From Ulota crispa (taxonomy: Eukaryota; Streptophyta; Bryopsida; Orthotrichales; Orthotrichaceae), in contig OY987242.1 in assembly GCA_963920765.1 (NCBI GenBank), positions 9,450,789 through 9,514,788 of the forward strand: a DNA stretch of 64,000 nucleotides. The letters run 5' to 3'. Shown here piece after piece: positions 1 to 64,000 of this stretch. The notes under the pieces were generated by a model. It worked only from the letters and a program-made list of their open reading frames with translations, did no database searches and was not told the origin of the DNA. Numbering within the stretch: position 1 is the first letter of the stretch; each line of letters opens with the position of its first letter. The translations under genes and the position numbers were made by a program.

Positions 1-450
1 TCGCCCTCGACTTCCATTGAAATTTAAGAGCTCACAAGCCCTAAATTATTCAGTTATACAATGAAAGACAACTCTCGAGAACACTCGCTTGAAAACACAC
101 TTCGGTTAGACCCAACGAGTTAGTGGCCATAAATTCACATGGCAGGCTGCAGGCATAACTTCAGGCCAAAATTCTTGTAAGTCCTCTGGAACCTAAGTAA
201 CGAAAACCGAAGGAGATTTCCACAAGAAAGAGACGAAATGAACTGGTGCAATTCAAACAAAGAATATATTTCCACTACACTCAAAAGTGACCCAAATTTC
301 GATTAGTTTTAATTGTGGTCAACCGAGAGAAGTGTTCATTCCCTCCCTAGAGTCTCACCAGGTACTTTGAACTCGGAGTTTGTTCCTAGTAGTAGGTCTA
401 GAAAATGCCAATTCGGGGTCCCAGTTTGTGTCTCAAAAGTCTGATATCAT

Positions 451-600
451 GCTAGGGCAAAACAAAAACTAATGAGCTGCTGCTCTCCTAAACTAGTTGC
501 TGCTCTCCTAAACTAGTTGCTGCTCTCGATACTCGCTAGGGCAAAACAAAAATTAGCTAGTAAGCTGCTCTAGCCAGGACTAAACAAAAACCAGTAAGCA
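451..600. repeat. Short imperfect tandem repeats downstream of ProT gene A
   Basis: A 20-bp unit (TGCTCTCCTAAACTAGTTGC) occurs at 481-500 and 501-520 with a partial copy at 521-527. A second motif, GCTAGGGCAAAACAAAAA, recurs at about 451, 534 and, degenerated, 570. They lie just past the stop codon of the minus-strand transporter gene, so they probably fall in its 3' untranslated region. One related motif is seen after gene B near 58165-58190. Confidence 0.6.
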
Positions 601-612
601 GCTTTGACAAGC

Positions 613-3600
613 TTACAAATTGGCAAACACATGGTAAGTCGTGGAATCGTGAATGATGTAGTGAATGGAGGCTGCCACACATGCAACCATGACCACCGCA
701 TTCACCACTACGTTCACCCAGTGCCACGCTAGCCAGGCACCCGAAAGCTCCTTGCCTCGCACCTGAATGAGCACCCAAAAAAATGTCAGTATTCAATCCC
801 CAAATTACAATACCAAAAAATGAACCTGAGAAGCTAGTAAGTGAGATGTTAGTCGACGTGGTGGGTCAGGAGCATGCATACCTTGATGACCATGTGATGT
901 ATGAACCCGCCCTGCAGGGTGAAGGCTGCCAAGGAGCCTGTAAGCGCGATGAAGTCTCCGAAGAACGGAAGAAGGCAACCAATAAATGTGCTCATGGCTA
1001 TGAACAACCCCCTGAAGACGAGGCGAAGGGCAATCTTCTCGGGAGTGAATTCGCTGGTCTGAGCTTGGACTGCAGGAGCCACCTTTGCTACAACAAACGT
1101 GTCTAGAAACTCGTACATGGGTGCGGCAAAGATCTGCACACAATCAGGTTATGCATCAGTGAGCATCACCCATTTACGGTGATTGGGAATTTAGGATTAA
1201 GATCACTATGTGTAGCACAAATGCTTTCATGGTTCGAAAATACTTCCCACAATCCAACCCTCAAGTATGGTATTAGATCGCTTGATGGAATGTGTTTTGA
1301 GACACGGTGCAAATACAGCATGAGCGTACCACTAATCTATTTGATTACACGAATTATTCTACACTCCAGAAGCTGACACTGGGCGGAGTCAAGCTGATCA
1401 AGTGCCTTTTTATTGGCCTCTAACCCTCACGTAAGATATGTACACCTCACTCTGCTCAAGGAAGCATTTGAACATGCTGTATAAACGACCTGTTACGTTT
1501 AGTTCATCCAAGCCGTTAGGCTTTAGGTTCACTAGAACTATGCTAGCTGTTTGCATGGGCCTGTAGAACCTCTCTCAGACGCTTTTTGATCAATGACTGA
1601 CGCTAGCATATCTAAGTATCTAACTGAACCTTGCAAATCTTCTATTTTTCAGGTGTATCAAGTCAGATTACATGCTTCCCCTTACTTGATCTATTTCGTC
1701 TTGTAAGCATTTGAGGGACAAATTCTAGCAAGCTCGCTCTCTCCAATCAGTTTACGAAGAAAGTCAGCAAATCAGGGATTTCCATAGTTCTGCCTACAAG
1801 TGCCCCTTGGCTGACGTGTGAAGCTTGCATCATGACCACTGTACTCAAGAACCTTTTTGAGGGAAGCCGTGAAGGATGCACTCAGATTCGAGGGTGTAGT
1901 TGTAGAACAGTGCCGCAGATGAAACTGGAGGCTCAGGAGAATGATGGATACTTACATGGAACACTATCAGGGCTTGAAGCAGAGCGGTGATGTTAGCAAA
2001 CAGGATGGCCCACTTCGGTCCAGAGAGGTTGATGATCAAGTAGGGAAACACGACGTTCCCGTATGCCCAGTAACCCACCATGGTGAGTACAAGGAAGGGC
2101 ACAGTGCCGACTGTAAACTGTAACCCAAGAGCCTTGTAAATGTTCTTCCTCGTGGGGCTCCGGATGGTTGCCTGATTCAAGTCATGGAGGTAAATTAGTC
2201 GTGAGCAGAGGTGTCACTTCACCGCTTTAACTCCTTGTGTGCAAGTGTGCAACTCACAATCCAGAGGAATGAGACAGACATGTTTGCATTCTTCACAGCG
2301 TTCAACATGTTCTCACTAGTGTACATTCAGAAACTATTTTTGCCTTAGACCCGGCTGTTGGGCCGAGCCTTACACCAGCGCCTCCCTTTTTGAGTGTGGA
2401 CATCACTAATTGATCATGTGCACTGAGCCTTACTCCAAACTCTACACTCTAACTTGTACAACAATAAGCATTTTACTGGCAAGGAGGATAACTGCTGTCA
2501 AAGGACTGACAAGGAGAACTAAACACTCAGAGAACACTTGTGTGACGTGTACCTGCATCTCAGGAAGAATTCCGGTGTTGAAGGCGAAGGCTACAGTTGC
2601 AAGTGCACCGATGGCGTTGAACACCTGGTTGACTTCGGTCCCAGCAAGAGAGTAGTCTCTTGGCGCTCCATGAAAGCCTGTGCACACACCACAACAAAAA
2701 AAGGTCAACAGCTGCTTTGAGGTCACATCAAAGGGTTCGGAATTGGAGGTGTACTAGAGGGGTTTTCCGCAGTGAACATGAGCATGACATCCTGAGCAAG
2801 AGTCTTTATGTGAACTAGGAACATCGATGGCAAAAGGAATGAAAAAGAGGAATTCTCCCTCTCTTCTTACCATCCTTGAGAGAGATCACCAAAGCGATGG
2901 TGATGTAAATGAAGCTCAGCACCAGGGTGAACGCGGAGAAATATTTCAGGGAGGACAAGCTCGGGACGGCTACTGCGAATATCAGGTACAAAACACCTGC
3001 AAACGAGATCCAATTCGCCAGAGTCGTCCCAGGCACTTGCGCGATGGCCTGTTTGTGCATGAATGCCAGAAGTGAGTCCAAGATCAACACTAGTTATTTT
3101 AAATGCACAAACTGACAAACTGTGTCGCTAACACCTCCAACCCGCGTTTAACAACTCATATGCACATTCATGTCAATTAAGTCGTTTTGGCTTATGAGAA
3201 AGCAGCTAAATGCTTGTCGAGTGCACTCAACAAGTAGGAATCGACTACGAACAAAACAGAAAGGAAATTTAACAGGCAACACGAGGTTACCTTGAGCGAT
3301 TGTCCTCCTAGAATGATGAGCCCCACATTTGCAATACTCAGGTTGGAGTACTGGGTAATCCATGTCACCTTGTACATTAACGGCCCTGCAACAACGCACC
3401 AGAAATACGGGGAAGGATTCTCAGTCTTCACGCCCTGTTAGCTTTGGTTGCTGAGACAGCACATTAATTACAGTCGGCTGAGTCGGTCATGCCTATCTAT
3501 CTAAGAATCAGGGATCAATGAAACATCATGAAAATACACATTTGGTCGTACTCAAGATATGGATCTACTCGTTGCTATTTTCTGGTTGGGTGACTTGGGT

Positions 3601-4520
3601 CGTGGGTCGTGACAGAAAAAAAGCCGACTTATGTACAGTACAACAAAAAAAAGTGGGAAACATGATAAATCGGAATTTTGGAAATCACATGTGCATGCTA
3701 CCCGGCCAACTGGCCGGGGGTGGTGGTCAGATTCTGTCGACTCACCATACACATGGCCACAGAGGTCGCGATATCTGATGTGGCGGATTCCTCCGGTCTC
3801 ATGCAGGCTCCCCAGCAAGCAGTTGTTGTACAACGACATGAGTCCTCCACCTAGGAAAAGGACGAGCCCCGCTGCCCACCCCAGGTATGCCATTATCAAG
3901 GCAGGGTACCCCAAAATGAAGGCGGTGTTGACGGCTGCCACGAGGTGGAACCCCACGGACCACCATGCATCTGCAAAACATGCGCAATGACGACGTTAAA
4001 CAAACAGTGTTTGAAGGTGGCAAACTGTCCACGTATCACCAAGCAACACCATGCAAACTACGTGTGCATGCAAAAGGAAATACAGGGACCTTGGCCCTCA
4101 GTTTGGATCTCATCTAAAACAGCTAACACATTCCAAGATAGGTGTGCACTCAAGATGATCACAACAAAAATGTGCAACAGAGACTCAAGGGTGTGCAAAT
4201 GAAAAGGAAACCAGCCTACTCATAGAAAATGCCTCGTAATCACTATTTTCCAGGCTCCCAGGGACAGTCTCACAATTCGAATTATTCTTAATTTACAGGC
4301 TAGCTGAATAGAAAAGTGGAATCGAGAGCATGTGAATCTGGAACTTACCTTGTCCGATCTGGTGAGCTGTTCTTTGTGATCCAGAAATGGTCAGCTCTCT
4401 GATGTCATCATGTGTAACACCATGATGTCTCCCCAGGAGGACCGGTGGAGGATACTCCCATCCGATCTCTGGGTCTGCGTTTCTAGCTGGGGGAGATGCA
4501 ACCTTCGACCAGAAAGGCAT
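613..4520 (-). CDS. Proline/compatible-solute transporter, AAAP family (ProT-type), copy A
   Basis: This is a membrane symporter of the amino acid/auxin permease (AAAP) family. It resembles plant proline transporters (ProT), which import proline, GABA and betaines across the plasma membrane. Coding exons on the minus strand, in transcript order: 4520-4349, 3970-3746, 3385-3291, 3048-2871, 2677-2553, 2171-1956, 1133-882 and 762-613. All introns are GT-AG and phases join without a break to 470 codons plus TAA. Family-typical stretches visible are RTAHQIGQDAWWSVGF (N-terminal, after a hydrophilic tail of about 50 residues), LHETGGIRHIRYRDLCGHVYG-like in exon 2, YKVTWITQYSNL in exon 3, NGPLW-like GPKWA and GYWAYG in exon 6, and LPFFGDF in exon 7. 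Length fits plant ProTs (about 440 aa). The start follows a leader-intron acceptor at 4526. An inverted paralogue lies at 54207-58139. The ProT assignment within AAAP rests on remembered sequence, and substrate is inferred. Confidence 0.93.
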
Positions 4521-4525
4521 TGTGC

Positions 4526-5290
4526 CTGCAGGATGCTGCACCAACAAAAGACTTCATTCAATCAGTTTAGACTTTGGCGACCTTAGATTTCAATTCAACA
4601 TGCTGATGTACGTGCTGCAGCTAGACAGACTGACCCTACAACCAAGGTGATTAATTTCATTGTACTTGAACCTTTCAGCTTTACGTTAGCTGGAGCCAGT
4701 TTAGAAATTGTCGTGCACACGACCCTAATTGACCTTGCTTACAAGCGCACAAGATACTCACATGGTTGGCTTTTCTGAAAAAACTGTCAAACGAATTGCT
4801 TCATTCGTGTTTTCCCTCTGTGACACTGGCGAGCGCTGACTTGCACAAAAAGAGACTGAAATTGAAATTCAGTATCTTCGAGTTCTGATTTAGTGTTTTC
4901 CTCTCAATCAATGTAACCTTTTCTGGGTAACGATGTGTCTAAGCTGCTAAAACAATAGACTATCCCTCACCACAATCAACACCTGCGTTTTAAGAAGGAG
5001 CTTCACCATGTCCTTAACAAGCTCATATTTGTCAAGCATAAGTTCAGAAATCTTATATTTGGGGACGAAAACTCCAAAAGTAGCTGGCGCTTATCAGAAG
5101 CACGTACTGACTTTATCAGTGCGCTCCAAGCAGAGCCAAAACAGACAGCAAACTCCACCTTAATTAAAAAACAAAAATTATGAAGAGCAAGAGCAAGTTA
5201 CCTAATAGGCCTCCTTAAAAGACGAGCAGTGTGCGATGGAAGAAGCAAATGAGCGCGAGAGAAGAGAGAGAGAGTGAAAGACTGATAATG
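4526..5290 (-). promoter_or_regulatory. Leader intron and noncoding first exon of ProT gene A
   Basis: A 5' untranslated exon ends at 5202 with donor GTAACTTGCTCTTGC. Its intron runs 5201-4526 and ends CCTGCAG five bases before the start codon. The same donor and acceptor positions are conserved in gene B (53551-54201), which supports a real leader intron. Where gene B has a TATAAAG box, copy A has CATTATCAGTC at about 5280-5290, so the TATA element looks degenerate here. Confidence 0.7.
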
Positions 5291-5299
5291 AAGAAGCCG

Positions 5300-5470
5300 G
5301 AGAGGGTTAAAGAATTTAAATGCAACTACGTTTAATCTCCCGGGAGATGTGGAGCTGTCATTTATCTCGGTGGGTGAGATTATTTAATATCGCTTGGTAA
5401 GTGGGTACCCTCGGTTGTGTGGGTAAGATGTTTAATTTTCTCTCGGTAATATCATGCGTTAACGGACACA
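5300..5470 (-). promoter_or_regulatory. Conserved proximal promoter of ProT gene A
   Basis: On the minus strand this stretch contains ACCGAGAG, ACCCACTTACCAAGCGAT and AATCTCACCCACCGAGAT, in the same order as related words at 53228-53340 in front of gene B. Both copies therefore kept similar upstream DNA after duplication. Copy A lacks the clean three-fold 28-bp repeat seen in copy B. No known factor-binding site is assigned. Confidence 0.5.
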
Positions 5471-5687
5471 ATGCATGTGACTTTCAAATGATGCAAAGTG
5501 TGGATTTTAAAGTGGAGCTCTAAAAGATATCGCATACAAATGTCCTAATACAATGACAAACATGTATGGAATTAGTGATTGAAATCATAGATTACAAGAG
5601 AAGCCAGAATTGCAAGAGATAACAAGGAATGAAGGTAGGCCAAAACTGAGAAAAATGTGGGCTATGTTACTACTTACATTTCAAACA

Positions 5688-5927
5688 CCATATTCGTTAA
5701 ATTGGGAAAAGGGAGGTACCATTTTGTACTCCACCATAAACCCAAAAAGTTACCAGATTTAAAGGTATTAGATTTAGTCTGAGCCACTACGATTTTTTCC
5801 TTTGCAAATTCCTCTTCTCAAGTGAAGGTACGTGTACCCAAAAAAAGCTGCAAGCTAAGGTTTCAGGTGATCACCTAAAACCTCAGAAGTCCCAAAATGT
5901 ATTGTTTTTCCCAATTTAACCAATATG
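5688..5927. mobile_element. MITE, GTTAAATTGGGAAAA family, copy 1
   Basis: About 240 bp bounded by inverted ends reading ATATTCGTTAAATTGGGAAA at the left and TTTTCCCAATTTAACCAATAT at the right. Internal words (GTACTCCACC, AGGTGATCACCT, AAGTCCCAAAATGTA) recur in copies at 58931-59196 (opposite orientation) and 62541-62783. It has no coding capacity. The superfamily is not assigned. Confidence 0.75.
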
Positions 5928-6089
5928 ATGTTTTCAGTCTTATAATTTTGTGTATTTTTTAAAATCAAATCCATCAATAAAAGCTGTAGTTCCATAAATT
6001 CATTTTTTGTTTTTGTAATAATTTTGCAACTTCATTATTTTTGTTTCTTTCTTAATTGTAATGACTTCCTTATCTTCAAACATGTTATC

Positions 6090-6642
6090 TTAACCCCTAA
6101 ATGCCCAAGGAGTAAAGGCAAAATAGAGATGCCTTATAAAATGACATTTTTGTAATTTCAAAAGATTGCTTCAAAAGAGAAAACAAGAATCATGATGTTT
6201 AGTAATTATCCATAGGGTCAAACATTCAAAAAAAGGTTTTGAACTCTTATTTTATGAATTTAGAAGTGTTTACCATTTAATATTCATCAAAATTACAAAT
6301 TTTATTTGTAGAATTTAAAATTTGGTATGATTGGTTAAAAAATTCAAATTACATTCTAAAATTTAAAACTGCAACCTTTTTGAAGGAGACAACATTGTTA
6401 GTTTCCCAAAATAGTAAATTTTGTAACACTAACAAATTTTGAAATATTTGTCTTTGACAAATTTTCCTTGATGGAGTTTAACTTGGATTGACATGATTCA
6501 AACTGGGTTGGAAATTAGACTTGCTTTCCTATTTGAACTTATTTTTTATTTGAAAAAGGTTTTTTTTTTTTTTTCATTTTGGGCAGCCTACAAAAAAAAA
6601 GGCAGCTACCAAAAAATAGTCGATTGGGCGCTCATGGGTTAA
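6090..6642. mobile_element. TTAA-flanked inverted-repeat element (piggyBac-like)
   Basis: The left end is TTAA-CCCCTAAATGCCCAAGG and the right end, read inward on the other strand, is TTAA-CCCATGAGCGCCCA. The ends are only partly alike, so the pairing is less sure than for other members. The interior is AT-rich with homopolymer runs and has no open frame of note. Confidence 0.45.
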
Positions 6643-8397
6643 AATTTGCAAAGAAATTTTGTCTAATAAATTTAATAAACATCCTAACCTAGTAAGTGTG
6701 TCAATACAAAAGATTTAAGCGCTTCCACAAGTTGAGATTCAATATGAAATGGAAACACGGTTGCCAAGTCTTTTTTTCGTTTAACTCTGTTTACTAATTA
6801 TGCATACGTGACAAGCCTTTAACAAAATGAATGGCCTTTAAACAAGGACAATTGGCAAGTTCTTGAACATGCACTACAGGTTTTCTGATAAATGCAACTA
6901 AACCTCCTTGTCCACCTCTTTGGAAACCATTTACCCTCTTGTGCTTGAAAAATATGTATTTTTTGTACACCTTCACATTTTTGGAAAACACATCTACATT
7001 TACATTCATGTAAACTTTGTCATTCATAGAGTTAGACTCTACGGCAATTCCACTCCAATTTTTAAAGAGTTTTTTAACAATATCATGATGACTGAAAAGA
7101 AGAAATTTTTCTACAAGCTGTATATTAACTTTAAACTGCAAAATTTAGATCTTTAATTATTTCATTTATATTTCAACTATATAAATAAACTTATTAAGCA
7201 GGACTTTTTCACGCTCTATCTTCAAAGTAAGCTTCTTTATTCTTTCGACATAAAATCTAAACATTTAGAAATTCTTGAGATGGTATCCCTTCAATCTCAA
7301 AAATTTCCTAATTCCATACATTTTAGCAATTCGAAAATCCTGAGATTCTACCAAGTTGAGAAATTTGTATGACGTACTTTTAATTTCAATAATATCACAA
7401 AGCATTCTTTAGTCTAACTAAAATTACTAATTTAGTGGGGGCTTTCAAACAAAAGTTGTCATTTATGATGTATATATCACACTCCAAGGTTATATCCCCT
7501 GTTGAAAAACAATTTTAATAAATTTTAGGAACTTAGATCATTTCTTCTCAAAAATGGCTATTAGTTACATTTAAACAAATGATTTAGCCCAAAACTTAAA
7601 ATCTCAAATTCTCATTACAACCATTTTAAAAAGTTGAATTTTTTATTTGACGTTGAATTAAAATGATTAAAGGTCAATTCTATGCATTAAAAATGCTTTT
7701 TTAGGTGATGCATACCATCATGGCATACTTAATTAAATATGGACTTTGCAAAGTCCAAAAATAATAATTACAAAATGAAAGACAATGAATTTTGATAGGT
7801 TTATCTAAACATTAGTAAATTTCCTAATAAATTTTCCTCAACATTGAGAGATCTCTTGAAATTTTAACTTATTTTTTCTCAATGTTAAGAATATCTTACA
7901 ATATGTTGCATGAATGATGAATCAAGATTACACGTATAATCCATAAACACATGACTAGTTCATGTTTATTTAAATATGATACTCATTTTCTTTCGCGCTT
8001 TAGAATATAAACAAATAGGTGTATAACAATCAAGAGTATTTTCCATCCAAATTTTAGAATATTAACAAAATGATTTAAGAATGTTTTGATGGAGAAGATA
8101 AATATGTTGTTTTGAATTTTAGAGCAAATGTTGTACATGCAACTTGCAATTAGGTTATTGTGCACTTGAGCATCTTTGTTAATATTTGACTTGGAATTGC
8201 AAATTAGTTGATTGATTTAAACAAGTAACTTTTTCTATTTTCACCAAATGGCTTTTTTCAACAAGTGACTCTTACAAACATCTAATGGATTTCCAAATCT
8301 TGAGATGAGGTTTTTTGTTAATAGATACACGGTTGTAATGTTTTTCTATAACATTTTGGTTTCAAAATTTCTTATTGGTACATTGCTGCTATCTTCT
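6643..8397. other. AT-rich intergenic DNA, no gene seen
   Basis: Strongly AT-rich sequence with only short chance reading frames that lack domain signatures or codon bias. No tRNA, clear promoter or paired terminal repeats were recognised. It may be old transposon debris. Confidence 0.6.
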
Positions 8398-8775
8398 TTA
8401 GCCCTTAAATGTCAAGCTAGTCACTGCGATTAGCCCAGCTACAATGAATTCTATAGTGATTCACTAATTCCAATGGTATCACTGGTGTGGCAAGTGACTA
8501 CTTATTGCAAAAGTGAACTATACATTTTGACCTCATGAAAATTGCAAAAAAGGTAGCATGGGACTTAACACCGTGGTTCTAAATCTTCTTACAATTTTGG
8601 TTACCTAAAACTACAAATATATTTGGTGAGGTAGTTTTCTACCTTCTATGATAGAACATGTGTTTATGATCACTTCTTGAAAAAAAATCAAGTAAAAAAC
8701 TACTTTTTTCTGTTGTGTAGAATGTCTTTTCAGGGCCAGCAGACGCTAAACGTTCCCTTGGCATTTAAGGGTTAA
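8398..8775. mobile_element. TTAA-type MITE, CCCTTAAATGTCAAG subfamily, copy 1
   Basis: The left end is CCCTTAAATGTCAAGC (preceded by TTAG, a changed TTAA) and the right end is GGCATTTAAGGG-TTAA. About 378 bp. The interior (GCTAGTCACTGCGATTAGCC, GGGACCTAACA-like words, CTACTTTTTTC) matches 15961-16345 along its length and a truncated copy at 34150-34397. Confidence 0.75.
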
Positions 8776-9925
8776 ATCGTTAGATATAAGTAAACAAGTT
8801 GTTGTTAGTTATTTTAATAATGTCCAAACTTTTAGCCGTATATGTTGTACCTTCTATTAAGTAAAAAGCAGTATTTTAGTGGAGACAAACATCAAGTTAT
8901 GGACACTTACATTTTGCAGAGGATGAACTATTTTACTCTAAAAAGCAAAGAGATTTTGAAACAAACCCATGATACAATCGAATTTTGCAATGCGTAAATG
9001 AAGTATCATCAATAATCATCAGTGCGAAGTACCAAGAACAAGAGCGTAACAATTGCCTAAAAAACCTTGGTGCAAATGTGGTTTTTTTAATTTTAGAGCA
9101 TTTTTGAACATTTTAAACATTTTAAGTACTAATATTGTTGTAAAGGCCACAAATTTCATTTTATAGAATTTAGCAATCTGTGGCATTATATTTACTAATT
9201 TGAACATCAAATTGATCTTAATTCCAACTCCACGATGACCACTTGGATAAAGATTTGAGCATAACAAGAATGCTTGGTTTGTAAATTTCTGTTCAAATTC
9301 TTGAATTAAGAAATGCGCTTATAATCCACGAAGTGCAACAATGAGGGTACTACTTCAAATCATCAAATTGAGGTATTGATGAAAATAAATAAATAGAGTC
9401 ACACACAATGAAATTGTATCTACAATTAAATCATTGTTCATTAAAGAACAAATTTAGTGATAAGGCAAGGTTATGATTAATGGCTGCATTGGGTCTTACA
9501 TGGGATATTGTGAAGTGGTTGTTTACACAAAATATGAAAACAATGAATCTATTGTTCTAAACATTTTTTATAGCCTAGTAGTTACATATACTTGTTCCTG
9601 ATGCACAATACGTACAACTTAAAATTGGAAAATAAGGATAACAGGAGTTGCATGAACTTATGTAGAATATTAAATACTTTTCATATGTTGTCCCTATTGT
9701 GCACTCTTGCATTCCTTTTTACAAGCATCATTTTGGAAGAGAAATGCAACATTAGTTTTAGGAATCACAACTAAGTAAAATGTAAGCTTTACAGAATACC
9801 TCAACATGATTGCCAAATGCATTGATCCAGTATTTTTAAGATTACTTCCAAGGTACATTTGACAGTGAAATAAACCATCATTATGTCCTCATTTTAACAT
9901 ATTGTTCTAATGCAAACTACTGCAC
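8776..9925. other. AT-rich intergenic DNA, no gene seen
   Basis: No coding frame with recognisable content, no RNA gene and no clearly paired inverted repeats were found here. Two short frames (9019-9267 minus, 9592-9774 plus) look like chance frames in AT-rich DNA. Confidence 0.55.
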
Positions 9926-10607
9926 TAAGGTAGGAGGCTCGTGAATGGACCATCTAAGCTAAAGTGCGCTCTTGTGGAAAAATCAAGGTAGCTTGGGATA
10001 ATGGAAATATTTTTGGTAGAAAGCCAAAGAAGAGACAATTATGTGGTCATTTAATTTGAATTTTGTTGATTTAGTATGAATTAACTACAATTTATCAAAG
10101 CAAAAGGTGTATAGTTAGCTCTTCTCAATCATAGGTGGTAGCATTCATGATGCAAAGGTAGTTTGCAAATGGAGCACATGAGTTTCAAAAGTAACCACTA
10201 CAAAGTCAAGAATGCTCCAACAAGGCTTTTAAAGTGTGCAAGCACCCATTCCATATTGTAATACTCAAATCATGATTGAGAACAAATTTTCATTTATTTC
10301 AAAATGACATGTATGTATATTTTACTATAAGACAAACCTAAACACAATTATGACCAATAAGCACACACAACAGTAATTCATGTCACTCTCTTAACCCCTA
10401 AATGCCCACGACACCAAAACAAGGTGTTTCTAACACTGAAATTTGGGACCGTGGGCATTTAGGGGTTAAGTTCCTAAAACAGTGCATACACAATTACAAT
10501 TTCTGAACATAAAAAAATGTGACCCATTTAAGAGCCTCTGTGCACTGTTTTTGTGACCCAACATGGTTGGTTCAAAATGCCTAATCCAAATTACAGCCTC
10601 CTACCTT
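9926..10607. mobile_element. TA-flanked element, AAGGTAGGAGGCTC ends, copy 1
   Basis: The left end is TAAGGTAGGAGGCTCGTGAA and the right end is TTACAGCCTCCTACCTT. The left interior word GAATGGACCAT also begins the element at 19373-20816. A 79-bp TTAA element (10391-10469) is inserted inside it. No transposase was found. TA at the ends would fit a Tc1/mariner-type or similar non-autonomous element, which is inference. Confidence 0.6.
10391..10469. mobile_element. 79-bp minimal TTAA element (piggyBac-like)
   Basis: The sequence reads TTAA-CCCCTAAATGCCCACG, about 39 bp of centre, then CGTGGGCATTTAGGGG-TTAA. The 16-bp terminal repeats are perfect inverted copies and the 4-bp TTAA occurs on both sides as a direct target duplication would. 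It is nested in the element at 9926-10607. Confidence 0.85.
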
Positions 10608-10611
10608 CACC

Positions 10612-11520
10612 CTTTAGAGACCACCCAATCATATTTTGGTTCAGGAGAGTAGTTTTTGGCCTATACAATAAAATCACTCAACAATTTGGAAAATGATCTT
10701 GAAGAATGCTTGTGATCACAAGAATTTTGCATCCAACCCAAAAAACAACAATAGAATTGGATATGCGAGTTGATAAATAATGGTGTTTATACATCATGGC
10801 CTCAAAATATGTATCCATATTTGGTCAAAGATGGATCAAAGCAACAACACAATAGATCAAACATCCAAGAAAAATGCCATATTTCAATTGTGCAATCTTT
10901 AAAAACTTCAAATTGCTTAAGGAATACACTTGTATTGTTTCTCTATATGGTAGTTGTACAATTGTACTATTTGAGAATCCATTGAAATGATGCTATCATT
11001 TTATTTTTTAAAAAGCTCATCCTACATTTAAGGCCAATTCTTGATTGCTTTCACTAATCAGATTTTTTGTAACAATTATCAAATTTCTTGTAGAATTGTT
11101 TTAGGGTAGCAAAGAAAATGGGATTTTTGACCCTTTTTGTCCCCTTAGCTACACCTTGTGATTGCTATTTTTGTCTATTTTGTGTGAAACTACTCTTGTT
11201 GGAAAGGCGGGAAACCTTGCTTTCTAGAAATGTAAGGTTCTTCTCAATCAAAGCTTGCATGAAGCTCTAACATTCAAAACCACACAAGCATGAAAAACTA
11301 GAGATTTCCCATATACTACTCACTCAATCATTACAATATTTCACCTCCAACAATAAATCTAGCTGAAATTTTGATGCATTGCAACAAACAAGGTGCCTTT
11401 CACATTTGTACGGTTGGATGATTCAAATTGGGTCCACATTTGTTTCAAATGCACATCTAATCTTATAGCCCCGGTTTCTAGTGGATTTTGGGAAAATGTG
11501 TGTGGTCTTTAAAGGGTTAA
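10612..11520. mobile_element. Truncated TTAA-type element with decayed coding-like core
   Basis: The right end reads GTGTGTGGTCTTTAAAGGG-TTAA and matches, in opposite orientation, the left end of the element at 25796-27368. The interior also matches: the frame at 10770-10985 (GVYTSWPQNMYPYLVKDGSK) corresponds to 26408-26560 on the minus strand of the other copy. The left part is missing, cut by the element at 9926-10607. No known transposase domain was recognised in the short frame. Confidence 0.6.
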
Positions 11521-11622
11521 GTGGATTTATATGATTGTACTAGCTTGGTTTGCTGAACTGCAGCAATGGACCATTGTTGACATTGTATTGAGGCCTCCGG
11601 GGTCTTCACATTTCCTCACCTC

Positions 11623-11870
11623 TTAACCCCTAGGGTCAGTCTCTTGGTTTTGAAAAATTTCCTTGTTTGACTATTATAATCTTTTCAATGGTACTATGAA
11701 AGGACTTGTCCTTTTCCTTGGAGCTCCGGGCCTATGTTCACTACCAATTGGTACGGTCAGTTGATTGGTACGGTCAATTTTTGTGGATCTCTTTCAAGTG
11801 ATAGTTTGATTGGAATAAGTTCCAAAGGGTTTGGATTTGAGTGAACTTGTGCTGGGCGGTCAAGGGTTAA
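11623..11870. mobile_element. 248-bp TTAA-flanked element (piggyBac-like)
   Basis: The left end is TTAA-CCCCTAGGGTCAG and the right end is GGGCGGTCAAGGG-TTAA. The inverted ends are imperfect but keep the CCC/GGG termini and TTAA on both sides. No coding frame is present. Confidence 0.5.
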
Positions 11871-13160
11871 GCTTAGTGTAAGCTTGTGGGTCCAATCACT
11901 ATGCTTTACATCAAGATTATAATTACGCAAGCACACGTATGTACTGTAGTATGAATTTCACTTTTGGTTTTCCATACAACAAAAGCGGGAGTTGGATTTT
12001 CTATACAATGAAAAGTCGTAGTGTCCTCTTGCAAACTCATCCAGACACCACAAACACTACGGCAATCAAAACAATGCAAGGATGGTGCAATGTCTCCAGA
12101 TAGATGTCCATGTTATAAAGATGTGTAAAAATTGCAAGACCCAATTTGAAGAATTATTCATCACAAACTTCATCATTGTAATTCACGGTTTGTGGAAATA
12201 GTGCTAGCAATTGATAAAAAGAACAGTTTCAACATACACCGAGAGTTCTTACTTTCCATTGTCTACACGAGTACACATTGCAAGCCCCAATTGGTAGCCC
12301 AAATTGGTAGAACAAATCGGCAACTCAGGCAGCATGCCTAATCAATTTCCTCCGTGTCTAAGAACAACTCACGAACCAAATCACACGCGTGAACCCACCA
12401 TGTGACTGAGAAAGAAAAACATATGAGAGTTGCAATTGCTGAGATAACAAATCCAACATTTCCAAAGTCCAATTCGAAGTGAACTTCACTATATCGAAAC
12501 GATAATTAGTGAAATGAAAACACCATTCAATGAACATTAGAAGTAAACGTGGTGCTACACTCAAATTCAAAACGTCACCATCGAGAAGGAGGTTCCCTGA
12601 GCGTCCAAATCAGAGACTCACAAAAGAGCTACACATTCCAACCGAAGAGCATCACCACAACCACGAAAAAATGATCCTGCAAACACGAACCCACGACTAT
12701 ACTCGAAGGAACGCTGCCCATCGGAGCACGAGCGAGAGTTCACCAAATGCCTTGCACTTCAGTACCCCTCACATCGCACGGCAGGGCCAGCACCAAGGCA
12801 ACTCATACCGATAAAACACTCTGAAATCCACGGATGCAGATAAACAGAAAAAAGCGGTGATGCGGGTCACTATAGCCAGCGACAAGCCACACAAGCACTG
12901 CTGCCACGGTAACAACCCGCAACACATCGATTTCTCAATACTCCCCACATTCCAAGGACCGAAACGTCAAAACCACCGCACACACTTCCCACGCCTGACT
13001 CAGAGCGCCGAACCACCCATTCATCTGACCGGATTTCCCAAAGCACGTTGCACGCGCCTACACCGTAACCCCGTCGCGTGTGAATTCCGGTGAACTTTAT
13101 TAAAATAGACCCGCTGGACCACCCAGCACATGCATTCCAGCATACATTCTCTGACCATTA
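11871..13160. other. Intergenic DNA grading into a GC-richer region, no gene recognised
   Basis: Base composition rises from AT-rich to balanced after about 12300. Short frames at 12530-12814 and 12857-13093 (plus) carry no recognisable motif. This could be the outer flank of the promoter island at 13160-13650. Confidence 0.4.
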
Positions 13161-13211
13161 CATGTGACCGACTACCCAAAAAAATATTATCACACATTCG
13201 ACCTACTCTAC

Positions 13212-13220
13212 TATAAAAAG
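13212..13220 (+). promoter_or_regulatory. Candidate TATA box
   Basis: TATAAAAAG is followed about 30 bp later by a pyrimidine-rich stretch (CTCTCCTTTCGTCCTCCTCTCC), the usual layout of a plant core promoter on the plus strand. The downstream frame beginning ATGCAGCAGCTCCG at 13344 runs without a stop to 13614, but its product (about 90 residues, Arg/Pro-rich) is not recognised. The assembly gap at 13653 hides what follows. Confidence 0.4.
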
Positions 13221-13409
13221 GACTACTACACTCCACTCTCCTTTCGTCCTCCTCTCCTTTTTTGTATTTTCTGGTGCCGGGAATGGGCGTTACCACCCGC
13301 TCCTTTCCCTCCTCTCGCCTGGGCTCAGACCGAGCGCCGGAGCATGCAGCAGCTCCGCTCTCCCCAGGCTCGACGGCACCTTCATTCCTTTTTCAAACTC
13401 GCTCTCCCA

Positions 13410-13517
13410 GGACATGACGTGACATGGGAACCCGAGGGCCAAACACGCACCCCCGGCGCTCTCCCAGTATCGCTTCCGACGGGGCACCGGCGCCGGTTCC
13501 CATGTCACGCCATGTCC
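13410..13517. repeat. 23-bp inverted repeat with 62-bp spacer
   Basis: The arm 13410-13432 (GGACATGACGTGACATGGGA and three more bases) is inverted at 13495-13517 with a single mismatch. It lies in the GC-rich island between the TATA box at 13212 and the assembly gap. Both arms contain a GACATGGG word, and the left arm has a TGACGT core. It could be a paired protein-binding site, a hairpin, or a remnant of a mobile element. Confidence 0.7.
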
Positions 13518-13652
13518 CGGCAGAACATCTTATCCTACTCTACGCTATACCGTCCAACGGTGGACCTACCTCTGCCATCCCTCATTTCTGCAGTTCTCTC
13601 CCCTCCAACTAAGTAGGCTACCGCAATGCGCTCTATTCACAGAATGTTCTAC

Positions 13653-13852
13653 NNNNNNNNNNNNNNNNNNNNNNNNNNNNNNNNNNNNNNNNNNNNNNNN
13701 NNNNNNNNNNNNNNNNNNNNNNNNNNNNNNNNNNNNNNNNNNNNNNNNNNNNNNNNNNNNNNNNNNNNNNNNNNNNNNNNNNNNNNNNNNNNNNNNNNNN
13801 NNNNNNNNNNNNNNNNNNNNNNNNNNNNNNNNNNNNNNNNNNNNNNNNNNNN
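13653..13852. other. Assembly gap, 200 N
   Basis: Exactly 200 undetermined bases, probably a placeholder of arbitrary length. The gap removes the 3' end of the poly(A) polymerase coding region and any link to the GC-rich island on its left. Confidence 0.98.
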
Positions 13853-15143
13853 CTTCCGGTGCAGCGCCACGAAGAACGAGCACACCTGCACCTTCTTGCT
13901 CGCGTCGTGGAACCCGCTCGGGTGCGGGTGGCACTGCAGCATCCCGAACGTGTCCTTCTCCACCTTCAGAATCAGCTGCCGCAGCCGCGACTCCACCCAC
14001 CCCTTCCAGATTCGCATCTCCTCCTCGTCCCCCGCCGAGATGTCGATCTGCAGGTAGTTCTTGTAGCTCTCGAAGAACGGGAACGGGTCGAACAGCTTCC
14101 CCCACTCCGCCGCCTTCGCGTCCAGCGAGTCGCACACGCCGTCCCCGCGCTTGAACTCCTCCGTCATCACGCGCAGCGTGCTGCTCGACACGTTGAAGCT
14201 GGAGTTCGTGCACGGGTACGTCGGCGTTATGATGGGCATCAGGTGCGACCGGTCCCGCGGATTCTTCCGCGGATCCCACACCGGCAGACCCAGCGACCCC
14301 TCCTCGATCGCACACAGCATCACCGGGTTAGGCCACCGCCACTGCTTGTACACCCGGAAGAACCTCGACAACAGCACGCTCGGCACCGCATTAGGGTACA
14401 ATTGGCAAATGCGAGCCACAAGCAAAGCCCAGTTCACACCTCCCAGAAACCCGATCACATTCGAATAAACCTCTCGCCTCTTGGCCCACAGCTTCACGTA
14501 CCTCAGCGTGGTCCGGAAGTGCTCCATGTTCGGCACCAGCCGCAGGATGCGATCCGTCACGCGGCACCCGTTCAAGCTCCGCACGCTCTGCTCGTCCACA
14601 TTCTGCAGGATGCTGTCCTGCAGAATGTCCAGCTCCTCCGGCACCACCCACAGCGGCAAGCCGCGCGTACAGCAGGTCGATCGGGATCCCGTTGAACTTG
14701 AAGCTCATCACCGGCACATGCGCGTCCGGCACCGTGTGCAGCTCCGTCACGCCCTCCGTCCGGGCCAGCAGCTCGTGCAGCTCCACGAAGAAATCCTCCT
14801 CGCGCGTCACGTAGCACGGCCCCACGCACAGCGTGTCGATGTCCGCGCCCGGCCCGTGCACGCCCAGCCGATACGACCCGAACGTGAAGATCTTGCACCG
14901 CGCCTCGCGCACGTACTCCTCGTTCAGCCCCTTGTTGCGGCTCACCAGCTTCGCCCACACGTTCACCAGCTCGTCCAGGCGCCCCAGCACCTCCTCGCGC
15001 CGCACCTCCTCCTCGCGGCTGCCCTGCAGCGCCAGCCCCCTCACGCAATCCTCCAGCTGCTTCGTTGCAGCGAAATCCGCCTCCGTGGGACCGGCCGTGG
15101 AAATCGGCTCCGTCACGCCCATGTAGCGATGCTGCCCCTCCAT
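13853..15143 (-). pseudogene. Canonical poly(A) polymerase, intronless, frameshifted and cut by a gap
   Basis: Nuclear poly(A) polymerases add adenosines to cleaved pre-mRNA 3' ends. The ATG at 15143 opens a frame of 161 codons starting MEGQHRYMGVTEPIS, matching the GVTEPIS-AGPTEAD start of plant enzymes. The nucleotidyltransferase motif is complete: FGSYRLGVHGPGADID (GS at 89-90, Asp 101 and 103) and the third acidic residue, Asp156, in NGIPIDLLYA. After Arg161 there is one surplus base (about 14660). The frame then resumes at 14659 as LPLWVVPEELDI and runs 269 codons through VRSLNGCRVTDRIL, GFLGGVNWALL, RWPNPVML, WDPRKN, MPIITPTYP and WKGWVESR into the N gap. All of this lies in one exon with high GC. 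The single-base shift may be a sequencing error or a real lesion, and with the absence of introns a retrocopy is possible. A GTG further upstream (15182) is not a likely start. Confidence 0.85.
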
Positions 15144-15202
15144 CCCGCCCCGTCCCGTTCCCGTCCCCTCCCACCCACTCACGCGCAGGGCATGCGCGCT
15201 CG

Positions 15203-15311
15203 AACCCTAACCCCGACCCCAAGCCCCCGGCGTCGCTCCCCCTGCGCCCAAGAACCAGAAGAGCCACCAACAACCGGGTTCCAAATCGACCCGCGGGCCT
15301 CCAAACCCTAA
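15203..15311 (-). promoter_or_regulatory. Telobox-like motifs upstream of the poly(A) polymerase
   Basis: AACCCTAA at 15203-15210 and AAACCCTAA at 15303-15311 (plus-strand reading) lie 60 to 170 bp upstream of the polymerase ATG in a GC-rich leader. Telobox motifs are common near transcription starts of plant housekeeping genes. Their role here is inferred from position only. Confidence 0.45.
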
Positions 15312-15365
15312 TCCAGCGCCCTCGGCGTCGTCGCCGCGGTCGTCCGCCGAAGCGCGGGTGAAGCG

Positions 15366-15419
15366 ATGGCGCTGGCGATGGCGATGTCGGGGGAGCATGT
15401 GCGCTCCCTCCGCGGCCAA
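15366..15419 (+). other. Possible short divergent first exon
   Basis: ATGGCGCTGGCGATGGCGATG starts a GC-rich frame after a purine-rich context and reaches CGCGGCCAA followed by the donor-like GTAAGCCC at 15420. No matching downstream exon was found, and the stretch may simply be the 5' leader of the polymerase gene read on the wrong strand. Confidence 0.15.
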
Positions 15420-15960
15420 GTAAGCCCTTGGACGACGACGGCGACGCTGGCTCAGGGGAGATGGAGAGGGAGAGGGGAGGCCACAGAGTTCCGAAGCCTG
15501 GACGCGGCCATTCCACGGCAACTGGCAATCCTGGAGCTTTGGAGCCGCCTCACTTCCTTCCTGGAGTGCAGTGCAGTGCAGCGGAGCTGCGAGAAGCGGA
15601 ACCCCTTCCCAAGGCCTACTTACTGGGAAGGCTCTTCAAACTAAGGGTCTCGCGGATTCATCTCTCCCGTCCCTCCCCGACTCTCTCCATCCGTGGCCCA
15701 GCTCTGCTGTTCCTTCTGAAAAAGCGCGCTATTCACGGAATGACATTTGTGGTATCCTGTCCCTGATGTCAAAACTAATCCTAGTTCTACACTAATTACG
15801 AAGGAAAACACCATGCGGCCAAAGATTATTCGTAAGGTTCTGTATTCACTATTCAGCACTACCACTACCATTTGAAAAAGATGGAAAGCTCTCTCTGCGA
15901 AATTTGAAGATGACCTTAATTCACGGCAAAACATGTCATGGCTAAATGCTTGGATTCATG

Positions 15961-16345
15961 TTAACCCTTCAAGGCCGGGCTGGTCACTGTGACTAGCCCG
16001 GCTACAGTATACAGTAAGTACAGTTCATCTTAGTGCCCAGAAGTGTCAAGCAATTATTAAAATATTTTATGTAGTTGCAAGAGCTAACAATGCATGGTAT
16101 CCTCATGGAAATTGCAAAAAGGACAGTTTGGGACCTAAAACAGTACTTCTGAATCTTATCACAATTTGGGTTACCTAAAAATATGAATGCATATGATGAG
16201 GTAATATTTTGCCTTCCATGATGGTTCATGTATTTATGATCACTTCTGAAAAAAAATCAAAAGGAGAACTACTTTTTTCAGTGACACAAAATCTTTTTTT
16301 AGGGTCGGAGGACGTTCTTTGTCCTCCTTGACGTTTAAGGGTTAA
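15961..16345. mobile_element. TTAA-type MITE, CCCTTAAATGTCAAG subfamily, copy 2
   Basis: The left end is TTAA-CCCTTCAAGGCC and the right end is CCTTGACGTTTAAGGG-TTAA, 385 bp apart. The interior aligns throughout with 8398-8775, including CTGGTCACTGTGACTAGCCC near the left end and a run-rich CTACTTTTTTCAG near the right end. There is no coding frame. Confidence 0.8.
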
Positions 16346-16598
16346 ACATATCATTGCTCCATTTATCACTTTTGTACTTTTGCTTTTTGTTTATCTTTTG
16401 TTTTACTCTTTATATTGGTTTGTTTCTTGAATCACATGTGGTTGTGTTTTTACAAAGAATGTGAGTTAAATGTGGAACAACTTCCATCAATCATTATATT
16501 TCACATCCATTGTTTCTTTAAAGATGAATAATTATTGTTGAACTGTATTTCTTGGTAGTATTCAAGGAATCTGGTGCTCATTGTTGACAATTTTTCTA

Positions 16599-17001
16599 GG
16601 GAATTGATATATGTATACCTTGGGTTTGTTATATGTACACTAGGGGGTGAATTTTAGATGTTTATCGTCAACAAGTTGAATTTTGTAAATTTTGAATTCA
16701 CATTTGGATTTAGAGACCTTGATTTAGTCCAGAATCTCAAAGGAGGATACAATCAAAGTATGCCCACTGGAAAAGTTAAGCTAGGGGGTAAATATAACTG
16801 TTACCCTTGTTTGTAGGAAAAGCTAAAAAAATTCACTGACCATTTTTCAATTGTATTCTCCTTTGTGGTTCTAAACAAAATCAAGGTCTCTAACTCCAAA
16901 TATGAATTCAAATTTTCCAAATTCAACTTGTCTATGAAATAGATTTAAAATTTACCCCCATGTACATATAACAAACCGTGGGTGTGCATATAACAATTCC
17001 C
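16599..17001. mobile_element. Foldback element, GGGAATTGATATATG ends
   Basis: The ends read GGGAATTGATATATG and CATATAACAATTCCC. The inverted symmetry continues inward: GACCTTGATTTAGTCC on the left faces AATCAAGGTCTCTAAC on the right, and AAGGAGGATACAAT faces ATTGTATTCTCCTTT. Half-copies of the same arm occur at 22430-22600 and 47970-48080, and a related element lies at 37861-38316. Confidence 0.7.
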
Positions 17002-17229
17002 ATGTATTATAATATAAAAATTGAAACTTATGCTGTTCATAGGGCATTTTGAATATTGCGTGACAGACGGATAACCCACGCTTTATATTGCAATAAAAAT
17101 GGACTTTGCACAAACACGACCTTACATTTAACTTGATATCTCAGTTTTTATTAATAATCTCAAAATACAGAGTACTTGGTACCTATAGGCGTTACATGCC
17201 AACATTGTCAACTTCACATGTAATTGGAG

Positions 17230-17547
17230 TAAGGTAGGAGCACCCATAAATGTTAAACTAAGGGTTTTAAACATGATGACTATTAATAAACATCTAGCAA
17301 ATTATAGGTTCCTATTAGGAACAGAAAAATAATGAGTTTGCACTTTTGAACATATTATTTGGATATTGTAAGAATAAGTTGTGAATTTTTAAAAAGCAAA
17401 ATGTCATTGCACCCATAACCAACACTAAGGTTTCATGTTTACATGTTGTACATCTTTGTAATTAGATCTATTCATTTCCACATATTTTTCAAGATATTTG
17501 AGGTGACGGTTATGGGGACATTGACGCTTATGGGTGTTTCTACCTTA
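17230..17547. mobile_element. TA-flanked MITE, AGGTAGGAGCACCCATAA ends, copy 1
   Basis: The left end is TAAGGTAGGAGCACCCATAA and the right end is CTTATGGGTGTTTCTACCTTA, 318 bp in all. Copies with the same ends lie at 33122-33499 and 61759-62181. No coding frame is present. Confidence 0.7.
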
Positions 17548-19372
17548 GTCCTACGTTTTTCAACTCTAAAAATCCCACTTCAATGTCCGATCACAAAGTT
17601 TTTGCATTACAGAGGAAAAAAAATAAACATTTACAAAACAGTTCAACATTTCATACAAAATACATTGGGCCTTGATTCCTAAATTTCGCATCCTATTTAT
17701 TATAACTCCATCTCTTGGGCCAACAATTCACATTTTTGGCCCCAAAACTTTTCAAAAACGTTGCCATGTAGGTATTTCCAAGGGGTGGTTCACATTGAAT
17801 CTCGTGTTCCAACTCTGTAGTTGACCTTATATCTAAAGTTTTCTGGGTTTTTCAGAGTAAAAAGATATTTTTTTGCTTGAATCTTTTGAATAAGTAAATT
17901 ATTGTTTTTTGGATCTCAAGTTGACGCTCCATATTTTGCATCCAACATTTTGGTAAAGTCCCACTTTGTTGGTGCCCAAATTTTAAAATTATTACCATGA
18001 GGAAATTTTAGAATAAGGTGGGATTTAGAAGTCTAGACAAAATGTGAAGCTATATAAGTCTTGATTTTTGCTTCTTTGCTACAATATTTTAGTGAGAATT
18101 TAGAATGTCAAACATAATGTGAACCCTTTAAGTAAGCAAACATTTGAAATATAATATGAAATAATACGTCCCAATGTTCAACTTCAAACAATCCATTTTG
18201 AAAATGTAATAGAACTTGGAACTCAGGACGTGGGACTTGGAAATTAAGACTTAAAATTGTAAGTTTGGCACCAAGGACTTGGAAAATAGCAACTCCCTCG
18301 TTCGAGCATGCCTATAAGTGGTACCCCATTGCAAGCTTGCAAATGGAGTCTGCATTGGAGTGCCACTATTCCCATTTAAACATGCAAGTCCAGCCTTCTA
18401 CTCACCAGCAATATTCTACATGAAAAAAAAGGAGCACACCTTCTAGGCTACCAACTTTAGACATGAAGTGATATGACACCTTGGTTTCAAAAAAGATATT
18501 ATCACCCGAGTGTTATCACCAATAAATTTCCATAGTATCTTGAAGAATTTGTACCTTATTTCTTATACATATATGGCCTCCGTGCTTTTGTAGAAAACCC
18601 TTTGCATTTCTATGATTCCATGGGTCATTGGTGAGAGCCCTAAACGAGTTCCTAGGCCAATTAGAGGCCCTATTGGAAGGGCTTGTGCAAAAGAGCATCA
18701 TCGATTTAGCACTCTAAACAACTCATCAAACATATTGTTATCTTTATCTTGTGAAAAATGAGAACTTATAATTATTATTCTTGGCAGCTTAAACACAAAT
18801 TTTGAAATAAATACAATATTATATGAATTGAAAATTGAACAACCAAAGTAGAGCCCAATGAAAGCAAACTAGAAGACAAAAATTAAAATGCAACAGGGCA
18901 AATTGTGTCTAAGAAAGAAAACCCATAATAGTGACATGGCAAAATATCAAACATTGGTATACAACCACCATGGATTTTCATAGGCATGATTTGCCAACTC
19001 ATGTGTTTTATAGCTTGCTTTAAATGGGTTTTGTTTTTATTATCCAATTTCCAAATCCACATATGTAATTATTTTTGTTTAGTTTTTTTTTACACGCTTC
19101 CAATGAAACAATCACATTTTTCTAATTTTGTACCAAGCAAAATATAGTGATATGTTTACTGAGGCATTTAGAATGCTATATTGATGATGCCCTACGAGCA
19201 GCACTCCTTGAAACAGATGTATCCCACAAAATCTCCAGCTCATTTTCTTGGAATGTAAATACACTACACAGAATATTGCGTTTAGATTGGTCTAGACTAA
19301 TTTCTTGGCATTTTGCACTATATATTTACTTATTGTTATTATAGTAATTTTCATCAATATTTAATGTAGGAG
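17548..19372. other. AT-rich intergenic DNA, no gene seen
   Basis: AT-rich DNA with short chance frames only. No paired terminal repeats, RNA gene or domain-bearing frame was recognised. Confidence 0.5.
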
Positions 19373-19458
19373 GCTTATGAATGGACCATGTAAGGGTTGA
19401 AACTAAATTTTGGGAGGTGAGATTCTTTGAAATATTTTTCAGTAATTTTTCCTTGAAA

Positions 19459-19653
19459 CACTACTAGAAAAGGGTCCTTTTATGACTCAATACATATAAC
19501 TCTTGATTGTCATCCAAAATTAGTCATATTTGGAGAGCATATAATTTACACTATATATGACTCTATAATATGACTCTCCAAAATATGACTAATTTTGGAT
19601 GACAATCAAGAGTTATATGCATTGAGCCATAAAAGGGCCCTTTTCTAATAGTA
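19459..19653. mobile_element. CACTA-like foldback MITE
   Basis: It begins CACTACTAGAAAAGGG and ends CCCTTTTCTAATAGT. Almost the whole 195 bp is an inverted repeat: ATAACTCTTGATTGTCATCC on the left is repeated inverted as GGATGACAATCAAGAGTTAT on the right, around a short AT-rich loop. CACTA at the tip fits En/Spm-type (CACTA) non-autonomous elements of plants. Its transcript would form a long hairpin. Confidence 0.8.
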
Positions 19654-19753
19654 AAAGACAAGAGGAATTGGTATCTAACCCATGTTGTTTCATACTTTTT
19701 GAAGCTTTGTGGAATTTAGTTATAAAATTTTGAAGTTGAAATGGCATAGGGCT

Positions 19754-20683
19754 TTAACCCCTAAATGCCCAAGGCACCAGATTCTGGTGTCCAAAAAATT
19801 TTAGGAAACTTTGAAACCCTGTTGTAGGCACAAATTTTGTTGTTTTGGGGTTTTCTTTTTTGGGAAATTTGCTCGCTCAAGTTAGCTTCACCATTCAAAT
19901 TCAACTTCCTTCATATCTTATTCCATTTGTTTTTGGTGGAAAGTTAAGTAGAAGCATACATTTTCTATCAAGAATAGTGTTGTGAATCATGTCATGAATA
20001 GTGTTATGAATAGTGTCACAGAGCCTATGAGAAGTTGCCACATTGAAAAGACAGGCATCAAGTTGAGCAAAAGGTGAAGATTTCCCTTGGGCACTCCCTT
20101 GGACAACAAGGGCCTTTTTACTGAAATTTTGACATCTAACAAAATCTAAAAGTCCTTTTGGACTAATTTCACTTGGAATGTCTTTGTTATAGAAATTAGA
20201 ATCCTTTCACTGTTGAAAATTTTTCATTTGTAATGAGTTTTGGTCAATAATTGAAGTTGGAAATTTCTTTGTATTAGAGGATTGCATTTTGACAATTGTA
20301 TTGCAGGCTCATTTGTGAAATTGTGGTCTTGGATTTGGAAGACGGGCCATTGGTTTTGAAGTAACAACAATAAACACTAAAGCATCCTAAGTGGTTGTTT
20401 CCCAATTTTGTATCCAAAAGTTGTCAATTTGCATCAGAAGTTTTGAGCAACTCCAAAAAAAGCAAAAAATTCCATACTCATCATCATTCAATCACAAATA
20501 TCTTAAAATATGTGCGGCCATTTTGGATTATTTTTGGGAGTGCCATCTAGAAACCTTGAAGTTCAAGATTCAATGGTTACAATTTTGTTTTGATGTTTAA
20601 TAATGATCTTACAAGGACAATTCAAAAACTTCAAAACTACCTTCGGCAAACAAGAAAAACACCCTTGGGCATTTAGGGGTTAA
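19754..20683. mobile_element. 930-bp TTAA element, CCCCTAAATGCCCAAGG ends
   Basis: The left end is TTAA-CCCCTAAATGCCCAAGG and the right end is CCTTGGGCATTTAGGGG-TTAA. The 17-bp terminal repeats are perfect and TTAA flanks both sides, as expected for piggyBac-type insertion. The interior has short frames but no recognisable transposase. It is the best-preserved mid-size member of this family in the window. Confidence 0.85.
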
Positions 20684-20861
20684 AATGGTCCATCTCCTCA
20701 AATGTACATTGTCTGTACATTGTTGAAGCATATGAAAAAAAAACATGTACAAACACACTACATTTGAGGAGGTGGATTATTTTAGAGCTTGGATGATTTT
20801 AGAACCTCCTACCTTATTACTACAATTTTAAAGAATTGCATGTGCTTCCAAGTGACCAAGC

Positions 20862-21196
20862 AATAGGGGGCTTCAAACATGAAGTTTTTAGGTGACTCAC
20901 ATTGCAATTTATTATCTTGGTGAATTCCTTGGTGAACAGCAAGGTGACTCACCTTTGGAATTCACTCCTCACATGATTCATGTGAGGAGTGAACTTCATG
21001 AACACATTTTTGCACGGCTCATCCTCACGGGTGTCTCCGACGCTCAGACCCTAACTTGTGCACAAAACCCTAACCACAAACTCATGGGCATGTCAGATTT
21101 TGGGCGTAAGAGTGAACAAAAATAATTCACTAGTCAGTGGGACATTGTGAGGTGAGAAACTTGTAGACTAGATTCTATGTTTGAAGCCCCTAAATT
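20862..21196. mobile_element. 335-bp MITE, AGGGGGCTTCAAACATGAA ends, copy 1
   Basis: The left end AATAGGGGGCTTCAAACATG is inverted at the right as ATGTTTGAAGCCCCTAAATT. The interior contains GTGACTCAC words and ATTCACTCCTCACATG with its inverse. A second copy lies at 21319-21652 in opposite orientation. Confidence 0.7.
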
Positions 21197-21318
21197 CCTA
21201 ATGAGTCACAAGGTAACTTTCCAGTTAAGGCAACCTAAATGCAACATTCAGTATACATGGGATCTCCAGCAACTCATAGGGAATGTTCAAGTGAGTCACT
21301 AGAGGAGGGACCAAATTT

Positions 21319-21652
21319 GAAATTAGGGGGCTTCAAACATGAAATCTAGCCCTCAAACTTCTCACCTCATAGGATCTCCGGCACCAGTGAATTGTTTTTG
21401 TTCCCTCGCATGTGCAAAGTCTGAGACACCCGTGAGTTTGTAGAAATTTCTGCGAAAGAAGTTTTGAAATTTGAGGACTCAAGTGAATGAGCCCTACAAA
21501 ACCACGAAAGTGAGTTTCTGAAATTCACTCCTCACGTGGACCACGTTAAGAGTGAAATCCAGAGGTGAGTTTAGTCAAGATTCGCTAATGAATTCATCGA
21601 AGTGAATTACGATGTGAGTCACCGAAAAAAGTTGATGTTTGAAGCCCCTATT
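21319..21652. mobile_element. 334-bp MITE, AGGGGGCTTCAAACATGAA ends, copy 2 (inverted)
   Basis: The ends AATTAGGGGGCTTCAAACATG and GATGTTTGAAGCCCCTATT match copy 1. When read on the other strand, the interior follows copy 1 word for word with many substitutions (for example TCACGGGTGTCTC and CAATTCACTGG). About 123 bp separate the two. Confidence 0.7.
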
Positions 21653-23456
21653 CTGCCATTTGCACTTCGGCAGCAGCATCCACGGAGTTTTTGAGAGCTT
21701 CATTGGTTGTTATCCTTCATTTCCTACATCTAACGGGTTTTTTCGTGTATTTACTAGGGGTATTGTCTCTCTTTGTCCTGTCATTAGGTTTTCAGAAAAT
21801 TTAGCCAGTTTTTTTTATCTTGCAGCTTTACATTACAGCGTTCTTTTTTTTCTTTTTTTTCTTTTTATTTTGTCTTTTTTTGTCTTCACTTTTACGAGTT
21901 CATTGTAAGAGTACATAACTTCTGGTTTTGTGCCTAAAGGCTGAATTTTGAAATCACATTTAGAGGACAGTTAATAGCAATTTTGAAAAAAAAATGGAAC
22001 TAAAACATCTCAAAATTTATAGGAGAATAATTTTTGTTCTTGGCCAAATAGTTTATTGTGCATGTGTAGTGAGTGACTGATCAACAAAGTGGAAAATTGG
22101 TCATTCAAAGGTAACTTTTTCAAATCACAGTTACTACATTAGTTACTAAGATTTTGAAATCACTTTCTAAAAGAAAACATCTCACAAACTTACACAAGAG
22201 TAACTTTTGGTTTAGGCTCAAGAGCTTATCATGCATGCGTGGTTCAGAAATGAAGCCAAAACAAGTGGACCAAGCAAGAAGTACAATATGAATTATTTTT
22301 TGTGGATGTGCAACTCTCACTCTTATGTGAGTTCAATTGATGAAGCTAGATCAACTCAATCAGGTACAAGTGAAGGTCAATCAAATTTAGCTATGAAGGC
22401 TAGGTCAAAAAATAGCTAAGCTTTTCAATTGGGTGTAGTTCAAGTGTAACCTCCATTATGGTTCTAGACTAAATCAAGGTCTCTAAATCCAAAACTGAAT
22501 TCAAATTTTCCAAATTTAGCTTTTGATAATAAATATTTCAAATTACCCATCTCCTTGTGTGCATATATCAATCTCCATGTGTGCTCATATCAATTCCTAC
22601 AAATAAACATGCACAAATTTTTGGTCACCTTAGTTGCAAGGCATAATTTTTATATATGATGAGATGTCTTGGAAGAACCAGCGGCTAGTTCCAAGCTAGC
22701 TGGTTGAAATGAGAAAATTGTTTGCATTTGTAAACATTAGCTCAAAAGCTGGTTGAAATTTTAATTTTTCAATATTTATAGTATGAAATAGAGAAAATAA
22801 CAAAAAAGGTTCCTTGATCAATCAATTCGAAAATCAAAGAAAATCAACCACAAAAACTCAAATATTTCCTAGACTTGAATTGGATGAGGCATATTTTTGA
22901 TATTTTGGAATTGTCAGGCCTGTTTTCAAAATATGGCCAGTTGTCAAGCTCATTTTTGATATTTTTCCTTAATTATATTATCAAAATCTCTTCTAATCCC
23001 TTCAAAAAATTCTTATCAATGCTTTGAGATTTTTTGATGCAAATTCATCCTAGCCTTTGTTGTCAAACTTTGAAAAAAAATGCTTGTTCACTAGCAATAA
23101 TATTATTACATTGAACTTTGTCCAATTTAGCCAACCCAAAAAGGTTAGGATAGCGTAATCTGAGATTATGACTCCAAATAGTCATGCTCTACAAATTCCT
23201 AAAGCTTCTTTCAAGTCACTTTGTGGTGGCTTGAAGCTTAAAGCCAAATAGCAATTGTTAAACAACAAAGATTTTTACATGAAGAAGGTATATTTTACCT
23301 TAAATCTTCCATTTTTGCCCATAATGAATAACCAATTGATTTAATTTTGCATAATCCCAACTTCTAGAACCCACTTGCTTGCTTGACATACAAAGGAGGT
23401 TGATTTATTTGAATGGAGTCTTTGGTAAAAATAGATTTTTCTAGGAAAGAAGGATT
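21653..23456. other. AT-rich intergenic DNA with a half-copy of the AATTGATATATG repeat
   Basis: No gene was recognised. 22430-22600 carries one arm of the foldback family seen at 16599-17001 (AATCAAGGTCTCTAAATCC, GCATATATCAATC). The rest is AT-rich with chance frames. Confidence 0.5.
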
Positions 23457-24197
23457 GTGTCAAGGGTGATTGCAAGAAACACCTATCAATTTTGTCTCAA
23501 ATATCCACTGTACTCAAGTATTGTGAGCTTTTGGAATAATTTTTTTTCAAATAAAATAAAATATGAATATTTTGTAAAGCACTTAAAATAGCACAATTGT
23601 GAAAATTCAAACCTAGAAAAGAAATCTAAAAGTTATGCACAAAAATAGAGCGACAAAAAACACTAAGAAAAAGGACACTTTGCTTTTTGCTTTTTAGAAA
23701 ATAGTTAAAAATTTCAAAAAAATAAAACTAAAATTTGGCCATTTTTCTAACTTGAAGGTGCTCATTTTCCATCAAATTCATTTTTGGGAAAAATAAATTG
23801 TGTTATGTGCACTAGCGCAAAAGTAGTGCACTTTGAGCACATGTAGAAGGTGGATACTTTACTTTATTTGAAATCTTTGGTAGGATTGTGTAACTTTAGT
23901 GAAGGACCTTGTTTTTTAATTTTGACATTCAAATTTGCATTTTAGGGTCCAAAATAGTACTCAAAGCCTCCAAAATGGCCAAAATAGACACCTAATTGGA
24001 GGCAATTTAAAAATAGTAAAATAATTTTAAATTATTCAAATAATTACCAAATGTGTCTAATTATCACATGCACCTTCCTTTGAAATTTCAAGTCATTGAA
24101 CAAACCTAGGATGCAAAAACTAGGAGACAAAATCCACCCGCAAAAAACTAAAGGGACAAAAAATAGAACAAGTGTTTCTTGCAACTACCCTTGACAC
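23457..24197. mobile_element. 741-bp inverted-repeat element, GTGTCAAGGG ends
   Basis: The left end GTGTCAAGGGTGATTGCAAG and the right end CTTGCAACTACCCTTGACAC are inverted repeats of about 26 bp with few mismatches (the match continues through AAACAC/GTGTTT). The interior is AT-rich and noncoding. The superfamily is not assigned. Confidence 0.7.
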
Positions 24198-24588
24198 CAT
24201 TGTAGATGGCCTTGTTTGTATTACAACCCCAAAATGGCCAAGGTTTGTTCTTCTCACATGCTCATAAGACTGCTAATTTTTATTAGGAAAATCAGAAAAT
24301 TTCTAGGTTGATTTCTAACATTTTTTTAATTGTATTCAACTCATTTCCTCCTTTTTAAGCATAATTTTGGTTTGATATCTGCAAAATTAAAACTCAAGTC
24401 ACCACAACCATGTTTTTATGGTCAGAAGTGCATTTGCCATTTGTGTAGGCAGTAGTAAAAAAAACACTTGGTTAGTAGGTAACTAAATTCTAGTTCTCCC
24501 CCGTACATTGCTGTGAATAAATGTTATCGATTTTTGGATTGGATATCCTATCCAGCTTGTAGATCCTTTGCTTCGGGGACCCGATCCG

Positions 24589-25799
24589 TTAACCCAAAGC
24601 GCCCATGCCATTTCCACCAAAATCAGAGATTTGGGAGATTTACAACTTTGATGCATTGTATCTCACTTTTTTAAATAATTCACAAAAGTGATCATTCAGA
24701 ATAAGGGAACACCTACTTAGAAAACGGCTTGCAAATTTTAGGAACACTTGATCATAGGAGATGGGAGATTATAACATTTGATGGCAAAATCTCATTTTTT
24801 GGCAAGTAGTTGCTATTTTTATGATCCTTACAAAATTCTATAAGCCCCTAGTTCATTTCAATTTTGCTGAGTAGCAAGATTAGATGTGCATGCACAATCT
24901 TGCAAATTACTAAAGATTGTCCCTCTTTTTATGTTAGTTTTAGGGTTTCAAATTGTTATTGCACAAAAAATAGTGATTGGCATAAACGGTGAGGGTTGCC
25001 ACAACAAGGGTTTAGAACATACTTAAATCCTTGCTAGCAAATTTCCGGTTACCACAAAGCACAAGTAAAGAAGCTTGCAAGGAATATTGATTGATTGCAG
25101 CTTGTAAGCCACCACTCCTTGTATGGTGTTTCACCCAATCAAGACTCTTGAGGCACTTGTACATACAACATTTGGTTTGCCTTGCCATTACTCCACTTGC
25201 ATGAACCACTTGAATACCTTCATGATTGCAATTTATAACAAGATAAAAAAAATTAAATCTAGTACCTCAAACAAACCTTTGAAATTATGTGAGGACAATT
25301 TTGGTTCTCTAGGGCATGGTTTTCTTTTTTTTGGTTTTCTAACCAATAGCTATATAACATTCTTTGAAAATGGTTTATAGCTTGTTGGCTCCATCTCTAT
25401 TTTTGGTTAGAATTGAAGGTGACCCCTATGCATGAATTTTTGCAACATCATAACAATTAATTATGAAATTAAGTAGAAGCTAGCACAATCAACTTTTTGA
25501 CGGTATTTTTAAATCTGTCTCATCACAAAATGATGGCATCAATTTTCAATTTGATAAGAATCTCATGTAAGCCTAGACTACAATGCAATTTTTGTTATTG
25601 CAATCTTAGATTTTTTGAAAAACATTCCTTTTTTTTTCTTCTATAAGCTTGAAGCTCACATATTTTTTGAGACCATTGGGCCTCTAATCATTAGGGCCGC
25701 GGGAGCTAATTTTGGTCAATTTTAGCACTAATCTAGGGCGCCCTCGATCAAAGGGTTAATTGCTAAAAAAAACCCTGCTTTTGGGCGTTCAGGGGTTAA
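24589..25799. mobile_element. 1.2-kb TTAA element, subfamily with GCGCCC ends
   Basis: The left end is TTAA-CCCAAAGCGCCCATGCC and the right end is GGGCGTTCAGGGG-TTAA. The right TTAA (25796-25799) is shared with the next element. Interior sequence at 25400-25680 (CCTATGCATGAATTTTTGCA, GATGGCATCAATTTTCAATT) matches the minus-strand interior of 25796-27368, so both belong to one subfamily. No intact frame is present. Confidence 0.6.
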
Positions 25800-27368
25800 C
25801 CCTTTAAAGACCACACACATTTTCACAAAATCCATTAGAAATTGAGGTAGTAAATCGAAATTTAGAGTTGAATCAAATATGGACCTAGTTTGCATAATCC
25901 AATTGTACAAATGGAAAGAACACCTTCTTTACTATAAACTATCAAAATTTCAACAAGATCTACCGTTCGAGCTGAAATATTATAATGATTAAGTGAGCTA
26001 CAAGTGGAAAATCTCTAGTTTTTCATGTTTGTGTGGCTTGGATCTTACTGCTTCTTACAACCTTTGCTTGAGAAGAGCCTGATATATCTAGAAAGCAGGT
26101 TTTCCCACCTTTCCAACAAGACTAGTTTCACACAAAATGAATAAAAATAGCAATCACAAGGTGTAGCTAAGTGGACAAAAAGGGTCAAAATTCCACTTTC
26201 TTTGCTACTCTAATACAACAAATTTTTTGATAACTGTTATGGAAAATCCAATTGGTGAAAACAATCAAGAATTGGCCTTAAATTTAGGATGAATTTTTTT
26301 AAAAATGAAATGATAGCACAATTTCAATAGATCTTCAAATACTATAATCATACTACTATTGTATAGAGAAACAAAACAAGCGTATTTCTTAAGCATTTTG
26401 AATTTTTTTAACACCACACAATTGACATGTGGCCTTCTTTTTGGATGTTTGATGTATTTTGTTGTTGCTTTGATCCATCTTTGACCAAATATGGATTCAT
26501 ATTTTGAGGCCATGTTGTATAAACACCATAATTTATCAACTTAGATGCCCAATTCCATTGCTCTTGTTTTGATTGGACGCAAAATTCTTGTGACCACAAG
26601 AGTTCTTCAAGAACAATTTCCAAATTGTTGAGCAATTTTACTTTATAGGTTGAACCAATGTTTTTTTTGGGCAATTTAAGGCCCAATTGCCTCAAAAATA
26701 AAAGGTGAGCTTCAAGACTATAGGAAAAAAAGGGGGATTTTTTTTCAAAAAATGCCAAATTGCAATAATGAAAATTGCATTGTAGTCTAGGCTCCCATAA
26801 AATTCTTGTCAAATTGAAAATTGATGCCATCACATTAAAATTATTTGAGGTGTTGTCTAATCCAATTTGGCAATTCCATGCAATAATTAAGTAATGCCAA
26901 TGATTATTTGGATATTAAAAAAAAATGTTAATGAATAATTTTTGCCTACAAAGTGAATCCCATGATGCTGCAAAAATTCATGCATAGGTGCCACCTTCAA
27001 CTCCAACCAAAAATAGGATGGAGCCTGCAAGTTACAAGCCATTTTCAAAGAATGCCACACAAGCATTGGTTGAAAAACCAAAAAAAAAACCGTGGGTTGA
27101 ACCAAAATATGGTTTGGCAGTCCCTAAACATCGAAGCCTTGAGCGCCCAAAGTTATTTTAAGATTTAGGAGAAAATGGGAATTTAATGGCCACCACAGCT
27201 TGGAAAATTACATTTAGAAAAAGTGACCGTAGGATTTGAAAAAGGACTACCTTCTCTACTGATGGGAACTAGCTATGATTGTTTTCACTATACAAATCGA
27301 AAGAAAAAATGAGATAAAGTTGTGGGCCCCAACAACAAGATCTTGTCGCTGGGGCGCTTAAGGGTTAA
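25796..27368 (-). mobile_element. 1.6-kb TTAA element with decayed coding-like core
   Basis: The left end is TTAA-CCCTTTAAAGACCAC and the right end is GGGGCGCTTAAGGG-TTAA. On the minus strand the interior has coding-like pieces: WLELKVAPMHEFLQHHG in the frame ending at 26887 and INYGVYTTWPQNMNPYLVKD in the frame at 26408-26833. They are interrupted by stops and frame changes. The second piece is also in 10612-11520. No DDE or zinc-finger motif could be recognised, so the pieces are only candidate remnants of a transposase or passenger gene. Confidence 0.65.
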
Positions 27369-27406
27369 GTTATTTGGTCGTGTTCACCAGCTAGCTTTCA
27401 ATTGCA

Positions 27407-27637
27407 TTAACCCTTGAGTGCCCGATCAACATTATACTGTTGATGGGCCCACAAACTTTATCTCACTTTTTCTCTTAATCTGTACTGTGAAAATAGTCAT
27501 GGTTGGTCCCATCAGCAAAGAAGGTAGTCCTCTTTCAAATCCTGCAATCACTTTTTCTGAATGTAATTTTCCAAGCTGTGGTGACCATTAAACCCCATTT
27601 TCTCCTAAATCCTAAAATCTGGGCGCTCAGGGGTTAA
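27407..27637. mobile_element. 231-bp internal-deletion derivative of the 1.6-kb TTAA element
   Basis: The left end is TTAA-CCCTTGAGTGCCCG and the right end is GGGCGCTCAGGGG-TTAA. The interior (CCCACAAACTTTATCTCACT, AGGTAGTCCTC, CCAAGCTGTGGTGACCATTAA) is the inverse of 27160-27350 inside the neighbouring element, which lies only 38 bp away. It ends about 247 bp before the start codon of the acidic protein gene. Confidence 0.75.
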
Positions 27638-27883
27638 CGTAGATGCCAGTTCATCCCGGGCATTGGTTCTTCGTCGGCTGACAGGTCCCCATGCGTGGGG
27701 TTGGGACCGAACCTGGAGGTTCGGGGCCTTCATATTCCTCTCACGGGGCATGTCTATGGTCTCTTCTCCCCTCGTAGCTGATGCATCGCTGGTGCTCTGC
27801 TCCTCAGTCGAGCGCTTCTTTCTCACCCGAAATTTATGATGCCGCTTGCAGCCGTGCTTGTATTTCTGCAGTAGGTTGTCAAT

Positions 27884-30800
27884 ATGCCGTGTGGTCCGAA
27901 GAAGAGGCGTGCTCGGAGGCGCAGCAGCATTGGAGCGATTGGAACGAGGGAGTCTTTAGGTTGGCAGATCCCCGTCCTGTCGTTGTCTTGTGCGTATTTG
28001 ATTGCGTTTCGCAGGAAGGCTTATGTTTTCATGCTTTGCAATGTTAGCATGGCGATGCTGTTTATGCTGTACGATTGTAGATTTGCAGCGGATGAAATCG
28101 TGGTGGTTTTGTGAAGTCTGCGAGGGCTTGTGGATTGTTTCTCGAGGAGAACGGGCGGGACAATTATAGCACGGCTCACGTAGTATTTTTCTTTCTGTTG
28201 AGGGTAAGGTATCGTAGTTTATTTCGAAGACTTGATGCCCAGGGTCAGGTTGCTTTCTGTGGCTTTTTTTTCCGTACGCAGGTTTTGTGACCTCTTTGGA
28301 GTATTTTGTTGCTTGCTTTTTAAGTCGGCCTTGGTTGTTTTGTTAATGCTATTGGTTCTGTTTACATTTCCAAGACTTTGCTTCTCTATAAGGAGTCGGA
28401 AGATCGGTCACTTGTGTAGGCGTTTTGTGGCCATCGCAGGAGCTCTACTTTTTGTTAAGGAGCCTTCTACTCTATGCTTTGCTTTCGTTTAGTGTTTTTT
28501 GGTCACGGTTCTTTGAACGTGGATTGCTCTTCGAGCAGATCTACTTATTTCTGACACTATTTTTCTTGCCGATGCAACCTTTCACCGTTGAACTTCTTCT
28601 TGTTTGAGTCCTGTTCGAGTCAGCTTTGGGCTTGCTGTTGGCTGTACACGCAGGCTCTTGGGATAAACTCAAGGGCCACGCACGGCGTTCAGTAGTTTCT
28701 TAACTCCTCTGACAACTTTCCTCCTCTCACATGAATACACCTGTCTCAATGATCACGAGTTTTCACCTCGTAACTTAAGTCCTCCGGGTTTTTTCCTTCA
28801 GTTTCTTTTTTACCATCCCAAAATTGGTACTGGTTGGAGTCTTTTGACGTCGTACAATTCCTTGTTTAGGAACCTGTGACACTCGTTTTACTCATTTCAT
28901 TGTATCTCGGTAGGAACTGAACTCGGCATAGCCCTGGGGCTTAGGATTGTTCGTGAAAGGATTACACTAGATTAAATGAAAAACACTTCGGATTTATTAT
29001 TCAATTTCTTTTCTAAGCGATGTCTTCTGTATCCTCAGGACAGTTTTAAAGCAACGCGCAAATATTTAAGCTCAAATCCCCCGTTTTTACATCCTCTAGT
29101 TTTTATTACTTGATTCCTGTCCTTTCAAAAAATTTACCGGTTTTGGATCTTTAATCGGTTATCTGCCGATTTTCAGCGTTTCACTTTCTATTGGTTGGTT
29201 GGCCGTTCTCCCTGTCATTGGGCATGCATCAACTGAATATAATTCTTATACTAACTCGGCGAGAGCTGGGGAACAATTATTGTTTTAGAGTTTGTATTAA
29301 TGGATACTGTTTTTTAATACGCGTTTATCTGCACAGACAAGGAGAGCTTGTCAGGTTCGCGTGCGTCAGATGATGGAGGGACCAGCCCGAAGGCCTCCGA
29401 TGAAGTGAACTCACGACTGTCGGTTGTGACCACAGCAAGTGAGACGCCTGGTGACCAGACGTCGTTTCATACGGAGGAGTGGGTGCGGGTCTCTAACTTT
29501 GATGTCGGGACACCAACGTCTACCACCGCGAAGAGCGACTATGATGCCGCTGCTGAGGACAGTTATGGCGATGTACCAGCGCAGGACAAGCTTATTGATT
29601 GGGAGACTGTTTCAAGAGAGAATGCAGGGAACTCGTCTTCGGCCGAGGACGTTGGTGAAGCCGAGAATGTTGTGGTGGAATATTCATCAGGTTCTGGGCA
29701 AGATCACGGAAAGGAGCATGTTGATAAGGTTCTCTCCGGCTCTTCAGATAAGGAAGACGATGCTAAGAGTGTGAGCAGCGGTAGTGACGGAGGAAAAAGT
29801 TCGCACAGCAGCTCAAGCTCTAGCAGCAGAAGTACGGCTCAGAGCTCGGCTGAATTCTCGAATAAATTAGATAACGAGGAGAGATCAAGTAGCATTGTAG
29901 TTGTACCCTCACCGGAAGACGACAGCCAGGAAAGCAGCTATGCGGAAGTGGCTTCGGTCGAAGCTCGTGATGATGATTATCATGGGACTGTTGCAAGTAC
30001 TTCTTCACCCGAAGCGAAAGGAGATGAGAGAGGTGCCATTGAACCTGTCTCATCATCTGACGAGCAAGAGAACGAGGATTTCGAGTCTTTTCGTGGAGTT
30101 GAGGATCAGGCCACCAGCATTATTGAACCTATTACCTCCGAAGAGGAAGAGGAAGAGAAGTATAGACTCTTTACCGATATTTCTAATTTGAAGGATACTA
30201 TTGAACATGAGGAATCTAGTGGTGCTTTTCGAAGGCATTACGATAGTTTTTCAAACTTTCTCTCAAGCCGTGCGAATGAATTCGAATCCGAAGCCCAAGA
30301 TTCATCAGAAGTGAAAGATGCGAGGACTGAGACATCTGGGATGTTGGAAGAGGAGCACGTGACTCAAGGACAAATGGAGATCGATGAACACCAAGCGCCT
30401 GAAACAAAAGAGGTCGGTACTGAGGAGAAGGAATCCAAACAGCAGGGTGTTGAAGAGGCGAGAACTGAAATTTATGCTTCAGATCAGAATCTTCAAGAAG
30501 GTGGAAATACCGTTGAAGAATTCTCAGAAAGCATCGAACCTACGACACCAGAGAAAGCTTCTGAGAAGTCTGGCCCTGAGAATCCCTACAATTTTGTACG
30601 CTCTATCAGCGACGAAGAGCTTGTTATTGAGCCAGACTATTCCAGTCCATCAGAGGGTAAGCAAGAAACTGCTTTGGATCCTTCTGAGAATTTGTTAGAG
30701 GCGCAAGACGTTGACAAGAACATTGCTAAAGAGTTCGAGGACGCTCCCAGCTTTAGCAGTGGTATTCCTGAACCGGACCAACATGAGTTGAATCAGCTCC

Positions 30801-31899
30801 TTGACATTGCCCATTCTAAGGAGTTGGCGAATTTAGGGAAACAGGAGGAGAAGCTTCTAGCACAAGAAGAACAAGATTTAGGAAAGGGCATTGTCGTTGA
30901 GCTTCAGCCTTTGGCTGAAGTTCTTTCTGCTACCGACGATAACAAACCCTTGGAAGGAGGTGACTTGAAGGATCTTCAACCTGTGGTAGCTGAAGAAGCG
31001 CCTCTGTTAGAAGATTCTCCCGCTCCCGTTGTTTCTGGATTCGAGCTTGAAGCAGAGCTTAAAGGGAGGGTTCCAGAGCTTTTCAACATCAAATCGGAAG
31101 ATGAGTTTCGTAAGGAAACTAACAACGTTGGATTGGGAGATGAGCATGCATCTGATCAGACTTTGATAGCGGACGATACTTCCTCTGCAAACTTGAGCTT
31201 GCAAATGGAACAGCCACTCGCAGGTGAAGTCGCAGGAAAGGAACAACAGCTTTTGGAAGGCAAATTAAGCAAGGGAGATTCTTCTTCTCCTCTTTCTTCT
31301 TCTTCATTTGATCACGTACTGAACCTTCAAATCAAAGAATTGCCTACCAAAAACGAAGATATAACTCTGGTGCCGCTCAGTAGCCTTCCAGATTCCGAGA
31401 TACCTAAAAGCTCAGCTGAGTTTACTAAGGACATCGACGTTAAGGAAGTTCAAGGAAGTAAAGGGATTCCGACGTCTCTAGAGAAGCCAGAGCAAGTTGC
31501 AGTTGCGTCAAATCGCAAAATTGAGGTTAGTTTTGTCGGTTTGTTCAGTTTACATCCCATGTTTCCGACTTGCATTTCCAATTATGCTAAGAATTGTGTT
31601 TCGCCTTCCTGTTCTCTTCCGTCCCAACTATTTCTGCACATGTCCACACAACTGTGATTTTTGGTTGTCTGTTTTTAGTCATACTACGCACCCAGGGTAC
31701 ATGTTTGAAGGTGGTAATTAGGTCATAAGCCAGAAATAATTGGTTGTTAAGTAATAAAGTATCTTGTGGCACATGCCAGTCATCACCTATGTTGTTGGAT
31801 CCTCAGGAGCAGGGAAGGCCCAGCCGAACGACGTCAGAGATCGGGGGTTGCTGTGAGCCCATGCAATGGTTGTTTGCAAAGTTTCGCACGGTGGGTTAG
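27884..31899 (+). CDS. Acidic Ser/Glu-rich protein of unknown function
   Basis: The model has three exons, 27884-27959, 29337-31525 and 31807-31899, with phases that join to 785 codons plus TAG. Exon 1 encodes a basic N-terminus, MPCGPKKRRARRR, that could act as a nuclear signal. It resembles the MPSGAKKRK-type start of a poorly characterised plant protein family, a link made from memory and weak. Exon 2 encodes over 700 residues rich in Glu, Ser, Asp and Lys with poly-Ser and Glu runs and no visible domain, so it is probably largely disordered. Exon 3 adds about 30 residues including GGCCEP and ends FAKFRTVG. Donors are TTTAG/GTTGGC and TTGAG/GTTAGT; acceptors are CTGCACAG and TCCTCAG. The first donor is the least certain junction. 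CTGCAG lies shortly before the ATG, so a leader intron is possible. Confidence 0.7.
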
Positions 31900-33121
31900 C
31901 CCTCGATCAATTCAAAACTGAAATTAGTTCCAGATCATGCTATTTATAGTAAAATTTGGATTATGGGTCTTCCTGGTTCTGAGATTCTTGAGACTGTTGA
32001 GACTAGGTAGATGAAGTAAGTATTAGGTAAATATTAGTGGATCCTGGGAGCTGGTTTGCTCTCTTCCAGCATTCTCGGCAAATTTTCAGAGGGTGTACAG
32101 ATTTTGGTCGGTGGTTTTCCTAATCTGATAGTCTGTAGATGAGGTTTTGTCCTCTGGAGTGGTCCCTTTGCATCTGTAAATTAGTACAATCTTGTGAGGT
32201 CAGCATGTTACCAGGTAGTACTGAGGTCTTCGTTTTCGTTGCCGGTTTCTGTAGAAGGGTTAGGCTTAATTAGATCTGGTATATCACAACGTATTTTTGA
32301 GTGTATGGACTATTTGCATCGACGTATTTTGTCGATGTACAATTATTATGAAGATTAAACGTTTGCTCAGGGAACCTACTGTTCCTCGAGTCATGGTTTA
32401 TTTGTTTTGCGTCGTGATGATGATTTAATGTAGTATTGTTTGTTCAAAGGTTACGATTATGAAATGCATGGTCACTATGCTGTTGGATCCGTTTGTACAA
32501 CTTGTGATCTGCCATATACCTGTGCTGTACCGCAGTTGGATCAGTTGAATTTGAAACTATGTACTCTGTTGCGATATCAAAGAATGCTCATGATCAAGTG
32601 ATAGTGAGGCTAATGGTGGTTCTGGATCAGCGTTCGGGGAGAACCGGCATTTAGCGTACTGTCAGCCAGTTGAAGCTGGAAAATATCGGTTGAAATTTGA
32701 AACTACCAGATACTGGCTAGTTTTTCAAAAGACTAATTATAGTATCTTACAGCGTAAATATAGGAATCATCCGACAGATGTGAAGAGTTTGGGAAATGCT
32801 GGGATTTAGCGGTGAAGCCTTCTCCCAGAACGCTGTTCCGGATACAGGTATAAATTTATAGTGTCTACAAGTGAGATTCAGACAACTAAATTGCTGGCTA
32901 CTAGCCAGGCTTAGGGCATCCGCAATGCAGCCGGTATCCAGCACGGCATCGGTACTGGATGGTCAATAAATCGTGCAACCCAATGCAACTTGTACAAGCG
33001 CCTGCATATTCACGGCCTCGGCAAACAAACTAGTTAGACCGCCAATTTTTATTGATTTGCATGCCCCTAGAAAAATCTTGTTTTGCCATGATCAAATTAG
33101 TTCCAACCCTCCTATGTTAAG
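31900..33121. other. Downstream region of the acidic protein gene, no second gene seen
   Basis: Sequence of balanced composition follows the stop codon and probably includes the 3' untranslated region. No frame with recognisable content or splice structure was found up to the element at 33122. Confidence 0.45.
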
Positions 33122-33499
33122 TAAAGTAGGTGCACCCATAAGCGTGGAAATAAGTGTTTTGGAGTAAGTAAAACAATTGATTAACTTTGAAAAAAATATT
33201 GTAAGCTAGGAAATGGAATCCAAAAATATTGGCATCAATATCAAGTTTCCAACTATAAGCATTTGTTCACAAAGAATTTTCAAAATCCAAAATCATTGAA
33301 ATTGTAGGAACCATGAGTAAGAGATGCTAAAAACAAGGCTTATTGGTTCTTAAATAATGAGATGGGTACTCAAAACCATCATGGAGTCACCCACAACCAT
33401 CACTTTGTCACCCATAAATGTCACGTAAGTGCCCATGACCACCCTGACTTTGTGAGTGACACCCATGGGGATGCCACGCCCATGGGTGCGGCTACCTTA
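33122..33499. mobile_element. TA-flanked MITE, AGGTAGGAGCACCCATAA ends, copy 2
   Basis: The left end is TAAAGTAGGTGCACCCATAA and the right end is CATGGGTGCGGCTACCTTA. The interior repeats GTCACCCA words (33388, 33407, 33418), several of which also occur inverted in the copy at 61759-62181 (GTGAGTGACAAAGTGATGG). Confidence 0.7.
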
Positions 33500-33653
33500 A
33501 TGCTTGGTCAAGTTTTTGTTTGGAGAGTAATGTACTGGCCATGCATTTGGGGTGTTGTCAATGGAAATAAAATGAAAATTTCAAAACTCCCATGACCCAA
33601 CCCGCTATTGCCTGGTAGAGGGCCTAATTGCAAGGTTTGCATTACATATGCCC

Positions 33654-34055
33654 TTAGAGCATCTCCACTGGACCGGGCAAATACAGACTCGTCAGAGTCA
33701 GTTGCCAGGGTCCGGGGAGGCTACTGGAGGTGCGCCATAGTCCAGATCTCCATCGGTGACGCATGGTAAGCACTCGCCAATGGAAATACTAATCTGAAAA
33801 GAAGGTCTTAACCAATAGCTGCTTCCTGAGAATCCCAACACTGTGTTGTCACATGCTGGATTTGGGATGACCACCAAAATTTTAGCGCACTAGAAAACTT
33901 CTCAAGCCTGGGAGCTCCCCGTCCCCAGAGGCTTGCGTAGCGAGGCTGGTGAGTTTTTTGAGTGGGGCGAGGCACCGGTAGTGGTCAAAAACTCTAAAAG
34001 TGCCTTCCGGCCTTGCCATTCTTCCGGCTAGAGTCAGCCGGTGGAGATGCTGTTA
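33654..34055. mobile_element. MITE with GAGCATCTCCACTGG ends, copy 1
   Basis: TTA-GAGCATCTCCACTGGACCGG at the left is inverted at the right as CCGGTGGAGATGCTG-TTA. TTA on both sides would suit a PIF/Harbinger-like 3-bp duplication. The interior is GC-richer than the surroundings and noncoding. A second copy is at 49546-50012, and a lone end (GAGCATCTCCACCGCGG) is at about 37445. Confidence 0.7.
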
Positions 34056-34149
34056 GTGGCACTGGAATGATAATTCAACTATAATAAAGTGAGTGCTTCA
34101 TTTTGTACTCCTTTATTTTTTGGATTTTCAGTTTTTGGATTGATTCTAT

Positions 34150-34397
34150 TCACCCCTAAACACCTTGCTAGTCACTGTGATTGCCTCTCTACAATGCTTG
34201 CCCCTAGGACTGCCATTTTACAATGCTTGGTAAGTGCCCACTCATTATAATAATGTTTCTAAAAGTTGAAAAAGTTAATAGTGCATGTTGACCTCATGAA
34301 AATTACAAGAAGAGCAATATGGGACCTAACATTGTGGCTCTAAATTTTCTCACAATTTGAATTACCTTAAAATATGTATGCATTTGATGAGGTATTT
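34150..34397. mobile_element. Truncated TTAA-type MITE, CCCTTAAATGTCAAG subfamily, copy 3
   Basis: CCCCTAAACACCTTGCTAGT followed by interior words shared with 8398-8775 and 16 kb (GACCTCATGAAAATTACAAG, GGGACCTAACATTGTGG, CACAATTTGAATTACC). It stops abruptly where the next TTAA element begins, so it was probably interrupted by it. Confidence 0.6.
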
Positions 34398-34615
34398 TAA
34401 CCCCCAAAGGACCAAGGAGCCCAATTTAGGCTTTATGAGAGCTTGGGCAGGCTCTATTGACTTCATAATTTGGGATTTTTTCATGAAATTTTTAGGATGG
34501 ATGCTACTCATCATAATCTACATGAATAGCTTTATTTCTTGTCATTCCAATAAGTAAAGCAAAAGTTGTAAGGTTTTTTCAATTTCAATGTCAAACCGGG
34601 CAGCAAAATATATAC

Positions 34616-34696
<81 letters not shown>

Positions 34697-35367
34697 CTTT
34701 ATAGATTGATACTTGCTCAAAAAACATTGAACCACTCAATTCCAAATAATGAGGTAAGAATAAAAAGGGGTTTTATTTTGTGGGCAATGAAGGTAGGAAG
34801 AGGGTAGAAAAAACATATGAAGCTATCTTTTACTCTCAATTTTGAAAATTTTCAAATGAAAATGAAAATAAAAGTTACTAATTATCTATTAGAGCATTCT
34901 CACTATTCGGATTAGCAATTTTCAAATTCTTCCAAAACTTATTAGCATATTAGTTATATCTTTCATTCATGAATACCTTCCACTTTACAATTTTTGTAAA
35001 ATTGAATCCAAAATATTTTTTGGTTAAACTTTTTTATATATGCTTTCAACCCATTTTCCAACATATTGCCAAAATTGCACAAGAAATACAACATACGGGT
35101 TTTTCTCTAAAAAGTTTGAAAAACAAACTTCAACTTCTGGAAGGGCTAGAAAAGCCTACATTTTGAAGTTTAGGCTCATTGATCTTGCAATTGGTGGTTG
35201 TGTTCATTCTAAAAATTTTGGCATAATGCACTTGTGCAAGTCAACCAAAGGATCCTACGGTTGGATTTGTTAAAAGTAAATTTCAATGAAGATTTTGACC
35301 TTGGTTTGGGGACTAGTACTTTGAACCAATTTTGGGCCTCTAAACACAAAAGAATTTTAGGGGTTAA
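34397..35367. mobile_element. TTAA-flanked element containing an AT microsatellite
   Basis: The left end is TTAA-CCCCCAAAGGACC and the right end is GAATTTTAGGGG-TTAA. Inverted similarity is limited to about 8 bp, so the pairing is tentative. It interrupts the MITE at 34150. The AT repeat at 34609-34691 lies inside. Confidence 0.4.
34609..34691. repeat. AT dinucleotide microsatellite
   Basis: About 83 bp of nearly pure TA/AT dinucleotides with two ATAC interruptions near the left end. Likely variable in length between individuals. Confidence 0.95.
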
Positions 35368-35467
35368 AACAAGAAAACTCATATTAAAAAGATGGCTTCT
35401 TTTTGGTTCTACAGAGTGTTTTTTCGATGACGAGGGAGATGAAAAACATGCTTGTAGACATTTCAAG

Positions 35468-36406
35468 TTAACCCCTAAAGGATTGAGCCATTTTTTTAGC
35501 GAAATCACTCAAAACTGCCACTTTTGGGGGGGTCAATAAGAACGTAATTTTTTTTGAAAATTTGGGAAATCCAATCGTAGGATCTTGCCCTAGACTGGAT
35601 TAGGTACTTTTGGAAAAAAATCAGATCATTCCAGATGGACATGAGTGGGATGTTTACATCTAAAGTGAAAAGAAAAGATTCTTTTCATGCTACCCCAAAA
35701 TTTCAGAAGCTTTTGACCATTCTTACATGAAAATAATTGCTCTATGCAACTTTGCACTTTATTTTCCACATGTGGGAGATCAAGTTAGCTATGTGTGGGA
35801 GAATTTTCAAATCAATTGGAACTACACAGCACATGGGAAAAATCAATAAGTAAAAACAAGTAGAGAATGTGTCAAAACACTAAATTGTAAAGACTTTAAT
35901 TATGGAAATGAAAAATGAAAATCCCAACAGTGATAATGTTGTGATAAACAACCTACTTCCTTTGGTTTAATTTATTTTTCCAAAATAATGAAAATTGAGT
36001 AAAATAAAGAACTTCAAAGTTTATTTTAGAGTAGAGATTCCATAATTGCCCGCAAACAAAAACTCCTCATAACTTTCATCTCATTGATTGAAATTGAATG
36101 ATTCAAAACTTCTCACCTATTAAAAAAAATCTAAAGAACCAATTTCAAATTTTGATTTTTAAAAATTAAATTTTTAAAGAAGTTTTTGGGCTACCCAGGC
36201 GGGCAGTCCTCCCCAACTCTTCAAAAATTCTTGCGTAACTTCTTCAATAATTATTGGAATGAGGAAAAAATTAGATGCCCACGTAGATCTTTGAATTCCC
36301 CACCTTCAATAAAAGTTTCAGAAAATCACACAAAGTAGCTTATCCAAAGGTACATGCCTGAACTTCCACCTGTCCCTCGAAGGGACAATAGTCCTTTAGG
36401 GGTTAA
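35468..36406. mobile_element. 939-bp TTAA element, CCCCTAAAGGACC subfamily
   Basis: The left end is TTAA-CCCCTAAAGGATTGAGCC and the right end is GTCCTTTAGGGG-TTAA. It aligns end to end, in opposite orientation, with 46688-47623. Shared words include CATCTCATTGATTG, CCCACATGTGGGA-like and the GGGCATG/CATGCC word near the GTCCC end. Confidence 0.75.
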
Positions 36407-37860
36407 TAAATGAAGAATTTTCATGCAAACACAACATTGAGTAGCCTGAAGAGAGGTTGCCTTTCCCTCTCTTCAAGTATCATCCATAAACTTCATCATG
36501 ACACACGCACAATTTTCTTTTTCTTTTTTTTAAAATTTTTTTCTGACATGGCTGACCCCACATTGACATATGTGCACTAAATTGAGCCTCTCTTTCATAA
36601 ACTTTTTGACAAACTTAGCCATATGTCCTCTTAGCTACTGATGGATGTGAAATATTCTACACTCTTTCATGCAACAAGATGAAAGAGTGAAATATTCCAC
36701 ACTCTTCATCTGGATGGAGGGCAGGCATAATGAGCGCTACTGAATGTTATGAAGAGAGATCTATAAATCTTGAGTACTTTAGTATGCAGAAAAGACAAAT
36801 TTGCCTATAATAGGAGGCTCACAGCTCACCACGCATTTTGGAGGAGGCAGTTTTTCTGGTTGAGAGCAGGATTTATCTTTTTCAGATAGTTTGGGCAGTG
36901 CATGAAGTGATGCCAGCTAAAGTCACGATGCTATTGTCATCCAGCATATAGATGGAAACCCATTTCTTTTCATTAAAAATAGGCCACCTACATCCAAATA
37001 TAGCGATACTCGAAGGAAATCAACCGGTCAAACTCAAATATTTCTCAGACCAGCCAAGTTTTGCAAGGCTGGGCCACAAAGGCTAAAATTAGTGTTTCAA
37101 ACTAGCAGTTTGTAGAAAACAAGTGGCAGATATTACATGTTTATGAAAAAGTAGGTTCTTTGACTTTTGAGGGCTCATTTTTCTAGTCTATTCAAAACTG
37201 TCCGTTTTGAGAGTTCCCAAATTAGCATCTCAAGCCTCTTACCCTAGAATGGTGAAGAGGTTAATATCTTTAGGTGAACAGTAGATGAAAACTTGAAAAA
37301 GTAACTGTCCGTCTCCCAATTTTCAAAAAATACAAGATACTTGTTCATCCGTTTCAAATTGCCGATTTTGGGCCTGTGTGGCACCGGCAGCAAGCACGTG
37401 AGCGTACAAGATCTAGAGAAAAGACGCCCTGGTGACTGTGGTGAGAGCATCTCCACCGCGGACGCAAGCACACACGCAACCGTGACTGGTGCGGGAGCAA
37501 GCAATGCTACTTCTCTCTGTGCACGCTAGAGTTCCGGATTGTCACGTCCACGCAATAGCTAACGTGGAAGACTATTTCCTTTCATTTTGCGTAGGGGTTT
37601 GCCAAATGTTTGCGCCTCATTGGTTGCCTAATGATTGCCAGGTGGTAATGAGTGAGCTGATTTGTGCGTGTTAGCTGAAAAGACGGGACGAAACGCTCTC
37701 GAAAAATTAAAAATTGCAATTTGCAATAACAATTGCAAGCAATTTTAGTTTATATTGCAAAATTTTGATAGCTTGCTTTGGGATGTTGACTAGGACAACA
37801 ATGTCTTCATTGGTGCATTTCAATGTAGATTACAAAATAATGTCAAACTTATTTTTGAAT
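36407..37860. other. Intergenic DNA, mixed composition, no gene recognised
   Basis: It contains a lone MITE-type end (GAGCATCTCCACCG near 37445) followed by a GC-richer stretch to about 37690, perhaps a solo fragment of that family. Duplicated CACTCTT(C/T)CATC words lie near 36660-36710. No gene was recognised. Confidence 0.45.
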
Positions 37861-38316
37861 GGGGATTGATATGTCTACCACACTCTTTCAACTCTTCTAC
37901 CACACCCTTGGGGTAAATTTTAGATTTCTACCATCAAATTGTTGAATTTGAGAATTTGGAATTCAAATCTGGACTTAGAGACCTTGATTTTGTTTAGAAC
38001 CATAAAAAAAGTTGTAATTGAACAACACCCAATGAAAAAGCTTAGCTTGGGGGAAAATCATTACTTTTACTTTTGTTTATAAAAAAAGATAAGCTTTTTC
38101 ATTAGGTATTGTTTGATTAGAACAATTTTATGTTTCTAAACTAAATCATGGTCTCTGAGTCCAAATCTAAATTCCAAATTTTCAAATTCAGCTTTTTGAT
38201 GATAGAAATCTAAAGTTTACCCCAAGGGTGTGGTAGAATAGCTGAAAGGGTGTGGTAGAATAGCTGAAAGGGTGTGGTAGAATAGCTGAAAGGGTGTGGT
38301 AGACATATCAATCCCT
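37861..38316. mobile_element. Foldback element, GGGATTGATATGTCTACCAC ends, with a 22-bp tandem repeat
   Basis: The ends GGGATTGATATGTCTACCAC and GTGGTAGACATATCAATCCC are perfect inverted repeats. The interior arms are also inverted (AGACCTTGATTTTGTTTAG against CTAAATCATGGTCTCTGAG), as in the related 16599-17001. Near the right end a 22-bp unit, AGGGTGTGGTAGAATAGCTG plus AA, is repeated at 38225, 38247 and 38269 with a partial fourth at 38291. The repeat comes from expansion of the terminal sequence. Confidence 0.8.
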
Positions 38317-40860
38317 TTTTGAATTTGCCAAATCTAATGACATCATCTACAACCATTATTTAAGTTGTGCATTGCAAAATTTGATTATATAAAGTTGACC
38401 AATGCAATGCTCAATAATAAAACCACATCCAACAAAATTTACTATACTACTGCAACATGGACCATTCAATGTATCAATGCTTGAGCCAATACAAGTCAAT
38501 TCTTCAAGGATTACAATACTTCCTCAAAAGAAGAAATCACTGTCAAAAATAAATTTTACGTTTGTATTGTCATTAGTGTGGTGGAAAAAACAATCAAGTT
38601 GGCAATTGTCTGGTGAAGGTTTATATTCTAGAAGTTAACCACATAATTATAGGTACACCTCAATAAATATAGCATTGGGAAATAAAGTTGTTGACTCAAA
38701 AGGCAAACATGCCTAGCTTAGAGTTGTCATTTTGGACACATAGATCTAGCTTGACATTGCACTAAATATTTGACATTAAATGTTGAGTTTGAGTGTCAAA
38801 ATGTTAAACAAATCTTGCAACAAAAAAAAACTTATTTATCATTTTGAAATTTTCTTTACATCACAAAGTAGAAAGGATTGTCTATTGTGGCTTCCTACAT
38901 TTGATGACGTGGAAAGCTCCTCCAAGTCAATTAGGGCAATCACAAACACAAGGACAATTGCATGTATAAGGACAAATGTAAGTATTGAGGCAATTATGGG
39001 TATGCACATATGGCCACATGGCAACTTGGAGTGCATGTTGAAAGAGTGACCTTGAATTGTATTGACGGAACAAATTTGTATATGGGTAATGAGTTGGAGC
39101 CCTGGAGGCAACTTTGGATACCATTTGAGGCAATTTATGATACAAGTTGAAGCATCTTAGAAGTGCACTTGCATATTTTTTGAAATCAATTTTGTTTTTA
39201 GGAAGTGCTTGTTGTTTTAAGACAATAATAGTTTCAAAAAGACATAGTGGTTTAGAAGAATGGATATTGGTCAAAAGTTCATGTGAGTGCTCAAAAGAGA
39301 CAATAAGAATTTTTGAGAGGACAAATATGGATTTGAGTTCTCTTAAGGCAAATGATAGACTTGGCTTTTTGTATAGCAATTTAAGGGTTAAATTGTTAAA
39401 AGGCACTAGCTTGTTTCAATTTGCACTTCACTAAAGAGGCCTGTGCATTTGTGATATGAGTTTTATTAAACAATGTTTTTTTAGGTTTGTGAAGAGTAAC
39501 CGGATTTGAATTTAGGAAAGGTAACAAATGATACAAAAGAGCAATTGCGGGTTTGAAAAGGACAGGATGTAAGTCCAAAAAAGCCAAAAGATGATTGGTG
39601 CTCAAAAGGAGGATAGAGATGCCTCAAATGGAGGCATGGTTATTTTTGAAATGAGTGTTTACTAGAAATGTTGATACTTTACATGATGGATGCTAATTGC
39701 TCAAACAAGGTGCACATAAGTTGTAATTTGAAGTAAGTTTCTCAGATAATTATATTCAATAAATTACAACAAGATGTCACATGTTTGAGAGTCCAAGTGC
39801 ATATGCAATAAAAATTTGTGAACTGCAAGTCAACAAAAAAATGAATAAACTTTGTAATAATTTGAAACCACATTTTTTGGAAAAGTAAAAAAGAAAAAGA
39901 TTGATAGCCTTTCGAGGAATTAGTTTTTTTAAGGTACTCAAGATATGCATATCTAATACAATAATTTGTCATTGATGTACTTATGGATGGAGTTTATATT
40001 AAATGAGACTTGAAATATTTGATCTTACGTGAATTTTTTGGAGATATATTTAATATCCATTTGAAAGTATAGTGCATGACACTTATAACTAACAACTATT
40101 GGTCAAACAAGAAATATTAAGGCACAATACATATATTCATTAGCTCAAAAGTAATTCCACCACCAAGTGGGATAAATCCTAAGCTTCATCTTGGTGGATT
40201 TCAATTTCTGATAACTTCTTTTTTGACAAAGTCTGAGGCTAACCACTTGCATTGAGAGTTGTTGGTTATAAATGTCATGCAGTGTATGTAAGTAATGTAT
40301 CTCAGTACCAACTATTCTAAAATATCCAATGACAGATAATACTAACAAAGCAACTAATTAGTTTTCAAGCTTTCAAAGACTTGGATATTGGCCACATCGG
40401 ATGACCAATTTTGAAATTCACGCACTAAATTATCCTTGATCAATTGCATCTATTCCTATATCTCATTTGAATGAAGATTCTAGTTATCAAGTAATTGATT
40501 TAAGTAAAGATTCTAGTTTGTAGGGATGCAATTGGTCTAATACCGGAGTGGGGTAGGATGCACACCATTCAATCATCAACACTCCGTTTTTAGCAACGGA
40601 GAAAAAACTCATGACAAAAAAGGGGATGCTATGATTTTGATATCATAAACTGCACATTAATTGCAAAGCTCCAATGATAAATTTGATCAAACATATGGGT
40701 TCATGAGGATACAATTTTCCAGTTACAGTCCTGGAGGGGCAACAATGCAGGCAATAATAAAAACAATCACTTCCAAGGAGTGAAATCGAAACCACACGGT
40801 GAAGATTAGAGCACGAGATGATTACGGTAACTCTAACACCGGTATGCTGATTCAGTATAG
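38317..40860. other. AT-rich intergenic DNA, no gene recognised
   Basis: The longest frames here (38927-39406 minus, 39147-39434 plus) overlap on opposite strands and carry no motif, so neither is supported as a gene. AT-rich, possibly old transposon sequence. Confidence 0.45.
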
Positions 40861-40940
40861 ATTTACCCATAGATGGCCAAGGAACCAAATTTTGGTGTTC
40901 TGCAGACAAAAAATTGATGCCTAGAGCATTTAGGGGAAAA
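40861..40940. mobile_element. Decayed short TTAA-type element
   Basis: About 80 bp with ends TTTACCCATAGATGGCCAAGG and GCCTAGAGCATTTAGGGGAA and a central ACCAAATTTTGGT palindrome. It resembles the 79-bp element at 10391-10469 and the ends of 19754-20683 but is more degraded, with TTAA lost on both sides. Confidence 0.45.
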
Positions 40941-41335
40941 GCCGCTACGCTACAAGAAACAACGAAAAAACCCACAAAAAGTACAACATCTGAAATAAAA
41001 GTCATTCCTGAACAGAATAAAGCTGTGCAAACGCTGAAATTCGATGCTCGTTAATGTAAGATCTGAATGCAGCAATGGAAGACCACGGCCAACCAACCAA
41101 ATTAGAGCTACCACATCTCCTGCATTACCCGCCAGCTGCCTCAAATTTATGGAAAAGATCTGAACTACTTCATCAGATGTCGGTTGTAGTAGACACCGAC
41201 CTCTTCTGAGATCCACCTCCTCACACAATCCATCTTCACATACCAAGGACGTAAGAGAAACCCAGATCATGAGCCATCATGCCATCCTATCCCATGGCCG
41301 CGAGAACTCAGTCAAGTCAGTACACCCTCTCAAAA

Positions 41336-44300
41336 TTAGAGAAGGTCAAAAAAGTACTCCAACCCTTGACCTATTTCCCAAATCGAAATCCCTGAGCCCA
41401 CACGCTTGGCTGTATCCAGTCTAGCCGACACCGAACTTAAAGTCGGATAGAACACCACATGCTTTGCGTCTTCGCCATCGTACACGAAGTAGTGCTCTTC
41501 GAATCTTTCATCCCACATAATATTCGGCTTGTGCTTTTCCAGCAAACCAACATACTGCTGACCAATTATAGAACCTCCACCTGTTCCCACGCAAGCAAGT
41601 GCGGGTTCAAACACTCCGTTGCACCATATACTGTCAACCGGTTCAAGCAAGGTCACTACTTCCCTCCCACAAAAAAAGGGACCCTACTAGACAAGGGTGG
41701 CCATAACTGCTCCCAAAGAACACAAGGAAGGGACACTCCAACCTCTGAAAGGGTGTCACACAAGGTCTCACAGAATATCCCTACGTCATATCCTACAATG
41801 CTTTCTGATGCTGCAACAGATACAAGACAGCATCCTCAACTAACCAGCTTCGGGAAAACCAAAATGACTTCAGCTGCGTACCTTGAGGGAGCGTGTAATC
41901 GTTGCCATAAAAATTCAACCCCAACAGAACCTCCGGAGCAGCAGCGTCGCTGTTCTTGTACGTTGCTCGAAGGCTTTGCAACGTACTCTCCACCCAGGGA
42001 GCCGGAGCATTTGGACCGGGACGACCGGGTCCGGAGAAATCATACGTCATCACCGACAGCCCATCGATGGCGTTCCCCAGCACCGCCATATCCGCGCTGC
42101 TGAAAGATCGCACATCCTTCGTGGGGTCGGTTGGCGGAGGTATCACTAAATGCAGCTGCATCTTGCGTTCGTCACTCCCTGCATCTGATGCCTTCATGGA
42201 GTGCAGCGTCGTGCCAAGGTCATGCACAAATTCCAGAGCCTGCGACACCAAACATCACAGCATTTCATTCCTGGGTACCGCATCAGGAAAGAAACATGTC
42301 ATACGTTCGTCATGCGGGCAATAGTATGCAGTACAAAAACCACCGAGCAATCTGCCCATGCACTGGACTACTCCGAACAGGTGACCGAATCAAAACCGCA
42401 CGCAAACACTCGTCAGAACAACAGCAAAAGCAGGTAGAGACTACAAACGGTTTGACGTTGTAAATGATTTCGCTGGAGACTAACCCTCTGACGCAAATTC
42501 GGTTTGTCCAGGACGTTGTAGGCTGCCCACGCCGTCCACGCTTCCAGCACGATTCCGTCGTATTCCATGTCCCTGTACCAACCCCATCAGATGCTCTTCC
42601 ACATGCACTCATGTAAACATCGAGCCACCGTTGACGCCTCCCAGTTCAACTGGAAGAAAACAAAAATAAACCTTCCATTTTGAATTTAGATGTTTTGGTC
42701 GCACTGGCAACGTACTTGCACTCGTTGGCGATCACGTCGATTGCCTGTCGTTGTTTTGCTGGATCCACCAGCATGTCCAGAGGCCAGCCTTCCAGCACCA
42801 CGCGAGGTACTATCTGTTACCAAATTCACACTGGAGCCAACCTCTTATCGTAAAGCCACAGAATATTGGTAAAATGAACACACCGAAAGCCTGGACGATC
42901 AACATAATCAACAAGATTCAAGCACCACAATCCAAGTATTACGCAGGTCACGACAAACAGAGAGTGAGCAAAATCAACTGCAGATTCTACCATGGGGTTA
43001 CGATCTTGCCGAACTTCGTCCATCCACTGCCTGTCCACGTCGTGCCTGCCGAGTAGCTCCAGTCCGACTTTCCCTCTGCACGGCAGCACCCACAAACATC
43101 TCGTCACGTGCCTACCCTGTTTGGATGTGAGCAATGTTTCACGGACGAGATAGCAATGCAGGATTTCAAAGCTCCGTGGTTTATACGAGAAGGATAAGAA
43201 CCCGTGATGCTATACCACTAGAGCGTTCGTTCCAGAAAACATGCATCAAGAAAGACTCAAGTGGACGAACGTGTCCCTCAAAGTGAAAGTCAAAGTGCTG
43301 AGTTTTTGTGTCTAAAATATTCACGCCTTCCGCTCAACTTTGCCCAATCAGACACCCAGAAAACATACACAGAAGCAAATGACCGCCATTTGCGTTGGCA
43401 TAGTGCCTGGTGAAGGCAACCATGACCACACTTACCACAAACAAACTCAACTCCAGAGTAGCTTATAGCCTGCACAACATTTTTGACAACAGTGTCCTGG
43501 CTTTATCGTTACCTAGTCCAAACAGCAGCCCCAGCACCCTCCTTCCAACCTAGAGGCAGACCAACCGAAAAACATGGTCAAACTGCGCCAGAGAGCGCAC
43601 CTTTTCAGCTGATACCAAACAGGCGAAACATGCGTAAATTTCGCCCGATATCTCTTCGCCATGTCGTAGCCCAGAGAGTTCCTGCCCGTTGAAGCCACCA
43701 TAATCACGATCGTTTCAGGAATGGGAGCAGAACATCAGACTCACAGCGTCAATGAATCCGACAACAGTAACCAATTCATTGAACCTGAGCATTCGACTAC
43801 CAGGCATCTTGAACGGTTCAAGTTCTTGATGGTCCTCCACATCGATTGACTACATTCAGAAGACGACGCACACAATTTCAGCATCCAACGAAAGCTACCC
43901 CTGAAAGGATTCTCCAGATCTCACCAAGGCGTGACATACACCAGCACCGAATTCACAAAGTGTCGATGTCCAGTATCCCTCCACGGCCTTCCATGTTCCT
44001 GCAAACATTTCACCCACAAACATCGAGGAATCAGCATCACAAGAACCATCACAATCTGCGTCCAACAAACTCAAATATCCAACACGCTCAACTCGCGCTC
44101 CACATTCTCTTAGAAATCTTGAAAAGGTCATTTAGGGATCATCTCGTGTCACATCTATTTGTTCAATAACCAACGCAAGCGGTATTCTTCAATGACTCTG
44201 GTTTATGAAATTCAGCCCCGGCTACATGAAATCTTCGCAGCACGATCAATCCAATTCGTCATCCAGAAGACAGATTCTTGCTCTTTTAGGGTTACCCTAC

Positions 44301-44813
44301 CTCCCCTCCACAAAAAGGACTGTTGAAAGCATGATTCATATGTGGACACGAAAACCGCTGAAATCCTCAGACAAAAGCCAGCGGTGCCATCCACAAACAG
44401 GGCAAAAGAGATGGATTGTGCGCTAGGATTACAGACATGGACCACTCGGACATGGACACTGTACGAACAGCGAGTAATGCTGCAAACCCTGGAGAAGTGC
44501 TTACAGCCACGATTGAGTCCCAGGTGCTATTCTGTGTGACCAGGCCCCGCTCTCGCACCGAAGCATCGGCCGTTCGCTGCCCGACCTCGGACGGCTGCAT
44601 TGGAGGAGGCGACGCCGGCTGCTGCCAGAGAACCAGTCCACAGAGGACGGCCAAGAGGAGCAGAAACGCGAACAACAGGACCAGCGGCTCCCATTCCTCC
44701 ATTTTGTACTTCCGCTTCCTGGCAAGCAGCCTTGGATTCCCCGCATTGTGCTCTGTCACCCCACCGCTGCCTCCTCGCTGCTGCTGCCGTCTCCTCCGCC
44801 CCGCATTCAGCAT
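41336..44813 (-). CDS. CHID1-like GH18 (chitinase-domain) protein with N-terminal membrane anchor
   Basis: This is a homologue of chitinase domain-containing protein 1 (animal CHID1/stabilin-1-interacting lectin), which has plant orthologues of unclear role. Exons in transcript order: 44813-44505, 43998-43925, 43681-43601, 43075-42991, 42813-42716, 42572-42485, 42239-41882 and 41580-41336. GT-AG introns and matching phases give 445 codons plus TAA. A basic tail (about 1-40) precedes one hydrophobic segment (about 43-63), so it is probably a type II signal anchor with a lumenal domain. Family landmarks follow: [101 protein letters not shown] and [16 protein letters not shown] at the end. The DxxDxDxE chitinase motif reads DGIVLEAW, so the catalytic Glu position is Trp. 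As in CHID1, chitin hydrolysis is doubtful and glycan binding more likely. Confidence 0.92.
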
Positions 44814-45057
44814 CTCTGACTGATGGCTTCTCCAAATGGCCTGGCTCCACCTCCGATGGCAATCTGTATCTCTTCGAAACCCGCGCTGAGTTGGGAATTG
44901 GCAGGACGGTCCAGTGCAATTGATAGTCCGGAAGCAATCACTACATTCCTAGGATTCACTAAGCAGCATGCTATGCAGAAATTTTGAGAGTGATTCACAT
45001 TACGATTACGTACAAACATTCCATTGAAAGGAACTCAAAACACCGGCTGTATCAACA

Positions 45058-45216
45058 ATGGATCGCCTGCCCTTCGAAGGGACAGCGGCGATGGAGGTCG
45101 AATGGGCCGGAGCCCGTTTGGAGGCAGAGCAGATGCCAGCGGCGAAGAGGCGCCAGCGTCAGCATGGTCACCAGGGCGTCTTTCTCTGGGGATCTCCTCT
45201 GCTTTCGTGCCAGTGA
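45058..45216 (+). CDS. Small candidate ORF upstream of the CHID1-like gene
   Basis: A 52-codon GC-rich frame starts MDRLPFEGTAAMEVEW and contains AAKRRQRQHGHQG before TGA. It is divergent from the CHID1-like gene, about 245 bp from that gene's start codon, and ends about 140 bp before the foldback transposon at 45357. It could be a first exon whose gene was separated from it by insertions, a short upstream frame in a shared promoter, or chance. The product is not recognised. Confidence 0.25.
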   Translation: MDRLPFEGTAAMEVEWAGARLEAEQMPAAKRRQRQHGHQGVFLWGSPLLSCQ

Positions 45217-45356
45217 ACATCGCTCCGCTTTGTGTGAGGACCCAGTATCAATTCAACTCTGAACTGGCTCAATCCAGCGATTGGGTTAAAATGTGGATCT
45301 TGCCCTAAAAAAGAAGCCTTGGACTCAGGGTCCGGAAATATTTGACACCATATTTG

Positions 45357-46089
45357 GTAACCCCTAAAGGACCAAAGTCCCCTCGAGGGATTTTCGAGAT
45401 TTCGGGCATGTACTTCTGGCTATGGCTAAATTATTTTGTGTAATTTTTTGAAATGTTTATGGGAGATGGGGAATTCAAAGATTTGTGTGGGCATCTAATT
45501 TTTACCTCATTTTTACATTTATTGAAGAAATTAAAAATGAATTTATGAGAATTTTAGTTCGGCGGGCAGCCCAAAAACTTTTTTAAAATTTGCACTTTTA
45601 AGAAATAAAAATTTGAGGTTAGTTCTTTAGACTTGCATATATGTGGGAAGCTTTGAATCATTCAATTCTAATTGATGAGATGAAAGTTATGAGAAGTTTT
45701 AGTTTGCAGGTAGGTGTGGAGAATCTCAAAACAATGCCTACACACAAACTAAAACTTCTCATAACTTTCATCTCATCAATTAGAATTGAATGATTCAAAG
45801 CTTCCCACATATACGCAAGTCTAAAGAACTAACCTCAAATTTTTATTTTTTAAAAATGCAAATTTTAAAAAAGTTTTTGGGCTGCCCGCCGAACTAAAAT
45901 TCTCATAAATTCATTTTTAACTTCTTCAATAAATGTTGGAATGAGGTAAAAAATAGACGCTCACAAAGATCTTTGAATTCCCCATCTCCCATAAAAGTTT
46001 AAAAAAATCACACAAAGTAGTTTAGCCATAGGTACATGCCCAAAATCCCATTTGTCCCTGAAAAGGGGGCTTGGTCCTTTAGGGGTTAA
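45357..46089. mobile_element. 733-bp near-perfect foldback TTAA element
   Basis: It begins GTAA-CCCCTAAAGGACC (TTAA changed at one base) and ends GGTCCTTTAGGGG-TTAA. The left arm (45361-45714) and right arm (45737-46085) are inverted copies along their whole length with only scattered mismatches, around a loop of about 22 bp. Each arm matches the outer part of 46688-47623 and 35468-36406 (TGGGGAATTCAAAGAT, GCATCTAATTTTT, GATGAGATGAAAGTTATGAG). It therefore looks like two copies of one element end joined head to head. It sits about 540 bp upstream of the CHID1-like start codon. Confidence 0.88.
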
Positions 46090-46122
46090 AAGGGTACCAT
46101 TCTTACATATGGGAACTTTTGG

Positions 46123-46146
46123 TTTTTTTTTTTTTTTTTTTTTTTT
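46123..46146. repeat. Poly(T) tract
   Basis: A run of about 24 T bases directly after the foldback element. It could be a homopolymer expansion or the (reverse-complement) tail of a retroposed sequence; no retroposon body was identified. Confidence 0.8.
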
Positions 46147-46687
46147 GAGAACGCCATAATCATTGAACTGGGAATCCGTTAACTGTTTTCCAATGAAATA
46201 AGATATTAGTATATCATCCAAAAATATGCTCTTTTTGGACAAAAAATCTGAAATTTTGGACAAAAAGTCTAGAATTATGGATAGAAATTCTGAACTTGGG
46301 ATTTGGACCCAAGAATGGGCCTCTTCCCCCAAAACTATGGGAACTTTGGGAACACTTCCACAATACTTCCACATAGGCAATCTATAGCAGTATGACATGG
46401 CATTAGGGTGGCCACATCAGATGTCATTATTTAATTAATTTTTTTGGAAAATAAATGAAAAAATGAAAAAAATGAAAAAGAAAACTTTTTTTGGAATTTT
46501 TTTAATAGTTTTTTTGACGACCAGCAGTGGCTGGTTCCTAGCATTGGGGATATCCAAACTCACAACCCTTTCTTGGATTCAAATCCCTTGTAATGCATTA
46601 AGCAAGTTTCAAGTGACCTCTTTAATAAATTAAAGGGGACTCTTTGGATTTAGGTGAAAAACAAATGGGACCTATGGTTTTCCCTTT

Positions 46688-47623
46688 TTAACCCCTAAAG
46701 GATCGTTGTCCCTTTGGTGAACAATTGAGATTTTGGGCATGTACCTATGGGTAAACTACTTTGTGTAATTTTTTGAAACTTTTATGGAGGATGGGAAATT
46801 CAAAGATCTTTGTGAGCATCTAACTTTTTCCTCATTTTGACATTTGACGAAGAAGTTATGCAAAAATTTATGCTGCCCAGGGGAGGGAGGGCAATCCGGG
46901 CAGCCCAAAAACTTCTTTAAAATTTAAATTTAAAAAAATAAAAACTTGAAATCGGTTCTTTAGATTTTCTCATATGTGGGAAGCTTTTAATCATTTCATT
47001 TCAATCAATGAGATGAAAGTTATGAGATGTTTTAGTTTGTGGGCAGTTATTGATCCTCTTCTCTAAAATAAACTTTGAAGTTCTTTATTCTCCACAGTTT
47101 TCAATATTTTGGAAAAAAATTAAACCTAAGGAAGTAGATTGCATATTACAACATTATAACCATTGGGATTTGCATTTTTCATTTCAATAATTAAATTCTT
47201 AACAATTTAGTGTTTTGACTCATTCTCTACTTCTTTTTACATACTATTTTTTTTGCATGTGTTGTATAGTTCGAATTGATTTGAAAATTCTCCCACACAT
47301 GCCTAACTTGGTCTTCTACATGGAGAAAATAAACCTGAACTTTGTGTAGAGCAATTTTTTTCATGTAAGAGTGGTCATAGGCTTCCAAACTTTTTGGACA
47401 GCACGGGAAAAAACCTTTTTTTTCACTTCAGATGTAAATATCTCCCTCCCCCCATCTAGAATGACCGGATTTTTTCCCACAAGTACCTCTTCTAGTCTAA
47501 GGCAAGACCCTACGTTTGGATTTCCATAAAAATAAAAAAAACCTACCTTCTTACTCATCCCTTAGAAGTAGCAGTTTTCAATGATTTTGACAAAAAAAAA
47601 AGGCTTGATCCTTTAGGGGCTAA
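46688..47623. mobile_element. 936-bp TTAA element, CCCCTAAAGGACC subfamily
   Basis: The left end is TTAA-CCCCTAAAGGATCGTTGTCC and the right end is GATCCTTTAGGGG-CTAA (one base off TTAA). It aligns along its length with the inverse of 35468-36406 and in part with 51055-52402 and 62179-63360. It shares the outer arm sequence with the foldback at 45357. No transposase frame is present. Confidence 0.75.
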
Positions 47624-49046
47624 CAAATATGGTGTTATTTGAGTTTTTTTGGTTGGTTTCTTTCAATTCCTATATTGAACCGATTTATCAAGGAACTCTT
47701 TTGGTTATTTTCTCTATTTTGTAGTGGAAATTGTTATTATTTAGATTTTTTACCAATTTTTCAGCTGCTGTTTATTAATTGCAAAAGGATTTTTCTCATT
47801 TCAATTGGCTAGCTTTGAACTAGCCACTAGTTCTTCAAGGACTTTGCTTGGAGTATAATTGATGGGATAATAATATTCACTACATCCAAGCGACTCTTTC
47901 CTTGTTTTGACTGGCAATTTCTTTTCCAAAAAAGAGTAATGGTAATAATTTGTTCCTGCTTTTTTTTGTTTAGTTATATTCTTCTCCCGGTTTCTAGACT
48001 AATGTAAGGTCTGTGAATCCAAATTTAAGTTTAAAATTTTTAAATTCAATTTTTAGATGGTAAACATCTAAACTCTCACACTTTATGGCACGTGAAAAAT
48101 AACACTTTTCCACGCTAGCCCCGTATTGCAAAACAAGGCAAGAGTTGCTCGCAAGTCCTCAATGTTGCTCACCCAATTTATGGCCCAATTTGAAATTATC
48201 AAATTGGGCTCATGTTTACTAAATTTGGTAAATGCAGTGTGGTGATTTGAATGTTTTTTTGGTTTGGTCCCAATTCTAGGCGCCAATAATTTGTCATGCA
48301 GTTGGTCATGTCATCTACAAGCCACAAGGCCACAACCCCAACATAAAGCTGCATGGCCCACTTGACGTCCCAATTGATGGCCCAATTTGAGAATTTGAGC
48401 AATCCCACTGAGACATTTTTAGGGCTCTTAAATTGGGACAACAAGTGAGTACTAGCATAAAGCAATCCCCGAAACATTTCTAGTTTTGATTATGTTTGCA
48501 AAATGGAAAATATGTCATAACTATATAAAACCATTTTCCTTTTTGAGGGAGGGATCGAGGCTATGTAAAAAAAAATTGACAATCTTAATTATGAATGTTA
48601 TACTGTTATCAAAAAGGGTGGCGTTATAGGTCTTCATAACATGAAAGCTTCAAGGGTCTCGTATTATCACCATCACCTTTTAAAAAACCTCCAACTCTTT
48701 GTGGTATGCACGATTTTGGGGATTGATTTTGAAGAACTTGGTATAGAGGTTTCAGTAAATCTTTCTTGAAAGAAAAAAAAAAATTGAAGAGTGGGATTTT
48801 TGAAAAAATATTCAACAACTTGTTACAATATAATTAGTGAACATTCTTTTTTGCAACACATATACTTTTATAAAGAAACACCGTCATAACCAAACACAAA
48901 ATATACTAACAAATACAAAACAGCGCCCACTTAATTGCAAATAAGTAAAACCAATCTCCAAGAAATGTGTGATAATCAGTGAACATTCAACTTCAATAGT
49001 TTTTATCTATAATATAAATGAAGCTCCTCAACAATGTAATTACACC
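47624..49046. other. AT-rich intergenic DNA with a half-copy of a foldback arm
   Basis: 47970-48080 carries one arm of the AATTGATATATG family. Related words (CCCAATTT, AATTGGG) recur at 48172-48215 and 48365-48440, suggesting a small duplicated segment. No gene was recognised. Confidence 0.45.
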
Positions 49047-49346
49047 AAATAGTGCACTTAGGTTGCCTTAAACAATTAGGTTGCCTTACCTTAACAAAGT
49101 TACCTCATCACTCACCTTAACCACCCAAAGGGGCATGCAACTCTCTTTATGCTACAATAATTTTTGGTTTTGTGTAATGTTCCAATTTCTTTACTCCTTG
49201 ACTTTGACATTTATTGTTGTGTCTTACTTTTGCTTGCTTCCTCCATTGTTTACCACAATAATAACAAAAGTATAGTAATCTTGGTAAGTATTTAAATAGT
49301 GTGAAATGTTAAGAACGTAGTGTGGGGCAACCTAAATGCACTATTT
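49047..49346. mobile_element. 300-bp MITE, AAATAGTGCACTTAGGTTGCC ends
   Basis: The left end AAATAGTGCACTTAGGTTGC is inverted at the right as GCAACCTAAATGCACTATTT with one mismatch. The second GGTTGCCTTA (49079) repeats part of the end. A short frame (49081-49275) has no recognisable content. Confidence 0.65.
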
Positions 49347-49545
49347 GATATGCATAACATAGGAGAATAAAAGCAATAACTTTTCAAATGTTCAGAAGTA
49401 GCGTATAAGTGTAAAATCAAAGGCCATTGTTAGAATTAAATGGCCATTTACACGGTTGGATCATCTGGTTGGAATATCTCCAAACATACCAACTTGGAGG
49501 TCCAGAAGGGACCTTAGTTACGGCCTTCACATTGAATCAACCCTT

Positions 49546-50012
49546 TAGCATCTCCACCAGTTGGCCGGTGGAATGACACGCCATATGCTCAGCCTGGCTC
49601 TTTCATGAGGATCAGCTTGTTATATAATTCATGTGTCCACCAGATTGAGTTTGAGAGGACGCGTTACAAGGTTTGGAATTAAAAGCTATGCCAAAAATAG
49701 CTACAATTTATGGATGCTTTAGGCATCTCTGCCACAACAACATGGGCAAGTTAGCAATTTAAACTTTAGAGAACTGATGGCAAATAAATTGGGGCCTCAC
49801 CAACCACCAAGGCAATAAATAAAAGTGTCAAAGCCACAATTCAAGCACGCTACAAATGAAAAATACCACAGCAGTTGAGAGTGGGAGCCTTCTTTGATGC
49901 GGCTGGGCAAAAATTTGCCATCACTGTATCAACGTTGGACACTCTATAATCAGAAACAATCCTAAGGCCATTATAAATGACAGATCGGGACCAATCGGTG
50001 GAGATGCTCTTA
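49546..50012. mobile_element. MITE with GCATCTCCACC ends, copy 2
   Basis: The left end is TTAGCATCTCCACCAGTTGG and the right end is CCAATCGGTGGAGATGCTC-TTA. It is the same terminal family as 33654-34055, with little interior similarity. No coding frame is present. Confidence 0.6.
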
Positions 50013-51054
50013 CATGATATAAACCATGTACATTTTGGTAAATTTGACCTTTTGTGCATTAAGCATTTAGAAATAAGTATATGTGCGTGCTTTTGTCATT
50101 TGAAAATTAAAATTGCAATTTTTTTATGTTCCATATTTGCCTATCGGGTCATTTGATGGGGAAATATCAACAGTATATTGTTATTTAAATAATCCATAAA
50201 AATGAATTTCAATGATTTATGAACTAATACACTTTAAATGTATGGACCGTGTATGTTTGAAGTCTAAACATCTATAATCCCATTTTTCCAAATCCTAAAA
50301 AACAAATTGGTAGTCTATATGAGTCCTTGATTTCATTTTACTAAAATGGGGTAGTTTTGAAATTTCTTACAGAAGTACTCATTTGGACATTATAACATTT
50401 TTCATTTTCAACAATGTTTTTGTTTTTCACTAATATACAAGTATAAGCATGTTATTTTTTAGAATGCCAAAAACAAAACATTATATACTGTCTAGGGCTT
50501 AATAAAGAGGAAAAGCATTATAGGTGAGGCTAAAAAACAATTAGACAACTATTTTTGACACCCCAACTACTCCATATTCCTTATTGTAAGAGTTCCTAAG
50601 ATTTGTCTCTTGTAAAGTAACACTCTTTTTACATGAAATAAGGGCTATAATAAAACAACCAAAAATTTGTTCATGTTTGGCATATGCCATCACACCACCA
50701 AAACATGTTATATCATTAAGCATAAAATATCTTGATTCTAAACTATTATACAAGAATATCAAAGCCAAAAGGCTTAAAAGCTTTTACAAGTTTAGATACT
50801 TTTACTTTAAAACCTAGGTCTAGAAAATAGAGAATTAGATAAACTTGTTGATTTTGATTTGTAATTTAAACCTAAATGTTTATAATACTATATTTGTTGA
50901 TTTGGGAAAAAGTTTTTGCAAAATAAATTTTGGGGATATTGAATTTTGTATTTATGAGAATATTTTGGTGATTTTATGTGAATCTTTTGATAGTTCCTTC
51001 AAGATATTTCATCATTAATGTAAGGACTTCAACTAAAATCATCATAAAATTCAC
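50013..51054. other. AT-rich intergenic DNA, no gene seen
   Basis: No paired repeats, RNA gene or supported coding frame were recognised. Confidence 0.5.
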
Positions 51055-52402
51055 TTAAACCCCTAAAGCACTGAACACCTTTTTTTGGCAACATAGCAAT
51101 TTTGGGCAGCTCACTATCAATGGGGTTTTCATTTTTTTTCTTTGAAATTTTCACACATGATGTGTCCAAGGAGTAACTTTAAGGCCCAACAAATTTCCAA
51201 GCTTTTGACTTCATAATTCAAAAGTTATTGCATGATATGTAGATTTCTTTGCTCGGCGAGCAGCCAAATTTTTTTTTTAAATTACATTTTTTGAATTTTG
51301 TTTTTTGAAATCGATTCTTTAGATTTATATATACTTGGGAAGCTTTTAATCATTCCATCTTGATCAATGAGATGAAAGTTATGAGGACATTTTGTTATCA
51401 ACAGCATTAAAGGAAAATTGAGCTTAAGAAAAGGCCCCTACACCTTGACAAACCACTCTATTTATTGAGGTAGGAGAAGCATAGGTAATGTACCTACACA
51501 AGGGTCTCTACCTTATGTGAAGTACTCAAATGTACCATGGTACATATCAAAAGGATTGATGATGAAAAACAATATTATAACATGACAATGACAAATGTAA
51601 GGACCTTTAGTGGGACACAAGAATAAACTAGGACAAGAATTCCAAGTCAAACAAGGACACTCATCAAACAAAAAGCATATGATATTGTAAAAAGAAATTA
51701 ATCTCATGAAGTACCTATAAGCGCATATAGGGGATTTATTAGTCTCTTTTTATTTGAAAAAGGACATTACATTTAAACGCTTTTGACCCCTCCTACCACT
51801 TCCTGTAGGAGCCTTCTCTTGAGCTCATTTTTTATCCATAAGTTATGGATTCTCTATTCTAAAATAAACTTTGAAGTCCATTAATTTACTCAATTTTCAA
51901 TGTTTTAGAAAAAAAACAAAACCAAAAGATGTAGATTGTTTATCAGAACATTACAACCATTGGGATTGGAATTTTTCATTTCCAAAATTTAGTTCTTAAC
52001 AATTTAGTAGTGTGAATCATGCTCTACTTTTTTTTTACTTACTATTGTTTTTCCATGTGTTTTACAATTCCAAATGATTTGAATTTTTTTGAGTGCGCAC
52101 CCAACTTGCTTTGAAGAAAAAATCCAAAAAATTACAACCATTTAAATATGACCTTGTGAAGTGAAGTTGCTTGGATTTTTGCAAAGATAAAAAATAGCTT
52201 TTGGTCAATTCAAACACAAATGTCTAACAATCTAGATGGTGAAAACTCCTGAATTTTTTTTCACATCTTTTGATACTAGTGTTGTACAAGAACTTACGAC
52301 TACATTTGTCCAAAAAAAATCCTAAACTTTGGTACCTGTACTAAAAATGGTAGTTTTGGAGCGATTTTGGTGAGAAATTGAGCTTAGTGCTTTAGGGGTT
52401 AA
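51055..52402. mobile_element. TTAA element, CCCCTAAAGCAC ends, with a nested insertion
   Basis: The left end is TTAA-A-CCCCTAAAGCACTGA and the right end is GTGCTTTAGGGG-TTAA. Interior words (GATCAATGAGATGAAAGTTATG, CCATTGGGATTGGAATTTTTC) are shared with 46688-47623. About 51460-51800 is an extra segment bounded by GAGGTAGGAGAAGC and CCTCCTACC, probably a TA-type insertion inside it. Confidence 0.65.
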
Positions 52403-52834
52403 ATCACCAAAAATACTTTAAAAAACATAAAATCCATTCAATTGCAATCATATGAATTGGATTCCATTAGGTACAAAGCTGACAATGTTAAATGTTAACA
52501 TGAAAAATTTGTATAAAACACGGCACTCATTAATTTTAGAAGAAAAAAAACTTTGGAATTTTTGGATTTTATGTCCTCAAAAACTTATTTAATACACATT
52601 TCTTCAAGAATGTAAAACCCAAAAATCCCAACTCTCAAGTTTATGATCTCTTCCAACATTCAAGTTTGGAGTCCCAATTTTCCAAATGTTAAGTGCCAAA
52701 ATCAGGAGTAAACTCTCAAGAATTAATAACAAAATAATACTCGTTCACATCCAACAAAATTTCAAAAAAACAATATGGCTGCAAAATCATAAAAGGTTTC
52801 AAATTTTTTTCCAAAATCTACATAAAATTCATAC

Positions 52835-53148
52835 TAAGGTAGGTAGCTTGAATTGCATCCCCTCTCATGAAAAGCGTTCTTGAATGGACCCTCTTTAGTC
52901 ATAGAAGAAAATTAGCTATTGCATAGAAACAATTTATAAGAGACCTAGAATCACAAATACATGCTTACTAAAATAAATAAAAAATTCATCAATAATTCAA
53001 TAATGCTTCAAAAAACATGAAAAGAATTGTGTTAGCTTACATTTGACATCCATTTCTCTTTGTCTGAAATAATCTTGTCTCAAAACGCCCACGGAAAGGA
53101 AAATCAGCCTTTAAACTTAAAATGTCGCTTTTCAAGCTACCTACCTTA
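52835..53148. mobile_element. TA-flanked MITE, AAGGTAGGTAGCTTGAA ends
   Basis: The left end is TAAGGTAGGTAGCTTGAA and the right end is TTCAAGCTACCTACCTTA, perfect inverted copies 314 bp apart. The interior contains TTCTTGAATGGACCC, reminiscent of the AAGGTAGGAGGCTC elements. It ends about 100 bp before the promoter repeats of ProT gene B. Confidence 0.75.
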
Positions 53149-53252
53149 CATGTCATAAGTACACACTACACACTAATATGAATTTTTCGAAAGTTACATA
53201 CATAATATCCATCATACTCAGTAATGTTACCGAGAGATTGATACTCCCATGG

Positions 53253-53336
53253 TCCCACCCACTCATCGAGAGATAAATAATCTCACCCACTTACCAAGAG
53301 ATGAATAATCTCACCCACTTACCAAGACATAAATAA
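53253..53336 (+). promoter_or_regulatory. Three tandem 28-bp promoter repeats of ProT gene B
   Basis: Units at 53253-53280, 53281-53308 and 53309-53336 share TCTCACCCACTTACCAAGAG followed by ATGAATAA-like ends; the first unit is the most diverged. They lie about 95 to 175 bp upstream of the TATA box. A single related word is present in front of copy A. Factor unknown. Confidence 0.65.
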
Positions 53337-53428
53337 TCATTCTAGACCTCCCACCTAGATGTAGCTACATTTATTTTTTTAAATTTAAATTCCGTAGAGG
53401 GCGATTCCAGGCCCTCTCGGTTCTTCAT

Positions 53429-53435
53429 TATAAAG
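53429..53435 (+). promoter_or_regulatory. TATA box of ProT gene B
   Basis: TATAAAG followed by a pyrimidine-rich CACTCTCTTTCCTCC, in the right place for transcription to start near 53455-53470. The matching position in copy A reads TTATCAGT. Confidence 0.6.
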
Positions 53436-53550
53436 GCTCTCACTCTCTTTCCTCCTCTCTCACAATCATTTGCTCCTACGGTCTTTGCTTTTTCCTGCGC
53501 TTCCATCGCTCATTGCTCATCTTCTACGGAGGCTCACAACCCCCGCTTTG

Positions 53551-54201
53551 GTAACTTGCTCTTGCCCTTCATGCTTTTCGTTTTCTATTGTTTTTTTAAT
53601 TGTGCTGGGGTTCGCAGCCTGTTTTGGGCTCAGGTTGCAGCGATCTGATAGTGCTCCTAATAAGGGCCAGTTTTGTCCACATAAACAAGATTCCTGAATT
53701 TGCCCCTGAACAATTATATGTTTTTTAATGGCATGTTGAAGCTCCTTCTTGAAAAGCAGGTGTTGATTGTGGTGAGGGAGAGGACAGTCATCGTTTTAGC
53801 AGCTTAGGCACATCGTTGTCCAGGAAAAGCGGTTTCATTGATTGATAAGAAAATCAGTAAAATAAAACTCGAAGACACTGAATTTCGTCTTTTTTTTGTG
53901 CAAGTTAGCTCTAGGCAGTGCTAGAGAGGGAACAAAAGAGCATAAAGCAATTCGTTTGGCAGTTTGCGAATGTGAGTACTGTATCTTGCGCGCTTGCAAG
54001 CAAGTTAAGGTTGGTTAGGATCGTGTGCATGAGAGTCTACAAACTGGCTGGCCCTAATGTTAAGCTGAAAGGCTCATGAACATCGAAATCTCCTTAGTTG
54101 TCGCCTCGGCCGTCACATACATCAAGAGCTTCAGTAAAAGTGCAAGGTCGTCGACGTAGAAACTGACTGAAAGAAGTCACTTGTTGTTGCAACCCGTGCA
54201 G
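53551..54201 (+). promoter_or_regulatory. Leader intron of ProT gene B
   Basis: The 5' untranslated exon ends at 53550 before GTAACTTGCTCTTGC. The intron ends CCCGTGCAG at 54201, five bases before the start codon. Both sites are conserved with copy A. Leader introns of this kind often raise expression in plants, which is general knowledge and not tested here. Confidence 0.7.
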
Positions 54202-54206
54202 GTACA

Positions 54207-57200
54207 ATGATTTCCTGGCAGAAGGCTGTTTCTCCCCCAGCTATCAGGGCAGACCCTGAGCTTGGATGGGAGGATCCTCCAACAGTCCTCCCGGGGAGGG
54301 ATGGTGTTGTCCGCGATGAAATCAGAGAACTCACCATTTCTGGATCGCAGAGAACAGCTCACCAGATCGGCCAAGGTAAGTTGCAGATCCACACGCGTCT
54401 CGATTCTACTTTTCCATTCCACTAATCTGTAAACAAGGCGAAATTCCATTTGTGTGTACCCGGGAGCATGGAAAGTAGTGATTAACAGGCATTTTTCTTC
54501 GAGTAGGCTGGTTTCTTTCTCCTTTGCACAGTCACCCTTGGGTCTCTGTTTTTGCATGTTTTTATGTGATCGGTTTGAGTGCACACCTGCATGCAGTTTA
54601 TCTTGGGACCTTGGTGGCTATTCGATGATGTTTTAGTTGAGATCCACACTACTGAGAGTTAGGTCATTCTGAGAACGTACACTAAGTTAGCATGGTGTTG
54701 CATGTTGATACGTGGAAAGGTTGTCACTTTCAACGCTGTTTGTTTAACGTCGTCATTGCGCACGTTTTGCAGATGCATGGTGGTCCGTGGGGTTCCACCT
54801 CGTCGCAGCTGTCAACACCGCCTTCATTTTGGGGTACCCTGCCCTGATAATGGCATACCTGGGGTGGGTAGCGGGGCTCGTCCTCTTCCTGGGTGGGGGT
54901 CTCATGTCGCTGTACAACAACTGCTTGCTCGGGAGCCTGCATGAGACCGGAGGAATCCGTCACATCCGATACCGCGATCTGTGCGGCCATGTGTACGGTG
55001 AGGCGACAGAATCTGACCACCACCCAGCCAGTTGGCCTGGTGGCATGGACATGTGGTTTCCAAATTTCAGATTTATCATGACATTTTCGTTTTTATTTGA
55101 TGGTATATGCTGTTGTTGTCTGTTACAACACTCAAGTTACCCAACCAGAGGACAGCAACGACTGCGAAGATCCGTGTCTTGAGTGCAAGCATTTAATAAT
55201 CTTTGTGATGCCTCATTGATCTCTGATTCCTTAGACAGGCATGACCGGCAGTCACAAATATTCTATCTGAGCAACCAGAACTAACCGGGTGCTGAAAACT
55301 AAGAAATTTTCCTAGTTCCTGATATTTGGTGCGTTGTTGCAGGACCATTCATGTACAAGGTGACATGGATTACCCAGTACTCTAACTTGAGCATTGCAAA
55401 TGTGGGGCTGATCATTCTAGGAGGACAATCGCTCAAGGTAACCTCGTGTTCCAGGTTTTTCTCTTTGTTTTGTGAGTAGACGTTTCTGACTTACTGAGTG
55501 CTCTCAGCCATTTAGCTGCTTTTGCAAAAGCCAAAATGACTGATACTGTCGAGTAATTTAGGCCGTCTATAATTTAGGTCACCCCACTGTAGCTTGCTGT
55601 ATCATTTTGTAGCCTGCTGTGCACACCAGAATTGCATGCCATGAGTGTGCATATAAGTTGTGAAACTAGTGTTGGAAGCGCAGACAACACAACACAGAAA
55701 CAACACAGTTTGTCAGTTGTGCAGAAAAATTTACTAGTGTTGAACTGTTGATCCTGGACTCACTCTTGGATTTCATGCACAAACAGGCCATTGCGCAAGT
55801 GCCTGGGACGACTCTGGCGAATTGGATTTGCTTTGCAGGTGTTTTGTACCTGATATTTGCCGTAGCGGTCCCCAGCTTGTCCTCCCTGAAATACTTCTCG
55901 GCTTTCACCCTGGTGCTGAGCTTCATTTACATCACGATTGCTTTGGTGATCTCTCTCAAGGATGGTAAGAAAAAACAAATCCATCCTTTTCATCCTTTTA
56001 GCCACCAGTGTTCCCAATTCCCACACAGACACAGACTTTTGCTCAGGATGTCATGCTCCTGATCACTGGGGCAAACCCCTCTAACTTAATACCAGTCCGA
56101 TTCCGAACCCTTTGAAGATGACGTCAGCGCCGTTATTCACCAGATTGTGATGTGGTGTGTACGCAGGCCTTCATGGAGCGCCCAGAGACTACTCTCTTCC
56201 TAGGACCGAAGTCAACCAGGTGTTCAACGCCATCGGTGCGCTTGCGACCATTTCCTTCGCCTTCAACACAGGAATTCTTCCTGAGATGCAGGTACACATC
56301 TCGCACGTGCTCTCTGTTCGGGTCTCCTTGTCAATCAGTGGAATGCAGCTAGTTGCCTGTAAAATGTTCATTGCTCTACATGTTAGAGTGTAGGGTTTGG
56401 AGCTAGCTCAGAGCACCTTATCAACGACTTACGCAAAACACGGAGGGTAGGTGTAAGGCTGGGCCCAACAGTGAGACTTGTACACTTGCGTAAATATGTT
56501 GGAAGTTGTGAAGAATGTAAACATGTCTGCATCGTTCCTGAGGATTGAACGTTGCACACAGGAGTTGGGGTGGTTAGGTGACACCTCTGTTGACGACAAA
56601 TTTAACTGTATGTCTTAAATCAGGCAGCCATCCGGAGCCCCACGAGGAAGAACATTTACAAGGCTCTCGGTTTACAGTTCACCTTGGGCACGGTGCCCTT
56701 CCTTGTACTCACTATGGTGGGCTATTGGGCATACGGGAATGTCGTGTTCCCGTACTTGATTATCAATCTCTCTGGACCAAAGTGGGCCATCATGTTTGCT
56801 AACGTCACCGCTCTGCTTCAAGCCCTGATAGTGTTCCATGTAAGTAACCATCTTTCTCCTGAGCCTTTAGTTTGATCAGTGGCACTGTCTTACAACGTAG
56901 TAGCTGCACCCTCGAATGTTAGTACGACTTTCATTGCTTCACTCAAATAGATTCCGGTGTAAAGTGGTCATGCAAGCTTCACTCGACAGCCAGAGGTTGT
57001 AAGCAGAACTTTGGAAATCCTTGATTTGCTGACTTTCTTTGTATTCTATCCTATGAACGCGTACTTTCTAGAATTTGTCTCTCAAATGCTAACAAGAATC
57101 GAATAAGCAAAATCATGTGAACGGAATTGATAAGCCTGAGAACAGAGAAGCTTAGCAGGGTTTACTTAGATATGCTAGCGTCAGACACTAATTAGAAAGT

Positions 57201-58139
57201 GTCCAGAGAGAGGCAAGAGACTTAAACTTCTACAGGCCCATGCGAACACTTTAACAGAGTTCCTTCTAGTGAACCTAAGCCTAACGGCCCGGATGAACCG
57301 AAAGTAGCAGGTCATTCCTACAGCATGTTCAAATGTTTCCTAGCACAGAGTGATGTGTAGTATGCGTACGTATCTTACATGAGGGGGTTAGAGGAATTCT
57401 AGAATAAGTCGTGTTCAAAAAGCTTAGCTATATGCTCATGCTGTACTGTACTTACACCGTGCTCTCCAAACACCCTCCATCAAGCAACATACTCGAGGGC
57501 TGGATGGCCGGAAATTACTTTGGGACCTTGAAAACATTTGTAGCTACAAGTAAAGTGTTCTCGATTCCAACCACCCTGAATGAGTGATACTGATGCATGA
57601 CTACCTGATTGTGTGCAGATCTTTGCCGCACCCATGTACGAATTTCTGGACACGTTTGTTGTAGCAAAGGTGGCTCCTGCAGTCCAAGCTCAGACCAGCG
57701 AATTCACTCCCGAGAAGATTGCCCTTCGCCTCGTCTTCAGGGGGTTGTTCATAGCCATGAGCACATTTATTGGTTGCCTTCTTCCGTTCTTCGGAGACTT
57801 CATCGCGCTTACAGGCTCCTTGGCAGCCTTCACCCTGCAGGGCGGGTTCATACATCACATGGTCATCAAGGTATGCATGCTCCTGACCCACCACGTCGAC
57901 TAACATCTCACTTACTAGCTTCTCAGGTTCATTTTTTGGTATTGTAATTTGGGGATTGAATACTGACATTTTTTTGGGTGCTCATTCAGGTGCGAGGCAA
58001 GGAGCTTTCGGGTGCCTGGCTAGCGTGGCACTGGGTGAACGTAGTGGTGAATGCGGTGGTCATGGTTGCATGTGTGGCAGCCTCCATTCACTACATCATT
58101 CACGATTCCACGACTTACCATGTGTTTGCCAATTTGTGA
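54207..58139 (+). CDS. Proline/compatible-solute transporter, AAAP family (ProT-type), copy B
   Basis: This is the paralogue of 613-4520 in inverted orientation, predicted to import proline and similar solutes across the plasma membrane with protons. Exons: 54207-54375, 54773-54997, 55343-55437, 55787-55964, 56167-56291, 56624-56839, 57619-57870 and 57990-58139. All introns are GT-AG, and the total is 470 codons including TGA, giving 469 aa. The N-terminus MISWQKAVSPPAIRADPELG differs most from copy A and is one residue shorter. The transmembrane core is nearly the same: TAHQIGQDAWWSVGFHLVA, HIRYRDLCGHVYG, VTWITQYSNLSIANVG, VPGTTLANWICFAGVLY, TGILPEM, GYWAYGNVVFPY, LPFFGDFIALTG. The gene is intact. 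From 57649 to 58137 (exon 7, intron 7, exon 8) it is identical to copy A by eye, whereas exon 6 has 19 differences in 216 bp. Family assignment is strong; substrate range is inferred. Confidence 0.94.
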
Positions 58140-58930
58140 GTTGCTAATTTGCTATAGCAGCTTACTAGTTTTTGTTTTGCCCTAGCATGAGTTGGAACCT
58201 TTAAGACACAGACTCGGACCCTGAGTGGGCATTTTCTAGACCTACTACTACGAATAAACCTTAATTCATAGTACGAGGGATGGACGCTGAGGTGTGACGT
58301 TACTTTTTAAGGCTGATCAGACATCAGTTAAGTTTAAAACGACAATGTTTTGGGCTCCATTTCCACTAGGGCAGAGGGGGGTTCAGACTTCAGTGTGGTT
58401 CAAAGTCCAAGATATGTAGATAGTTTTATTAAACGTGCAATGCTGCAACGATTACTGCTCGTAGCATTTGTTTTGCTCGCTTCTATCGGTGTGTCATTTT
58501 TTGGAATATGCCATTTTAATTTTTTACGAAGTGGATGTTATCAGGGTCCAAAGGGGAACAATTTTTTTCATGTGTAGAAAGTATCACTATCCATTTGAAA
58601 ACTTGTAAGCAGTCTGAGCCTCTGAGGTGCCTGGTATGGTTTGCCACTTTGCCCCCTGATTCTTCCCAAGTTTGGTCAGATTGAGCATAAGTTTGAGGAA
58701 TTTTTGGCCATGATATCGATGAATCATGAATGAATATATTTAACACTACCCAGCTACCTACCTGCACACACCTCAGCCAAATCCGACCTTGCTTTGACAC
58801 TACCATACAAGTAGAGAAAACTGGCTGAAAGTTGGATACCCTCTAATCCCTCTGTGAGGCACACACCTGAAACAAGAACCTAGGTGCATCAAATTTTGGA
58901 TGAAAGTTATATATAGTTTTAGCTTAATAA
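58140..58930. other. 3' flank of ProT gene B, no gene seen
   Basis: It begins with the probable 3' untranslated region, which keeps a TTTTTGTTTTGCCCTAGCATG motif related to that after copy A. The frames at 58350-58577 and 58516-58806 overlap on opposite strands and show no recognised content. Confidence 0.5.
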
Positions 58931-59196
58931 GCGTTATTCGTTAAATTGAGAAAAATATTACATTTTGGGACTTATGAAGGTTTAAGGTGATCACCTTAAA
59001 CCAAGCTCCAACATTTTTTTTTGTACACGTGCCCTCATCCCCTCATGTGAGGGCTGAAAGGAGGAATTTGCGAGGGAAAAAATCTTAGTAACTCAGACTG
59101 AATTAGATACCTTTGAATTTGGTATAAGGTAACATTTTGGGTTTAAGGTGGAGTACAAAATGGTACCTCCGTTTTTCCCAATTTAACAAATAACGC
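58931..59196. mobile_element. MITE, GTTAAATTGGGAAAA family, copy 2 (inverted)
   Basis: The ends GCGTTATTCGTTAAATTG and CAATTTAACAAATAACGC are inverted repeats. The interior repeats GGTGATCACC, GTACACGTGCCCTC and GTGGAGTACAAAATGGTACC, matching copies 1 and 3 in opposite orientation. Confidence 0.75.
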
Positions 59197-61140
59197 ATTT
59201 TATTTCATGGACAAACTTCCGCTAGTGAATGATTCTAGGCATTTGTTCTTGCCCACGTGCATGCTTGGGTGCATTTAGCTCTACCAATGATAAGAAGGAA
59301 ATGGTTTCTTGCATCTTAGGGATTTAGTGAAAAGTCCGAGCCAATCTCATCGAAATCCACAAATATATCACACTCCATTTGAGCAATATTTAGATTTTGG
59401 AACTACTAGGCATTAGCAATGAAATTCTAGGTGAACACAAATTATTATAAAAATTGTAGGGGTAGCATTGGACATGATTTTTTTTTTCACAACAAACTTT
59501 TGTAAATTTCACTATGTCATTTCATGAATTGTTCACATTTTCCTTATGAATTGTTGCTTGTTAAACATTTCTATCTATTTCTTCTATGATTTTTGCATGT
59601 GTTGCATTTTCCTTGTTAATAAATAAGGAATTCATATGCAAATTCCTTGACAAGAGTGTGTTCAGAAGCATTTTTAGTTTCAATGTTCATTTTTTGAATT
59701 GCAAAAATAAATAAAAAAATAAATAATTGAGTTTGACATTAAAACATCATATTCAATGAATTGGGAAAATATTCAAAGGTCACAATCCTTATTAAAAAAA
59801 GAGTTGGGGAAAAAACATAATCTTTAGTTTTTCTTAGGAATCCTCTTTTCTATTGTAGACAAAGTTATGATTTTAGAAATTCATATTTTTTGTGTCTTTT
59901 TCATTGTGAGCCTTTTTTGAGTAGTGGTACTATTGTTGCTTTTAGATTTAGAGTTTCTTTTGTGTGAATTTGCAAAATTTAGGGTTAATTAATTAATAAT
60001 TTTTTAAAATTACAATATTATTGAAAGCAGTGGGAAGTTCATTGCTTGGAACCTTTGGAATTACTAACCCATCTTGGCCAGCTTGATGCCACATTATTTC
60101 TTTAGAGAAAATGTGGAGTAATGATAATAGTATAATTGGATCTCAAGAATTCTAAATCTAACATTTCCTCTTCTTTCTCTTCTTCCTTGGAATCCTTGGT
60201 AGTAATCATGGATTTTTTTCTTGGGTTTTCAAATTTTAGTCTCTTTTATTATCAAGTCTACAACTAAACAGGCATGCTTCATGCCTACTACAAAGAGTTC
60301 TAAATCATTTAAAGTTTTGAGCAGCTAAAAATCTACCATTGATTAAGGCAATTTTTTGTTGGTACAAGTTGCATCTATCAATAAATTTCTATTATTGAAA
60401 TTTTTAATTTAATGTAGATAGGAGTTCAAAAACAGACCATAATAAATGACTAAATCCACCACATTAGCAATGGCTTGATTGAGGATTCACAAAACAAAAC
60501 AAAATAATCTTACATTAACTTGGAAGAAAGAAATTTTGCAATCCAAGATTCCAAATAGTCATTTTGAAGCTAGGATCTAAAAGGTTAGAAGGTCCTTCAT
60601 GCAAAGCATACATTTGGGCATATGCTATGTTTAGACAAACCATAATTATAAAGCATAAATGCACAAATGCACAAATGCATAAATGTAAATAGTTACAAAG
60701 TAATTTTTTTGGTAAATGATAAATTGCAAAGCAAATGGCATAATTTTTATTTTTAAGAATAAGAATCTAGATGGCGCTACAAAAGTGGCAAATGTAAATT
60801 TTACAACAAGACAATCAATTAAGGCAACAAGTAGGCAAGCACGATTTATTGGACCCAAGTAAACTCAAAATTGCAAATGATAGCAAATGCTTAGGAAGCA
60901 ACATTTTTGGACTTTGGACATCCAAAAATCTGAACTACAGTACTATGATTTCTATAATGCAACTAAGTTTAGAAAGGCAAATTTTAAAGTCTAAGAATAA
61001 AAGAATAAAACTTGACAGATGTTTGATTACAATTTTGAATAAAAATACTTTCAATTACAAAAGAAATATTTAAATAAAAAATCTATCTACTAAAAGCTTG
61101 TCTCTATAATTTTGGATAACTAAGTGTTTAGTGCAAATAA
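59197..61140. other. AT-rich intergenic DNA, no gene seen
   Basis: AT-rich sequence with a small GCACAAATGCACAAATGCATA direct repeat near 60660-60680. No supported gene, RNA or paired terminal repeat was found. Confidence 0.5.
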
Positions 61141-61253
61141 CGCCATATTCATTAAATTGAAAAATCAAATTCCCAAGTTGTACTCACCTTACACCTAGAG
61201 CTCAATTTAAGGTGGTCACCTTTAACTTTCTTCCCAAATTAATAAATATGGCA
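61141..61253. mobile_element. Short derivative MITE, GTTAAATTGGGAAAA family
   Basis: About 113 bp with ends GCCATATTCATTAAATTGA and AATTAATAAATATGGC, and an internal AAGGTGGTCACCTTT palindrome like that of the 240-265 bp copies. It is probably an internal-deletion derivative. Confidence 0.6.
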
Positions 61254-61758
61254 CTTAGTGCTAATATACCGAAACATTGAAATTGGGATACATGTGGTTT
61301 AAAATAGTATCTCAATTGACTTCGTTTCAAATTTAAAGAATTGCATTTAGTATCTGAATGCCGTTTCTGGACATAACTTTAGAAGTTTTTTTGTGAACAT
61401 AACTAAACTAGAAATTTCAATGATTCACAATCAATCATATGTGGTCATCGTAAAAGATTTTTGGTAACAGATTAGCCTATTTCAATCTTAGAAGGAAAAA
61501 GTCTTTAATCATGCAGTCAAACTCCAAAGTCCTTTGTGTCTTTCAATTTGTCTTTGTATGCAAATTGTAATCTCCATTTACAATTTTAGAGGTAATATCT
61601 TATGTGTTCTACAAACTACTGCAATTCTTTTTTCTTGTAGAATTTTAAAAACTTCTGGTAATTCTCTGAAGCAAAAATGAAACTGATATTATTCTAAAAT
61701 AGATTCTGACGTAGATATTCCATCTCATGTTTATGTTATAGCATAAAACATTGTATTA

Positions 61759-62181
61759 TAAGGTAGAAGCACCCCTCACCATTAGTGAACCCAATCCTCG
61801 ATCGATATCTACTGGCTACTTGTGTTAGCAATGTCAGTGATTTGACAATTAAAAAAACATTGGTTGTGAGTGACAAAGTGATGGTTTTGGGTGATTGGCA
61901 TGACGGTTTTGAGTGCCCTATCTCACTATTCAACAACTCCTCAAATTAGTAATTATGAGCATATGACCACACTAAAAACATCTCCTACACACAACTATAC
62001 ATTTTAGTGATTTAGGACTTCAAAAATCTTTGTGAACAAATCCTTGCAATTGGAACTTGTAAATTGATGCTTGTATTTTTTATTTCCTCTTCCTAACTTA
62101 ATATGATTTTTTTCAAAGTTCATCAAGTGATTCTCCTACTTCAAAACCCTTAGTTTCACGCTTATGGGTGCTCCTACCTTA
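61759..62181. mobile_element. TA-flanked MITE, AGGTAGGAGCACCCATAA ends, copy 3
   Basis: The left end is TAAGGTAGAAGCACCC and the right end is TTATGGGTGCTCCTACCTTA. The right tip overlaps the TTAA that starts the next element. Interior GTGAGTGACAAAGTGATGG is related to the copy at 33122-33499. Confidence 0.7.
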
Positions 62182-63360
62182 ACCTCTAAAGGCCCAATTG
62201 TCCCCTCAAGGGACAAATGGATTTTGGGCATGACCTATAGCTAAACTAGTTTGTGTGATTTTTTGAAACTTTTATTGAAGGTGGGGAATTCCAAGACCTA
62301 TGCGGGTGTCTAATTTTTTCTTCATTCCAACATTTGATGAAGAAGTTATCAAGAATTTTTTGAAACTAGGCAAGAATGGGCAATTCAAGCAAAACCTCTC
62401 TTTTGTAAGTGGGTGTTGACTCCAAAGAGGGTCAACCCATGTGGGCACAAGGTATGGACACTTGGGCAAAGGGGCATAGAGTGGAAGGTGCCCATGCATC
62501 TAGGGGGGACTCCCAAACCTCCATTCCTTTTGTCCCTAATGCGGTATTTGTTAATTTGGGAAAAATAGGGGTCCCACTTTGTTTTCCCCTCAAACCCAAA
62601 AAGTTACTTTAAAACTAGATTTGAAGGTATCAGATTCAATCTAAGCCACTAAGATTTTTTCCCTCGCAAATCCCTCCTCTCAGGTGAGGGCACGTGTCGG
62701 TTTGAGGTGATCACCTCAAACTTCTTGACTCACTTCTTGAAAGTCCCAAAATGTACCATTTTTCCTAAATTAACAAATATCGTGTTGCCCTTGTAAAATT
62801 GGGTGCTTTAATCTTTTGAGCGTCTTGAGTGTTTGTTTTATAATTTTTTTTTTCCGTTTGTAGTAGGCTAAGAACCCTTTGTTTACATAGTTTTAATCAA
62901 TGTGATTTGAATTTTTGAGTACTACGTAAAACCACCAATTTTGCCTAGTGTATATGCAAATTTCATGACCTTTTGGCATTGCAAGACTTTACAAAATATG
63001 TTTCACACCTCCAATTCATTTGAAAATTCTCCCACACTTACCTAACTTGGTCTTCTACATGGAAAAATAAACCTCAACTTTGTGTAGAGAAATTTTTTTG
63101 ATATAGGAAGGATCAAAGGCTTCTAAAAATTTTGGGCAGCCAGGAAAAATACTTTTTTTTTCAATTCTGATATCAATATCTCACTTACCTTCATCTAAAA
63201 TGAGCTGATTTTTTTCTCACAAGTACCCCATAGTCTAGGGCAAGATACTTTGGTTGAATTTCCAAAGAAATATTTTTTCCTACTTTTCTACTCATTCTTC
63301 CAAAAGTGGCAATTTTTAGTAACTTTCATAAAAAAAAGGGCTTGGGCCTTTAAGGGTTAA
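62179..63360. mobile_element. TTAA element, CCCCTAAAGGCCC subfamily, carrying a nested MITE
   Basis: The left end is TTAA-CCTCTAAAGGCCCAATTG and the right end is GGGCCTTTAAGGG-TTAA. The outer parts match 46688-47623 (TTTTGGGCATG, GGTGGGGAATTC on the left; ATGGAAAAATAAACCTCAAC and CAAGTACCCC on the right). The MITE at 62541-62783 sits inside, so it inserted later. Confidence 0.7.
62541..62783. mobile_element. MITE, GTTAAATTGGGAAAA family, copy 3
   Basis: The ends GGTATTTGTTAATTTGGGAA and CCTAAATTAACAAATATC are inverted, with interior words AGGTGATCACCTCAA and AAGTCCCAAAATGTACC as in copies 1 and 2. It is nested in the TTAA element at 62179-63360. Confidence 0.75.
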
Positions 63361-64000
63361 GCAAAATTTCTAGCTTGGTTGTTAGCTCTTGACTTCAATT
63401 CTATTCAACTCAAATTTCCAATATTTTATAAACCCTTTAAAAGGAATAAAATTACAAAAATCGTTGTTTCGATAGTTGTGTCTAAAGCAAAACAAAAAAG
63501 TGATGGTTAAAATTAGTATTGTTGAACAAAGCCAATTACTCTTAGTAGAGTATACAAATGTGTTGTTTCTTAGAAATTATTTTTTATACAAAATGAAAAA
63601 TCGCATTATGCAAATTGGATCTAATTTTATGATAGAGAATTTGTTTACAAAATTGTACATAACATAATTGAATGAAAAATGACGCTTATCATTATGTGTA
63701 TTTGTGTACAATCATTATATAATAAACACACGTGGTTTTTGTTGATATTCTATGCTTGAATTAAATACTAGAGTATATTAAATAGTATGTACCTTGGGAT
63801 TTTGCAAGATTCCCTTGTGCTATAGCATTTTCTAAGTCCTTCCTTTTGATACAATAAACACATTTCAATATAAATAAATTTTAATTATTTACTTGAAGGT
63901 GCCAAAGACATACATCTAATACTATATTGGAGGACTCCTTGATTTACTACTTTACATCAAAATGTTTTTTTGAGGATTTTTCAACCTTTTCTATGAAGTT
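63361..64000. other. AT-rich intergenic DNA at the window end, no gene seen
   Basis: Very AT-rich; the 63-codon frame at 63476-63667 shows no recognisable content. Confidence 0.5.

Follow-up and report, generated by a model that had tools for sequence, protein, structure and literature searches.

The window, meaning the whole stretch of 64,000 nucleotides of moss DNA analysed here, contains about 18 TTAA-flanked, CC-ended elements or element parts, which together make up 11.2 kb (17.5%) of it. The earlier note had assigned this DNA to a plant genome, and both the plant-type genes in the window and a chloroplast psaA differing in 4 of 448 residues from the best PDB PsaA bear this out. The best PDB PsaA match is presumably that of Physcomitrella. 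The elements are given below with the evidence for each.

6090..6642, no strand: 553-bp TTAA element, ends CCCCTAAATGCCCAAGG / CCCATGAGCGCCCAATC (end-scan only)
8398..8775, + strand: 378-bp element of the 15961 family, flanked by TTAG on the left and TTAA on the right (end-to-end alignment with 15961-16345)
10391..10469, no strand: 79-bp element, almost wholly terminal inverted repeat, AAATGCCC type (inner flanks match 14/14)
10606..11520, + strand: 915-bp element, ends CCCTTTAGAGACC / CCCTTTAAAGACC, TTCA in place of the left TTAA (genomic copies)
11641..11870, no strand: repeat with right end TTAACCCTTGACCGCCC; TTAA 11623 unsupported as left border (genomic copies)
15961..16345, + strand: 385-bp element, ends CAAGGCC / AAACGTC (border check, alignment with 8398-8775)
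19754..20683, + strand: 930-bp MITE, AAATGCCC type (genomic copies, L012/L022 homology, empty sites)
25796..26650, - strand: 10606-family copy lacking its other end (82% to 10660-11520; alignment stops near 26645)
27132..27368, - strand: 237-bp element of GAGCGCCC type with a decayed left TTAA (end-scan, alignment with sister 27407-27637)
27407..27637, + strand: 231-bp element, ends GAGTGCCC / GAGCGCCC (border check, inner flanks)
34149..34396, + strand: left part of an 8398-family element, interrupted by element 34397-35367 (alignment halts at TTAA 34397)
34397..35367, + strand: 971-bp element with ends CCCCCAAAGGACC / CCCCTAAAATTC, lying inside the 8398-family element (genomic copies)
35468..36406, + strand: 939-bp element, AAAGGAYT type (border check, alignment to related copies, L025/L026 end)
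40862..40940, no strand: decayed 79-bp element resembling 10391-10469 (end-scan; L009 has a 78-bp element that is 68% alike)
45354..46089, no strand: 736-bp foldback element, AAAGGACC type, halves 87% alike (alignment to related copies)
46688..47623, - strand: 936-bp element, 80% to 35468-36406 (alignment to related copies)
51055..52402, - strand: 1348-bp element, AAAGCACT ends (L025/L026 homology, sites without insert)
62179..63360, - strand: 1182-bp element, AAAGGCCC type, containing another dispersed repeat at ~62545-62809 (alignment to related copies, L025/L026 homology)

Ten intervals had previously been listed as TTAA-bordered transposons. Both borders of all ten pairs have TTAA and a CC-starting end, apart from two deviations, CTAA at 47623 and one additional A at 51055, and eight of the ten intervals stand. 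For 11623-11870 genomic copies confirm the right end and not the left, since they begin at ~11641, while 25796-27368 joins two different elements, the part up to ~26650 being a copy of 10606-11520 with one end missing and 27132-27368 being related to 27407-27637 as a sister in reverse orientation. Additional to the ten are 6090-6642, 8398-8775, 10606-11520, 27132-27368, 34149-34396, 34397-35367, 40862-40940 and 45354-46089. The piggyBac reading is unchanged by the wrong interval, the unverified border and the missed elements. Position 6090, given by the earlier note as the start of its finding, is the left end of element 6090-6642. Two pairings of ends were discarded: 6090 with 8775, as the partner of 8775 is 8398 and that of 6090 is 6642, and the mechanical TTAA pair 34397 with 36406, which is ruled out by genomic copies ending at 35367. 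The open frames 26408-26914 and 6794-7144 gave no family when compared with Pfam.

Among 40 scored genomic places for 19754-20683, 33 span exactly 1-930 (the element itself counted) and 38 begin at 1-3 and finish at 929-930, the 39 other places being 86-92% alike. Element 10606-11520 gave 41 matches, near full length, in 40 scored candidates (39 others at 91-93% and one at 83%). When 34330-35520 was used as query with its flanks, 35 of 39 other scored copies aligned without a break, starting at 63-69 and finishing at 1037-1054, and 4 of 39 were split; the commonest start, 68, and the commonest end, 1038, place the borders at TTAA 34397 and TTAA 35367. With the query 11560-11930, the 39 other copies start at 80-89 and end at 310-323 in 38 cases and at 284 in one. 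Alignments of related copies also run to TTAA and not past it at 35468, 46688, 51055, 62179 and 45354, and TTAA flanks both borders in most of the genomic copies displayed, also at 34397/35367.

Words of the form TTAA-CC[CT][CT]T occur 11 times on the + and 17 times on the - strand of the window, against means of 2.8 and 2.5 and maxima of 7 and 9 in 100 first-order shuffles. TTAA pairs with like inner flanks number 20 against 0.6 in 40 shuffles, a count that is not specific because just seven of these pairs begin with CC and because AATT, ATAT and TATA score 31, 69 and 55; two of the seven CC-starting pairs join ends of different elements. A subterminal palindrome was considered as a common mark behind the ends and rejected, since 5 of 52 ends came up to the 95% level set by random pieces of the window and the palindrome is therefore no general feature.

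Two insertions, 19754-20683 and 51055-52402, have empty sites in the genome with one tetranucleotide where the filled site has TTAA on either side, in line with the TTAA duplication that the earlier note had proposed. The nine alignments for 19754-20683 show CTAA in seven, CTAC in one, CTCA in one and TTAA in none, and therefore the copy hit must earlier have had TTAA. Sites without the 51055-52402 insert are one base apart in length, and one paralogous site without the insert of 10391-10469 lies in transposase locus L018 (76% alike), where the site is CTGA. For L027, joining the two flanks gave matches to other repeats, in some cases spanning the junction, and these were not counted as empty sites. 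The right part of an 8398-type element, which would complete an empty site for 34397, was not found behind 35367, and in the inverted duplication 568-5495 / 53179-58191 the duplicated part has no gap bearing these ends. Neither a different target duplication, at the empty sites of the two insertions, nor a partner with a transposase of another superfamily, among the DDE_Tnp_1_7 loci read, turned up.

A DDE_Tnp_1_7 (Pfam PF13843) profile search of the 275-Mb assembly gave 528 first-look candidates, of which the 116 scored yielded 120 matches above the cut-off (best 1.3e-73), present on every one of contigs C1-C11. In a rough comparison, first-look candidates number 528 for piggyBac (349 positions), 74 for MULE (99 positions) and 89 for the hAT dimer (84 positions). 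In-frame stops interrupt 110 of the 120 matches. The piggyBac transposase that the earlier note had suggested searching for is thus abundant, and among 23 loci read, 20 of them with long flanks, it lies between TTAA-CC ends in 11 of the 20 (L009, L010, L012, L013, L014, L016, L017, L018, L022, L027, L028). These elements span 5.0-6.8 kb from end to end, some ends having one changed base, and in one set of the loci the paired ends agree at 10-16 of 16 bases, L016 being the weakest. In six of the 20 loci (L015, L019, L020, L021, L023, L024) no end pair was assigned, and some of these have single end-like words.

The transposases match piggyBat 9c0f (1.8e-16, 2.6e-24) and piggyBac 6x67 (3e-13, 7.6e-20) in the PDB. 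Many copies are decayed, and the catalytic D is found at the three DDD positions in 21/23, 16/23 and 13/15 of the rows having a residue there; the eight rows without the third D stop short of it, and in most of them the next frame stretch has GVDVADQ-like words. Cysteine-rich tails, candidates for the C-terminal cysteine-rich domain of the superfamily, were read by eye in L012, L022 and L027, and part of the lineages, those of the L014 and L019 type, share a conserved N-terminal stretch that matches nothing in Pfam. In a tree of the 23 transposases, the sister pairs L012/L022 and L009/L018, with ends read on both sides, each have a common end word, and end words differ between clades; small as the sample is, this fits the earlier suggestion of several mobilising lineages.

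Long homology connects window elements to transposase elements at both ends in one case and at one end in a second group. Element 19754-20683 aligns with one end of L012 at 84% (564 columns) and with the other at 67% (209 columns), both L022 ends also match, and the window element is, judging by these alignments, a deletion derivative of an element like the transposase-bearing L012 1028-6773. In the AAAGGAYC group one end is shared by 35468 and 46688 with L025, L026 and L011, by 62179 with L025 and L026, and by 51055 with L025 and L011. For 35468-36406 the L025 end is 76% alike over 359 and the L026 end 68% over 511, and the inner part 351-782 of 51055-52402 resembles the stretch 5' of the transposase in L025 (84%) and L026 (80%). 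L025, L026 and L011 are alike over the transposase and then again up to the TTAA end on its 3' side. The link of this group to piggyBac is weaker than that of 19754-20683, because no 5' end was located for L011, L025 or L026, because their homology has a gap between transposase and end, and because ends like that of 35468, present in 8 of 20 loci, are partly expected by chance (~5, estimated from the genome-wide number). The families 10606, 27407, 15961 and 11641 are joined to piggyBac by end words alone; none of the 20 loci read contains a transposase element homologous to them past the ends, and the 10606 and 11641 families have end words similar to those of L013 (CCCTTTARKGACC) and L014 (CCCTTSACCGCC). 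Copy number is very high: one exact end word occurs 8,948 times genome-wide and another 2,118 times, with reversed controls at 0, and among 100 listed places of the 2,118-copy word, neighbour pairs within 1.5 kb are convergent in 17 cases and divergent in one.

Chance TTAA sites next to AT-rich repeats could be mistaken for such elements, as TTAA is common in the window (373 sites) and inverted-pair counts are equal or higher for other AT tetramers, but copies stop at TTAA (19754-20683, 34397-35367 and the related window copies) and exact end words run to thousands against reversed controls of zero, which leaves this explanation a negligible chance. TTAA alone cannot tell piggyBac from the Kolobok and Sola superfamilies, and another TTAA-targeting superfamily of the Kolobok or Sola group might move the elements with the piggyBac genes as bystanders. 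A review table, in the part available, has Sola1 for Physcomitrella (PMC9033089). This alternative is nevertheless highly improbable: 19754-20683 has both ends and long stretches in common with two elements enclosing DDE_Tnp_1_7, and this two-ended homology to L012/L022 clearly contradicts it for the AAATGCCC type, the AAAGGAYC group has one end in common with three more DDE_Tnp_1_7 elements, and the available text of PMC2872659 gives TTAA together with 12-19 bp ends of the CC[C/T]T kind as the piggyBac hallmark.

It is less improbable, although still unlikely, that the parents of the end-linked families (10606, 27407, 15961, 11641) are extinct, belong to unread piggyBac lineages or are not piggyBac. 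The 20 loci read, out of at least 116 scored candidates, show no homology past the ends, but the TTAA-CCCYT ends are the same, and the L013 and L014 words lie near those of the 10606 and 11641 families.

We regard the window elements, with a probability of about 96%, as MITE-like, non-autonomous elements belonging to several piggyBac families of the moss. The transposase between like ends, the empty sites and the end structure agree with the superfamily named in the earlier note. The transposase (DDD, DDE_Tnp_1_7) would be supplied in trans, now or formerly, by the like-ended 5.0-6.8 kb elements elsewhere in the genome; it would bind the short ends starting CCCYT, excise the element seamlessly and then join it at a TTAA, which would be duplicated. 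Families with terminal likeness only (10606, 27407, 15961, 11641 and others) probably depend on like-ended piggyBac lineages.

The piggyBac superfamily is already known, best from animals and with few reports from land plants, and its scale in a moss is the notable part. Animal piggyBac (T. ni piggyBac, piggyBat) has the same DDE_Tnp_1_7 with DDD, TTAA duplication and CCCTT/CCCYT ends; the differences here are the moss host and, in part of the moss lineages, the N-terminal stretch without a Pfam match. An extract of PMC10045372 gives a 4-bp duplication and CC..GG termini for piggyBac. According to the available part of PMC10813416, animal elements can also exceed 5 kb (1.23-9.51 kb, with 5.0-6.8 kb for moss elements with both ends read), and the animal clades have D1-D2 gaps of 78-81 residues, against 77-99 in the moss transposases. 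Coral CMITEs, as an extract of PMC2872659 presents them, are likewise short, with TTAA, CC[C/T]T ends and empty-site pairs, and their genome has piggyBac elements with similar ends, whereas the moss elements measure 79-1348 bp, fall into several families and include one family with long two-ended homology to a transposase element.

For plants, extracts of two papers include piggyBac among angiosperm MITE superfamilies (PMC10004981) and plant class II superfamilies (PMC10794571), a 2023 abstract names insects, fungi and plants as sources of isolated piggyBac (PMC10813416), and a fern table, in the portion available, has 1,230 PiggyBac copies at 0.00% of sequence (PMC6890710). Although piggyBac is a common animal transgenesis tool, it is absent from the list of six TIR superfamilies (Tc1-Mariner, hAT, Sola, MULE, PIF-Harbinger, CACTA) in the accessible part of a 2022 land-plant TE review (PMC9033089). 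A search of the literature for a worked-out transposase family of a moss found none.

One may speculate, at slightly less than even odds, that a number of piggyBac lineages, each having an end word and a MITE swarm of its own, have been a major force in this moss genome (exact copies of two end words total more than 11,000) and are maybe its commonest cut-and-paste transposases relative to MULE and hAT, the two others counted, that part of them have an undescribed N-terminal domain, and that among land plants theirs would be the first autonomous piggyBac system to be worked out. Many transposase lineages with like-ended MITE swarms in a plant genome make inheritance versus acquisition of piggyBac testable, as they do the coevolution of ends and transposases and the handling of piggyBac by plant silencing. 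The findings also suggest that pipelines expecting only six plant superfamilies would leave part of moss repeats unclassified.

The TTAA-flanked elements of the window are real, and they are very probably piggyBac elements. The earlier note had read ten CCC-ended intervals in this way from the sequence alone, and that reading is borne out, since TTAA-CC ends flank the piggyBac transposase domain DDE_Tnp_1_7 (PF13843) in 11 of 20 genomic loci and the window element E19754 (19754-20683, 930 bp) matches two of these loci, L012 and L022, at both ends. Against L012 the likeness is 84% at one end (564 aligned columns) and 67% at the other (209 columns), each alignment reaching TTAA, and E19754 is therefore a deletion derivative of such a transposase element.

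The transposases with matching ends that this reading predicts were found in the same assembly. PF13843 gave 528 first-look candidates, and the 116 that were scored yielded 120 matches above the cut-off, with matches on each of the contigs C1-C11. At least one in-frame stop occurs in 110 of the 120, and some of these stops may lie in introns. The transposase matches in Pfam and PDB are to piggyBac, and the three catalytic aspartates are retained in 21 of 23, 16 of 23 and 13 of 15 rows, respectively. First-look candidates for MULE (74) and hAT (89) were fewer than the 528 for piggyBac, a comparison that is rough because the profiles are unequal in length and only these superfamilies were counted.

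Ends were read in twenty transposase loci with 3.5 kb flanks. TTAA-CC ends were assigned on both sides in L009, L010, L012, L013, L014, L016, L017, L018, L022, L027 and L028. Of these, L017, L018 and L022 each have one end with an altered TTAA, and L010 and L016 one end with an altered CCC. A single end was assigned in L011, L025 and L026, and an end pair was sought and not assigned in six of the twenty loci (L015, L019, L020, L021, L023, L024). In one large transposase group some 70 residues, similar to NWGYLCRRQIAKLLGW, are conserved 5′ of the DDE domain; this stretch lies in L014 (1239-2420) and L019 (5867-6601) and is present also in L021, L009, L018, L017, L010, L015 and L028. The L014 and L019 copies had no match in Pfam, and the stretch may be an N-terminal domain not yet described. 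A further group has an N-terminal stretch of another kind, DGYxWPRPxPPP-like, conserved on the 5′ side (L013 1901-2092, L027 6449-6652, L054 533-1165).

The window elements grouped by the end word AAAGGAYC (35468, 46688, 51055 and 62179) are linked to transposases through one end. Elements 35468 and 46688 match one end of L025, L026 and L011, 62179 that of L025 and L026, and 51055 that of L025 and L011; 51055 additionally resembles sequence lying 5′ to the L025 and L026 transposases. In all three loci this end is found 3′ to the transposase and 1.9-2.2 kb from the domain; it faces outward and lacks the other half of E35468. The loci resemble one another across the transposase and, beyond a gap, across the last 400-640 bases to the TTAA. 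Given their position, orientation, missing half and this mutual likeness, the ends are most likely part of the transposase elements, with the caution that AAAGGAYC-type ends occur in 8 of 20 loci where about 5 are expected by chance, as estimated from genome-wide density. The 5′ ends were not located in the three loci as read. A tree of 23 transposases has two well supported adjoining clades, L012/L022 with AAATGCC ends and L011/L025/L026 with AAARG ends; the fork joining them carries 84/84 and is not starred, and transposases whose ends are CATYGCC, SACCGCC, CAACGCC, AAGCRCC or of other types fall outside them. The 10606, 27407, 15961 and 11641 families, whose link to piggyBac is putative, agree with some transposase element in end words only.

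End-scan and self-comparison of the window gave about 18 elements or parts, covering 11,232 bases (17.5%). Each of the ten intervals proposed earlier does have TTAA followed by an inward CC-rich end at both borders, with deviations at 47623 (CTAA) and 51055 (an additional A), but two did not stand as delimited. The interval 25796-27368 is composite, with a copy of 10606-11520 on the left and, at 27132-27368 on the right, an oppositely oriented sister of 27407-27637. For 11623-11870 the right TTAA end at 11870 is backed by copies, but copies found with the query 11560-11930 begin at about 11641, so that the left border is unsupported. Words of the form TTAA-CC[CT][CT]T are 4 to 7 times above shuffle means in the window. 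Inverted pairs next to TTAA also exceed shuffles, yet AATT, ATAT and TATA yield more, and the pair count alone thus proves nothing.

Of 2,265 genomic candidates for E19754, 40 were scored; 33 of these places, self included, cover bases 1 to 930 exactly, and 38 begin within 1-3 and stop within 929-930, with 86-92% identity besides self. For the element 10606-11520 (915 bp), the 40 candidates scored of 2,405 gave 41 matches of almost full length; besides the element itself, 39 are at 91-93% identity and one is at 83%. When 34330-35520 was searched with its flanks (40 scored of 2,123 candidates), 35 of the 39 other copies matched in one piece, starting at 63-69 and ending at 1037-1054, and the other four were split; the commonest limits, 68 and 1038, correspond to 34397 and 35367, TTAA to TTAA. 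Within the window, five related elements align TTAA to TTAA, yet their flanks differ. The 736-bp element 45354-46089 is one long foldback with halves 87% alike; it may have arisen when two like AAAGGAYC-family ends fused.

Genome-wide, the exact end words TTAACCCCTAAATGCCCAAGG and TTAACCCCTAAAGGAYC occur 1,054 + 1,064 and 4,467 + 4,481 times, and the reversed control word of each 0 times. Among the first 100 places listed for TTAACCCCTAAATGCCCAAGG, neighbour pairs within 1.5 kb were convergent in 17 cases (637-938 bp) and divergent in one.

Empty sites were sought for 28 elements (16 window, 12 loci) by joining their flanks with one TTAA. Against the window and the 20 loci, 3 of the 16 window elements (10391, 19754, 51055) had a paralogous insert-free site. 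The earlier note had proposed looking for empty sites with a single TTAA; sites with a single tetranucleotide are present for 19754 and, with a one-base length difference, for 51055. In the genome, the best 40 places for the 19754 flanks (40 scored of 3,128 candidates) all cross the junction without the insert, at 84-90% likeness. In the 9 alignments read out the site is a single tetranucleotide, which is CTAA in 7 and CTAC and CTCA in one each. Since the window copy has TTAA on either side, the copy of the repeat into which it inserted must have had TTAA; these sites fit a requirement for TTAA, which is not directly viewed there. This insertion lies within a different, highly abundant repeat (3,128 first-look candidates), which has inverted parts of its own. 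For 51055, 38 places besides the element's own two sides cross the junction from the left flank, reaching 139-169 of 264, where the host repeat ends; the five read out have TCTA, ACTA or TTTA. Two back-to-back 10606-family elements at G000:C3:20890952-20892779 overlap by four bases where they meet, which might be a single TTAA common to the pair.

Contamination would not be a reasonable explanation, since the window sits in a 41 Mb contig and transposases lie on each of C1-C11. That this is a plant genome, as previously stated, agrees with the window genes, amino-acid transporters and a poly(A) polymerase whose sequence we take to be plant-like. It agrees also with contig C157 (112.5 kb), which holds two full PsaA/PsaB genes; the 448 residues of psaA that were read differ at 4 positions from the best PDB PsaA (6l35, 8htu), at 1021 bits versus 994 for the next sequence. 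These entries are presumably from Physcomitrella, and this likeness makes a moss the most likely host. The transporter gene lies in an inverted segmental duplication (568-5495 / 53179-58191, 75% alike), with Aa_trans by Pfam in the former copy and like frames in the latter. Poly(A) polymerase domains at 13649-15206 are in two overlapping frames with no intron between, beside a 200-N run, and represent either a copy with a frameshift or a misassembly. Another dispersed repeat family matches in both orientations at 16644-16958, 22413-22619, 37910-38223 and 47969-48079.

Our literature search, with Repbase and subscription journals outside it, returned no paper describing a piggyBac transposase family of a moss, and we do not claim a first. 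In the moss genome paper that was retrieved the string occurs in "piggybacking", and a study of transposon expression in Physcomitrium mentions, in its accessible text, Mariner elements and lacks "piggybac". As far as their accessible parts go, a land-plant review lists six TIR superfamilies without piggyBac (PMC9033089), other papers name PiggyBac among angiosperm (PMC10004981) or plant (PMC10794571) superfamilies or describe it as isolated from plants (PMC10813416), and a fern table gives 1,230 PiggyBac copies (PMC6890710). The elements described here make up new families within a known superfamily; their host is unusual for it, and they are very numerous and mostly decayed.
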